Assembly: GCA_025024175.1 (NCBI GenBank)
Contig: QCXZ01000064.1
Location: 46,397,325 to 46,461,324, forward strand
Reading direction: 5' to 3'
Origin: Rhyzopertha dominica
Lineage: Eukaryota; Arthropoda; Insecta; Coleoptera; Bostrichidae
Length of the DNA stretch: 64,000 nt
Shown piece by piece: positions 1-64,000 of this stretch (position 1 is the stretch's first letter; the number at the start of each line of letters is the position of its first letter). Below the pieces are notes generated by a model. The model was not told the origin of the DNA. It worked only from the letters and a program-made list of their open reading frames with translations, and did no database searches. Position numbers and translations under genes: made by a program.

Positions 1-880
1 ATAAAGTAAGTTAACAGATTATTTGTTGCATTTTGTTATTGTATCCCTAATAATATTTGCGATTAACGACAGACCTACGCTGATACGACCAGGGTGATGT
101 AAACCAACTTAACTGAGTATCGAAACAATAACCTGCAAGCATTCAGGCTAATTTACTACACCGGTACAGTTTTTTCTCAAACCATAACGCATTAGACCTG
201 TCCATATTAAAATTACGGATGTATCGAAGATGTATGACCATCCACAATTTCATATTGGAAAATAGTTATATCTTCTATAGGGAGCTANCGTCTGTTATGT
301 AATTGACCATATAACCATTCAGTAAGTTGCTGATTTCAAATCTAAGTTTTAAAGTGGGTGTTAAATTTTCATAATCTAAACGACCAACATCTGAAAGATT
401 ATGTTCAGTTACAGCAGGTTAGCGTACATAGGAGCTAACATGCTCGCTTTCTCCTAAACATTTCAACAATTGCAAATTGGATAAAATATTGCGCCCAAAA
501 ATATTTACCAGGAAAAGGACTAGGCTGCATATTGGAAAACGGAACACAAAATAATATCCCTATTTATTTATTACAGCCATTGAATGGAACAGTCACTCTG
601 CTACATCCGCTCTCCTCAGACAACGCTACCCTTAATTCCTGCATCCTCTCGTTCGCTATATTTTTAATTTGTTTTCGCAGATTTTCTTGTATAGCACTTT
701 TTTTTATCCATTTCCTCACTGCACTTCTCAGGCTTCTCGTTGCTTTTCAATATCTCCCATTTTCGATTACATTTTGTTTCTCATTTCCTCACTGTTCGAA
801 TCAATTTTTTACTTCAATATCCAACGGATGGAAAGTATTGTATCGCGAAAAAAATTTGCAAAAATTTTTATTTGCTCAAT
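1..880. repeat. Duplicated intron-5 block, copy A (pairs with 60955-61610)
   Basis: This stretch is clearly related to 60955-61610 in the same orientation, with shared runs around the 'ctacaccggt' and 'tgttatgtaattgacca' motifs. In gene 3 the matching block lies between receptor exons 5 and 6, so here it should be part of intron 5 of receptor gene 1. Open frames in it are not conserved between the copies. It marks the left end of the receptor duplication unit inside the window. Confidence 0.6.
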
Positions 881-1626
881 CGCTTTAAAATGGTCGATAA
901 CGCAAAAGAACAAAATTTGAGCAAAAACAAATTTCTTGTCTGTGTCTGTGTGTCGGTGGTATTGCTTGTGGACACGATAACTTTCGAAAGACTTAATATA
1001 TGAACTTGAATTTTGGCAAACGTACAAATCTCAACTACCCAAAGCGACCTATTGTTTGTGGGGTAAGTAGGGTATCGGGAAGGGGGCGAAATTGGGGGGT
1101 AACTACCCTTTTTGCAAATTTTTATTTTTTATATTTTTTTCGTTTTAGTATGTCATTAGTAGTATAACTGCGAGTATTATTAGCTCTTATAAATTTTCGG
1201 TAGAGCAAACTGTTTATATTAGCAAAAAAGCGTCACTTAAAGAAAACGGTTTTTCTTAAATATTTCCGAATATATTTAATATATTCAAAAAATGAAAATG
1301 CCATCAGGTGGGAAATAAAATTTCTCACAAAAAGTATGTTAGAAAATTTATCCAAAATTTTGACATCACTGCTGACTACTGATAGATCAGAGATCTTGGT
1401 CACCTGTTCTAGCAACACACTGCGCAGGTTCAGTAATACGGCAGAATCGGTTTCTGATTGGTAAATGTTAACGACGATGTTAAGAATTCCAGAAAATTTC
1501 TGACCCTTACCTCCTTACCATCAATATATTACGTTAATATTAACACTAACATCATTGTAAACACTCAATACAAGTCCTTAGTTTTGGTTCTTACCATCTT
1601 AACATTACCATTACCATTAACATGAT
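881..1626. other. Intronic DNA, nothing recognised
   Basis: This is AT-rich sequence inside the inferred intron 5 of receptor gene 1. I see no coding exon, no terminal repeats and no RNA gene. A G-rich patch lies near 1060-1110. Confidence 0.5.
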
Positions 1627-1640
1627 TGTGCCAGGGCAGT

Positions 1641-1690
1641 AACCGTGCTGATGAGGCTTAATGAGCCGAAATAGCTGTCCACCTGTTGTT
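1641..1690 (+). ncRNA. Hammerhead ribozyme motif, copy 1 (complete core)
   Basis: The core reads CTGATGA (1648-1654), a helix II hairpin of four perfect pairs GGCT/AGCC (1655-1658 with 1664-1667, loop TAATG), GAAA (1668-1671), a minimal helix III with loop AGCT (1673-1676), and GTC (1677-1679), the expected cleavage triplet. Helix I is AACCGTG (1641-1647) against CACCTGTT (1680-1687); its inner three pairs form, followed by a mismatch that the other copies lack. Known type I hammerheads of Penelope-like elements and retrozymes have the same order and a similarly tiny helix III. Cleavage activity is inferred, not shown. Confidence 0.75.
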
Positions 1691-1887
1691 CTTATACAGG
1701 CAGCAATTTACCAGCAAAATATTTATATATCGGTTTATATGCCTTCCGCAAGGCGGGCTACGGATAGGTAACGGTCTCCACTAGAATCGGGTTGGGTGCC
1801 AATGCCTATAGATGGCATTGTGCCACCCACAAACTGCTACCACAAACATCGCCCACCTGGGGAAGATAGGTATGTACCATTGGGGCT

Positions 1888-1936
1888 ATAGTTGTACTGA
1901 TGAAGCTTAGTAAGCTGAAACAGCTGCCCACGGTTA
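1888..1936 (+). ncRNA. Hammerhead ribozyme motif, copy 2 (cleavage triplet altered)
   Basis: CTGATGA is at 1897-1903, a five-pair helix II (AGCTT/AAGCT) at 1904-1916 and GAAA at 1917-1920. A short helix III with loop AGCT follows. The cleavage triplet is GCC (1926-1928) instead of GTC. It lies 249 bp downstream of copy 1 in the same orientation, so the two behave as neighbouring monomers of a tandem array. Helix I is eroded on the 5' side, so activity is unlikely. Confidence 0.65.
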
Positions 1937-2608
1937 TTTTGATTCAGGCAGCAACGCACAAGCAGTTTTATTTGACAACGATGCTAGATAGTTACTTTAT
2001 GTAAGAGACAGGTACGGTATAATTTTTAGTAATTCATGTCCTGTAAAATGTGTATATCATGAATGAATCCAATTGCATTACTTCAAAATAACACACTTTA
2101 GACGTTTTCTTTTCTGTTTTGGCGATAAAAATTAAACATATTAAAAACAGGATATATGCATACGTGCACTAGTTACCGATTTATAAAAGCTTCAAAGCGC
2201 TCCCTAATTTTTTACAACCATTAGAAGTTTTCTCTCGGACAACTAAATTGAACAAATTATCGACCTAGGTGTTCCCCCTTAATTCCATATTTAATGTTCA
2301 AAAACTAAAAAAAAACAATATTAAATAAATAATTTTAGCAAAGTATTAATTCTCTACAAGAACGCATTATGCATATTACGGTAGTAAGTAAAATACATAG
2401 CAGTTGTCTGATATAGTATAATAATTTTTTTACGAAATGTTAACACGATTATCGATACATTATTATTACATCTTAATAAAATTTTACAAATCTCGTGGGT
2501 AACTATTAAAAATCCTTCGTATTGAGCAGTACTATTGTTTTGAGGAATTTTGCAGAACATTCTGAAATTTTAGAGGCCTTGTAGACCATATTGCGGTGTT
2601 GGTAACGC

Positions 2609-2665
2609 TGATAACCATGCTGATGAGGCCTAATAAACCTAAACAGCTGGCCACGGTTGTTCTGA
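2609..2665 (+). ncRNA. Hammerhead ribozyme motif, copy 3 (degenerate)
   Basis: CTGATGA is intact at 2620-2626, but the GAAA box has become TAAA (2640-2643) and the cleavage triplet GGC (2649-2651). Helix II is eroded. The helix I 3' strand CACGGTT is present at 2652-2658. It sits about 200 bp from the exon 5 donor of receptor gene 1. Copies 5 and 6 sit at the same distance from exon 5 in genes 2 and 3, so these three probably descend from one ancestral intronic copy. Confidence 0.6.
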
Positions 2666-2837
2666 AGTTCTTGTGCAGACAGTACGGCACATGCATATTT
2701 GTCAGTTCCCATATATTGAAGATAGTGCGAATTTTGCACAAGGTTATCTGGTTAACAATGGATTTGCTACCCCTCTTGATATTTGTAATAGATCTTAACG
2801 GTCATGCCATAACTAATAGTTGTAACAAATGTAATAC

Positions 2838-4867
2838 CTCCGAAGAAAGTAGTTCTCCAGTGAAACAGTACAGTGACGGCACGAGAAAGAAGCTGATGAT
2901 AAAGATGATCATTGTGTAGGTCCGGTCCTAGAATATCGGTTGATATTGCTCTAGTCCTAGATATAATAATAACGAACAGGTGCCGACCTTTTAAGTGCTT
3001 CAGAGCTAGAGGCCCTGATTAAAAGCTGGAGGTGGACTGAGTTGAGATTATACAACAATTAAAAATATCAATAAAAAGCCCACAGTAAGCGGTTTCGATA
3101 TTCTTTCCAGTTTTCTTTCGTCTATTGATTTTGCCCTTTTATTAAGGGTGTTAAAAACTATGATATTCTACTTTGTGAACCCTCTGAAATAATGCTAAAA
3201 ATCGGCACCTATACGTGACCTGAATTACAACCTACCTTATATATCATATACAACATAATGGAATAAAACACCATCACCGAAAACAAAGGTATAGTCAATC
3301 TTCTTCCCCCAAATGTTTCAATGAATGTCTTGGTAAACCTAGAAAAAATGTATGCAGATCAAGTCATTTATGGTGCTGGGAAATACCAACCTCGTAAGAT
3401 TGAAATGTTGCCTTATTATGAACAAAATACGTTTCCTTACAAGTTTATCGTGCTGGTACTCATCGTTCTCTTGTAAGCCTTCAGATATTTCTCTTAAGTA
3501 TTCAATCAGTAATCTCATTTGCACATGGCCATGAACACAAAAGTAAAAAAACATAAACGCATAGACATAGACAGCAATACAGGCTAGAACAGCATAAACA
3601 ATAAACACTGTTAGAAAGGTCGCATAGTGAATTAGATTGTTCTTATCCACAATTGGCCATTCTGGATGTATCCCCAAGAAAGCTGCGCTAAAACCCAGAA
3701 TGGCTATGCTGAGTATGCTAATGTAAAAGAGGAACTTGAACATGTCGTTTAGTACATCGATGTCTTTATTGAGTTCATCAGATGCTCGGTCAGTTGGCCA
3801 AAACACTTTGCGCATGATATTTTCCAAACAGATAATATCACCTTCCAATGTAGCTATTAGAATCACGATTACCACTTCCTAGAATAAGACAAACTCATTA
3901 CTTTTCGGTGAAGTTCATTACAAATTCATTTCATTCTAATTGGAAATCATTGGTTTCTTTATTAAAATGTATTTAATCTCTTCTTGTGAAATAAAAGGTA
4001 TTATTTAATTTAATAACAATAAAGCTGGCAACTTTACATGACTCGAGTGATGGCATTCGACCCGAGAGGACGTGCTTTTGAGCGCTATGAAGTGACTACC
4101 TAAGATCTGTGTGTTTGTTTTAATTTGTGATTAAAAAGGACTACAATCGGCACACATTAATTAAAAGTGAACGGTGATTAGGTGTACGTATGTGCCGTCG
4201 TTTGTTGGGCTGGCCACCTAGAAAGGAGAGGGATTCAGCGCCGATCATGCCAACATTAGCCGGTGTTTTGATAGGCAGCTAAGTCTTAGTATAATAATTA
4301 TACAATTATTGTATATAACAGGCACATAATTGTCTCATAAACAATAACAACTTCCCAAATTCAGTATCAGATATGTTATTTTCCTTTAGAATAAATGTAG
4401 CAGCATCCTACAAAATTTTGCCTCTTACGGTGTCGGATGGCAAATAGCCAGAGGAACCTTGGAAGAAACTATTCAAGGACCACAACCAAAATACAAATCA
4501 GAGAAGGAGAAGAAATCATATCGACAACAACAGAAAAGAGTAAAAAGCCAACAACGGTGGAGAGAATCATGGCAAAATCAAACGTAACTGAAGAAAAAAC
4601 AATGGTTAGAAATCGCAAAAGACAAGAAAACAGTAAATAAGGAAGTCCTAAAGTTGTAAACAAACTCAGGCAGCAGCTCGTCCGAGGATAAAAAAGTATC
4701 GGCTGGTTGGATGCCCTAAAAACCTCCCCATTCCAGTCCCCAAATTCCTGTAGCATGCGCTACGTGGGAGCCCGCTAGCAACAAGCGTGTAACCCCTACA
4801 ACCCAGCGTAGACGTAGCCGGCCCGGCGGTATATCCGGGAGCGGCAGAAATGCCTACCGTACGCTGG

Positions 4868-4899
<32 letters not shown>

Positions 4900-7800
4900 C
4901 TAAAGCTGGCAACTTTACATACGAGGAGTAATCTAACACAACAAACAGACTATATTAATTATAATAATTTACTGCTAGTGGCGCCAGAAAATTATTCTAT
5001 GAACGTAGTGTTACAGCTCAATAAAAAGTTCTATTTTACAGCGACAGTAAGCAAGTTTTTCTTCACCTTCAAAATAACCTTTCTTTGGTTACACTTTATA
5101 CTTAGGAACAGTTCAATTATTACTTAATATACTTTATAAAAAAAATTACTTAAAGAACTTTTTTTAATACCTTAAACACCCGGGTCGTACAAGAAGGAGA
5201 CTGACCATGAGCTGCCAGTCGGTTGAAAATCAAATGCTACGTGATCCACTATTGTACTAAATACAAGAAGGATATTTTCTTCACTTTACGAACTAAGCGA
5301 CTAAAAAAAGTTCATGATCTTGTAACCAAAGTTTAATTATATATAATCTTCTGTTTAGTGCAGCTTATAATGTATATGTAAGCGAACAAACACAAGGGCA
5401 CTATAAAAGTAAATTATTATATGCGTTTAGTAAGGTACTAACAATATTTTGTTTTGATGGTAGAGGAGACCTCGTAACATTTCTCGAACGTTGGAGGAAA
5501 TCTGTACCGCTGAAGGCATTATACCGGACCGTCTGTTACCGCATATACCGCACACACGCACGCATGCACGCACGAACGCACGCACGCACGCACGCGTTAA
5601 GGGAGCTCATTTTTAACCATATCGCAGATTACTGCGATTAGTGGAAAATGCCCAATTGTATATTAAATACTGCAGATAAACGGCTAGTGCTAGTCCCGTC
5701 AACCATGCGCTATATTAGGGTTAATTGAATATCATATGGTTTGTGTAATAACTTACGTGAAAAGCCACGACCACAACTGCTGCATCAAACAAAGTTATTG
5801 CATTCCATTCCTTAAGGAACATCATGGTAACATGCGTTACAAAGAACAAGGGCAAATAGAATTTGCACAGTAGTCTAACCCATACGTTGTTGTAATATAA
5901 TAACATTATTTTTCTGAAGAACGGAAAATACTCGACTGAAACAAAGAAAAACGGAATTAGTCTTACTGGGAAAATAAGTGTAAGGATTAGTACTGGTAGC
6001 ATGGTATTTGGTGAAGCATAAAAAAGATATCCAGTTCTCCAACAGAAACAGCAACAGCATGAAAGTTTAACACATACGTAGAATAAATTGTCAAATATGC
6101 CTAGACAGTTATAGATTCAAGTATTTCAATAAACCAAACTTTACTTAATTTAATTAATAGAAGCTATTTCCTAATTTATTACTGGTCAGAAACTACGAGC
6201 TACAGGAAGAGTTGAATATAAAATGCATCACCTTAGTCTGTGGTAAATATTTTGAGATGAAAATTGTAATAAAGATTGTTTCATAAAAATATAGTGTGCA
6301 GAAATACAGGAAGACCGTCATCTTTGAAAATAATCTTAAGTTAAAGTACTTAAAGATCTAATGATTTTTGTGTTTTTTGTTTTCCTACTTTCAATAGTAT
6401 TGAAATTATGGAAGAAATGAGTTCATTTGGCCCATTCTTTATTGTTGTGCATTTTTGGATTCCTACATGCACTTACCTTCAATTGTTTTAAAAAAATGAC
6501 GATTTTTGAAAAATTTCAGGTTTGCAGGATTGTATTCACATCTATATATAAGATGGTAGTCTGCTTTGGTCAGTGGTCAATGAACTCGGTATCCCTACCT
6601 AGGAAGCCTCAACAAAGGCGAAACTAGTCGTGGGGACCGAATAGATTGACCAGAACTGATGTTTATTAATTTTCGTTATAGTTTATAGTTTCAATTCTCC
6701 TGTTGTACCATTTTAAATTCACAATTCTCCAGTATCTGCTGACTTCATTGTTCTTGCAACTTTGTACTTGCTAAAGATGTCGATGTCATTTAGTAAATGG
6801 TCATCTTTGAATATTTTTTAAACGATGTCTTAGTTTAACCTCACACCTGGACTACGTGAGCTAGTTGTTTATAATAGGTGTTATTTTGAGATTTTTTAAG
6901 TTTTACTTTCGGTTATGCATATGTACTTGTAATGTTGCATACCTACACCCAAAAAAATGCTTTCAATAAAATATACAGAGGAATATACCATATGGACACA
7001 ATTTTGCTTTAACAAAATGAAGTGTTATTAATCAGCGTAAACAATACCTAAATCCCATCAAAAACAAAATTGTACAAAAATGCAGGTCTCGTAACGCAGT
7101 TGTTTCACCGTAAAAGGTTCTGAGATCTCATAAAACCAAGTCATTTATTTTAGTTAGTATCTGTGGAAGCACCCATTCAACAACTGTGTTATAAATCGGT
7201 TACTAATTAGTTAGTTATAAATTTATAATGACCGTATCAATATTAGACATCGTTATTTCTATATTTAATGACTTGGCAATCCCACAGCAAAATACGTTAT
7301 AGTATACGTATATAATACGAGCCCAGTCGCATATGTATTGGACCACTTACAGCGAAATACAAAGACACAGTATTTGCAGGGTTTATACCACAGTTTATAC
7401 TAAGAAACTAAGATTCACTTTTTCGTATGTGAAATAACATAGGTACTGATTTGACATAGTAACAAATGCTTGTTGATTGTACAGTTTATAAACAGGCAAA
7501 CATTTATAAACGTGTTTAATTTTCCTGTCGCATATAAGTTGGACCAAAAATGACCCTTATCGGAAAATCAAGTAGCCATGGAAAACAAATTAAGAGGTGA
7601 CAGTTTGTTAATAAGAGTTGACAGTGTTAAGATGCAACATGTGTTTTTGTGTCTTTACTATAATATTTTAGACTATTATTATAGCATTATGACTCGTGAA
7701 ACAGCCCTTTCAAAAGATTTGCGAAATTCAGTAATTTTTTAAAAAGTAAAAGATTAAGTATCACACAAAACTTATATCCTGTTAATTGCGATTTCTGCGA

Positions 7801-8168
7801 AAAATGGTCAAATGCAAGTTAATGTCACCCCTATTTTAGAGAAGAGAAATTAAACCAAGATTAGAGAACTGTGAAATTACGAGTACAATTGCGCAATAAA
7901 AGAATCAAAATTTAGTAGGTTACATGAGCATCCAATACATAACTCAATCTTCTATAATATATTTTATTTTTCACTTGGAGATAGGTACAGGTGATTCTAC
8001 ACAAATTTGCATGATAATTTAAAAAAGAACTCGAAATACACAAATACACACTACTATACATACATTACATATTATTTATACGTTTGTTTACAACAATCGT
8101 TGCTTACCTTTATGGATCTTGTCTTTTTGTAAAAAGATCTCCAAACCTGTGGTTCTTGCAACGATCAT
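2838..8168 (-). CDS. Insect odorant receptor gene 1 (7tm_6), exons 1-5
   Basis: This is a ligand-gated cation channel subunit of olfactory neuron membranes, expected to work with the Orco co-receptor (family knowledge). Exons on the minus strand are 8108-8168, 5757-5935, 3391-3878, 3236-3338 and 2838-2927. All are open, phases match across every junction, and introns run GT to AG; the exon 3 donor is a weak GTTGGT shared by all three copies. The start is ATG at 8168, giving 20 codons plus one base. TM1 and the start of TM2 are in exon 2, TM3 (about residues 127-149) and TM4 are in exon 3, TM5 is in exon 4 and TM6 in exon 5, which ends with the family-like LYCFTGELLSSE. Exon 3 carries the loop motif HVQMRLLIEYL. 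Exons 6-7 (TM7 and tail) should lie left of base 1. Exon 1 is the least certain part. This is the only copy without visible damage. Confidence 0.82.
4420..4902 (+). mobile_element. Non-LTR retrotransposon 3' end with (AATC)n tail
   Basis: A degenerate coding tail rich in K, R, E and Q ends near 4610. It is followed by a GC-richer 3' UTR and then seven or so AATC repeats from about 4870. The UTR from 4750 is related to the reverse complement of 59804-59950, which ends in the same repeat. A short tandem tail after a fixed 3' UTR is the mark of target-primed insertion of a LINE, or of a SINE using its 3' end. The 5' part is missing, as expected of truncated insertions. It sits in intron 2 of receptor gene 1. 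The clade is not identified. Confidence 0.6.
5545..5596. repeat. (CACG)n microsatellite
   Basis: About 50 bp of CACG/CGCA tetranucleotide repeats with a few interruptions, inside intron 2 of receptor gene 1. Confidence 0.85.
5936..8107. other. Intron 1 of receptor gene 1; partly duplicated elsewhere
   Basis: No further coding exon is seen. Sequence from about 6880 to 8300 is related to 46460-48130 and 52850-53650, which also contain eroded copies of exon 1. This shows that the 5' part of the receptor gene, with its intron, was duplicated at least twice more. A 20 bp direct repeat around 'tcgcatat' occurs near 7327 and 7528. Confidence 0.5.
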
Positions 8169-8640
8169 TATTAAAGTGTTCTATTTACAATGCTTTCGCA
8201 AATGAGTACAATCTCATAGATAATGTAGAAATGTCCGGCCCCTACGCCTTTCCCCGCACATATACAATTAATCACGAAAATATAATGCGATTTGACTAAC
8301 TGCTGCGAGTTTCGATACTGAGGCAGTTTGTATTATTTTTTGTCATATTTAATACGGTCTGGTCTGGAATTCTCGAAATGCTTTCTTAACCTTAAATAAA
8401 ATCAATAGATACTAGGATATGCGCCGACTTTTAAGGTTTTGAGCAATGTTGGCATACTAGCACCTGGTACCATTTAAAACGTTTGATATTTTTGCATAAG
8501 CAGTAAAAATTAATAACAAAACTTCAAATGTGTTCCAGAATATGACGACCGAGAGGGTAGAAAGGAAGGAGCTTAAATCGCATAACTTGTCCTTACATCC
8601 ACCGTATTGTTATTACTAATCCGCCACATTTGACAGTTGT
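8169..8640. other. 5' flank of receptor gene 1
   Basis: This is the presumed promoter side of receptor gene 1. It contains AT-rich DNA; I cannot single out a promoter element. Part of it (to about 8340) is shared with the flank at 53550-53660. Confidence 0.35.
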
Positions 8641-8835
8641 CGGAGAAAGTAATGTCTTAAAGTAATTTTGTGACCTTATAAGATAATTTGAATATTTGTC
8701 GTGTGTTACTTTCGCACAATGAAATTATGGTATCTTGTCGGAGAAAGTAATGTCTTAAAGTAATTTTGTGACTTATAAGATAATTTGAATATTTGTCGTG
8801 TGTTACTTTCGCACAATGAAATTATGGTATCTTGT
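8641..8835. repeat. Tandem duplication of a 98 bp unit
   Basis: The unit starting 'cggagaaagtaatgtcttaa' at 8641 is repeated from 8739 to 8835 and differs by little more than a one-base deletion. Near identity means that the duplication is recent or is an assembly artefact. Confidence 0.9.
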
Positions 8836-9826
8836 GCCATAGCAAGACCAATATTAATATAATAAATCTGTTGGAATTTTTTTTGCACAGGTTAGTATAA
8901 ACATACCACAGATCAGAATAACTAAAATAATAATATAACTATGATTGTTATTAAAATTGCACGTGTCCACTGTTTATATAAGTAATTGTTTTATTCATTT
9001 ATAAGCAGTATAAACTAACTATGCAGTTGCAATCACCTAAAAAAATATTATTTAATNATGCTTTTTGTAATGTAGGCAAATAGAAAGTCCTTCAAGGATC
9101 GCTTGTCTGATTTGTTTAATTAAAGCTAATATTTAGTCTGTATTCATTATTCTGTGCCAAAATAATCATAGAACTTTTTACTTACAAAATAACGCAAACG
9201 TCATTGTTTTATTACTAGTAATAACACTGCTGAAGTGCATAAAGATAAGGAAACAAATATTTCTTCGCAGCTTGAAATGCTCCGAATTCTTGTCGCTTTC
9301 CCCCAAAAAAGAATACAGAATTACAGATAAACTTTTCTGATTTGATTTGCAATATATTTATATTTATGCATCATTATAATACAAAGGTAGAGATATAGAT
9401 ATTTATCACGAATGAATGTTTTAATAATGATTATAAGAAGTATTTAATACGCTGAAAGCATTCTCCCTCGTAGTTAATGGGTTTATAGGCCAATATTTTA
9501 CTGAAAAAGTATTGCCAGCTTTGACTGTTAATCGAACCCGAAAACATGCCGATTAAATGTGCTGCCACTGCACCGCCAAAGTTCTATTCAATTTCCCTGT
9601 CAAAGCTCCCAATAGCTTTTCAGAAATATATTGGGCTGTAAANCCAATTAAGTGCNTCTTACAATCATTATATTATAAAANTAAAAAAAAAAGCTTTACT
9701 GTTTTAGTCAGTTTTTTTAAAGCTTTGATGTTCAATATTTATTAATAGTGCAGGCGCCTCGCAGTGTTTTAAATCAAATAAGCAACTAATGCATTAGAAC
9801 ATATCAAAACTTTTCCTGTAGTAATG
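8836..9826. other. No recognisable feature
   Basis: This is AT-rich DNA with several N bases. I see no exon, terminal repeat or RNA gene. It ends at the TA target site of the next element. Confidence 0.4.
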
Positions 9827-9828
9827 TA

Positions 9829-11412
9829 TACGGGGTCGCTGCAAAGTATGGAACCAGCAGGATATTTCAGGTTCTGTTCGACCGACTTTTCTGCAATTGT
9901 GCATGGGCCTATGGGTAATTCAAATGCATTTTCTGGAATTTTTTCAACTCAGTGTCAGCTCTTGTTTCCGAGATATGGGCGCAAGTTGCATTTTTGGAAT
10001 GTTAAAGGGGGTCAAAAGGCACATCGTTGAAAAGTATAATTTTTCCTGATTTCAAATATTGCTTCTTAGTTGATAAAAGTGTGATAACAAACTTGGGTCT
10101 TGCAAAAAACTTCGGGATAAGAACCATATTCGTTATCGCTAAGTAAGGACAAAAACTCCAGGTGTCTCCATTTTCCTCGCGACTGCTGATAATTTTCATT
10201 CACTTTGTTATTTGCAATCGCAATCCCTCAGTTAAGATCTGTTCAGAAAATTTTGAAAAAAGAGAAGTTTCATCCATACAAAATTCACTTATTACAAGAA
10301 CTGCGCGAAGATGATTTCCATCGTAGGATAGAATTTTGCGAAACTGTTATGAACATGATATATGAAGATGATGATATATGCCTCAATGGTAATTTGAAGT
10401 GACACATTTTCAGAAATTAGTCGGACACAAATCCACATTGGATGGAACAAGTCTACACACAACACCCTCAGAAAGTGAGTGTCTGGTGTGGTATAATCTG
10501 TAAGTGCATTATTGGGCCTTTTTTAATTTGAATGCGGTCAAGAATTTACAGCTCTTGCGCGAACACATTATTCCAGAACTTAGTCGCCTGTTCCCTAATC
10601 GTGACAATACTGCGCGTCTTTCTGAACAAATATGGTTTCAGCAAGATGGTGCACGGGTAATGGGTATTTGAATGCGATATTTCCAGACAGGTGGATTGGT
10701 AGGCGCAGAGCGATAGAATGACCAGCGCGTTCCCCTGATCTGGCGCCGCTTGATTTTTGCCCGTGGGGGGGGGGGTATACCAAATATCGTATTTATGCTG
10801 ATCGGCCACAAAATGCAGAAGATTTAAAATGACAAATCAGGCCAGAAATTCAGAACTTACCTCCAAATATGCTATAAAGAACATTGGAAAACTTACTCAA
10901 GGCTACATTACTGCCAGGAAGTAAATCGGGAACATTTTGAGCATCTTTTTTAATGCGAATATTGCATTTTTCACGGAAACATGTTCTTGTTTTTTTACAT
11001 TTATTAGGGTACCCAATTCGCAATAAATTAAACGAACTAAACAAAAATTATCATCAGCCAAAAAAAATGGCTTTTTTGTCCATTTTAGCGATAAAGAAAA
11101 TTGTTTTCATTCTTTGCCAGGCTCAATTTTTGCATTTGCGATTTTCTCATCTGAGAAGCAATAAATTGTAACGATGTGATACATTTTAGAAATCAGTAAA
11201 AATATATTTTTCAATAATGTGCTTTTTGATCCCCCTTTCCCTTTAAAAAATGCAACTTGCGCCCATATTTCGGGAACGAGAGCTGACACGGAATTGAAAA
11301 AATTGCAGAAAATGCATTTTAATTACCCATAAGCCCATGCACAATTTCAGAACAATCGGTCGAATAGAACCTGAAATATCCTCCAGGTTCCATACTTTGT
11401 AGGGACCCAGTA
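9829..11412 (+). mobile_element. Mariner-type element with long terminal inverted repeats
   Basis: The ends are inverted copies of each other over about 185 bp: 9829-10018 matches the reverse complement of about 11222-11412, starting TAC(G/T)GGGTC. TA dinucleotides at 9827-9828 and 11413-11414 form the target duplication typical of the IS630-Tc1-mariner superfamily. A broken transposase lies between the repeats. Most mariners have 20-30 bp inverted repeats, so the length here is unusual. The element sits outside the receptor genes. Confidence 0.85.
10205..10870 (+). pseudogene. Mariner-type transposase relic
   Basis: The N-terminal half is open to 10402 and contains the family pattern FHPYKIHLLQELREDDF, also seen in the element at 14185-15882. 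Further on, in shifted frames, are a QQDGA motif (second catalytic Asp) near 10640 and ARSPDLAPLDF (third Asp region) near 10735. The reading frame is broken by stops and by a run of G at about 10767. It cannot encode an active enzyme. The transposase would cut and paste DNA at TA sites by the DDE/D mechanism. Confidence 0.75.
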
Positions 11413-11414
11413 TA

Positions 11415-12127
11415 TTTTATTTGAGAAAGTATCTCTAGAAACCAGGTCAGACAAATAAATAATAGTCGTAAAAGCAATGATTAAAGCCGCCTCATTAATT
11501 AAACTTATAGTATCGAGTTTTCGATCATTTTTTTGTCGTAATTGTAGATGTCGAAAATGAAGAGCCCATCATTTTTTAATTATCTATCAGGTCAGCCCCA
11601 TTTATAAGTGCCTTGTAAATAAAGCATTTTAATTGTAGTCGTTACCGGAGTAACTTTTCACTTCACTACTAAAACTAAAATTTACGAGAGCTAAGCGACA
11701 AATATTGTAAGTAAAGCTTTGGCTTCCCGGTAATATTACAAACTATTAGCCGAATGAATAGTACTTCCTCGTAATAGTTCTCTTGTGGTAAAGAACATTA
11801 CCTAGTTTTACAAATTTTACCGCGAACTCTGAGATATCTCTGTTGCGAAATCAGAAAATTATCCTCCTAGGTCACATGGTTTGCAAAATGCACTAGAAGC
11901 TTGATTATGCGGAATATTGTGGACCGGACTCCATTGCTGTTGACCGATTTTTTCGCATAATTAAAACTGTGCACTATATATGTAATGTACATTACGTATA
12001 TATGTAGATATGTGCATATATATGTGTCTTTGCTTTCAAATAACGACTATAAGCCTGAAAATAAAAAAAAAACTTTATTTTTGAACATATTGACAAGTAT
12101 GTACACAGATACATATGTATATCATAT
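11415..12127. other. No recognisable feature
   Basis: AT-rich DNA with (TATG)-like runs near 11985-12130. I see no supported gene. Confidence 0.4.
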
Positions 12128-12905
12128 CTATTGCAATGTAAGAAATAAATCAGGTGCAGACTGTGTAAGTTTATTATTCCTGTGTTTTGTTGCGTAATCC
12201 CTCCAGCTTCTGAGTAGTAATACATCACTGGGTGTCGCGTCTGGTTGTTGTTTTACATACGTCAAAGCCCTTTCCAAAGCTTGCTGCCCATTACCGTGCG
12301 ATATCAGTATGCTCTTCATTATCGATGTCGACTTCAATGAAATTGCCTGCATGATTCCGCTAAAGCAACTATGTCCGATTCAGTCAAAAGTTCTCCTCGG
12401 TCACGTCCTCACAATCTGGTAATTTCTTGAGCAAGTCAAACATGGTTTCATGATCTTCCGCACTTTCATCGTCTGGTACTGGTGGGCCTTCCTGTTTATT
12501 GTTTTAGACAAGGATTTTTATCATGCGGACATTCTTACTTTGTTCCATAAATCTGCTGCGCAGTACACCACATCCTTGCGGTTTATTTGTTTTATAGCGT
12601 CAATCAAACTGCATTTCCCCCTTTCACTTTCTCTAAAATGAATTCCAATAATTACGTTTTAAATTCTCTAAAACTCCTTTGTCCATCGGCTGAAGTAGAG
12701 AAGTTACATTAGGAGGAATAAATATAACTGACAGGTTCGACTTCATTAGGATGCACGGCGCATTGTTAATTAAGAGCACTGCTTTCCTTAGAAGTCGGCA
12801 CATATCCAAAAATTTCTGAACATTTCGCTGTTTTTTTTTAATACAGTGGCAAAGAGTTGGGAGCAATGTGTTTAAAAGCCCTCGGTTTGCCATATTTGCC
12901 AACAT
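12128..12905 (-). pseudogene. Pogo/Tigger (CENP-B/jerky type) transposase relic
   Basis: The open segment 12633-12905 carries the DDE-1 landmarks: LLINNAPC (normally LLxDNAPxH, so the catalytic Asp is Asn) and PPNVTSLLQPMDKGV, followed by LKRNYW. A second open segment (12128-12352) fits the C-terminal tail, and the DNA between them reads as related sequence with several stops. Only the C-terminal half of the catalytic domain remains. Pogo elements belong to the Tc1-mariner superfamily. No terminal repeats were found. It abuts the fold-back element at 12922. Confidence 0.75.
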
Positions 12906-12921
12906 ACATTAAGATGAGGTC

Positions 12922-13471
12922 TACAGGGTCCGCCACTTAAAACTCCCGAGGCTCGTATTATCGGTATTTTTTTAGGTACAACCTTAAGTTATATATGAAA
13001 TTGTAGGTCTTTTTAAACTCTTTAAAAATAGAATATTGGGTGTCCAAATATTTTTTTTAATTATCATATTTTGCAAAGTTAATTTTTGTAAATATTTTTT
13101 GACCTTACCCCGTATAATAAATATTACTTTATAGTTGGATGCCGGCTTTTATTTTCTTCAATTTGTATCTTTACCATGTATGCGTAATTTTTACTCCTTC
13201 TCAGTGAAAAACTATTCGCCGCCATTTTTGTTAATAGGGTTGTTCAGAATTTTTTAAGTGTTATTTTAGTAGCTTATTACGGTACAAATTATGCCTAAAT
13301 ACCCATCGCTGTACACAAAACCCCAAAATTTGGAGTAACTTTTTAATAAATAAAGTACAAAGTTCGTTCTACAGAGAGCGAGAGAGAGAGGCTAGAAAAC
13401 GAAACCCTGCGATGAGGCTAGTTTGGTTTTCTATATCACGCACTAGCCTCATCGCAGGGTTTCGTTTCCTA

Positions 13472-13517
<46 letters not shown>

Positions 13518-13975
13518 AGAACGAACTTTGTACTTTATTTATTAAAAAGTTACTCCAAACTTTGGGGTTTTGTGTGCAGCGATGGGTATGTAGGCATAAT
13601 TTATACCGTAATAAGCTACTAAAGCAACACAAAATTCTGAACATGTTTCTGAAAAATGGCGGCAACTAGTTTTTCTTGTTTTTTCACTAAGAAGGAGTAA
13701 AAATTACGCACACATGGTAAAGATACAAATTGAAGAAAATAAAAGCCGGCATCCAACTATAAAGCAATATTTATTACACGGGGAGAGGTTAAAAAATATT
13801 TACAAAAATTAACTTTATTTGCAAAATATGATAATCTGCAAAAAAAAATTTGGACATCCAATATTCTATTTTTAAAGAGTTTAAAAAAACCTACTATTTG
13901 ACATAATAACATAAGGTTGTACCTAAATAAATAAAGAAAATACGAGCCTGGGGAGTTTTAGGTACTAACTATAGT
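12922..13975. mobile_element. Fold-back element with ~520 bp arms
   Basis: The left arm (about 12937-13422) is the reverse complement of the right arm (13442-13962) with scattered mismatches and small indels. The innermost stem 13391-13422 with 13442-13473 is almost perfect, around a loop of about 19 nt. GA repeats on the left pair with a longer TC run on the right (about 13477-13510). The outer left end begins TACAGGGTC, like many mariner-type MITEs; the matching right end is eroded. Transcription through it would give a long double-stranded RNA hairpin. There is no protein coding. A related single arm lies at 57857-58060. Confidence 0.85.
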
Positions 13976-14439
13976 AGTACTAAAATTTACTTTAGAAAGT
14001 TGATCATATTCAATCCCAGGCAACTCGATTTTTTTAAATAGCACCCTATTTTACTTTCACCGTAGTTCAATGCGCAAATTAATTTCCACTTATATGATAC
14101 AAAGAAGTATGTATTTATCTCTAATAGTTTTTAAGAAAATTGCATATTTTTAGGTTTAGTTATATTTTAGTCCTTTTTATAGTAGGCTATGGGGAAAACA
14201 ATGAATGTGCTTTTGTTAGCTTCAAACTGTCAATGTTAGCTTGATGTCAGTAGTTCTACTACATATGTATGTGTCTACCTTCATTAATTTTTGAGAAAAT
14301 TATGTTTGTACTGCTTTAGTCATATTAACATTAATATAATATTTAGAATTAAAAAAAAAACAAATAAAATATAGACAACACATAAGTATTATGGTTTAAT
14401 TGAAATNTCAAAAGCATCGTTAAAAAGCAAGAGCAACAA

Positions 14440-14700
14440 GCGTAACCCATAAAACATAAAAGAAATAACAAAAGTAGGTGATAGGTGAAAACGAACCAAA
14501 AAAAAATACAAGAAACGTAACACAACAAAACAACACAAAAGTAGCAAATGTATCTGAAAACAACAAAGCAACAAAATGCTAGGAACGTAACACAACTAAA
14601 TAACTCACAAGTAACAATAGTAGGTATGCGAATACAAGGAGGCAAAGAAGTACAAGGAACCTAACAAGTAACAAAAGTATGTGAAAACAAGGAAATGTAA
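14440..14700. repeat. Degenerate ~68 bp tandem repeat
   Basis: Purine-rich units built around 'aacgtaacacaac' recur at roughly 68 bp spacing with many changes. The long reverse-strand frames here are low-complexity shadows. It lies in the non-coding part of the mariner element. Confidence 0.5.
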
Positions 14701-14712
14701 TGGCACTGCAAC

Positions 14713-15775
14713 CTACAACAAATGTTCAAAATGACGACCGCTGTAGTGTAAATACATTTCAACTCTACTACGAAATGAGACCGCCACCTTAATTAAGATT
14801 TCGGGTGTAATACCCCTGAACGCTTCCCTTACTCTATTTTTCATATCTTCCACCGTCGTAGGTGGAGTATGGTAGACAATATTTTTAATATAGCCCCACC
14901 AAAAAAAGTCAATCGGTGTTAGGTCAGGTGACCTTGCTGGGGAATTAACTGGCCCTGCTCTTCCTATCCATTTTTCTGGGAATCTGTTGTTAATCCACAT
15001 TATCACTTATTGGCCATTGTGGGCAGGAGCTCCGTCGTATTGAAAATACATATCCCTTACGTAAGCCAAAGGAACATTTTCCAGCAAATCAAACAGTTCA
15101 TTCTCTATAAAATCTCTAAATCGCACGGAATTTAAGGTACCTTCAAAAAAGTCCTTATTATGTAGCTTCCGATAATTCTAGCCCATACATTCATAGACCA
15201 CCTGTGTTGGTTATGTTTCATTCGTAAATGGTGCGAGTTTTCATCGGAGTACTAATGATAGTTGTGGCAATTAACAAATCCATTTCTGTGAAATGTAGAT
15301 TCGTCCGTAAAAAGCACATTTCTTAAAAAATCCTCATCGTCGCTCAGTTTTTCTAACATTAGGGCGCAGAAGTTAGTCCTGCTTTGAAAATCGCCTTCGA
15401 CCAACTCTTGATGCAGTTGTAACCGGTAAGGATGGAGCCTATTTTTCTTCAAGATGCATTGTACTGAAGTGTGGCATATTCCCAAATTTCGGCTTAGTTG
15501 TCTATAACTTATATAAACGTCTTCTACGACGCAGTCATGACGTTAAATTCATTTTCTTCAGTTAATGAATTTTTTGCCCTATCATGCTTATTATACACCA
15601 CAGATCCTGTCGGCAAAAACCTATTCAAAACTTTTCTGAATGTCTCTTCCCTCGGCTTTCTTTCCCTATCAGGAAACCGTGCAGCGTAAACCCTACTTGC
15701 CAATAAGGGATTTTTATCAGATTCTCCCAGGATGAACACCATGTCAACCAGTTCATTTTGAGAATAATGAGTCAT
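14713..15775 (-). pseudogene. Mariner-type transposase (DUF4817-like N-terminus), broken
   Basis: The N-terminal segment (15524-15775) starts MTHYSQNELVDMVFILGE and matches the DUF4817-type helix-turn-helix domain, with the RFPDR and TGSV landmarks. The catalytic parts follow: FTDES (first Asp, near 15310), YDGAPAH (second Asp, near 15030) and SPDLTPIDFFWWG (third Asp, near 14900). There are 41 positions between the second and third Asp, counting one in-frame stop after NGQ, so the pattern is DD41D-like rather than the classical DD34D. At least two breaks (near 15500 and at 15011-15013) inactivate it. Confidence 0.82.
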
Positions 15776-15883
15776 TTTTGAAAACTAGGTACACTAAATC
15801 CGTAGATAAATTACTAATAATACTAAGCAACCATTGACAGTTTAAAGCTGATAAAAGCGTAATCATTTTTTTCTCCATAGCCT

Positions 15884-17606
15884 ACATCCTCCTCTACTTC
15901 ATCTCTCCATCTTTCCCTGGGTCTTCCTCATCGTTTCCTTCCTCCAATTTCACTCTTCAGTATCCTTTTTGGCACTCGTTCTTCCGGCATTCTCACTATG
16001 TGTCCCAACCACCCCAACCGCTGGGCCTTTACGATACCCACTATATTTGGTTCTTTATAAAGTTCTTGCAGTTCATAGTTCGACCTTCGCTGCCACATTC
16101 CATCCACCAGTTTTCCTCTAAAGATTTTTCTTAACACTTTTCTTTCCCACGCGCACAACATTGACTGTTCACATTTTTTCAACGTCCACACCTCACTTCC
16201 GAATGTAACTATTGGTCTAATGACAGTCTTATAGATTTGTGGTTTTAAAGATCGAGATATTACTTTATTGTACATTACATTTCTCAAAGCCATAATACAT
16301 CTATTACCCGCAAGCAGCCTTGTTCTTATTTCTTCACTTATGTCTGGCTTTCTTGTAAACACTGTACCCAAATACACAAAACGCTCCACCTCCTCGAAGT
16401 TGTACACCTTGCCACTCCTAAGCCTTATTGTTAGCTTCCTTCCCATATTGTATTCGTCATCAATCCACTTCATGTATTTAGTTTTTGCTTCGTTTAATTC
16501 CAAGCCCATTTCGGTTGCAGTTGTTAATAAGCGCTCTAACACTGTCCGCAATTCCGGGGAACTGCGAGTTAATATAGCGATGTCATCCGCAAAAGCCAAA
16601 CACTGGTGCCTTTTGTGGTACACTAGACCTGAGCGACTTATGTTGGCTTTTCTCATGACTTTTTCTAACATTACATTAAACAGAATGGGCGATAACGGAT
16701 CCCCTTGCCTTAAACCTTCTCCAACTCTAAACTTTCGTGACAGCTTACCATTAAACTTTACTCTATTTTCAGTGTTTTGCAAAGTCATTTTTATCAATCT
16801 TATTATCTTGCTAGGTACTTCGAATTCTTCCAAAGCTTCATACAGTTTATGCCGTTTCACTTTATCGTATGCTTGTTTAAAATCTATAAACACTATTTCG
16901 GTGTGCTTTTGATGTTGATAGCTTTCGGCTTGTATTTCCCTTAAAGTATAGAGTTGGTCTACAATTCCTCTTCCGCCGCGAAAGCCGCACTGATACTCTC
17001 CTACTATATCACCCATTCTGTCTCCGAGCCTGCCCTTAATGCAAGCTGTCAATATTTTGTACCCAATATTAAGTAATGCTATTCCTCTGTAGTTTTCGCA
17101 CTCCTGCTTGTCTCCTTTCTTGTATATTGGGTACAAAACAGCCTCTGACCAGTCGCAAGGCAGTTTTTCTTGTATCCAGATTTCCTTAATGAGTTTATGC
17201 ACCTGCTCCAGTAAATATTCTCCGCCATACTTAAACATTTCAGTTGTAATATTATCGCCTCCTGGACTCTTATTATTTTTCATGTCTTCCAAAACTCTTT
17301 TATTTCATCCTTGTCCGGTGCTTCTTCCTCCACTCTGTTGTTCAGCCCACTGTTTATTTGTTGTCCTTCAACTGGTACATCACTGTTTAATAATTCATTA
17401 AAGTGTTCAACCCATCTTTCTAGCATTTCATTCTCGTCTGCAATTAGCCGCCCTCCCTTATCTTTTAGAAACAAAGTTTTTGGATGAAACCCTTGCTTCT
17501 CATTTCTTATACCTAAGTACAGCTTTTTAACTTCTTTATTCTTAAACTTCTCCTCAAGAGATCGGACTATTCCTTCATTATATTTTCTTTTCTTTTCTCT
17601 GAGCAC
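15884..17606 (-). pseudogene. LINE ORF2 reverse transcriptase part
   Basis: This copies element RNA into DNA at the nicked target. The long open segment 15928-17292 (454 codons) holds the RT core: NYRGIALLNIGYKIL, GFRGGRG, FIDFKQAYDKV, LRQGDPLSP and the catalytic FADDIAIL with both Asp present. The C-terminal domain has the GWLGHIVRM pattern and then GRKR. A TGA at 15925-15927 interrupts before GRPRERWRDEV. The upstream linker (17280-17606) is in another frame, so there is a frameshift near 17285. The RT domain looks intact but cannot be made from this copy as one protein. Confidence 0.88.
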
Positions 17607-17618
17607 TCTTTTACATTT

Positions 17619-18812
17619 TTACCTTTCATTTGAGTATTTCATCTTTGCACTTTCTGTCTCACTTTGAAGCATTTCTATTCGTGATTGCTGTCTACTTTTT
17701 AAAACCTTTTTACACTCATCATCGAACCATCCATTACCTTTATTACCCATATTCTTTATCCCGCTGCACCCCTGCAATGCTAATTCCATTACTTCCTTAA
17801 GCGTATTCCAATTTTCGTCCACGTCTTTGCTTCCTTGTAAATTTTTCAATTCTAAGCACAATTTAGGTGTATATGTATTTCTATCACTAATGTTGTTCAA
17901 TCTTCTGCATACTTTATCTTGTATTTTCTTTCTTCTTTCATTCTTTTGTCTCGGAATTTCTTGTGAAAGCTTAACTCCTACGATATAATGGTCTGAGTCG
18001 GCATCGGGGCCTCTGTAGCTTCTAATATTTTTGATGTTCTTTTGATCTACCATTTCAATGAGTACATGATCTATTTGGTTTACATAACTGCCATCGGGAG
18101 CTCTCCATGTACCTTTATAGATGTCTTTCCTTTGGAAGTCTGTACTTTTAATAATTAGACTTTTTCCTTCGCGAAATCAATTAAAAGTCGCCCATTTTCG
18201 TTAGTCTCATTGTGTTTGCTGTATTTTCCAATTACAGGTCTATATATAACTTCTTTTCCAATTTTTTGCATTTGCATCNCCCAAAATTATCTTTAAGTCA
18301 TATTTTGGTATGTTTTCGTATTCTCTATCCAGTATACTGTAAAATTCTTCTATTACATCAATATTTTTATCCTCCGATGGTGCATGAATATTTAACAAAC
18401 TAAGTTTCTGGTATTTTCCTTTAAATCTCATATAACACATTCTATCTGATATAGCCTTGAATTGTAGTATTGCTCCTTTCAGTTTTCTATTTACCATGAA
18501 CCCCGTGCCCAAAAACCTGCTTCGTCCACCACTATTAAAGAAAATATAATCCTGTAGCTCTATTACTTCATCTCCAATTTGTCTAGTCTCCTGAATCGCT
18601 ACTACATCACAATTAAGTTTTTTGCATTCATTGTTGAGATGCTTAAGTGCACCTTCCTCACATAATCCTCTTGTATTCCAGGTGGCTATTAAAGCATTCT
18701 CTCCTATCTTTTGCAGCATTGCTATCTTTTCTCTTGTATCATTTTGGTTTCTAACTCCACAATTGCCATTCATTTTCCATAAATTTAAACCTGTTTCATT
18801 ATCCTTGTCCAT
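17619..18812 (-). pseudogene. LINE ORF2 endonuclease domain, frameshifted
   Basis: This APE-like endonuclease would nick target DNA. Segment 18240-18812 contains IATWNTRGL, AIQETR, NIHAPSED and IILxDANAK in the right order; the x is an N base at 18279. The final part is in segment 17619-18053 with DADSDHYIVGVKL, the SDH catalytic motif. The two are separated by about 180 bp with frame breaks. All catalytic landmarks are visible, so decay is recent. Confidence 0.85.
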
Positions 18813-18859
18813 AGCTGTGGTCGAATTTTGTTTAACCTCGGCTTTTATTTTATTGCACT

Positions 18860-19678
18860 TTAGTTTTTTGGCATGTCCTTTGTTGATTGAACCTCTTCCA
18901 GTGCGCTCTTGTCTCTATTCCATATATATTTCTTCCCATCCACGGTTATTTTGTGATAACCATACCATACATTTTTTCCTTTACTTCTTTCTTCGTGGGC
19001 TATTTTCCTAATACTTCTATCTATATTTCTTTCCTCAGGAGTCAAATCGTTGTTTATGAATATCTTTTTATCCTTTAAAGCCTTCAACTTTTGCTTATTT
19101 TTCATCACCTTCAATTTATCCTCCTTTGTGTTCAACTCCACTAAGCATATTTTTGGTCCCAATTTGTGAGCTGCTTTTGCTTTAATTTCTAGTCCCATAA
19201 CATCTCTTACAAGGTTTTCTACTGTTTCCTTTATGACAGCATTTTCTTCTGTAATTATTTCCATGCCCGTTACAACTATATTGTTTTCTCTCTTAGCCTC
19301 TTCCAGTTTGTTAATTCTCCAACTCATTGATCTGACCTCTTCTTTCATTTGCATATATTCCTTTTTAATTTCCTTATTTTCTTTGATCAGTGTTTCGTTC
19401 TCTAATCTTAAGCTTTTTATTTCCTCGGCGAGCTTATTTTGATCCTTTCCCATCTTTTGTACTTCTGCCGTCAAACTCTGGACTTGCGTGCTTAAGTTTG
19501 ACATCATATTTAAGACCTTATCCAGTTTGTCCTCTGAGATGTTGGTTGCTTTGGCTGGCGACCTTTGCGTCTTCCTACTTTTATAAAACGGGCTTTCTTC
19601 TTCCTCCCTATTCCTCTTCTTGCTCCCCTCGTCAGTGGAATAATCGTCGCTATCCATATTTTTTCGCGCTGCGCTCAT
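18860..19678 (-). CDS. LINE ORF1 protein (coiled-coil RNA-binding type)
   Basis: A 272-codon open frame encodes the chaperone-like ORF1 partner of the retrotransposon. An acidic and basic N-terminus of about 45 residues is followed by a long coiled coil (residues about 50-128, rich in L, E, K in heptads). Next comes a globular part beginning NNIVVTGM, the pattern seen at the start of the RNA-recognition-like domain of LINE ORF1s, and a basic tail with VWYGYHKITVDGKKYIW. No zinc knuckle is present. It is intact as read, from the first ATG with a stop 47 bp before ORF2. Confidence 0.82.
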   Translation of the reverse strand: MSAARKNMDSDDYSTDEGSKKRNREEEESPFYKSRKTQRSPAKATNISEDKLDKVLNMMSNLSTQVQSLTAEVQKMGKDQNKLAEEIKSLRLENETLIKENKEIKKEYMQMKEEVRSMSWRINKLEEAKRENNIVVTGMEIITEENAVIKETVENLVRDVMGLEIKAKAAHKLGPKICLVELNTKEDKLKVMKNKQKLKALKDKKIFINNDLTPEERNIDRSIRKIAHEERSKGKNVWYGYHKITVDGKKYIWNRDKSALEEVQSTKDMPKN

Positions 19679-19700
19679 TTGGCTTCTTATTTTATACAGT

Positions 19701-20280
19701 TAATATTTAAAAATTTCGCGCGCACGACCTTGACAAACGCCAACTCCAGCGCTACAACGGTAAGGCCGTCCACCTCAACAATAAGGCGATCCGAAAAACG
19801 CTACTGATAAGATGGCAAACGCGATTTCTCTTTAACTCGGTCTGCAGGAAATGTCAGTTTTGTGGTCTGTATCAAATTTATCACTTGTAGTTTTTAATTG
19901 TACACTATTTCAATTGCTTTGTACTCAAAATACACAATCACAATTCGCTTTCTAGTTTGTTTTGGAACTTGTAATAGCCCGATTTTCGAGTTATATTACG
20001 CAGCTCGCTATACATACGTCCGGTCGTCAAGAACACCCAAAAAAAAAGTAAATATTAGTACTACTAGCTATTCTTATATTAATCCTTTATATCTATAGGT
20101 AACATNCATNCGGAAACTGCATACCTCTAGCTATAAAAGATTTGAAAATATAATAATTTTAAGAAACGTCAAAATTTTGGAAAAAATATTAAATAACTTT
20201 ACAACAATGTATTTTAGACCCCATATATGTTATATTAGGTCCCATTAAAATTAAAAGAAAAATCAAAAAATGTAATAATA
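19701..20280. other. LINE 5' flank, no gene
   Basis: The first 100 bp or so, with higher GC, may be the LINE 5' UTR. The rest is AT-rich DNA with N bases and no recognised feature. Confidence 0.4.
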
Positions 20281-20469
20281 TACAGGGTGTTGCATTTTAA
20301 AAAAAATATAAGCATGTATTGGACCATCCCCGTATATGTGGGGGGAGGAGTAAAAATATTTTTATTTTGTAGTCTTAAGCACTCCCTACCACGCTGCACT
20401 CGCATAATTTAAAAATCTGTAATCACAATTGCGTAATATTCCGTCCATACACTAATGGGCCACCCTGTA
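20281..20469. mobile_element. 189 bp MITE, mariner-type ends
   Basis: It begins TACAGGGTG and ends CACCCTGTA, flanked by TA at 20279-20280 and 20470-20471. It has no coding capacity. Such elements are moved by a mariner transposase encoded elsewhere. Confidence 0.75.
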
Positions 20470-21974
20470 TATGCATATAAAAATAGGCCCTTTAGTAATA
20501 TTTTTATTTGCAATGAAGGTCTGTTTAAAAAGTGCATACTTGTTTCAGATGTACCAAATATGACTAAAGCGCATTAAAAACGACAAAGTAATTTGGATCT
20601 GGTTTGTCACAAGCATTTTGATGACTTATTTCGACTACCTGAAGAACGACTTAAACAAAGTAGTTTGCCATATTTATAAATTGTACATTTATGATCATTA
20701 TAATTATTTGTGAATACCAAACAGCTTTTTCTTTGTTTATCGTTATTTAATTGCAAATTATTCTTACGTAATCTCTTATTTAATTTGCACGTAGTTTATT
20801 TCATCGCTGTTTGAAATTATCTGACAAGTAACTTCGAAGGTAACAATGGACCACCATTTAAAGCAGTTTCCTATGTTATCGACGTTGCATATTCGTGTGT
20901 AGTTTAGCCTAGTGACACTGCAGGCGTTTTGTATGAACCTACCCCACCACGAGAGATGCTTATCTATTTATTTTGCCTTTGCCTATGCAGGTGCCCCTTG
21001 ACAGTCACTTCGATAGTTGTGTTCTAAATAGCCTAATTGTTCAAAATATTCGAATGGCTGTTATATACAATTCATTAAACGTCATTGGGAAATATAAGTA
21101 AGAATGTTGGGTATTGTTTTGAAACAGCAAACATAAGCGATGTTCATCTACCGCCACCTCACATCCAACCCTGGAGAAGGAAGAACCCCTCAAGCGACTT
21201 AGCATGTTGTAAGTCATTAAGTCAATCCATGGCAATAAGGACTTTGCTCCCGTAAGTTTCCTCTACTACCACTACGTAAAGGGGGCGTTATAATTTAGTT
21301 CGTCATTTATTCGCAAATTGAGTGGGACTCAGTCTAACCTGTCTGTAATAGTATCTCGTATTAAGATGCGTAATCGATTTAAAGTTTTTACTTCCATGTT
21401 ACCTCCGTGTTGGATGATAGCTTAGTTCGGCTGCATTGTTCTTGTTCTCCATCGGACGGACTGGTTCCTGAAATTGTATACAACTTTAAGACTTCCTTAT
21501 TTATTGCTTTCTTGACTTTTGCGATTTCTGACCACTGTTCTTCAATAGGGAGAATGCAAAATATCTAACGGACATAATAAACGCACTAGTTTGGTCAATT
21601 AGGAAGAATGGAATGCTATGGCGAAAACATTTTTGAAAAAAAAATAGCCCCACATGCTTAAAACGCGAATAGGGTTGTAGACCATATTTTTTTATTGCAG
21701 AATATGAATCTACATAAAAATAACAGACCCCAGTTGATTCATTTTTTTCCTAATCGCTTAGATAAACGTAAAAAAATGGTAAAGTTTAAATATTTGAATA
21801 TGTGACGTAGGTTGACCCTGCCGCTTGTGATTGGCAGCAGCTGTGTGTTGTTGCCAGGGCACAATAATTTTCAGCGTTCCAGTTGCCTATGCGTGTTTTT
21901 CGCTGTCAACTGCCGACGTGCCGAAGAACGGACGAAGAGCGTCATTCATAACTGCTCAGTAACCCTCGTGTTTT
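20470..21974. other. No recognisable gene
   Basis: AT-rich DNA; short open frames here have no recognised motif and low complexity. Confidence 0.4.
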
Positions 21975-22178
21975 TTGCTTTTGTTTATCGATCACGATTA
22001 TATTGTTCAAAACGCGGACGAAATGGCTGCTGAAAAGAAATGTTTTGTGCTAATATGCGCAAATACTAGAATTATTTCTCTAGAGAAGAAACTTTTAATT
22101 GTACCCGAAGAAAAATCGAGACGAAAATTGTGGTGTGATGCAGTAGGTGCATCACTAACAGCAAGTCGCTTGCGTTAA
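21975..22178 (+). pseudogene. THAP-like zinc-finger fragment
   Basis: From ATG at 22023 the frame reads AEKKCFVLICANTR, then KLLIVPEEKSRRKLWCDAVG, which fits the first half of a C2CH THAP domain (C-x4-C, VP, W). It stops after 52 codons, before the second Cys-His pair. THAP domains bind DNA and are common in transposases and their domesticated relatives. A transposon remnant is most likely, but it could be a first exon of a host gene. Confidence 0.5.
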
Positions 22179-24193
22179 AGAAAATAAAGACAAAAACATA
22201 AAATTTAAATCTCCGCAAAGCCAAGCCAAACGCAAATGTAAACAGATCTATCTGAACAGTGTTGCCACTGGGGCGGATAGAAATACCGCTAGATTGCCGC
22301 ATCGAATCCGCTAAAATTTTTAAGACGGGGTAATCTGTTGATATACAAGGGGATTTATTATTTATTTTACATAAATAGTTATTAGTTTCCTACATATTAT
22401 GCTATAACGTTGTCGTGCTTATCGTGTTCCTTCCAGAAATATGTTTTGTTGCTTTTTACTTGGTTTAAGATAATAATATCTGCATCATCTGACAGTCTGT
22501 GTGAGACATTGGTAAAATTTTGGATTGGTAGGTAAAAGAAGCAGGAAATATAATATTTCCCAGGCAAGGAATACAGTAATCATCGAGTCACCTAGCATAA
22601 ATAAATCGATTGTAGATACTTCATATCTAAGTTTCCCATATTTATACGCTAAAGTGAAACAGTTAATATTACTTAAAAACTTTCTCATTCCAATTAAAAT
22701 ATCCCCTAACCGCTGAAACGTATATTTTTCCGTTGGGCGAGAATTTTATCCGCTTAGTTGGCAACACTGAACAGATGTCTCTTTTATGAGTCAAACGCGA
22801 AATCACGGTAGGTTTACCGTGGTGAAATGCGATCCCACCACACTCCCCACTCTAGCCGGGTCAAGTGACGTTGCTAGCAATATTTGGATTTGGCAGAAAA
22901 CTTTAGAGGGCGAAAATAATACAATATAACATCAGAAATATTTTTTTGTCGCTAGTATCTCACTTCATTGGGTCTAGGAAAACCTACAAATGTGTTGCAA
23001 TAACGATTTGTGACCGAGGGCTACAACCNCATTAAAGTTTAAAACCCTCCAAAGTTACGAAAACGGATTGGCTTGACGTCGGTAGCGCGCTCGAAACTCC
23101 GCCCTCACAAGCATGCATGCGAAACGCCGTAAGTGTCCGTTCTATTTTCTTGTTGCGCGTGTGTAAATAATAGGCAGAATAGAGCCTGGTTATCAGAAAG
23201 CTGTTACAATTAGCCGCTATTAGATGTGAATATGCTGTTTAACTTCATGGCCTAAAATAAGAATTTTGCTGGAACAAAACTAGCGAGGTAAGAAAACTGA
23301 GCGTGATTCACGTTCAGTGCGATAGTAAGTTTATAGAACACCTCATTGAATATGCTACAAATTTTTGGAAACTAAATATTTTTCCCATATTGCTGGATAG
23401 TTGTATGTCTTAGTAAGTTGAATAATAACCAGTCTTTCAGGCCCTGATACATGTAAATATTTTTATTTTGAAACTGACTACCTCTCCACTCGATCTGAAT
23501 AGTAACACCGGAATAAATGAGGCACCTATCGCAACATTTTTTTTCTAGCAGCAAATGTAACGGGATGTGTAAATTAAATTATTTTCATTGTATTCGCAAA
23601 ATAACTTACCTTATATTAAGCACTTATTGTTACTCAAGATATTCTTACAGACTCTCATCTTCATTGTTTATTATTACGTAATCAGTACTCGTTCACAACA
23701 ACAAGCAACTTTAGAAACCAAAGAAAGAAAATATAATTTACGGTAATCGTAACCGAAACAAACAGTATAAATAAACTTACTACTACCTACCTACCTATAC
23801 ATTTACTGTGACAATATGAGGTATGTAATGTATAACTACATTTACTATGATAACATTAAGTAACTACGTGACTACCTACTTCTTCAATATAGGTATTTGT
23901 AAATTAATTATAGCACATGTTATCACGATAACACATCAATTTTTTGAACCAGTTCTGAATTAACAGTGGCATGGGGGCTTAGGGTTATGAAATCCCGAAT
24001 ACGTTTAATAATCCGTTCAGTATGATTCTTACACTAGCTATACATTTCGTCAAAACAACTTCGTCTTTGGTCATTTTCTTCTCACTAGCTACACTGGGGG
24101 GGTCTCACTAATGTACATTTTTTATTACGTAACAAAGTTTCAATCTGTTTGAATCCTCTATCCTCTATCTTCACAGTTCTCCGGGAGGACTTC
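22179..24193. other. No recognisable gene
   Basis: Mixed AT-rich DNA with a GC-richer stretch at 22820-23150. No coding region or terminal repeats could be supported. It separates the two THAP-containing relics. Confidence 0.4.
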
Positions 24194-25553
24194 CTAATAA
24201 CCACAGTCTTCTAGGATAGCAATGTCACTTGTTCGGCTACCGTATCCACAAGAAATGAAATTAATAAATCCATCGGGAGTAGATGAAGCCAAGTATTTAA
24301 TTGTATTACATTTCTTATAATCGGACCACGTCAATGACTGGTGAAGCGCTGAACTTGGTTTTTGAATTTCGATTTCCAAACAGTCGACTATTGATTGTAC
24401 GCGGGAAAATGTCATCCTGAATTGTATGGGTAGATTTCTTCTGATCGAATTCCTACTTGGCCAGAAACTTCAACTCCATGTGAAAATGTGCGACTTGCAG
24501 TAGATCCAGACAGTCCAAACAAATCACCAATTCTTAAAAATGATGCGTTACTTTTAATTTAATACAGCGTAAGATAAATTGCATGTTTTCTCAGTTCCGA
24601 CCATTTCTGAAATGTATCTATTATTTCTCCGTGATTTTTTGGTATTCCTGTATACATGCGTAATTTATTTTCCATGATTTCTATAAAAGCATTCCGAAAC
24701 TGCAGCTTTTTCTCCTTGAGATGTCTTTGAGATAAAACGCTGCTAGTACTGCTGGAGCTATGGCTTTGTTCATAAATATCTGAATCGGATGGTTCTTGTG
24801 GTTCCGGGGGTTCGACTGCTGTCGATGGTTCTTCCAGGCGCATACGTTTTTTGGAGGTTCCTTTGCACTTTCGCTTGATGGCGTCAATTTAATGGGAGAA
24901 GTGCATGCATCTGTTTGTTTGAATTTGAGTTCCATGTTCACCTGAATCCCTTTACTACGATAATATCGCATCCTCGTTTGACAACCCACTTCTATTTTAT
25001 TGCTAGTATTGAAAGATACTGACGGCTGCGGTGACGGTGGTGGTATTGTTTCTTCAGGTTGTGATTCCTCTTGGATTTCTGGAATGTTTAATTTTTAAGA
25101 CACCTGTCGTTTTCGGGACCTTTTCTCGCTTGACGGACGAAGAGATTTCGACGACTGCTTATCGGTCTGACATGCAAATATATGTGGCACTACGTTCGGA
25201 TTCATCCGTGCTCTCACACTGCTTAATTTATGTTCCAAATAATTTTCCATGTCTTCCTCAAGCTGCAATATACCCAGATATTACTACCCCCTTTACAGTA
25301 TTTATCTCTTGACTTACGTTAAAATGGTCCTCGCAACAATAAAACACAGTTTTTTCGGAAACCTCGGACAGTAAACGCCGCGCAGCAGCAAACCAAAATT
25401 TCTTCTTTTTTTCTCCTTTGGCACCGTAACGAATATTTTGTTTGGAGTCGAATAAGTAGTGCTTTTGCATTTTGGAACAAAACACCACTTTCGCGAAAGC
25501 ATGTTTAGCATCCCGGGAGCACGATGCAAGCCGTGGCGGCGACCGCAGTGCAT
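24194..25553 (-). pseudogene. THAP + DDE_Tnp_4 transposase relic (ISL2EU/IS4EU-like)
   Basis: The THAP domain is at the N-terminus (about 25503-25280): KWCFVPKCKS with a later CCEDHF gives the C-x3-C...C-x2-H pattern, with one frameshift near 25430. A low-complexity linker follows (24559-25280, several frames). The catalytic end (24194-24560) reads FLRIGDLFGLSGSTASRTF and then IVDCLEIEIQKPS, TWSDYKKCNTIK and CGYGSRTSD, the DDE_Tnp_4 pattern with two Asp visible. The combination of THAP and DDE_Tnp_4 is known from ISL2EU-type DNA transposons. The final catalytic residue and terminal repeats were not found. It is inactive because of frameshifts and stops. Confidence 0.75.
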
Positions 25554-26689
25554 GAGCTAAAGCGCGCTACTGACGTCAGACCGCTAGACTCGCTACGAGG
25601 TAACGTTTCTAGCCTCTCTCCGATCGACAAATTTCAAATGCACATAACTAGCCGTAGGGTTTTATTTTGAATTTTTCGTTTGCACCACGTGGTTTTGTTT
25701 CTGACGTACTATATGTATGCTAAAACTAAAAAAGTGAAATCTTCCCATTATGTTTGATTTTGTTATGATTCTCTCCACCGCTGTTCTCCACCTGTAGCAC
25801 GGTCGTCCTACTTTGAGCTTGTTGCTATTCATTTTCCACGCTTTTTGTAATATATGGGAAAGTTTGCAGGTTGTATTCAGTCAGTTAATGCGTTCCTTAT
25901 ATGTTTCCGTGTTTGGTGTTGCCTTAGCGCGGCTTCATTGTTTTCCTTTTCATGTGAGATGCTCTCTCAAGTTGTGTAGAGATATAAGACCTCTTCATAT
26001 ATTACTTTCTTATCTTTTTTTAAGCTGCAATTATGATTCATGTTTCCTTTTTACATTGATCTTTCATGATGATGCCGACGCTCCCTCGGTGTTTTCGTAT
26101 GTGTATCCTTTCGTTTCCTAGAGCTGTAGATTAGGTGACATTGTTCCACGGGACATTTGTCGTCTGGGTGCACTATGTTTTTTCCACGATTCATTACGTT
26201 CGTTTAAATTTTATTGTAAGTTGGTTTGTTTCCATATCTTCTTAGTTTCTCAACAGTATTATTACGTTGCCATGGTGGTTTCTAACTCTTTTTTCTTGTT
26301 GTCGTATGTGTTTTTCTCCTTCTCTGATTTGTATTTTGGTTGTGGTTCTTGAACAGCTTCTTCCAAAGTCTCTCTGAGCTTGCATATGTTTCGTATATAT
26401 AATGTATATTATAGTTTTCCTTCTTATTTCTATTACAAGGTGTTTGTGTTGCTGTTGATGATATTTTCGACGTATATGTGGTATTTTCGGTCTTGCTGAG
26501 ACTTTTTTCTTATTATGTTTATTCTTATTTTGACTTTTATTAGATTAATTATTGAAAAGCTAAAATGCTTAGCAAAATAGACCGCGATTAGTAGTAGTAT
26601 TAGGATTAGTATTAGTAGATTAGAATACTACTCACTATTTATAGTTAAACTGACTTTGGTTATCCATAGCAAGCGTATTCGCTGCTCGC
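25554..26689. other. No recognisable gene
   Basis: T-rich DNA. The reverse strand has K/R/Q/E-rich stretches around 26000-26480 that resemble LINE C-terminal tails, such as the one at 4437-4640, but frames are too broken to call. Confidence 0.35.
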
Positions 26690-28055
26690 GTTTTTTGGTA
26701 CTTCTGGAAACCTCCATGTTCTGACTATTTGAAGATACGTCCCTATATAGCTCCGCTTCATAACGTAACAAATGAAAAACTAGCCAATGGCGTAACTTTA
26801 AAAGACAATTTCAAAACAAATTCTTTTACTAATGCGGGAACATTCACCTTTGGGGGCGTATCAACCGTTCTTGCATATGATACTCCTTGTATCAGAGTGT
26901 TTGGTACCGCTTTACGCTTTGCGTCCGTTAAAGTTAAGTTCTATTTCACTTTTAGTTCTTAAATGGAAGCTTCTTGTTTATAGATAATAAAACTTTTTGA
27001 GCGTGCTGAGTGACTCCCTTGGCACTTTACATAAAAATAGAATTTTAACATGGTTGGCCCTCATACACAAACTTGCTCCCTATTACACCTTGCCGAAATA
27101 TGACAAAATCTCTGATATTTGAAGCAAATCATCGGAGAAGTTACGTAACGTCTAACTTGTATATTATGGTAGAAATGAACACGTATACTTTGCGGAATTT
27201 TTTGGCTTATTAAACGTAATAATATGGTTTGCCCTATATCTTTTGATTCATCCTCAAATGAGACCGTAAGTCACCTTTGACTTGCTCAAGTGTGCAGTTT
27301 AGCAAATCCTTGCCTCGTGAAATATTTAGAGTTCGATGAGGAATTACTAACATAACCATTTCACCTATTTTTTATACCTATTTTTCAAAGACTTTAGACT
27401 AACCACAATATCATAAAACAGTTAATGAATTAAATGCTATATTACTCCTTCTTTCTTCCCAATAATCAGGAACCGTAGCTAAACCGATTTTCCCTGATTT
27501 TATTTTCAGAGGTTTTTGGTGGACCTTCAGTCCATCTCTTTCGGATTGATTTAATTGAGACACGTTCCCACGAGCACCTAGGAGAAAAGTCGTTTGCAGC
27601 AGAGCTTTCTTACTACAAGAAGGCTAATTACAACCGCTTGATATTTGGAAGACATCGTTGACGGCTTTTCATGTAGTAATTCTCCGCTCGTCATAGTTGA
27701 TTTACACTTTGAGATTCCGGTTGTCCCCCCATCCGCAGCTCAGGTACCACGGGTGCGCTAAATCCGTATGTATGTACATACCTAGCATAGCCTAGGCTCC
27801 TGAGGGGATTTGCTATTATTATTATTTCTGTTATTGTTATTATTATTATTACTCCATTTAAGGTTTTTTGTATTTATTATTCATTTCTACATTCAAGGCG
27901 GGAGTTTAGAGTGCAGGATCGGCATTGATAGTATCTGCTTTCATATATTTATTAAGAACTAATCAACATGGTTGACGGCTGAGCCTTCACAAATATTAGC
28001 GCTAATAAAAGTTAAGTAATATACATTCAAACAAGTAACTTGTGATTTTCTTATT
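26690..28055. repeat. Receptor 3' flank, copy A (pairs with 58165-59137)
   Basis: Sequence downstream of receptor gene 2 matches the DNA downstream of gene 3 in the same orientation at both ends (26690-27160 with 58165-58680, and 27875-28055 with 58930-59137). About 700 bp between 27160 and 27875 has no partner in the other copy. It contains no conserved open frame, so it is duplicated flank rather than gene. Confidence 0.75.
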
Positions 28056-31000
28056 TCATTCCGATACCGACTGTATCAAAGTGAATGCGCTGTAAAGATT
28101 TCGCAAAGTCTGAAAAAGAAGTAATTATATTCTTATACTATATTGATAATTTTTTTGTAAAACATACCCACAGAATGGCTGGAATTCTGGTAGTCACCGG
28201 TGGAAACACGTGTATAGCATGTTCTTTTTGGCTGAAAAGCAGAAAAAGCAAAAGAATTTGTCTGTTCTTTCTATCCCAGTTGTACCATTCACGGTTGTAA
28301 AGCTCCAGTGCGAAATTCTCGAACTACAACATTTTAGAATTCATTACACTTCAGGCTACTAGGAGAGAGTTCTAGAAGAGGTTAAAAACTATTTATATGT
28401 ATCAAACTACTTAATATGCTGCATTTAGTTTACTTCATTATCGAAGTTGAAAATTGTTAAAGAATGGTTATTAAAATGATGTAAGGACCTTTTTGTTTTT
28501 TAATGTGGACATATTTTTTGTATTTTAAAGCAAACACAGCTAAAAATAATAATAGGTAATACTGTATTATGGAGTAGCTATTCTTCTGAGAGAAAACTTT
28601 TCGATGCCTCGGATACCGAATCTGCCATTCTGCATCCACAAAGTTGGCTGATTCAGTGTGGTAATACTAACAGGTTTCTTGGCAGCGTTTTAAAACCTCA
28701 TTGATAATCTTGAAGAATGAAGTAAAACTCTAGTCAAGGTAGTAGGCTTGGGAATATTTAGCACTTTCCAGCTCAAAGATAAATGGATCTTGAATAGAAA
28801 TCAAGAATTTTAATATAATACAGAGCCTGACAAAGCCGATACTGTAAAATTTATCTCATTCTTGACTTTTAATATATTTGCTTCTAGACTAGATCTATAA
28901 CGTATACATGATAACGAAGAAATTCTGTGCCTAGAACAGGGTCATCAACAATAGCAGTTAAAAAATTGGGATCCCATTTTCATTAGCAATCTTCAAAACA
29001 CTCTTCTTAGAACTGCTTAAGACTGCAAAACCTTAAGGTGAATTATAATTACGAGGCATATTTGTAACGGACCGTTGTCATTAAAAGAAAGTATCACTAA
29101 ATAAGATTATTCGCACTTCACTTCTAAGCACTTTTCATAGCATCGCACCAGCTTCTTCAGCCTGTCTGCATAAAGGTACCAGTTGAACCAGATCATAGCG
29201 GCAGCTTTTATATCCTGGTCGTTCTCGAAATTTTATCCAACAAGCCACTGTTTAAAGTGCAAGAAGAGGAAATAGTCGCTAGGTCGGGATTGTAAGGTGG
29301 GTGATTCCCGACGATAATCGAGAATCTATTCCTTGGATATGGCGGCGCTGTGGGCATGAGCGGATAGTCTTAATTACCATCTACAGTTTCCCGCACCTAC
29401 GATTTTGGAGCACCCGTATCAGTTTAGCGAGAGCTTCTCAGTAAGTAACAGCTGTAATTGTTTTTCCACGTTTTATGAATTCAACCAAAGAAACGCCTTT
29501 ATCATGCCAGAAAAAGCTTGCCATAATAATTTTTCGAGTCATGCAAGAAGATTGCTTGATATTTTTTTTTTCGGTTTAGGTGAAGTTGGATTGCGCCAAT
29601 GCATTGTATGTTGTCTGGTTTTGGGAATGTCGTAGGATATCTACGTCTGGTCGCCCGCAGCAATGTAGGAAAATAAGTTATCCCCGCCTTGTCCATAATA
29701 ATCCATAGCGCCCATCCACTTTAAATTTTTGGCTTTATGCTGGTTTCTAAGCATTTTGCTATCAACCTTGCTTATAATTTGTGATATACAAGCTTTTCCG
29801 CAACAGTCTTGAATATGGTGGTGCGCTCAACAAGAGAAAATTCATCACCTAGAGCACTAATTGTCAATCGTCGATGAATCAGTCGATCGCCATGCACGTT
29901 AGTGCGGCTATATTTTATTACCTTCCCCTCATTCATTACAGCTGGTTTGTAAAATTCTTGTGTATTTAAGCGGCTGAAGATCCTTTTGAATCCAAAAAAA
30001 GGAATCACTGTCGGTACNTCGCCACTGGCGGGTTCAACGATTGTTGCGGACGTCGTTGATTCACATTCACTAATTAGCAAAAAGGTACTACCGACAGGCT
30101 GTGCTATCTAGCGGTACCAACTGGTACTATAACTAATAGCATCGCCGGTAGATGTATAGAGCTCTGCATGTTATACAGGGTTTTTATAAATGATTTATGC
30201 AACGCAGGCGGCGTTGATTTCTGAATTCTTTTTACCGCCTTTTTGTAACCGCTGCCAATATTTTCCAATTCCAATTGTATTTTTAATAGTCGTTCTGATA
30301 TTCCTTCCAGCTTTGTATTTTCTGTGATATATTCCTGTGTACTAAGCATGCCACTCCCGCAGCCCCTCTCTGTTCCTGTTTTACTCCATTCCATATTAGT
30401 AAATGACCTTTCTCAATTTCCCGTGTACCTTGTCCCTTCCCTTTTGTTTCACACAATGCCAGTATCCTTATACGCGACTTGTCAAATTCATCAGCCAATT
30501 CCATTTCCTTTCCTGCTAGTCCCCTTACGTTCCATGTAGCCAGTTTCCATGTCTTATTATCTCTTGATCCATTATCATGTCCTAGTCCTTGCGTGGTCGT
30601 CTTCTTTTGTCCATCCTTCTTGCCATGTTGTGCTAGTTTTTTGAATTTTTCCTGAGGTTGATTTGTTACTCCTTTAGACTCTTGCTAATATCATTCCATA
30701 TCATTTTTTTACCATTTACGGTAAGAGATTTGTATCCAACTTATATTGTTTTATTTAAACGTTTTCCTTCTTCTCCTTTCTCTTTTATCATTTTCTGTAT
30801 TTCCATTTCATTTTTTGTTAAATCACTGTTTATGAAAATCTGCATATCCATTGCTCTCGAGCGTGTTTTTGCCTGTAATACTTTGATTTTGTTTGTCTTC
30901 AAAATTAGTAATTTTTGATACACACATTTTGTCTCTAATTTTGTGGGTGTTTTTAATTTTTAGGTCCATCTATAAATAGCGTTTGATGAGATCTTCAATA

Positions 31001-34000
31001 TGTTTACTTTGATCTTCCTGATTGGTTGCTTCTATTTGTATCCCTGAGATTATTACATTGTTTTTTCTATTTATTCAATCCATCTTCTGTGCTCGATTTT
31101 CAGCTTCTTCCAGTGCCTTCACTCTTGTTTGCAGTTGACGCATCTGTTGCTTCATAATGTTATTATCTTCTCTGAGCTTGTTCAATTCTTCTTTACATTC
31201 CCTATTTTCAGCACGCATTTCTTTTATTTCTTTTAGCATGGCTTGCATCATTTCTTTAATTTCATCCATGTTTATAGTGTGTCCTCCATCTGCCCTTTTC
31301 GTCGGTGTTCTTTTGGTTTTTCTGCTTATTAAAAAAATGCCTGCGTTTCTACAGCTTCTTCCTCTTCTGTATCCCTTTTCCTTTTTCCGTCGTCGGTCGT
31401 TGTAGACAGGTGACTGGATTAGCTGACTATGACTTTTATTTTCTAGGTTATCACTGCAACTTTTCTAATTGTCTTAATTTTTATATTATTTATCGTCCCA
31501 CTTTATCACTTCTTTACTCCTTCGCACTAGTTTTACACTTAATTAGCACGCGAGTCTTATTTCTCGTAACTACCCAAGATTTGAGTTTAATTTACAGAGA
31601 AGTATAAACACACGTGTGCAATACCATTTGAAATTTGCTGACTGTTTATTAAGTAATTTTGATCCGGTTCATTTACTTATCTGAACTGCTCTTGTTGCCT
31701 CCAACCATGCTGGAAAAATATAGAAGTTTCTATCCGTTTAATACCTTTACAGTCTCTACTGTATTATTAATTATTAATATCAATTTTCGTGTCCAATTGG
31801 TATAACCAATAATACATTCATCTCTGCTGTAATTATTACTACCGTTATAATAATGCCGGTTGTAGTTAAAATCATTTCTGCCGTCGCGGTAACCTCAACA
31901 ATAACCAAAATTTCCCTTGCGTTTGGACCCCATTCGGTCTTGGCAAACATTTTCGCCGCGAGCGTACTTGACGTTGGAGGCACTAGCTTCGCTGTCAACA
32001 GTTAAAAATTTGGAAGTAGCATCTTGAAGCATTGGAAAACACTCTAGTTTTCACGAAATTTTCGGTCGTGTCAACACGAACACCTTCTGAAATGTAAGCC
32101 GATAATAAACTGGCTATGAGTTCTTCAATTTGTTTTGCAAATGATGCCACGTCGTTGTTATTTTGTTTCAGATTTGCTAGTCTCGCTTGTATGATATGCT
32201 ACGTTATCCGATATGCGCTATATTAGTGCTGACGTAATGACGGCCATTTTTCTGCGGTACGTTAAAGTCCTGGATTCTGGCAAACCGAGTTGTCATAACG
32301 TGCGTAACGGACCTCAGTGTTAGGTGTAATTTTGTGACTTGAAAAGTGTTACTTGCTTATTTAAGTAGCTTACACGCCTTCGTTTTGCTTCACAAGTATT
32401 ACAAACCGAAATTACATTTAGTTTAGATCCTGGATCAAAACAAACCAAGTTGTCATAACGTGCATAAGGGAGTTCAGTGTTTGGTGCATTTTTTAGTGTT
32501 AAAGGAATATTTTAAAGTGTTCCTGTGTATGGTTGAGTAGCTGACACTCCTTCGCTTTATTTATCAAATATTATAAACGTAAATTACATTTAGTTACGAT
32601 GTAGGTATTGCTGAAAAGCTTAACCTACAATAAGTGCGTGTGTAGAGCATTACAATTTACTTGTTGTACCAGAAGATGGTAACGTGCTAGGTTCCTGGAT
32701 GTTATTGTTATAATGAGAGAAAAACGTATAAACTTTAAGCACTTATTTTAGATTGTCTTTCAACAATAAATTGCAGCTTAATGTAATTTCGTTTTGTAAT
32801 ACTTAATGAACAATACAAGCGTATGTAAACCACTCAAACATACACAGTAACACTTCAAAATTAAATTATACTATAATTTTGCTCTGAACATTGAGTGTTA
32901 CTCTGTTACTGTGTATTTTTAGTGGTTTACGTTCCTTCGCATAATTTAGTATTACAAACCAAAATTACATTTAGTTGCAATCTATTGTTTAAAAACAACC
33001 TAAAAGAAGTGCTGTAAAGATTACACGTTTCTTTCTCATTATAACGGGAACATCCAGGAACCCAACCCATTACCATTTTCTGATAAAACTTGTAAATTGT
33101 AATGCTCCACACACGTACTTAATGTATGTTCAGCTTTTCAACAATACATTGTATCTAAATGTAATTGCGGTTTATAATACTTTCTAAGTAAAACGAAGTA
33201 GTGTAAGCTACTCAAACACAGTAACATTTTAAAATACTCTTTAACACTAAAAAAAATACACCAAACGCTGAACTCCCTTACGCACATCATGACAATTAAG
33301 TAGATTGGCTTGGATCCGGGATCTTGACGTATTGCAGCAAAATGGCCGACATCTACGTCACACTAATATAGCGTATTATAAATGGCACTTTATCTGTTAG
33401 TCGCGTGTTAATGAAACGAACCGAATTTGCTTCCTGCTTTGTACAATTAAGTTTTTAGAGTTCCAAAGCATCAAGAAAACTATATACCAATGTACATTCT
33501 CCATTAAATGATTTGGGCAATAATTTCTCGACTAGATTAAAAAATTCTGTTGCAGATGTTGTCTCTATTAGTTTCTGTATATGCGCCGCGTTTAATTACT
33601 TTTTGTTGTTCTGAATCGGTTTTCGAATCTGGCACTACAATTGTTACATCTATTTGTTTCATTGGCTTAGAAAGGACCGCATAATTTTCACCCAACTTAA
33701 CAAAAGCTCTGACCGTTTTATCTTTTACTTCCCGATAAAATCCTACTGCGGTCTAATCATCTATGCCGTAGTAAATACTGCCATGATGAAGAATGTATGC
33801 CGTCACGGTCGCCATATAATGTCCGGCTAGTATCCTCTTGCTTTGCGGAGAATTTAAATAAAACACTTTGTAAACTTACAGACAACTTCATTCTTCCACT
33901 GATTTGCTTAACACGACGACATGAATATAAACTATCCACCTGAACCCGTTTTACCCGCTTATATCAATTCTTCCCCACTTATCTATACTTATTTTAGCTT

Positions 34001-37000
34001 AAGTCATTAATAATGTGGTGTCCGAGTAGAACCGCTAGAACACACAAGCACACGCTAATTTGTATCTATTTATTAACAAANATTGAAATTAGNTAAAATT
34101 TAAGTAAACCTAATTCCAAATCCTAATATTAAAGTAAAACCATTGCAATATTTTAGTTAGCCTGCACTTCCGGTTACACCGAAAGTAGACTTTAACGTTG
34201 TTAGTTCCACTCAATAGGTTAAATCTATTTTTACTACAGATATTTGCAAGAATTTAAACTACAGCTCTAACTTGAATTTTTATATGGACTATTTTTGTTC
34301 TTATCAGATTGTTTTTTGAAAATTCAGCAGTAATTCAATAAACTTCCTTAACCCACCTAATAATTGCTATATACAGAGTCTGTCCCATATATATTGAACA
34401 CTTTTTTGGGAGGCTAACCAAACGGTTGGAAGCGCTCCGCCTGGCAAAAAAAAAAGTAGTGAGGGATCTTAGCTAATACACCGTAATCGGTTTTGGTGGG
34501 CTCCGAGCACCTGGAGCTTCAGGACGTGCGTTTGCGTAGAGCTCTTCACGGTACCGCGTCGCAGTGCCACAATGGCGGATTCGTTAGAGCAGAGGTACAC
34601 AGTGAAATTTTGTATTCAACTCGGTAAAAACACTGTGGAAACCAACCAGCTGATTCAACAGGCCTTCAAGAACAAAGCCTTGTTCGGATCATCTGTTCGG
34701 AAGTGGCACAAGATGTTCCGGGAGGGCAGGAAAGACGTCGCCGACTAAGCCCACTCTGGTTGGCCTTCAACGTCCTGAACCGACAAGAAAATGGACCGTG
34801 TGCGTCAGCTACTTGACGAGGTTTGTCGTCAGGGAGTGCGGTTGATAGCCCAGATCCTCAACTCAATGTGGAAGTGCTCAAGAGGCTCCAGCAGGAGGTC
34901 AACCGCCTGCGGTCAGACATGAAAGAGACTTGGCAGTTTTACCACGACAANGCCCCAGAACACACGGCATTCATNGTTGGCGACTACTTGGCAAAAGCAG
35001 GTGCCTCGGTTGTCCCTCAGCCTGCCTAAGTCCTGATATCACCCCGTCAGGCTTCCTTTTGTTTCCCTGCACCAAAGGCAAGCATTGGAGCTTCGTGAAG
35101 AACATCCAAGAGGCTTCAACGACGGCGCTTAAGGACCTTTCCGTCGACGTCTTCCAGGGGGCCTTCTGGGCATGGAATACCCGCCTCCAAAAGTACATCG
35201 TTGCGGAGGATGTTATTTTGAAGAATATTAATGCTTTGTACAAAAAATTTCATTGAAAGTATTTTTCCTGCAAAATGTTCGATATTTATGGGACGGACCC
35301 TGTATAGATCTATGCCATGTTGTCTGCAATGGGACTATAACCGTGCTGATTAGACTTAATAAGACGAAACAGCTCCCCACGGTTGTTATTATGCAGGTAG
35401 CACGGTACAGGCATATTTGTCATTCAACAAAGCGCATTCGCAGAAACTGTTGCTGGGGACCTCCATCGGTTTTATGCCCGTTACGAGGCAGGTTACCAAT
35501 AGGTAACGGTCCCCGCTAGAATCGGGTNGGNTAACATTGNCACCCACATTATCTCTTGCTAGCACGAACATCGCCCACCTCGGCGTATATGAGGTAAGCC
35601 AAATCTGTGCCGTGTTTGTACATCAGGACTGTAACCGTACTGCCGAGACTTAAATAAGCCGAAACAGAAATCTACGGTTGCTCTGATGCAGGCAGCACTG
35701 CACAGGCATATTTGTCAGTTATTATATATTTAAGATAACGTAAACTTTACATAGGACTGACTATCTGGTGAACGATGAGTTTGCCGACCATCTTGATATT
35801 TATGATGCCGTAAATAACTTTCTGCTATTGCAAATGGTTGTTAACTAATGTAATACCTTTGAAGAAAGTAGTTCTCCGGTGAAACAGTACAGTGACGGCA
35901 CAAGCAAGAAGCTGACAATAAAGATGATCATTGTGTAGGTCCGCTCCTAGAATATCGGTTGATATTTCTCAAGGACTAGATATAGTAATTACAAATAGTT
36001 GCCGGCATTTGGATGCATTAGAGCGAGAGCCGCAGGTCAAAAAACGACGTGGACTGTGCTGACATTAAACTACAATTAAAAATCTGAATATTTAAAAGAT
36101 CATTTCGTTTATTTACTTTGCCTTTTTATGTCAAGAGGGTTATAAACTTTATATATTACTTCATAAGCCCTCTGTAAAAATGCTTAAAATCGGCAACTAT
36201 GCATGACATGAAGTACAACCTACTTTATATATCATATACAACATAATGGAATAAAAAACCATCATCGAAAGCAGAGGTATAGTCAACCTTCTTCCCTCAA
36301 ATGTTTTAATGAATGTCGTGGTAAACCTAGAAAAAAATATATGCAGACCACGTCATTTATATTGCTGATTAATACCAACCTCGTAAGTTTGAAATGTTGC
36401 CCTATTATGAACAAAATACGTTTCCTTACAAGCTTATCGTGCTGGTACTCATCGTTTTCTTGCAAACCTTCGGATATTTTTCTTAAGTATTCAATCAGCA
36501 ATCTCATTTGCACATGACCATGAACAGAAAAGGAAAAGAACATGAACGCATATATGTAGACAGCAACACAGGCCAGGACAGCAAAAACAATAAACACTGT
36601 GAGAAAAGTCGCAAAGTGAATTAGATTATTCTGATCCACAATTGGCCATTCTGGATGTAGTCCCAAGAAAGCGGCGCCAAAACACAAAATGACTATGCTG
36701 AGTAGGCTAATGTAAAAGAGAAACTTGAACGTATCGTCTAGTACATCGATGTCTTTATTCAGTTCGTCGGATGCTCGGTCAATTGTCCAAAATACCTCGA
36801 GCATGATATTTTCTAAGCAAATTATATCACTTTCTGTGATCACTGTGGCTATTAGAATCACGATTACCACCTCCTAGAATAAAACAAACACATCACATTT
36901 CGGTGAAATTCATTATAAAAGTAGCTTTATTATAATTTATTATAATGTATATCTGTACATAGTTGAATTTTACCTGTAAGGTCAGTTACAAATTAAGCGG

Positions 37001-40000
37001 ATCAAAAGATGAAAGTATTCTCTTTTCCGCAATGTGAAGCAACCACTCGTACATTACTTCATCATGAATAATTTGTATATTTAATATAGTTTAATTGGAA
37101 AACATCGGTTTCTTTATTAAAAATAATTTAGTCTTTCATTACCGGTAAAGAACATTTCGTTATTTAATTTCTTTTTGCCAACAAAGCTGCTATCTTTAGA
37201 TGCAAGGAGTAATGTAGAAATGTAATTTTACAATTTTAAACTAGGTCTTAGTAAGAAGAACGTTCTATTTTGTATTAGATTATTAAATACTATAAGGTAT
37301 AGCGACTTCTAGTTGCTCTGAAATTCATTACATATATGTAGGTGTTACAGAAATCCAAAAAATAAGCTTTTATTTAGTTTAGTTCGTTAGTTCAGTAACA
37401 ATAAGCTTTTTCTTTTCTTTAAAACACCCTTTTGTTGGTTAAACCTTATACACGAATGTTATGTGACCCACTGTTTTCTATTTTCGTGCTCAAAAACCAT
37501 TTTCTATAAGTACATTTATCTGATCTTCAGTAGGAAAGGAACCAACTCAAAGGTAAATGTGACGGTTGCGAGTGTGTGTTTAAATGATAGTGTTGTAGGT
37601 TAGTCGTTATATGTCGGTCCTGTCGTGTACACATGTGTAATACCTACACAACATCATTTAAACACACACTCTCACCGTCACATTCACCATCCACCCATAT
37701 ACACAATAATAGCAAAGAACCATTCAAAGGTACATTTTATATTAATATAAAAATTGTAAATGTCATATTAATTTCATATCACTTTGTCAAATTATAAAAT
37801 ACAGATATTCGAAAAAGACCTAAATTATAGGTCGAAACGTAATATTAATACATACAAGTGTCTTTAATTTAATAAAAACAGGAGCCAAAACCTACAAATA
37901 AATACACTAAGAATAATTAAATAAACAGTTTTCTATTTATGCAGTTTATAATTGTATACGTAAGTACATGTTTATAAATACTAAAGAATATACGAATTCA
38001 TTTCTGAAGTACAGTATTTTTTTGCTTTATGTAATGTANCCTAACGCAAAACTCACATATCGACAAACCTACTGCTACAGTTTGATATCAGGTTCTATTT
38101 TAACACCCCCTTCAAAATTTACCACATATACGTTCCGCTTCCTTCTATATTCCATCACTCACTCCGCATGTCTATCACACCAACAACGAATGTGATGGGA
38201 TCGCCACATTTATACCAAGGTACATGTGTCTATGTGTCGACTACAAGGCATGAGTTAATATTTCAACAGATATGACCCATGCATTACGCTTGAAAGTCCA
38301 CCGTATTAATTATTCTTAGTGTATTTATTTGTAGGTTCTGGCTCCTGTTTTTATTAAATTAAAGAAACTTTTATCTATAAATATGACGATTCGACCTATA
38401 ATTAATATTAATTTCATATTAGTTTGTCAATCTATAAAATAAAAATATTCGATAAAGACCTAAATTATAGGTCGAAACGTGATATTTATAGATAAAACTG
38501 TCTTTAATTAAATAAAAACGTGAGCCAGAACCTACAAACAAATACACTAAGAATAATTAATGCTCAAATAGTTTGGACTACGCTAGCATAAGTAACTGTC
38601 GCGCTTTTTGCATGGGCTGGCGTGCTCCGTTGTAGTTTGCCAGACAAGTATATCAATGATCTCTGAACATTACAATTTAACAACTTCTTTCGCGTCCTTG
38701 TTTGCTTTCTATAAAAAGTTATCAAAAGGAACTGAGTGCATTTTTTCTAAGACTCAAGCCTTTCATGTTTTAATTAGGCTATTAGTAAACATTTCGGGAA
38801 AAGTATGGTGATGAAACGTATACTACTGGCAGTATTAAAGAAAAAACCTATCTTTTCACGTTTGCTGCATACCCCCCCCCCCCCCCCCCTTCCAAACGTC
38901 AATAAACGTCACAGCGCAATTTTGCTTAAAGTCAAAGGACTTGTGAAAACGCATCTACTATACTTATATTCTTTGGTAACGACACAATAATTAAAGTGCG
39001 TGTTGCAAACAAATGCTATTAACAACCGATTAAAAACAGGTGACAAGAACAAGACAGTCAAAAGTGTGCATTACGAAAACTTGTATTTTTCACAAAAATA
39101 TGTAGGGATAGGTTTAGGACAATAAGTTAGTGACGTTGGACAAATATGTTTTTTATAAAAAATATGGGGTGTCCTATTTAAATTTAACAAGTTATTGCCG
39201 TTTAAATAGTGTAACTACTTAGCTTCGAAATTTGAAAACCCTGTACACGTTGTAACAAACGTAAAATAAAACTTAACCCTCATGGTATTAAACTGTGAAT
39301 TTGATTTAAAAAGGATATATATATATGTTAAATTTTAACATAAATAAAACTCACCCTTATTCTGATCGTACAATTTATAAATTACATAATATACAGGGAA
39401 TTGAAAAATACACAACTGATACGATTTATGTATGTGGGACACCCTGTATATTTTTAAATCATTTTAAAATATAGGTCTAATAGAACTCTGAAAGCGGAAT
39501 AATTTGGGCATAATATTCCGTGCCATTTGTAACGAAGTTACAAACCGGGCCTCAGCCAAGTTTCAATCCGCGGCTTTATATCTGTCTCAAGTTCGCGATT
39601 CACCGAGTTCGCGTGGAACAACACATGCTGGCGCCAGTAGTCAGCTCTCTTGTTCCCACGAATCCAGTGAAAACTGAGAAAAGCGTGTCCGACCGCAGCG
39701 TCAAATCAGTTCTGACCGAACCGCTATACCGACCAGTCCAGCCGGATAACCAGCTGAGTGAGCTTTAGATTAAGCTTTTGTATTGTGGTGACTTCCCAGT
39801 CCTTCCTTGCGACCCATCCCTTTAAATCCCGCCGCCATCCGCCGCCGCTCTCTGTGGGGCCGTTGGTTGGAGGTGCGCCGCATGCTAGGTTTTGTAGGCG
39901 GTCCATCTCGGCTAAACGACCCTTGCAGTGCAGAGAGTTATTCGCTGGGTGTTTGCCGCGTTTGCCGCATGCTAGGTTTTGTAGGCGGCCCGTGCCCGGT

Positions 40001-41396
40001 GAACGACTTTCTTGAGCTCCGACTCTGACGTAATCGACTGACGCCTCGACAGTTGACGGAAAGTGCGCCGCATGCTAGGTTTTGTAGGCGGTCCGCGATC
40101 TGTCTGACTGTACGAGGGGTTGTTCGCTGGGTGTTTGCCGCATGCTAGGTTTTGTAGGCGGCCCGTGCCTGGTGAACAGCTTACGTAACCGACTATTACA
40201 CCGACGCGTCGACAGTGACGCGTCGACAGTTGACGGAAAGTGCGCCGCATGCTAGGTTTTGTAGGCGGTCCGCATTCTGTCTAACTGCGAGGGGTTGTTC
40301 GCTGGGTGTTTGCCGCATGCTAGGTTTTGTAGGCGGCCCGTGCCCGGTGAACAGCTTACGTAACCGACTATTACACCGACACCTCGACGGTTGACGGAAA
40401 GTGCGCCGCATGCTAGGTTTTGTAGGCGGCCCGCATTCTGTCTGACTGTACGGGGGGTTGTTTGCTGGGTGTTTGCCGCATGCTAGGTTTTGTAGGCGGC
40501 CCGTGCCCGGTAAACAGCTTACTTACGCAACCGACGATTACGTAACCGCTACTTGCACCGTTCCTTGCATGCACCCCGTAATCCGATCCTCCCGGCTCAT
40601 AAACGCTGACCCACCGGCGTCACCAGACATTAGCACGCTCACTTAGTCTTGTTATCGCTTGTACCGCTTGCATACCGCTAGTTGCATCATTATTGCCGCA
40701 CCGTTTTTTTTTTTGCATTATAACCGCAACCGTAGTTTAGCTTGGCCGGGCATTGCGTGGGGGGGCCGTTGCATAACTTGGAATAGAAGTTCATTATTGC
40801 TTGTATATTTGCTTTAACCAAAATAAAATTGTGTTAATAGGTGCTGACTGGTTTTTCTCTTTGTGCCTCCCGCACCCCGCTAACATCTTTTACAGCTGAC
40901 GGCATCCACCCTCGAGTTGTTCCCTGGAAGACCGATCTTCACTGCAGCTACCCTGGTCTGCACACGTAAGAGGGATCGTGTGTAGTGGTCTGAGGAGCAT
41001 ACCTCAGGATAATAAAAAACTGGCGCCCGAGAAGACCGTCCCGACGTCGAGCTGTGAAGAAGAGCTCTGACGTCATAACCGCACCGTATTACGCAACAGT
41101 CCGACCGACCACACTCCGGCACGAAGGCCCGATCTGCTTACAACGAAAAAGGCGTCACACATTCATTGTGGATAACCCGGTATATTCGCATATCCATTAT
41201 CTAGTAATTATTACTGCCATTACATCCTTAACGCAGAAGCTTCTTCAACTCCTCACTTCCTTCAACTTACTTACGTGAAAAGCCACAACAACAGTGCTTA
41301 TATCAAGAATTGTAGCATAACATTTGCACAGCAGTCTGATCCATACGTTGTTGTAGTACAACATCATTACTTTTCTGAAGAAGGGAAAACACTCGA
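28056..41396 (-). CDS. Insect odorant receptor gene 2 (7tm_6), exons 2-7, N-terminus damaged
   Basis: Exons on the minus strand are 41275-41396 (exon 2, shortened), 36380-36873, 36224-36326, 35857-35946, 28168-28323 and 28056-28109. Exons 3-7 are all open with matching phases. Exon 3 has two extra codons near its start compared with genes 1 and 3. Exon 5 ends LYCFTGELLSSK. Exon 6 carries ELYNREWYNWDRKNRQ and LLFSQK. Exon 7 ends YSAFTLIQSVSE and a stop; this C-terminus is typical of insect odorant receptors (TM7 followed by a short tail). Exon 2 lost 57 bp in frame, removing most of TM1, and only eroded exon 1 copies exist upstream. Intron 5 is 7.5 kb and full of transposons. Probably a pseudogene or N-terminally altered receptor, despite the clean 3' exons. 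Confidence 0.82.
29110..30080 (-). pseudogene. Mariner transposase relic (SETMAR-like)
   Basis: In order on the minus strand are RRLTISALGDEF and VERTTIFKTVAEKL (helix-turn-helix region, about 29780-29900), ISYDIPKTRQHTMHW and SPKPKKK (about 29590-29660), a GMIKAFLWLNS pattern, NPDLA with DYFLFLHFKQWL (about 29230-29300) and a C-terminal KCLEVKCE near 29115. These follow the mariner transposase order, but frames shift and stops are frequent. No terminal repeats were seen. It sits in intron 5 of receptor gene 2. Confidence 0.75.
30104..30240. repeat. Interspersed repeat, related to 53945-54030
   Basis: The stretch around 'tacagggtttttataaatg' and 'ggcgttgatttctgaattc' recurs at 53945-54030. 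It begins with the TACAGGGT end used by mariner-type MITEs. It interrupts the endonuclease coding sequence of the LINE relic next to it. Confidence 0.5.
30240..31270 (-). pseudogene. LINE 5' fragment: ORF1 and start of endonuclease
   Basis: ORF1 begins at ATG 31269 with a coiled coil (MDEIKEMMQAMLKEIKEM). A stop follows after 64 codons, then in broken frames NNVIISGIQ and IFINSDLT, matching the ORF1 of the LINE at 18860-19678. ORF2 starts with the endonuclease: ATWNVRGL-like DNA, then RILALCETKGKG and AAGVACLVHRNISQKI, where CETK replaces the usual QET. The reverse transcriptase is missing. It lies in intron 5 of receptor gene 2. Confidence 0.7.
31780..33560 (-). pseudogene. LTR-retrotransposon gag relic split by a fold-back element
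   Basis: On the minus strand, 33560-33375 reads NLVEKLLPKSFNGE and similar gag-like sequence. After the fold-back (32217-33372) it continues as ARLANLKQNNNDVASFAKQI and LIASLLSAYISEG near 32180-32080, then a basic, Tyr/Asn/Arg-rich tail to about 31790. The pattern is that of insect Gypsy-like Gag. There is no protease or polymerase next to it. The open frame on the minus strand at 31780-31998 is a frame shadow. Confidence 0.55.
32217..33372. mobile_element. Fold-back element with >450 bp arms
   Basis: The ends are inverted: GCTATATTAGTG at 32217 and its reverse complement ending at 33372. Both arms contain a 'cggccattt' block next to the end and stay alignable to the centre near 32870. The left arm has an internal duplication: the segment around 'gttgtcataacgtgc' occurs at about 32291 and 32451. 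There is no coding capacity. It splits the gag relic around it, showing that it inserted as a unit. It lies in intron 5 of receptor gene 2, so pre-mRNA would contain the hairpin. Confidence 0.85.
33561..34371. other. LTR-element remnant and duplicated intron DNA
   Basis: Up to about 33950 there may be more eroded gag sequence on the minus strand. From about 34020 the DNA resembles 61930-62060, which lies in intron 5 of gene 3, so this is receptor duplication unit again. Confidence 0.4.
34372..35304 (+). mobile_element. Internally deleted mariner element (DD34D type)
   Basis: Inverted ends start TACAG(A/G)GTC(T/C)GTCCCATA, with TA on both sides (34370-34371 and 35305-35306). The transposase starts at ATG 34572 (MADSLEQRYTVKFCIQLGKN) and stops at 34746. 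A large internal part is missing, and the end is present: YHDxAPEHTAF, then SPDITPSGFLLFP and a C-terminal tail to 35256. The spacing from the second Asp to the third site is 34, but the third Asp is Gly. It is inactive on three counts: a stop, a deletion and a lost catalytic residue. Confidence 0.88.
35320..35400 (+). ncRNA. Hammerhead ribozyme motif, copy 4 (degenerate)
   Basis: Helix I is perfect over seven pairs (AACCGTG 35339-35345 with CACGGTT 35378-35384) and can extend outward. The core box reads CTGATTA (35346-35352), losing the conserved G. Helix II is followed by GAAA (35366-35369) and loop AGCT, but the cleavage triplet is CCC. It is 294 bp upstream of copy 5 in the same orientation. 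Confidence 0.65.
35615..35693 (+). ncRNA. Hammerhead ribozyme motif, copy 5 (degenerate core)
   Basis: Helix I is perfect: AACCGTA (35633-35639) with TACGGTT (35673-35679). The closing pair is A-T here and G-C in copy 4, a compensatory change. An outer helix ACATCAG/CTGATG adds support. The core box is CTGCCGA (35640-35646). Helix II is mostly paired, GAAA is intact (35661-35664) and the triplet ATC fits the NUH rule. Copies 4 and 5 lie in receptor gene 2 intron 5, antisense to the receptor. Confidence 0.7.
36874..37551. other. Intron 2 of receptor gene 2, first part
   Basis: AT-rich intron. Parts resemble the intron between exons 2 and 3 of gene 1 (around 3880-5100). No other feature is seen. 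Confidence 0.4.
37552..37688. repeat. Short hairpin with ~48 bp arms
   Basis: The left arm 37552-37600 pairs with the right arm 37642-37688 at about 90 percent, around a 41 nt loop. Both arms contain 'gtgtgtttaaatgat' or its complement. It could be a small MITE or a precursor-like hairpin RNA. It lies in intron 2 of receptor gene 2. Confidence 0.7.
37795..38562. repeat. Penelope-like (or related) repeat, three copies, two inverted
   Basis: A ~120 bp unit ending 'cctacaaataaatacacta' occurs at about 37795-37920 (+), 38300-38405 (reverse) and 38430-38562 (+). The last two face each other. Each plus copy contains a GACCT...AGGTC hairpin followed by GAAAC, which looks like helix II and the GAAA box of a hammerhead, preceded by a degenerate box (TCGATAA at the third copy). 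This arrangement recalls the terminal repeats of Penelope-like elements, but no reverse transcriptase or GIY-YIG gene is present, so the assignment is tentative. Confidence 0.45.
38563..39519. other. No gene; poly-C run and MITE-like ends
   Basis: An 18-base C run lies at 38872-38889. Fragments starting or ending with 'accctgta' at about 39240 and 39440-39448 resemble mariner-type MITE ends. No coding region was identified. Confidence 0.45.
39520..41040 (+). mobile_element. GC-rich block with tandem repeats, LTR-like
   Basis: The block stands out by its GC content and sharp edges. It contains the alternating repeats at 39867-40520, a possible polyadenylation signal AATAAA near 40821, and a TGGCGCC stretch near 41021 that looks like a retroelement primer site. 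These suggest an LTR plus the start of an element, truncated afterwards. I found no partner LTR and no coding genes. It lies in intron 2 of receptor gene 2, close to exon 2. Confidence 0.45.
39867..40520 (+). repeat. Alternating tandem repeat with a ~26 bp core
   Basis: The core GCCGCATGCTAGGTTTTGTA followed by GGCGG occurs eight times (starting near 39878, 39966, 40067, 40137, 40245, 40312, 40404 and 40473). Intervals alternate between about 67-70 and 92-108 bp, because two different spacers take turns. The higher-order unit is about 160-175 bp with two cores. Cores are nearly identical while spacers vary more. Confidence 0.88.
41275..41396 (-). CDS. Receptor gene 2 exon 2 with in-frame deletion of TM1
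   Basis: The acceptor (ttgtttcag) and donor (CAC|GTAAGT) match gene 1 exon 2. It starts with two bases completing a codon and ends in phase 0, so it can splice to exon 3. It is 122 nt against 179 nt in gene 1. The missing 57 nt (19 codons) remove most of the first membrane segment (LPLFFVTHVTMMF in gene 1). Flanking residues such as YYNNVWIRLLCK and VVVAFH remain. Confidence 0.8.
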
Positions 41397-41954
41397 CTGA
41401 AACAAAACAGAATATTTATTTACATGTCTATCTGGAATTGAAGTTTTAGTGGTAAAATAGATTTAAGATCTTAATATTCTTAGATTACGGGTACCCGAGG
41501 CATGTATTCCAAGAAAAACGAGAACGGTACGAAAGTGAAACACTTTACTCATACTTTAATTATAGTTTATATAGTTTAATTATAGAGGCAAAAGAAGCTC
41601 CATTTTCCCAGGTTAATCGTGTGGCGAGTGAAATAACGTACCTCTTTCTGGAGTAGCATAAAGAAAACACTCAGTACAGAGAGATAAAAGAAGTAAGCAG
41701 ATTCTACAGTAATATTTATATTATGAGCTATTATAATGACTGATTCTCTGCTCGTCTTGCGTTGTGTAAAGCCAAACCGCTAACCATCAAAAAAAGTGCA
41801 AATCCATTAAATGATTGTTCATACCTGAACTATTTGTGCCAGTTATTACTATAATAGGTACTAACGTTATTTTAAGTTTTTTTAAGATTGTTCTCTCAGA
41901 CATGCATATGTTACTTGCGTTTGTTGCACGTACGTAAAATAAAATTTATTTTTT
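41397..41954. other. Intron 1 region upstream of receptor gene 2 exon 2
   Basis: AT-rich. No exon or repeat is recognised up to the Copia LTR. Confidence 0.4.
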
Positions 41955-42089
41955 CGTTGGAATTCAGAGCAGCAAATGGTACACAGACGTTTATAAAACT
42001 CTTTATTTTAAGACAGAACTTTTTTACATAACATGAATGTTCTGTAATGACAATTATTTTTTATTATTAGTTTTTTTGTAACACTTCCA

Positions 42090-42205
42090 TGGTTTGGTTT
42101 AAGGCTTCCGTGGTTGTTGTCGATGACATGTAATTTTCCGGGCAGATTCCCACGTTGGTTATTTGACATTGACATTTCGAAACTCATGTCGGTGTCTTCC
42201 TCAGA
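42090..42205 (-). repeat. Segment shared with 55290-55375
   Basis: On the minus strand this reads 'ataaccaacgtgggaa', 'catgtcatcgacaacaacc', matching 55290-55375 on the plus strand. It lies just inside the 3' LTR of the Copia element. The adjoining 42171-42204 (minus) reads CTGAGGA, a weak hairpin and GAAA, a degenerate hammerhead-like string. Confidence 0.6.
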
Positions 42206-42238
42206 GCTACTTCTGATGGCACGTATGTTAATATATCA

Positions 42239-42439
42239 TTATTTTTTATTTTTTCTCGCTTTGTATACGCTTTGTTCTTTTATAAAAAACGTGGTCAATT
42301 TTATTACACTTTGGTTATCATTATGAATGGTAATNCCACTTTCGTGTCTCAAAAACTGGCATTGATTATTTAATTTAAACACTTCGAGAAGTGATAACTT
42401 TATGTAAACTGCTTCTTTCGCAACCTCACAAATGCCCAT
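42239..42439 (-). pseudogene. Copia RNase H fragment
   Basis: The frame contains FLRHES and ITIHNDNQSVIKL, the RNase H motif around a catalytic Asp in Copia Pol, and upstream VAKEAVYI. It is short and ends in shifted frames. It would degrade the RNA strand during reverse transcription. It contains one N base. Confidence 0.65.
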
Positions 42440-42996
42440 ATACTCCGCTTCAGTGGATGACAGTGCAAGGGATTCGTGTTTTTGGCATTCTTATGATACG
42501 GGACTAATGTGAAGTATAGCCATAAAAGTATTTACGGTCTGCAACATTATTAACCCGATCACAGTCAACATAACCTTTTATAGAGCTATTTGATTTTTCA
42601 TATACAATACCTAAATCTTTGGTAACTTATGAATATTTTAAAACTCGTTTAGCAGCTAACCAATGGTATTTAGTACGGTTAGTGTTAAACTGACTTAAAT
42701 AGCAAACTGAAAACGCAATATTTGGACGAGCATAAACACCTAGATATGTTATTGAACCAATTAATTATTGGTAAGGGCACTTATTTATGCGGTTCTCCCT
42801 CAAACAGAAGGTTCTTGTTTTGTTCCATAGACGTGCTTATTCCTTTAGATTCCAACATTTGAAATTTATCAAGAACTTCTATGATATACTGTTCTTGGCT
42901 AAGCTTTAAGATATTCTTTGAACGACTCTTATCTATTTTCATTCCCAAGCAGTAGGAAATTGGTCCTAAATCCTTCTTCCTGAAATTTTTATTTAG

Positions 42997-43702
42997 TTAA
43001 AGTTTTAGAGGTTTAGCCTCATTAAAGTCATTATAAGATAGAAAGATATCATCGACACAAAGAGCAACAATAACAATGGCATTTTCTGAGTTTTTAAAGA
43101 AAATACATGGTTCAATATCAGACTTTTTGTAATCCATTTTAACCAAGATCCTAAGTACATTTTCATACCATAATCTGGAAGACTGTTTCAAACCATACCT
43201 TTTCTTAACGGGCATACCTTATTTTCACAGCCAGGCTTTTCAAAGTCTGGTTGACACATAATATATCCTCATCAATGTCGCCATTAAGAATCGCTGTAGC
43301 CATAGCAAGTCACACTCTTAAATTGCTGACACGAATTACAGAAGAGAAAACTTCAGTATAATCAAACCCATATTTATGAGTAAAGCCCTTTGCGACTAAA
43401 TTAGCTTTAAAAATTACAATGTCTACATTTTCGTTCTTTTTAATTTTGAAAACCCATTTGTTTTTGACATTGTTTTTGGGTGGCTTATCAACTAGTTCCC
43501 AAGCACTATGAATTTTGAAAGCATCTAATTCTCTTTTAACGACTGATTTCCACTCATTTTTACTAGGACAAGTTAATACTTCCGAAACGCTAGCAGGCTC
43601 AAAATCACTACTTGCAGTAGGCATACCAAAATCAGAAACATTCATGAGGTAGTCATCATATTTTTTTCTTTTGTACTTAACGTTTTCGATACTTATTGAC
43701 AT
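42997..43702 (-). pseudogene. Copia reverse transcriptase fragments
   Basis: Segment 43310-43702 has the start of the Copia RT: NEWKSVVKRELDAF, WELVDKPP, NKWVFKIKKNE and LVAKGFTHKYGFDYTEVFS. After a break, 42997-43215 has YGLKQSSRLWYENVLRIL and VALCVDDIFLS, in which the catalytic pair is intact. A frameshift near 43220-43310 and a stop near 43000 separate the pieces from each other and from RNase H. Confidence 0.82.
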
Positions 43703-44104
43703 TATCCAAGTTCGAGTCAGATTCTTGGCTTAAGCTGCAGGGTGGATCGAGAATTTCTTCATCAGGATCGGAACTGTCTCTCTGCTTTAGTTCCCCTGAT
43801 TCTTCTTCTTCAACTTCCTCAGAATGTAAATGCACCTCGGAACATGAAGTTCTATCTTTCACCATTTCATTTGATGCATCTCTTTCAGCACCTGCTAATG
43901 GAAGTGATGACTTATCTGCCACTTGCAGCTCCTTTTCAAAAAAAAATAACATCTCTGGCATTCTGGAGGCGATTATTAACGGGATCGAGCAGTCTGTAGC
44001 CCCGACTGTTTTCAGAATAATCAACTAATATGTATATATTTCTTTCTATATAATGCAGTATTTGCTGTTTCTGCCCACATCTGTTTATCGCATTTACATT
44101 CAGC
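43677..44104 (-). pseudogene. Copia integrase tail / acidic linker
   Basis: On the minus strand up to 44104 the DNA reads MWAETANTALY-like sequence, the end of the Copia integrase core, then LLDPVNNRL. An acidic linker follows (SEEVEEEESGELKQRDSSDP), common between integrase and RT in Copia elements. It is in several frames and cut on its 5' side by the GC-rich insertion. Confidence 0.6.
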
Positions 44105-44640
44105 CATCATTGCTCGAACTTTCCCCATGGTTATAGCTGAACGGTTCGTGCTCAGCCTGTGTGATAGGTAACCTTTTATGCGACCGTAATAAGGTGGTGG
44201 AGTATAGGGGAACTAGATGTTCGCGATTGGTACGAACGCCGCGGAAACTAGGAGAAGCGTCTTGACCGTTGTGGTGTGAGATGTGCAGGACAACGACCAT
44301 CGACCGTTGTCAGTGGTGGTGAAATTGAGCGGTGATAATAAAATAAAAGAAACGATCGTCGTCGACAGGCTGGTGGTTTCCTGGGTGGAGCCCTGCTGCC
44401 TACGAGCATCTGCACCAGGCCTCAGGGAGGCCATTTCCTGGTGAAATCGGCGGGCGTTTGGCTTGCCGCCCGAGGAGTTCAGTCGGCGCCGGCGTGGGTA
44501 CGCCAGCGGAGCAGCGGACACCTGCCCTCAAGGCCAGACGAGACGGTTGCTGGGTTGATGGGCATTTGAATTGCATCGGTGGAGTACGGGGAGGCGCAGA
44601 CTTGCCGTTGCGTGGCGTCACAGGTGACCCCTGTATATTA
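44105..44640. other. GC-rich insertion inside the Copia element
   Basis: This 540 bp stretch is far richer in GC than both flanks, and the Copia integrase frame stops at its edge. It has no recognised protein and no obvious terminal repeats. It may be a truncated element, or foreign sequence joined by misassembly. Confidence 0.5.
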
Positions 44641-44774
44641 CGTAGACTTGAGTAGACTTGTTCGTTGCTGGGTTATTAGCTGCCATATTTTGCTTCTTAT
44701 CGTGGCATCATTGCATCGATTCTTATATTATATTAGTATAATTGGCATAGTGTTTTATTTTACGCCTACCGAAC

Positions 44775-44996
44775 TCACACCCCGACATTACGTTTATTCA
44801 TACTTGAACAAAATTTCAAAACGTACCTGTTACAACTTGACTCCAACAAAACGCTTTTCCCTATTCCATGTATTGGCAGTTTTGAATTGTTTGCAACAAC
44901 TATTTCTTGGTGTGATTCAGTCTTTCGTAAATTTGACATTAACTCCTTGCAACCTGTCATGTGTGACGATGCCCCCACTGTGAACGCACCATTCAT
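44775..44996 (-). pseudogene. Copia protease fragment, active site altered
   Basis: The pattern VGASSHMTGCKEL and then EIVVANNSKLPIHGIGKS fits the Copia protease region. The usual active-site DSGAS reads TVGAS, so the catalytic Asp is gone. It would have cut the Gag-Pol polyprotein. Confidence 0.75.
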
Positions 44997-45639
44997 TGCA
45001 GCCCAGGAGACAGTAGAGATTTTCGGTACTTATTTTTCCAGTCAGCAAACATCGGTAGAATTATTTGGTTTGTTATTTTAAGCAAAATTCATATATATGT
45101 AAAAAATACAAATACAGCCAGACGTGTATTTGATATGAAATTATAGTATTATTTATCATGTGACAAATTTTCAAATCCAGGAAAATAAGAGCAAAAATTT
45201 TGTAATTCTTACGATTTTCGAGATGCCGTCAGACTCATTTGCCAATTTCGTAAATCAGCCATACTTACTTTTGAATATGATACGTTAAATTTCAAGCATG
45301 AGAAAATAAGGGTTAAGGATTTCAAAAACCGGGCAGTTATTCCATCCGCAAATTTTCAGCCAGACTGAATTTTCTCCACTTGTGATGTGCCAGACTGTTA
45401 CTACCATTAATAAAAATAACTCACTTTAATTATTGTGAAACATTTATGACTAGGAAAATAATTGGACTTGATTTTTTATCTAGTGAGCCCGTCCGGAAAT
45501 TTTAGGCAAACTCACAAATTGTTGTTTTGTGTCACCATCCGAACGAACTATTTGATATTCATCGTCTAGTATTATAAGTACAAAAGAATTCACTGCCTCC
45601 TGGGCTTTATTTGGTAATTTTACATCGGAAACTGTAAGT

Positions 45640-46187
45640 AGAGCTTTTTTCCCCTCTTTGAAGTATTTTTTTCTAGCAAACCTACTTGCGTTTTCTGATG
45701 CTTCTGCATTTCTTTTCGTACGGACATTTACTTTTATAATGTCCTTTTTATTGCAACAACTGAATCACCATCTAGTGGTGTCCCTGTTCCGCCACCTCTT
45801 CTCTTGCAGCGGCTTTGATTTCACGAAATTACCATACATACATACATTACCATAGGTTCGTATTTTTCTGTTAAACCTTGTAACATTATGACACCTAGGA
45901 ATTCATCCTCTAATGGGTTTCCTATCAATGATGATTTGATTTATTTTTGGACTCTTATCGAGCATAAACTTCATAAACAAGTGGAGACGAAGGTGTAGCC
46001 CCTTATCTTCAAAAGCTTTTTCTAGCGCCTCCCATGCTTCAAAAGCCTCCATTATATGAGGATATGTTGCTTTATCAAGAGCATTATTATTTTTGATAAA
46101 GCTTTCTTTTCTTGACGTTTGTTTTGATCGGATGTGGTTGCAAATTGATTTTGAACACAACTCCACAGGCTTTAAGACTGCCATCAT
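45640..46187 (-). pseudogene. Copia gag fragment
   Basis: The open part 45903-46187 contains IMEAFEAWEALEKAFEDKGL, the conserved Copia Gag (UBN2-type) pattern, and LHLFMKFML. It lies just downstream of the primer site, as expected for the first gene. Frames below 45900 are broken, and no zinc knuckle was confirmed. Confidence 0.75.
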
Positions 46188-46458
46188 TTGGAACTTCCAG
46201 TCATTATAATTCTCACGCCCCTTTAACTTTTCAATTAGTGCTGAATCACCGGCTGCAACAGCTTATTCCAACTAGAATGACACTTAGAACGATTTATATT
46301 TAGCGTTCTGGGCCCATAACCATTTTGTTGGAATTCAGAGCAGCAAATGGTACACAGACGTTGAAAAAACTCTTTATTTTAAGACAGAACTTTTTTACAT
46401 AACATGAATGTTTTGCAATGACAAAACTATTTTGATTATTATTTTTGTAACGCTTCCA

Positions 46459-48136
46459 TGGTTGCCTACACCTACACTTAGGTACCTACTTGATATTGCA
46501 CACCAGAAATATTTCTATTTCCAGCAATTTTAATGAAATATTTAGGGAAATAATTCATACTGATACAATTTTGATTAAACAAAATGAAATATCAGTAATC
46601 AGCGGTCAATAAACAACACATGAATAGCTCACTAGAGGTACCTTTGGTTTTTGATCATTTAAAGATTGACAATTTCCAATTGGAAAACAATTGTTTATTT
46701 TTAATTAATGAAAAAGTGTAAGTTTAATTATAATAAGCAAAGTATCACAGGAAAAATATTATACGGTTATAATTTTTGGAAAAGAAAGAGATACCTGGAC
46801 CGAGAATACAGAATTTTAAAACTACAATGGCACATTGTGAGAATAAAAATTATACTCAAATAGGCTATACCTGCTCCCCGCAACATTGTCTTATAATATT
46901 TTTTATTTTGTTAGTTGAAGACACGAGCTTACGTAATTGTTTACATTTTTATGTAACTGTAACTATAATCGATTACATTTATGATAAATGTAATTGTAAC
47001 TGTAATTGTAATCGATTACAAAAATTATGGCAAGTAATTCTAATCGTAATCGATCACATTCTAGAATCATAGTAATTGTAATCGTAATTATAATCGTAAT
47101 TGTAATCGAAATGTAATTGTAAAGTAATTGTGTTTTAAACGATTAATGAGAGTCTTATCTGCGTCCTGCGTGCAATCTGTTTCGACGCGTCTTACTTCTT
47201 GATCAATGTTTTCCCGTCAAATATAGCTTAATCATTCGCGATTTATCCAGAGCCTTGATAATTCAAGTATCAAGTCTCTGGATATAACGGGTAGAATGCG
47301 GTTTTAACGGTTATCGGAATTACTAGCTAGTATGGTATGACTTTAGCTTAAAATCTATTTATCTTACATTATATAATATCAATTATTACTCAATGTTTAG
47401 TTTAAATAGGGCACTTTATTATTGTAAAGTACTTAGTTCATAGAATACAAAAAGAAAGGCAACAGAACTAAGTAGTTCAGCGCATAACTAAACAGTAGCT
47501 ACTTTTGTTTTCTGGTGCATCTAGAACTACAGTGCACGTAGGCAGGTACGGGTGTAAACATATCTATGACAAAATATCATTTCTTAATCTACGCGCACAA
47601 GTAATCGCAATGTAATCGTAATCGTAATCAATTACAAAAATGATGCCAAGTAATTGTAACCGTAATCGATTACAAGAATAAGGGCAAGTAATTGTAATGG
47701 TAATCGATTACAAAAATGATGGCAAGTAATTGTAATCGTAGTCGATTACAAAGATTATGGCAAGTAATTGTTATNGTANTCGATTACTTTTAAGCTGTAA
47801 TCGTTCNAGCTCTGGTTAAAGACAGGTACATGGAATTCTACATAAAGTCGNATTAAAAGGAACTCGAAAATGCAAAANTTTATCATTACTGTACATAAAC
47901 TATATTTTATCTATGCTTTTATGTGTATAATTAATTATATATGAATTGCTGTTTACTTCTCATATATTTTTTACTTTTGTAATAAGACAATTAAACATAC
48001 GGTTCTAGTAACTATCTATTTACAGTGTTTTCACAAATGCGTACAACCTCATATATAATTCAAAAATGACAGGCTACGTTTTTTCCACATATACAGTTAA
48101 TTAAGAAAATGTAATCGACTCTAGCTATTTCAAGTT
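46459..48136. repeat. Duplicated receptor 5' region with minisatellite and eroded exon 1
   Basis: The ends resemble 6880-8300 and 52850-53650. Around 47960-48030 (minus) is a strongly decayed copy of receptor exon 1, with the start codon region deleted. Inside lies the minisatellite described separately. N bases are common near 47780-47880. Confidence 0.55.
46930..47810. repeat. AATCGATTAC-type minisatellite, two blocks
   Basis: Blocks at about 46930-47120 and 47600-47810 are built from TAATCGTAATCGATTAC strings. In the second block a 38 bp unit (caagtaattgtaaycgtaat and then cgattacaaraat...gg) repeats at least four times. Confidence 0.8.
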
Positions 48137-48789
48137 TGTAACACCTAATACCCAATCATGTGATGTGTGTCCCATCTCAATACGGCAGTCAACGCTGTAC
48201 GGGAGTAACAGATCGGCCTACCCTAGTCTGTCAATCTGATAGAAAAAAAATTAAGTTAAATAATTCGTTCTGTCCCTGTTAATGTATTGCATGTTTTTAA
48301 TTACATTAGAGTGTAGTTCTGAGGGGCGCTTTATTGCTCTTCCTCTCCCCCCTCACGTTACATACGGGGTTAAAGTGGCGCCCAAACGCGGGGCCTTCCG
48401 CGGAATTCGAGAACTTATAGTGTGTGCATGAGAAAACTTAGAGGATTGCAGAGAAGCAAACGACGAGTAAAGAAGGTCGCCATTGATACAACGCTGATTT
48501 CCACAAACGGGTCCACCGAGCATCCTTTGTGCCAGCATCAAGAGGCGCATAGTACAGCACACTACATAGCTGGAACCTTTGCACAGCCAACGCCAACGGA
48601 AAGCGCAGAATTTAGCTTGTAGCGCATCTAATGCATGCATACTGCTAAGTCACAAGAGCGAACGGATCAACTTCAAGGGAAGCAACGCTATCCAGGTACG
48701 ACACAACGGGAAGTAACGACACCACGATGCCCTGGATATTCGCTTAGGCCGCTTTCATCCAGGCAAGTGTCGAAAGAAGTAGTCAAAAT

Positions 48790-49560
48790 GACCGAACAAC
48801 TAGTTGCGATCACAACTGAACAGCTACAGCAGCTACTTACTGGCGTAAAGATAGCGCCCACACTCGCCATGCAGCCACGTGGAAATTTTTCGATGTGCCA
48901 GTCGCGGTTTTCGTGTAGCAAGGGTGAGTCAGTAAAGCCTTTATTAGTGCAATAAGTGTATTTAAGGATTGTGTCAACATGACGGACGAATACGCCATTA
49001 AGGGATTACCCATGTTATTAGACGGCGCTGCAGCTACGTGCTGGCAAGCAGCCAAATGCAGAATGGAGACATGGTCTGACGCGCTAAATGGGTTGCAACG
49101 TCTTTCAAGAATTATTCTTTACGGTACAAAAGGACCAGCCGACGGACACCTTCGTCGACAACGCTAGGGCACTATTGTCACATTTACCAAGCCAGCCACC
49201 ACTACATGTTCAGCACCAGTTAGACATGATATACGGATGGCTAAATCAAAAAATAAGAAAAAGGATTGCCCGCGAGGACTTCCAGGACTTCGACAAGCTA
49301 CGAACACTTGCTAGAGCCGTGGAGGACAGTTACAGCGAGGTTAGTAAGAGTGACCCCGCTGTAAATTTTGCCGTAATTTCGGTCATACTCAAGCAGAGCG
49401 TCGTAAATATGAACGCGCTCCGAAATTTCGTGTCGCGTTCCCGAGAAATAGCCAGCAATGGCACTGAACTGTCTCACCGACCGTTACGTCCTATAAGTGC
49501 GGAATTCCGGGTTACGTAACTAGTCAATGTCAACGATGTAAACCCTAGCATTCACGAAAA
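48790..49560 (+). pseudogene. Gypsy gag remnant
   Basis: A first part begins MTEQLVAITTEQLQQLLTGV at 48788. Later pieces contain LLDGAAATCWQ (about 49020) and ILYGTKGPAD, then LPPLHVQHQLDMIYGWLNQK-like sequence in the 49088-49519 segment. At the end the zinc-knuckle area reads SYKCGIPGYVTSQCQRCK-like in a shifted frame. It is a Gag capsid and nucleocapsid remnant with two or more frameshifts. Confidence 0.7.
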
Positions 49561-49581
49561 TGTGACGCCGAAACTTCTCGC

Positions 49582-49974
49582 TTGGAACTTTTGTACAATG
49601 AACTGGAAGAAGACTACTCCTGCGCCGCAGAAAGGCCGTTACTTGAAACATCAGTCGCGAACATTACGGTACTAGAATGTGTAGATACAGGTGCCAAACG
49701 AAGTGTAGCAGAAGAACGTCTCCGTAAACATTTAGAAAATGAGGGGCTTCCCTACAGGACGAATGAGGTGCAGCAAGTGCTGGCCGACGGTGTCGTGCGG
49801 TCCGTACAGACACAAATTTACGACACTAACGTAGATTTCGTAGCCATACCAGCGCATCCTGAAACAAAAACTCTTTTAGGAGTTGATTTTATCGCTAGTG
49901 CAAACATACTTATAGACATTGCGAAAATCCAAACAAGCTGCGTGTGTCAACGCGTTACAGGTGTTACGGGCTGA
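49582..49974 (+). pseudogene. Gypsy protease domain
   Basis: The open stretch contains ITVLECVDTGAKRSVAEERL, with the aspartic protease Asp-Thr-Gly triad intact, a flap-like region, and KTLLGVDFIASANILID, the second conserved LLGxDF patch. It is in frame for 131 codons, then breaks at 49972 before the RT. Confidence 0.8.
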
Positions 49975-50148
49975 TGAAGGCACTTCTGTGTCCAAAGACA
50001 ATCGCAATAGATTAGAGCAGTTACTGACGGAGAATCAGTACGTCTTTTAACCGTGTAAGGATCCCACTCCATATGCTGAACACTGCATAAATTTGCAACT
50101 TGATGAAATAGTGGATGTACCAGCTAAGAAGGAAATTTTACAAGGAGA

Positions 50149-50640
50149 TTGGAGCAGATGGTGGCAGAAGGGATTATTGAAGAATGTGAATCTCCATACG
50201 CTTCACCTGTTGTCTTGGTTCGCAAGGAAAATGCCAATTATAGGGTATGTGTAGATTATAGAAAACTTAATGCAATAACAGTTCCAGATATATATCCACT
50301 ACCCCGCATAGAGAACCTGCTACATTACTAGTCGCAAACATCTTTTTTGTCAACGCTCGATTTACGTTCCTGTTACTGGCAAGTAGCAATGCGCGAATGC
50401 GATCGCTTTCCACGAATGCCGTTTGGATTACGTAATGCTGGTGCCACTTTTCAAAGACGAATGGACAAATTTCGCGCCGGTCTACCCGATGTCGTGCTGC
50501 TCGCATACTTATACGATTTGATAATCATATCGGACTCTTTCGAAAAGCATGTGTCGGACTTACATACACGCTGTGTTTCAGAGACTAAGAAGTTTTCGCT
50601 TGTGCACGAATCGGGACAAGTGCGTATTCTCTAGTAAACG
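50149..50640 (+). pseudogene. Gypsy reverse transcriptase, catalytic pair mutated
   Basis: Landmarks in order are IIEECESPYASPVVLVRK, RVCVDYRKLNAITV and DIYPLPRIENLL, then a stop at 50329, STLDLRSCYWQV, and MPFGLRNAGATFQ. The catalytic motif normally YLDD reads YLYD near 50510, so the first Asp of the pair is Tyr. It stops again at 50632-50634 before HLG-like sequence. Confidence 0.85.
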
Positions 50641-50652
50641 CATCTCGGTCAT

Positions 50653-51372
50653 GTGATCACACCCGAATGCTTGAGCGCAGACCCTGATAAGACGGCCGCG
50701 ATAACTGCCATGAAGGCACCCAAAAATACGAAGCACGTTAGAAGCTTCTTACAGACGTGTTCATGGTTTCGGCGTTTTGTGCCAAATTTCGCCGCAATAT
50801 CTAAGCCGCTCAGCGATCTGACCAAGAAGGACGTGTAATGGGCCTGAGGATCTGATCAACAGGAGGCTTCCGATACCCTGAAAGCAGCTCTTACGACAGC
50901 GCCTATTTTACGTCAAGCTGACCCCTCCTTGCCATTTATATTGAGAACGGACGCCAGTGCCCACGCCTTGGGAGCATGTCTACTCCAGGGGGAGGGAGCC
51001 TACGAGAGGCCTGTTGAGTATGCCAGCCGATTATTAACCTCCGCCGAATGCAACTACTCCACTAAAGAAAGAGAAGCTCTAGCGGTAGCGTATGCGGTAA
51101 AAAAATTTCGTGGCTACATCGTAGGAAGCCAGATACGGGTTGCAACTGACCATCAGCCGCTCCGGTGGTTGATGTCCCTGAAATCTCCAAGTGGTCGTTT
51201 AGCCAGATGGGCACTGGAACTTCAGGTGTTCGATCTGCAGATAGAATATACGCTTGGCCGATGTAACGTGGTGGCTGACACATTCTCGAGACCGCCCTGT
51301 GATGAACTGACCCAAGAACACTGTGATCTTTGTTTGATTTCAGTGCTTTTACCGACCCAGACCGCTAAGTAG
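50653..51372 (+). pseudogene. Gypsy RNase H and connection domain
   Basis: Segment 50653-50838 has VRSFLQTCSWFRRFVPNFA, the connection region. After a stop, 50929-51372 has the RNase H: ILRTDASAHALGACLLQ, YSTKEREALAVAYAVKKF, TDHQPLRWLMSLK and ADTFSRPP. The catalytic D, E and D are visible. It degrades RNA in RNA-DNA hybrids. Confidence 0.82.
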
Positions 51373-51539
51373 TTACGGAAGGAGCCGCTCGAAGATCCAG
51401 AAGTGAAGAAAATCATCGACTAACTCGGGAGCGCGGGGGACGGCGTGGACTATAAGCGCTGGACAGACCGGGGTTTCGTTATGAATCTCGGAGTCCTTTA
51501 GCGTTATAGCCCCGACTTCGACGCAGAAGACCCACTAGT

Positions 51540-52342
51540 TAGACACCACGGTGTCGACAAGACGATGCATTCCATTTCCCGCCGCTACTACTAACCGACG
51601 ATGAATCGTGACGTCATCGCCCATATCAAGCACTGCTTAGCGTGTCAGCGATACAAACCTGACAACAGAAAACCTGCAGGGCTATTACAAACTCCAGCAC
51701 CGTCTCAGCGCTTTGAGACCATATCTATTGACTTGTTCGGGCCGCTTCCAAAAACCACCGACGGTCATCGCTGGATATTCAGAATGGGTAGGATTGTTCG
51801 CAATGCCGTCTTCTACCGCAGTCACCTGTTCCAAAATACTAATAGACGAGATCGTTTTGCGATACGGTACCCCACGCCGTGTGATTTCCGACAACGGGGT
51901 GCAGTTTGCATCTGCCGTTATGCAGCAGGTGGCCCACTGCCTTGGCTTCCACCAGGTGCTGACTCCCGTGTATCATCCAGAAGCCAACCCGGTTGAAAGG
52001 AAGAACCGGGACGTGAAGGTTTGGGGGGCCATTCTTAGTGAGGGTAACCATAAAGGATGGGCAGCGGCATTGCCGTCAATCAGATTTGCCTAGAACACGG
52101 CAAGTTGTAGCTCAACTGGTTTTACGCCAGCCCAACTATGTTTTGGACGAGAACTGCGAACGACAGGTGAAGTACGTCGAGATATTGGATAGTGAAAATG
52201 TCGCCAGCGAAATCACGCCTTACTTACGTATTGTGGAAAGAAACATACGACTGGCTATGAAGCGAAAGGAAAACGCTTTTCTAGTTTTTCTTGTTTTAGT
52301 TGAATCCCGCCCGGGACGGACGCGGGATTCAAAGGGGGAGGC
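51540..52342 (+). pseudogene. Gypsy integrase, frameshifted
   Basis: The HHCC region ends in HIKHCLACQRYKP. The core starts FETISIDLFGPLPKTTDGHR (first Asp). In the next frame (51713-52093) are RVISDNGVQFASAVMQQVA (second Asp) and HPEANPVERKNRDVK (catalytic Glu). A stop after SIRFA and a further frame cover TGFTPAQLCFGRELR. All catalytic residues are visible. A frameshift near 51780 breaks the protein. Confidence 0.85.
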
Positions 52343-52586
52343 TGTAATACCTAGTACCCTATCATGTGATGTGTGTCCCATCTCAATACGGCAGTCAACG
52401 CTGCACGGGAGTAACAGAGATCGGCCTACCCTAGTCTGTCAATCTGACAGAAAAAGGTTTAAGTTAAATAATTTGTTCTGTCCCTGTTAGTGCATTCCAT
52501 GTTTCTCAATTACATTAGAGTGTAGTTCTGACGGGCATTTTATTGCTCCTCATCTTCCCCTCGCGTTACATATGGGGTTAAAAGTT

Positions 52587-53800
52587 TTAATACCGAAACG
52601 GCTTCTTTGACAATATTCATGCTGTCTGATCCTGCTGACCGAAATACTTAATTGGCGTGCCAAGTTAGTCCATGACCGTGAAACCTTTTATTTAACTTAG
52701 AACATTAAATTTCGCTAGAGTTTTGGTGAACTGTGTTGGCTGGCATTTTTTAGAGTTGTGCTACCCCGTAAATGTACATAGAATAAGTAAACGAATGGGG
52801 ACGCTAGATTGACTGCATTGTTACTTGTTCGTTGCACCCACCCGAAATACAACTGATTTCAATGAAATATTTAGGGAAATAATTCATGGATGCAATTGTA
52901 ACAAAATCAAACATCATTAATCAGCAGTTAATAAACAACACATAAATTGCTCACCACCGGTAGCTCTGGGTTTTGATCCTTTAAAGATTTACAGTGTACA
53001 ACTGTTTATTGTAAACTGACTTTTTAATTAACGAAAAAGTGCGAGTTTAATTATATAAGCAAAGTATCAAAGAAAAAATATGTAATTCCGATAGATTTTT
53101 AATCACAAGGAGTGACGGTTATAATTTTTTGAAAATTGACCATATGCAAATTGTTATCACCCTGTCTTAAAGAAAAAGAGATACTACACTAGAGAATTTA
53201 TAAATTACAATGGCATACTGTGAGAAACAAAATTCGAATAGGCTGCACCTGCTCCCGACAACAATGTTTTATAATATTTTTTTATCTTGTCAGTTGAAGA
53301 TAGGTACACGGAATTCTACAGAAAGTCGCATTAGAGGAACTTGAAAATGCAAAACTTTATCATTACTACATATATATAAATTATATTTTATCTACGCGTT
53401 TATGCGTATAATTATATATGAATCGTTGCTTACCGCTCATGGATTTTGAAACCCTTGTAAGACCTCCAAACAAATGGTTCTGATAACGATTATTATTAAA
53501 GTGTTCTATTTACAGTGCTTTTATAAATGCGAACAACCTCATAGATAATTTAAAAATTACAGGCTACGTTTTTTTCCACATATAGACACAATTAATAAAA
53601 GAATGTAATTAGACTTGACTCTAGCTACTGCAAGTTTCAACACCGAGACGGCTTCTTTGACATTATTCATGCCGTCTGATCCGGCGCGCCAAGTTAGTAC
53701 ACGACCTTGAAATTCTTTATTTAACATTGAAGATTCAATTGTGCTAGAGTTGTGATGAACTGTGCTGGCATTTATTAGAGATCCCGTAAAGCTACGAAAA
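52587..53800. repeat. Tandemly duplicated receptor 5' region
   Basis: The DNA right of the Gypsy element (52587-52760) matches 53630-53800, and 52850-53560 matches 46490-48060 and parts of 6940-8250. The region is thus a repeated block of receptor upstream and intron 1 DNA. No new gene is seen. Confidence 0.65.
53434..53493 (-). pseudogene. Broken receptor exon 1 copy
   Basis: It aligns with gene 1 exon 1 (8108-8168) and keeps the GTAAGC donor. The start ATG is ATA (53491-53493), one base is missing and the frame then meets TGA. It is upstream of gene 2 exon 2, so it may be the original first exon of gene 2. If so, gene 2 has no intact start. Confidence 0.6.
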
Positions 53801-53944
53801 GGATTAAACAAAATGCGGCCCGTCCCCGAAAATTTTTTATTTTCTGATGTTATTTCACTCTAATAGACTGAAGGTTGTGCTGATGATTTCGTTAAAATAG
53901 ATTCACGACTAAGGGCATATAATTATTATTATTAAAATTAGATC

Positions 53945-54030
53945 GCTGTGGTAGTTTGTACAGGGTTGCTATTAATGATTCATGCAACGAGGGCGGTGTT
54001 GATTTCTTAATTCTTTTTTGAACTGCTGTC
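53945..54030. repeat. Interspersed repeat, second copy of 30104-30240
   Basis: It shares 'gcaacg(c/a)(a/g)ggcgg(c/t)gttgattt' and the adjoining 'aattctttttt'. It is a MITE fragment. Confidence 0.45.
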
Positions 54031-54252
54031 AAGCTACAATAAGCACAATATACTGTACTGAATGTTGTACTGCGGATCAAGTTATAGCCACGAAATTAAG
54101 TTTCACAAAGATTTTCCGACAATTTGCTCTCAAAGGTAAGTAACAACCCAACAACAATGATTTGCTTGTACGAAGCTACATAACATAACCCCCTTTGTTG
54201 CGGTTACTGACTTTCAAACATGGCGTTATAAATTTAATTATATTCCGCAAAT

Positions 54253-55330
54253 TTGAAAGCCTACGCAGTCCATTTTAAATTTAGCACTTATTTAGTAACT
54301 AGACTGCACTGCCACAGTTTGGCTGTTTACAATTTCTGGGTTAGGAAACTTGTACTAACGGATCTAATTGTTGTTACAAACTACATGGTATTAGTAGTAT
54401 TAAACATTGTAAGTAGGAAAATGTCGATAAAGCTAGTATCGAGAGATTACTTTTGCATAAATTTTGCAAGCTATTATTATTACATCAGTAATGAGTGGAC
54501 TCACAAGCAAAACTGTTGTGGGTATTCAGTTTGGCACATAATAGAATGTGTTCCAGTTTTAACATGTTTCAGACTTATTAAACCGCATTACCGCATACCT
54601 TGCATTTTTACAAACTTCCCTTTATACCAGAAAATGATTCAACTATGTCTACTTACAATATTCCACATCACTGTATTTTCAAGCAAAGTTTCGTCAGTCG
54701 CTTGTAGAATAGTTTTCGACGCATCCATGAAAACTGAAACTGTGCTTTTTGCTTATACTCTTTATACATGCCCTAAGTTACAAATATTTATTCTACGCAT
54801 TTTATTTTTAATCTGGTTATCTCCAGTAACGCAAACTGTAAATATCAAACGTACCGACAAATTGAGGAACATCGTCAATTCCAACGAATTCTATGTAGAT
54901 TTGACGAGCCTTCTCTGTTTCCACGTATCAGTTAAACAGTTACATTTGGGGTAAAAAAAATACCACTAATACTATTACAGGCATTTCTCTACTTAATTTG
55001 TTTAATTCTGTCTGTTTCGATATCTAATTCTGCAGAGTTTTTGTACCAAATTCCAAACCATTATAATTTGATAGAGAATTTAACTCGCGACGATTTGTGT
55101 GTTAGGCCTCTTTTGGAACACTTGCACAGATATTTCTCTTGAAATGGTCGATTTTATTAAACGCGATGTTATCCATCATAGCATGAATATTCTACATATT
55201 AAATTTCTTAGTTCCTATTACTTTATTTGTGAAATTGCTTATACAAAGATTTTGGGCATTAAAACTGGATTGGGATGACCTAGCATCTAAAAACGTCAAG
55301 GTCTAATAACCAACGTGGGAACCAGCCCGG
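54253..55330 (+). pseudogene. BEL/Pao reverse transcriptase fragment
   Basis: The landmarks run across frames in the BEL order: IPHHCIFKQS (about 54660), RIVFDASMKTE and LYTCPKLQIFILRIL (54706-54800), YRQIEEHRQFQRILCRF (about 54855) and LLIQRFWALKLDWDDLA (about 55237-55285). A 233-codon open frame (54253-54954) covers the region but changes frame relative to the RT in both directions, so its openness is fortuitous. No LTRs, protease or integrase were found. Confidence 0.75.
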
Positions 55331-55375
55331 AAAACAACATGTCATCGACAACAACCACGGAAGCCTTCAAACCAA
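55290..55375 (+). repeat. Segment shared with the Copia 3' region
   Basis: It reads 'ataaccaacgtgggaa' and 'catgtcatcgacaacaacc' and matches the minus strand of 42090-42170. It follows immediately after the BEL RT relic. Confidence 0.6.
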
Positions 55376-55679
55376 AACATCTAAAAAGTATCCGAGAACT
55401 GTGGTACATTTTTCAGAGTTGCATTTGCTTAGTGGTATCAAAATTCTTCGATCTTTAAACGAGTTTCTAAGTAGCGAGTTTTGTAGCTTATGGTTGCGTC
55501 ATCTACTGCAAAGTTGTCCTGCCGCAACAAATCCTAAGGTATTTCTTATGATCGCAAATCTAAAGTATCTCCTTCGCCCAAGCTAGCTACCTAAATTTAA
55601 TTTTAATTTAATTTAATTATTTAATTCTATTTTTGCTGTCAAAACCTGGAAATCATAGCTACCTATTAGGGATCGAATC

Positions 55680-57200
55680 GATAATGCCAGGTAATACATA
55701 GAATTTAAATTTGTGATGAAAGCCAAACTCTGACAGAATGGGATATGCAATATTTTTATCGTCCGTTATGGTTTGTCCCAAAGATTTTACAAAAAGATTT
55801 TGTCTGAGGAAGTATCTTTTTAAAAGTCTATTTGCAGGATCTGAGTTCGTTATGCTATTAAAGGCTCCAGAATCGAAAAGTATTTTTAGTCCTAAGCTGG
55901 GTATAGAAATAAAAGTAGTTTAGGGATATCGCAAATTTCATTTAAACCAATGATATATATTGTATGGCAGTGTTGACATTTTTAGGTGAATACATATTAC
56001 TTTCTACTGGACTGTCATATGAAGTGTTTTCGATATTCCTAGCACGGAATCTTGCTCTATGTCGAACAATTCTTCTGATACGANTGTTAGTTTAGATTGT
56101 TGTCTAAGGTGGTTATTAGCTTGCGGTGATCTAAAAGTACTTCTTGTTGAAATTGACATCGGTGTAAATTTGTTTTAAACGGGGGAAAAACTACGACGTA
56201 TTTGGAAATTTTGATAAAAGCTTGGATTACAATTGTGGTTGAAATTTTTAGTCGATTTTGTGCACTAATCGTATTTCTTACAGTGCTTTTGTGATGAGGA
56301 ACATCATAACGTTGGCTCATCGGGAAGTTATTTATGTGTTGGATATAATGTCTATTAATCACGTGTTCCTGTTGTGGTCTTGTATATTGTAGGTTAAAGG
56401 CTTTTTTGCAAAATTGTTTGGTCTCGTCTTAAGTCTGATGAAATTCGTCAACGAAATTTCGGCTTTTTCATTGTCATACTTACGGCATTCTAGACTTTAA
56501 GTCGGAATACTTGGAAGAAGAGAACAGTACGGCTCTAAAATGACGGCTTTAAAGGTTGAAAGAGCTTGTTGAACATACGTATTTTCCTTGCTGATTCTAA
56601 TATCTCTATGAGGTGTTCTTAAGCTAACACGTTCTAGAAGTATTTGTAATTTGTGCTTAATAGTTTCGTTATACAGTTCATGAAACTAAAAGACTAATCA
56701 GATATGCTCACTAGGCGAACATTTTTGCCCGGTTGGCGCATGACGTTACACCGTGACTACGCGTTATATTGTAAAGTGTAAAATATGTAGTCACCTAGGA
56801 TAACAGTTATCAAGTTATAACCCTAGTTACGGATTGATGTCATTCGCCAACGTTGCCGGTCTGCTCGTGAGCATGTTTGATTAGTCTTAGTATAATGGTA
56901 CTGTTCATACAACTGATTGTGAGTTTGGAAGCAAGTAGATAGGTCGTGAGAGAGCAGTTTCTCAGATCGCGGGTCATCAAATCTTTGTAATAACTCTTCT
57001 GACCATCGATTGCAATTAGAAGAATTCAACAAGTCCCTTGCTTCTTCTGTTAATTTCGATTTTACTTGCTCAAAAAACAGATCTTTATACGTTTCTACTT
57101 GTTTTACAAAGTATGATGGGTTTTGATCCGCCGGAGTATTCCGGGAAAATGTCCTTAGTCATGTTCGTTTCTATTTGACTTACAGTTGCCATTATTAAAT
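55680..57200 (-). pseudogene. Second Gypsy-like gag-protease relic
   Basis: On the minus strand, 57130-56823 reads NPSYFVKQVETYKDLF, KSKLTEEARDLLNSS, WSEELLQRFDDPRSEKLLSH, the pattern of Gypsy Gag capsids (KL.G.A, F.D.R...L). Further down, 55920-55700 reads KILFDSGAFNSITN, an aspartic protease active site (Asp-Ser-Gly), and YPILSEFGFHHKFKFYVLPG. The nucleocapsid region between them is broken, and the reverse transcriptase is missing. No LTRs were seen. Confidence 0.65.
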
Positions 57201-57856
57201 TTAACTTCAGAGTGTCTTCTAGTTCACTGTCTGAACTATTCGAATTAGTTTTAGTTTAAATATAATGGTAGACATTTCTCTTTTATTAGCCATAAAACTA
57301 TGGCCACTGCATGTGATCAACAACGACTTAATTTACCAAAAGGGGTCGTAGAAGAAATTTTGCATTTGATGCAGTTGGTTTGGCATCTTCAATACCTGTA
57401 AACGTGTATTCAAATTTATGAAAAAAACTATGTCGTCGGTTATCCAAAACCCATAGTGATTTACATGAGTTAAAATATCCTAAAAATGGAAACGGAGTGA
57501 ATAACTGAAATAGTAGGTTTTGTAGTTCATTGAAACTCCACTTATGCTCCAGCAGGTATACATTGCAGATTATCAGCCGGACCGAGGATACGATCGAACG
57601 GAAACTGCAACTGCTCCGTAAAAACCACATCTGCCTTTATTATTATAGGTACTCTCCTTTTTGCTCGTACGTTCGGTTGTTCTCGGAAAATATAACCTCT
57701 GAAAGAGTAAGGTTGTTCTGGTTTCAATTAGAGAAAAATTAAGCTGTCTTTTACCAATAGTTTTTTGTAGTCAGTCTTTTACCTAATGGTAATTAAAAAC
57801 GAGACAAGCTGTTATAAAGCAAAAATCAACAAATAATCACCCAGAAGTTTATAATA
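57201..57856. other. Unassigned DNA, possibly retroelement 5' part
   Basis: Minus-strand frames at 57328-57630 are open for 100 codons without a motif I recognise. It may be untranslated DNA of the relic next to it. Confidence 0.3.
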
Positions 57857-58060
57857 TACAGGGTCAGTCACCTACGACTTCCTAGGCTCGTATTTTCTTT
57901 ACTTTTTTTATACAACCTAAGTGATGCGTTTGTGAAATTGAAGGTTATTAAATTTTTTTAAGTGACAGTAGGTATCCAAAAAATATTTACAAATGGTTGT
58001 ACTTCACAAGTAAAGTTAATTTGTGTACATATTTTTCGGACAAAACACAAACTAATAATT
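57857..58060. repeat. Single arm related to the fold-back at 12922-13975
   Basis: It starts TACAGGGTC and continues 'taggctcgtattttcttta' and 'ccaaaaaatatttacaaa', like the outer part of the fold-back arms. The second arm is missing here. Confidence 0.65.
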
Positions 58061-58164
58061 GGTCTTCATAAGCTTTCCTTTTGGCTTTGCTTTCTTAGGT
58101 AACAGAAACGCCGGGTGATTAAGACATGATTGTGAAGTATACTGGTTACTATAGTCGTACTGGC

Positions 58165-59137
58165 AAGCGTTTTAACTGCTCACGTTTTTCGGTATTTCTG
58201 GAAACCTCCATGTCCAGACTATTTGAAGATACATCCCCAGCTCCGCTTCCTAATGTAACAAATAGCCAATTGTGTGACTGTAAAACACAATTTCAAAACA
58301 AACTAAGGTCTGGACTAATTCTTTTAGCAATGCGAGAACATTCACCTTCGGGGGCATAGCAAATGTTCTTGCATACGATGCTCCTTATACCAGAGTGCTT
58401 GGTACCGCTTAACGCTTTGCGTCTGTATAAGTTAAGTTCTGCTTCACTTTTAGTTCTTGAATGTAAGCTTCTTGTTTATAGAAGGGAAAGGTTTTTGAAC
58501 TTTCATGCGACTTCCTTGGCACTTTACACATTTAATAGGATGTTCATGGAGAGATTTACCTTACACACAAACTTGCTCCTTATTACACCTTACCGCATTT
58601 ATAACCAAATTTCTGATATCTGAAGCAAATTATCGGAGAAGGAACGTAATGTCTATCTTATATATTATGGTAGAAAGCAACATGTATACTTGTGGTATCG
58701 GGTGCAGAATTGCTTCTCCAGTCAAAGTGACAGCTTGTACTTTTTAACAAACTTTAATGTAATATTCCAGTGTAGTATTACCATACACAAATGCTAACCA
58801 ATGAACAAACGATTAAAATAATACACAGGAAATGCGTGTTCGTCTTTGGCCAGTATCTTATAAAGAAAACCCGTCGTCAGATCGACACGTCTCTCGCTTT
58901 CTTGTTTTTTTTTGTACTTTGCTGAATGTTATACTTTTATTATTCATTTCTACATTCAAGGCAGGAGCTAAGAATCCAGGATCGGCATTAATGCTGCTTT
59001 CACATATTTATTAAGAACTAAACACCATTGTTGGCGGCTGGACCTTCACAAATATTAGAGCTAATGTATTTCAAGTTTCAAGACTAACAAAGGTTAAGTA
59101 ATATACATTCAATCAAGTAAGTTGTGGTTTTCTTATT
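58165..59137. repeat. Receptor 3' flank, copy B (pairs with 26690-28055)
   Basis: This is DNA downstream of receptor gene 3, alignable with the flank of gene 2 from the stop codon outward, apart from a ~700 bp gap. It has no conserved coding frame. Confidence 0.75.
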
Positions 59138-59803
59138 TCATTCCGATACCGACTGTATCAAAGTGAATACGCTGTAAAGATTTCGCAAAGTCTGAAAAAG
59201 AAATGATTATGTTCTTATAGTATATCGATACTCTTTTTGTAAAACATACCCACAGTATAGCTGGAATTCTGGTGGTCAACGGTGGAAACACGTATACATT
59301 ACGTTCTTTTTGGCTAAAAAGCAGAAACAGCAAAAGCATTTGCCTGTTACTTCTATCCCAGTTGTACCAGTCACGTTTGTAAAGTTCTCATGTGAAATTC
59401 TCGAACTGCAACATTGTACAATTCATTACACTCCAGGCTACTAGAAGTAAGTTCTGGAAGAGGTCATAGACTGTTTATATTTATCAAACTATGTAAAATG
59501 CTGCATTTAATTTACTTCGTTTGCGAGCTTGGGCTATAAGTGCAATAAGATTCTTTTAGTTTTTTAAAGTGGAAATATTTTTTTATTTCAAAACAAATAC
59601 ACAGCTAAAAGTAATAATAGGTAACACTGTGTTATGTAGTAGCTATTCTGGGAGGCAAATTTTTGATGCCTCGGCTACCGAACATGTCATTCTGCATCCG
59701 CAAAGTTGGTAAACTGTTTTGCTGATCTCAATGTTATAATACTAAAAGGTTCCTAGGCAGCATTTTGAAACCTCATTGATAATCTTGAAGAATAAAGTAG
59801 AAC

Positions 59804-60340
59804 TGATTGATTGATTGATTGAACCAGCGCATGGTCAGCATTTCTGTCACTCCTGGAGATATCGCCGGGCCTGTCGTCTACGCTGGGTTGGAGGGGTACA
59901 TGCTGATTACTAGTAGTGCGACTGCCTAGCGCATGTAAAGGAAATATAAGGACCGAAATGGAAAGGTTGTATAGGTACATTCATTTTCTTTGAATGTTTT
60001 TTCTTTTGCTGCTGTTGACATCATTGGTCCACTTCAGAGTAGCACGATTAATTTTTTGTTCCTTATCATTTCTAGCTATTATTCTTCGTTCTTCCTTGAC
60101 TTCTGAATTATCCTCTCTATAGTTGTTTTCGATGTAAAGTACGGTCTTCCTTTTTTTCGTTGGTCTCCACTTAGTTTCCAGGTATTCCTTAATCTTCCTT
60201 ATCTCCTAGACGTGTCCTTAGTATTTCGTCGCGAATATCTCTATTCCTTTTACGATAGGTCTTCCATTCAAGAGTTCCGCTTTTGCCGCACGCTTGATAT
60301 GTATTTGGTTGAATAACATTTTTGCCTTAGATTGCTGGGG
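59804..60340 (-). mobile_element. Non-LTR retrotransposon 3' end, (AATC)n tail
   Basis: On the minus strand this has a coding-like tail rich in K, R and E (60340-60000), then a 3' UTR and a terminal AATC repeat at 59804-59822. The UTR matches 4750-4900 in opposite orientation. It is inserted in intron 5 of receptor gene 3 in the same orientation as the gene. Confidence 0.6.
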
Positions 60341-60954
60341 TTTTTCTGAGTTGTATCTTGGCCTCAACAGTTTCTTCCAAGTTATTTCCGAACTTATTAT
60401 TGGCTTTTAATATATTTGCTTCTAGATTATAGTTGGGCGGAGGTCCGGATCCGCAGGGTGACCTTGCGGACCCGGTCTGTCGGACCCGCTCCAATGGATG
60501 AGAAAGTAAATGAAACCAATTACATATTCGGCGCCGATTCTTTAGCGGAACTATTGCAGTGGGTATTGAAGGCATAGACTTAGTTGGACATTCAATACTT
60601 TATAACTATATTCTACTGCAATGCCATTTGTTCACATTAGGCCAGTGTAATAGCATTTACCGGTAGATGTAAAGCTTTGCATATTATATATAGAGCCTCA
60701 AGTAGGAAAGTAGATAACCTACTTCAGTAGGGAGAATGTATGAAATGTTTACATCTAATACATTCTAGATTGCACTAAGGAAACGATTTATGCCATTTTG
60801 CAAGTGCCATAATCATAACCTATCCTAACCTACTATTAAGCAGAACTCTTACTATTTGTGAGAAACATTTCAAGCAATCACGATATCATTGTTTTTTGCA
60901 ACAGTCATAATTATTAAATGAGTAAGTATAATTCGTTTTTTTTAACTAAAATTC
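60341..60954. other. Intron DNA, nothing recognised
   Basis: A GC-rich patch at 60430-60500 (ggaccc and gcggac repeats) stands out. No gene or repeat family was identified. Confidence 0.4.
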
Positions 60955-61610
60955 AGTTAAATTATTGTTGTTATTGCATTCGATTTGCGATAAACTTACA
61001 CGGATTTAACGTAAACCAACCTAATCAAGAGTATTGAACGAATAACAAGCAAACATTCAAGTTACACTACACCGGTGTAGTTNTTCACAAATCAAAATAG
61101 TTTTTCTACAATGCATCAAACGTGTCCACATCAAAATTTCGGAAGTGTCAAAGACATAGCCCACCCATTATTTTATACGCGAAAGTAGTGAAATCTTCTG
61201 TAGAGAGCTGACTTCTGTTATGTAATTGACCAAATAGCAATTCAATAAAATGCTGATCCAAATTTTGAAGCGGAAGTTAAATTTTCATACTAAACACCTG
61301 AAAGATACTGAATTTATTTCATTGGATTCGAACAATTAATTCCAAATTGGATGAAATATTTGTCCCTCGTCTCGCCTGCTACAGGCCCTCTCATCAGGCA
61401 GTGACCCAGACCTCGCTACCGTCAATTCCAGCATCCTCTCTTTACCGTATTTTCATTTGTTGTCGCGAATTTTCTTGTATACGGCTCATTTTCTTCTCCG
61501 TTTTTTCACTGCTCTTCTCTCAACCTTCTCGTTCTTCTTCTCAATTTGATTTTTAACATCTTCTATTTTTGATTAAATTTCATTTCTCATTTCTCCACCG
61601 TTAGAACCCA
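60955..61610. repeat. Duplicated intron-5 block, copy B (pairs with 1-880)
   Basis: It matches the left edge of the window in the same orientation and lies between exons 5 and 6 of receptor gene 3. This places base 1 of the window inside intron 5 of gene 1. Confidence 0.65.
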
Positions 61611-62089
61611 ATTTCTAGCTGCACCTGTTGGTTTCTTCGCATCTCGCTTGATGTGTTTACTATTCGTTTCTGTTATAACCGCTAAATGGGCTTGCAATTT
61701 TTTGTCAAAGGTATAAAATTATGAGTAATTAGTAATTCTTGAACAAAAGGGGCTCGACGTCGCACTTGCAGGATCACGACTTTACCCTCAGGAAAACATG
61801 AAACGGTGCGCCGACATTTTATCCCACATCAAATGTAACACATTTTTCTGTTAAAATCTATAATAGTTTTTAAATTCCCACTTACAACTTTTATTATAAC
61901 TTGTGAGTATTCTTTTAACAAAATCACCTCATAAGTGAGTAATTAGTGCAACCAAGCACGCTAAGTTGTATCTATCAATTAGCGAAAATGAAAATTAAAT
62001 CTTAATATAAAAGAATAAACGTTACATCTTAGTTATCTTGCACTTCCGCTGATGTACACCGTATACAAGGGAAGCCAAATCTGCGCGCC
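61611..62089. other. Intron 5 of gene 3, shared with 34020-34180
   Basis: From about 61930 to 62060 it resembles gene 2 intron 5 sequence at 34020-34180. No other feature is seen. Confidence 0.45.
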
Positions 62090-62092
62090 GTA

Positions 62093-62175
62093 TTGTCTGC
62101 ATCAGCACTACAACCGTACTGTCGAGACTTGATAAGCCGAAACAGAAGTCCACGGTTGTTCTGGGGCAGACAGCA
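62093..62175 (+). ncRNA. Hammerhead ribozyme motif, copy 6
   Basis: Helix I AACCGTA (62112-62118) with CACGGTT (62151-62157) forms six pairs plus one mismatch. An outer helix GTCTGC (62095-62100) with GCAGAC (62166-62171) extends it. The core box is CTGTCGA (62119-62125), helix II is mostly paired, GAAA is at 62139-62142, and the cleavage triplet GTC at 62148-62150 is intact. It is orthologous in position to copies 3 and 5 relative to exon 5. The altered core box makes activity doubtful. Confidence 0.7.
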
Positions 62176-63393
62176 CTGCGCAGGAATATTTGTCAGTAAT
62201 TATATATTTAAGATAACGTGGACTTTGACAAGACTACTAATCTGTTGAACGGTGAGTTTGCTAACCGTCTTGATATTTATGACGCCTTAACGATCATACC
62301 ATAGATAACTTTCTACGATTGCAAATATGGTGATAATGATTGTAATGAATGTAATACCTCTGATGAAAGTAGTTCTCCGGTGAAACAGTACAGTGACGGT
62401 ACGAGAAAGAAGCTGATGATAAAGATGATCATTGTTTAGGTCCGCTCCTAGAATATCGGTTGATATTTCTCGAGGACTAGATATAATAATAACAAATAGG
62501 CGCCGACCTTTGGATGCATTAGAGCGAGAGCTCCTGGTCAAAAAACGACACGGACTATGCTGAGATTAAACTACAATTAAGAATCTGAATTAAAATATAA
62601 CAAGGTTTCAGTATGACATAAAGGCTTATTTCCCTTACTGACTTTTCCCTTTTATACAAAAAGGGTTAAAAAAGCTATATACTACTTCGTGAGCTCCCTG
62701 CAAAAATGCTTAAAACCGGCAACTATGCATAATATGAAATGCAACCTACCTTATATATCATATACAACATAATGGAATAAAACACCATTACCGATAGCAG
62801 AGGTATAGTCAATCTTCTTCACCCAAATGTTTCAATGAATGTCTTGGTGAACCTAGAAAAAAATATATGCAGATCAAGTCATTTATGGTGCTGCGAAATA
62901 CCAACCTCGTAAGATTGAAATTTTGCCTTATTATGAACAAAATACGTTTCCTTACAAGCTTATCGTGATGGTACCCATCGTTTTCTTCTAAGCCTTCGGA
63001 TATTTTTCGTAAGTATTCAATCAGCAATCTCATTTGCAAATGGCCATGAACACAAAAGTAAAAGAACATAAAGGCATATACGTAGATAGTAATACAGGCC
63101 AGTACAGCAAAAACAATAAACACTGTGAGAAAAGTCGCGTAGTGTATTAGATTGTTCTTATCCACAATTGGCCATTCTGGATGTATCCCCAAGAAAGCTG
63201 CGCTAAAACCCAGAATGGCTATGCTGAGTAGACTAATGTAAAACAGAAACTTAAACATGTCATTTAGTACATCGATGTCTTTATTCAGTTCGTCAGATGC
63301 TCGGTGAATAGGCCAAAATACACCGCGCATGATATTATCTAAGCAAATAATATTACCTTCCAATGCGGCTATTAGAATCACGACTACCACCTC

Positions 63394-64000
63394 CTAGAAT
63401 AAAACAAACACATTACATACATATGTATATTGAATAAAAATATTTGCGGTCGTCTACTTGTTAATATTAAGTTAAGACATCTTGGGGGAATTCGACCTGG
63501 TGGTAAAGATCAATGAATACTCTTTATTTTTGCCAGGCTTTTAACTGCTTTATTATAGTCTTCGTCGGAGCTTACTACAACAACAATCCAGTAATTACAT
63601 TAAGTTTATAAGAAGTGTAACACCAACATGTTACTTACAAATTTGAGTTTTATCTAGGCAGCTCTATTAAGAAACGAATATTTGAATATTTAACCAGTAT
63701 ATGGTAAATGTATTACGTATATAACACAATGCAGAAATTTTATGCACAATACAATGATTAAAACAAATAAAATGATATATACTTTGTAGTCAAATTCACA
63801 AGCCACTCATATTTCAATTTTGAATTTCGATTCCTAAATAATTTCTTATTATATGTGTATNTTGAANGCTTCTTATATGTTTAATATCAAAATTGCAGCA
63901 ATACTACCTAAAAGATTATGGCATAATACTTCAATTTTGAAAGATTTTAAAAGAAATCTCCAATAACTACTTAAATTTAGGTTTTATTACTTTAGTAAAA
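63394..64000. other. Intron 2 of receptor gene 3
   Basis: AT-rich DNA upstream of exon 3. Exon 2 is not reached before the window ends. N bases occur near 63861-63867. Confidence 0.45.

Follow-up and report, generated by a model that had tools for sequence, protein, structure and literature searches.

Probable remains of a retrozyme-like hammerhead element at odorant-receptor genes of the beetle Rhyzopertha dominica

Introduction

Do six short, related sites at odorant-receptor genes of the beetle Rhyzopertha dominica record a mobile element that carried ribozymes, or do they only resemble hammerheads? Animal hammerhead repeats are described as 150-450 bp long with a GC content below 50%, and insects are named among their hosts, in the parts of PMC7229834 on which we draw. 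A sequence-only reading of a 64,000-nt window, the whole stretch of DNA analysed here, had proposed that the six sites form one plus-strand family of minimal type I hammerheads, of the retrozyme or Penelope kind, in receptor introns. We think it probable, at roughly 70%, that they are what decay has left of a small mobile element of R. dominica, non-coding and retrozyme-like.

Results

A motif check at each site found all six present on the plus strand. Measured from helix I end to helix I end, the copies lie at 1641..1687 (A1), 1890..1935 (A2, previously 1888), 2613..2658 (A3, previously 2609), 35339..35384 (B1), 35633..35679 (B2) and 62112..62157 (C1). The loci had thus been named correctly, but the starts given for the last three (35320, 35615 and 62093) are 18-19 bases early. 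The CUGANGA-like box said to be shared is exact in A1, A2 and A3 only, and is altered, or absent in its exact form, in the other three. A1 has a complete core (CUGAUGA, GAAA and GUC) and instead a broken helix I, with 4 of 7 pairs. Core mutations are found in the remaining five: U16.1 to C in A2 (triplet GCC); G12 to U (UAAA) and U16.1 to G in A3; G8 to U and U16.1 to C in B1 (triplet CCC); A6 to C in B2 (CUGCCGA, triplet AUC); and A6 to U in C1 (CUGUCGA, triplet GUC), so that one and the same catalytic position differs between B2 and C1. The GUC triplets of A1 and C1 and the AUC of B2 are as had been reported, and so is the helix III loop, which is AGCT at four of the six sites and the non-palindromic AGAA at B2 and C1. 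None of the six copies looks able to cut.

Taken one by one, the sites prove little, since with loose patterns single sites lie near chance. Within the window, ACCGTGCTGATGA with at most three mismatches was matched 12 times against 10.5 expected, and a CTGANGA...GAAA pattern 12 times against 1.72 expected, only two of those 12 being family sites. A loose hammerhead descriptor, compared with 10 shuffles, gave 38 matches against a mean of 33.9 at up to three mismatches, 8 against 2.6 at up to two, and 3 against 0 at up to one, with one of the three (55804) outside the family; even at three mismatches it misses A3. When the proposed covariance check was run, no Rfam hammerhead model reached its gathering score at any copy or elsewhere in the window. 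The best score was 24.5 bits at A1 (Hammerhead_3, cut-off 48.5), followed by 15.2 at B2 (Hammerhead_1, cut-off 34), 14.4 at B1 (Hammerhead_HH9, over 35329-35422) and 13.6 at C1 (Hammerhead_1, cut-off 34), with no sub-threshold match at A2 or A3 among the matches listed. These near-chance single sites and the lack of an Rfam match at gathering are what favours an accidental likeness, in which a long-hairpin repeat came to hold hammerhead-like letters by chance.

The copies compared as a set give a different picture. A motif-free repeat search joined five of the sites in one family (D10) and B2 with three of those in another (D8). A model built from three copies recovered the other three (E 7.5e-11, 4.2e-9 and 1.5e-8) and only these six copies within the window, none of them outside the one gene cluster, bearing out the claim of a single family. 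Their majority consensus is a complete type I hammerhead, with CUGANGA, GAAA, the UH core, helices I-III and an open helix I, a set of features that no single copy has in full. The type I assignment and the proposed kinship with repeats of the retrozyme or Penelope kind are supported. A strict descriptor that the consensus matches found no site in 200 Mb of random sequence, and dimeric hammerhead repeats of such size are already known, which, together with the full fit of the core letters and of helices I-III, makes an accident very unlikely. From these sequence comparisons we regard it as confirmed that the family, not any single site, carries the case for a real hammerhead element. Because the consensus is complete, the mutated cores are read as the decay of a once perfect motif.

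We also searched outside the beetle. No IMG/VR contig matched the strict family pattern. Twelve matched a looser one; in none of them did helix I reach a contiguous run of over two pairs, or helix II over three pairs, and we therefore take them as chance matches. One scan of prokaryote contigs gave no match.

Where, then, do the copies lie? Or93, an odorant receptor of R. dominica, maps onto the window and marks out three genes, all on the minus strand. Gene B (28059..41397) is Or93 itself, with B1 and B2 antisense in its intron 28324-35856. Gene C (59141..63360), a paralog of which three aligned pieces contain in-frame stops, holds C1 antisense in an intron between about 59406 and 62357. For these two the proposed intron placement is upheld by the Or93 mapping and GT/AG splice sites. 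In gene A (2838..5936), also a paralog, A1-A3 lie beyond the exon 4 donor; here the window contains the donor only, the next exon not being found in it. All six copies are antisense to the receptor genes, and receptor pre-mRNA would therefore not carry them. In all three genes one copy lies 177-200 bp from the exon 4 donor. A3 is paralogous to B2 and C1, and in our comparison these three are one insertion that was duplicated along with the gene, which explains the shared donor-proximal place.

A position so constant could also be taken to mean that the hammerheads were kept for a job, such as acting on antisense RNA from the receptor locus by cutting or folding it. The rod pairing described below is mostly retained in genes B and C, and the hammerhead as a whole is nearer the consensus than its outer arms (36/276 against 93/416 cells off consensus, p 0.002, the cells being non-independent). 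Inside the hammerhead, we looked across the six copies for selection on the core and saw no sign of it: the core changes no more slowly than the helices (7/66 against 29/210 cells, Fisher p 0.68). The expectation that the core would be better conserved than its surroundings thus fails within the hammerhead, and holds to some degree only against the outer arms (7/66 against 93/416, p 0.03, with non-independent cells and loosely aligned arms). Between genes, hammerhead identity is 31/45 (A-B), 33/45 (A-C) and 40/45 (B-C), compared with 81/111, 97/130 and 112/138 in the neighbouring intron (p 0.70, 0.85 and 0.26). By these figures the hammerhead has drifted between genes at a rate like that of the surrounding intron, which speaks against a kept function. 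With the shared place accounted for by gene duplication, five of six cores mutated, and B2 and C1 differing at the same catalytic position, we find a retained job scarcely credible.

Two pairs of neighbouring hammerheads define units between presumed cut sites, one from A1 to A2 (1680..1928, plus strand; 249 nt, AT 53.0%) and one from B1 to B2 (35378..35672, plus strand; 295 nt with 3 Ns, AT 50.8%). GC is below 50% in both, just barely in the 295-nt unit with its 3 Ns. The two align with each other along their length, each runs from hammerhead to hammerhead, and no longer array was seen in the window. In the copies at genes B and C, and only in these, helix I still extends as a rod, with 37 pairs in the tested structure and the hammerhead at its tip: 35300..35422 for B1, 35595..35717 for B2 and 62071..62195 for C1, all on the plus strand. 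The description of the hammerheads as minimal is accordingly true of helix III only. Two-sided changes in the rod are few (three pairs), and 37 of 500 shuffles do equally well. The first two rods are also the first and second direct repeats of the B element, one at each end and about 118-123 bp long.

Such an end repeat resembles a pseudo-LTR, and the sites might be pseudo-LTR remnants of a Penelope-like element that has lost its coding part, with small Penelope-type hammerheads and no separate retrozyme. The part of PMC8956072 used here gives Penelope as one of the chief retrotransposons of the R. dominica genome, where it is common; Penelope elements carry small type I hammerheads in tandem pseudo-LTRs and possibly cut as dimers (PMC7761336, PMC11167929); and the helix III seen here is nearly as short as the weak one of the Penelope type, from which it differs in having one C-G pair and a loop. 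However, both two-hammerhead elements share a non-coding middle which, with units of 249 and 295 nt, leaves no room for a reverse transcriptase. A scan of 10 of the 35 ORFs of at least 110 aa gave no Penelope or GIY-YIG match and hence no Penelope coding sequence with the copies. We consider a Penelope origin, the main rival, unlikely; the unit lengths and the palindromic helix III loop fit a retrozyme that cut as a double hammerhead.

Eukaryotic dimer hammerheads need a palindromic loop and a tandem arrangement (PMC6466107, from a partial text), and both are found here, in the consensus ACAGCUGU and in the two dimers. As written, two copies paired as a double hammerhead come to -36.9 kcal/mol, and a lone hammerhead to -10.5. 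The consensus monomer favours another fold (-18.7 against -10.5 kcal/mol for the hammerhead), and an unconstrained duplex outscores the double hammerhead (-45.8 against -36.9 kcal/mol). Whole-unit circular folds showed no unusual stability on either strand (z -0.72 and -0.84 on the plus strand, -1.62 and -1.67 on the minus strand).

Discussion

Our data suggest a model in which the plus-strand RNA of an active ancestor would have folded into a long helix I rod tipped by a type I hammerhead. Hammerheads next to each other would pair in twos by way of helix III, whose ACAGCUGU is self-complementary, and the resulting double hammerhead would cut after GUC, freeing a unit of about 250-295 nt. The freed unit may then have been closed into a circle, and a helper, which could have been a Penelope-like enzyme, may have copied it back. 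In the order of events we propose, the element would have inserted antisense in an odorant-receptor intron before the gene was duplicated, after which its copies would have drifted at the intron rate.

Among known systems, compared here through partial texts, metazoan non-LTR retrozymes (PMC7229834) share with these repeats the type I hammerhead, the dimers, units of retrozyme size with GC just below 50%, and the lack of a reverse transcriptase in the unit. They differ in that the copies here are decayed and known from DNA alone, and that the element is about 1.4 units long, the window containing no long arrays. A very short helix III with a palindromic tetraloop, and expected action as a dimer, are shared with amphibian HHR_Amex1 and newt satellite hammerheads (PMC7229834), the ancestral loop here being AGCU, whereas this is an insect family of other sequence, with units of 249 and 295 nt rather than 330 bp and an AGAA loop in two of the six copies. 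The pDo500 hammerhead of Dolichopoda cave crickets, set beside ours by description only, is likewise an insect, repeat-borne hammerhead, but pDo500 is satellite DNA.

These sites point to a mobile element carried by ribozymes in R. dominica. The main text of the genome paper on this beetle makes no mention of ribozymes or hammerheads, nor did the matches listed in the open-licence literature include any report of hammerheads in the species. The consensus of decayed copies can reveal such elements though each copy fails Rfam, and copies duplicated with their gene provide an internal clock. Young copies, if they exist, would test whether insects use double hammerheads for making RNA circles.

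More speculatively, and in our view doubtful, the family could represent a beetle retrozyme lineage whose hammerheads work in pairs only, as double hammerheads. Such an insect element would combine a helix III as short as that of amphibian hammerheads with a palindromic AGCU loop, and the long helix I rods bearing its hammerheads would make up the two ends of an element of 1.4 units. The lineage may still have active copies at other places in the genome, and the satellites RD rep6 and RD rep7 may be based on it.

As a separate observation, these two satellites are 272 and 294 bp long, with AT contents of 61.4 and 59.5%, in the part of PMC8956072 used here. Compared by length and AT alone, their lengths are retrozyme-like, but their AT contents are higher than those of the two units in the window.

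A complete consensus from six incomplete copies

The sequence-only reading described six related hammerhead ribozyme (HHR) sites on the plus strand, and inspection of the window found all of them, at 1641, 1888, 2609, 35320, 35615 and 62093; two repeat families, D8 and D10, join them by sequence alone. The majority consensus of the six aligned copies, ATAACCGTG-CTGATGA-GGCTTAATAAGCC-GAAA-CAGCTG-TC-CACGGTTGTT, is a complete type I hammerhead, with helix I AACCGUG/CACGGUU, CUGAUGA, helix II, GAAA, a helix III of A-U and C-G with loop AGCU, and predicted cleavage after GUC. The numbering of the hammerhead core and the roles of its letters are well established. The type I assignment held for the consensus, and none of the single copies is whole. 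Copy 1641 keeps all core letters, with just 4 of the 7 positions in helix I paired; 1888 has the triplet GCC, 2609 has UAAA and GGC, 35320 CUGAUUA and CCC, 35615 CUGCCGA and AUC, and 62093 CUGUCGA. Together, 7 of 66 core cells are changed.

The Rfam hammerhead models, proposed as a check, gave no match in the window at the gathering threshold. Lax-threshold scores on short stretches all fell below cut-off: 1641 scored 24.5 bits, with the type III model and in a different fold, 35615 scored 15.2, 35320 14.4 and 62093 13.6, and no match was listed at 1888 or 2609. For loose patterns, single-site counts were near those of shuffles; a strict descriptor matching the consensus found nothing when run over 200 Mb of first-order random sequence. 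The family as a whole is beyond chance, unlike loosely matched single sites. The custom check fared better: a covariance model trained on 35320, 35615 and 62093 recovered the held-out 1888, 1641 and 2609 (E 7.5e-11, 4.2e-9 and 1.5e-8), and found no further plus-strand site in the window at E up to 10. It gave four minus-strand matches there: three fall on copies used for training, since the rod under the HHR is nearly self-complementary, and the fourth, at 6089-6124, is weak (E 0.77).

A possible second decayed hammerhead, unrelated to the six-site family, lies at 6581-6651 (plus strand). Rfam Hammerhead_HH9 scores it 26.3 bits (cut-off 52; E 0.029 in the window, 9.9e-5 in a short stretch); helices I and II are good, GAAA and GUC are present, CUAGGAA replaces CUGANGA, and R1, the model built from family copies, misses it.

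Placement in odorant-receptor genes

The copies lie antisense to three receptor paralogs, A, B and C. Of 176 candidate proteins, one matched exon 62809-63393 at E up to 0.001: 'Odorant receptor Or93, partial [Rhyzopertha dominica]', with 80% identity over 84%. Or93 maps to gene B in six pieces, three at 100%, then 98.2%, 93.9% and 88.1%, the lower values arising because the alignment overruns exon ends; A and C match it more poorly. Pfam 7tm_6 appeared for the gene A exon only (25.3 bits, just under the cut-off of 25.8), and the scan of B and C exons returned no family. Exon 4 is followed by a GT donor in all three genes and exon 5 is preceded by an AG acceptor in B and C; with the Or93 mapping, these splice sites place 35320 and 35615 inside a B intron and 62093 inside a C intron. 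Copies 1641, 1888 and 2609 lie beyond the gene A donor, and no later gene A exon was found within the window. Thus, residence in receptor introns was borne out for the B and C copies, and the A copies are placed only beyond a donor. The nearest copy is 179 bp from the exon 4 donor in A, 177 in B and 200 in C. Gene C (59141-63360, minus strand) has in-frame stops in three aligned pieces and is therefore pseudogene-like; the R. dominica genome paper reports many odorant-receptor pseudogenes (PMC8956072).

Relationships and predicted structure

Between genes, 2612-3924 aligns with 35632-36919 (80.3%), 2613-3901 with 62112-63416 (81.6%) and 35584-36898 with 62060-63418 (83.6%). Copies 2609, 35615 and 62093 are a single insertion, duplicated along with the gene. 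Left of the HHR, copy 2609 barely resembles the other two (A-B 22/51, A-C 25/54). The 249-nt unit between 1641 and 1888 and the 295-nt unit between 35320 and 35615 align lengthwise, with mean column identity of 78%. As the gene B repeats span about 35300-35422 and 35595-35717, the B element is ~1.4 units long. The gene A dimer may be either a second insertion or a piece of an older trimer.

In the B and C copies helix I extends as a rod, which in the tested structure has 37 pairs over helices 1-4. When all 44 pairs are counted, pairing holds in 87.0% of 131 cells, versus 26.0-46.6% with slid arms. Two-sided changes occur at only 3 pairs, a number reached by 37 of 500 shuffles, so rod covariation is weak. 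The rod is mostly gone in gene A copies. The consensus ACAGCUGU is self-complementary. By simple energies that leave aside tertiary contacts, a double hammerhead, as written out, comes to -36.9 kcal/mol per strand pair and a single one to -10.5; the same strand has a best fold of -18.7 and an unconstrained duplex of -45.8 kcal/mol. Circular folds of the 249- and 295-nt units showed nothing unusual.

Probable fossil copies and a likely history

Cells off consensus number 7/66 in the core, 29/210 elsewhere in the HHR, 57/192 in the outer 5' arm and 36/224 in the outer 3' arm. The core is no better kept than the remaining HHR (p 0.68). Against the outer arms, conservation is higher both for the core (p 0.03) and for the whole HHR (p 0.002), in cells that are not independent and arms that are loosely aligned. 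This better keeping does not count in favour of a fossil reading. Between genes, HHR identity (31/45, 33/45, 40/45) does not differ from that of neighbouring intron (81/111, 97/130, 112/138; p 0.70, 0.85, 0.26); exon 4 identities are 91/99, 93/99 and 91/99. Because five cores are broken, we take the six copies for probable fossils.

Retrozyme-like HHR repeats are already known as a kind, with insects named among hosts (PMC7229834). In published models, animal type I HHR repeats are transcribed, self-cut to monomers and circularised by host ligase, and copying back is thought to use Penelope-type enzymes (PMC7229834; PMC7761336). Dimer hammerheads are described as depending on tandem copies and on a stem III loop that is palindromic (PMC6466107), and the ancestral form here has both. 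From sequence, position and predicted structure, the likeliest history, at roughly 70%, is that the ancestral RNA would likewise have been transcribed and self-cut into HHR-to-HHR monomers, which host ligase would have circularised and Penelope-type enzymes copied back. A Penelope pseudo-LTR remnant (compare PMC11167929) ranks second, as an unlikely source. Penelope is named among the main retrotransposons of the R. dominica genome (PMC8956072).

The words 'ribozyme' and 'hammerhead' are absent from the main text of that genome paper (PMC8956072), and no report of hammerheads in R. dominica was among the open-licence literature matches listed. The same text gives satellite families with lengths of 272 and 294 bp, which merit a comparison with the units.

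Other repeats in the window

Two long inverted repeats, at 12935-13963 (~1.0 kb) and 32425-33324 (~0.9 kb), look like foldback or MITE-type elements; the first has sub-threshold Rfam matches to microRNA models of plants and animals. Retrotransposon remains lie at 15928-19699 (minus), 43310-46262 (minus) and 49088-52490 (plus). Their domains are RVT_1, with endonuclease-like ORFs upstream of it, RVT_2, and RT RNase H together with an integrase core; the protein-family scan took in 10 of 35 long ORFs, and the element types are our own reading. A tandem array at 39873-40541 has a period of about 163-175 and a recurring GCCGCATGCTAGGTTTTGTAGGCGG core.
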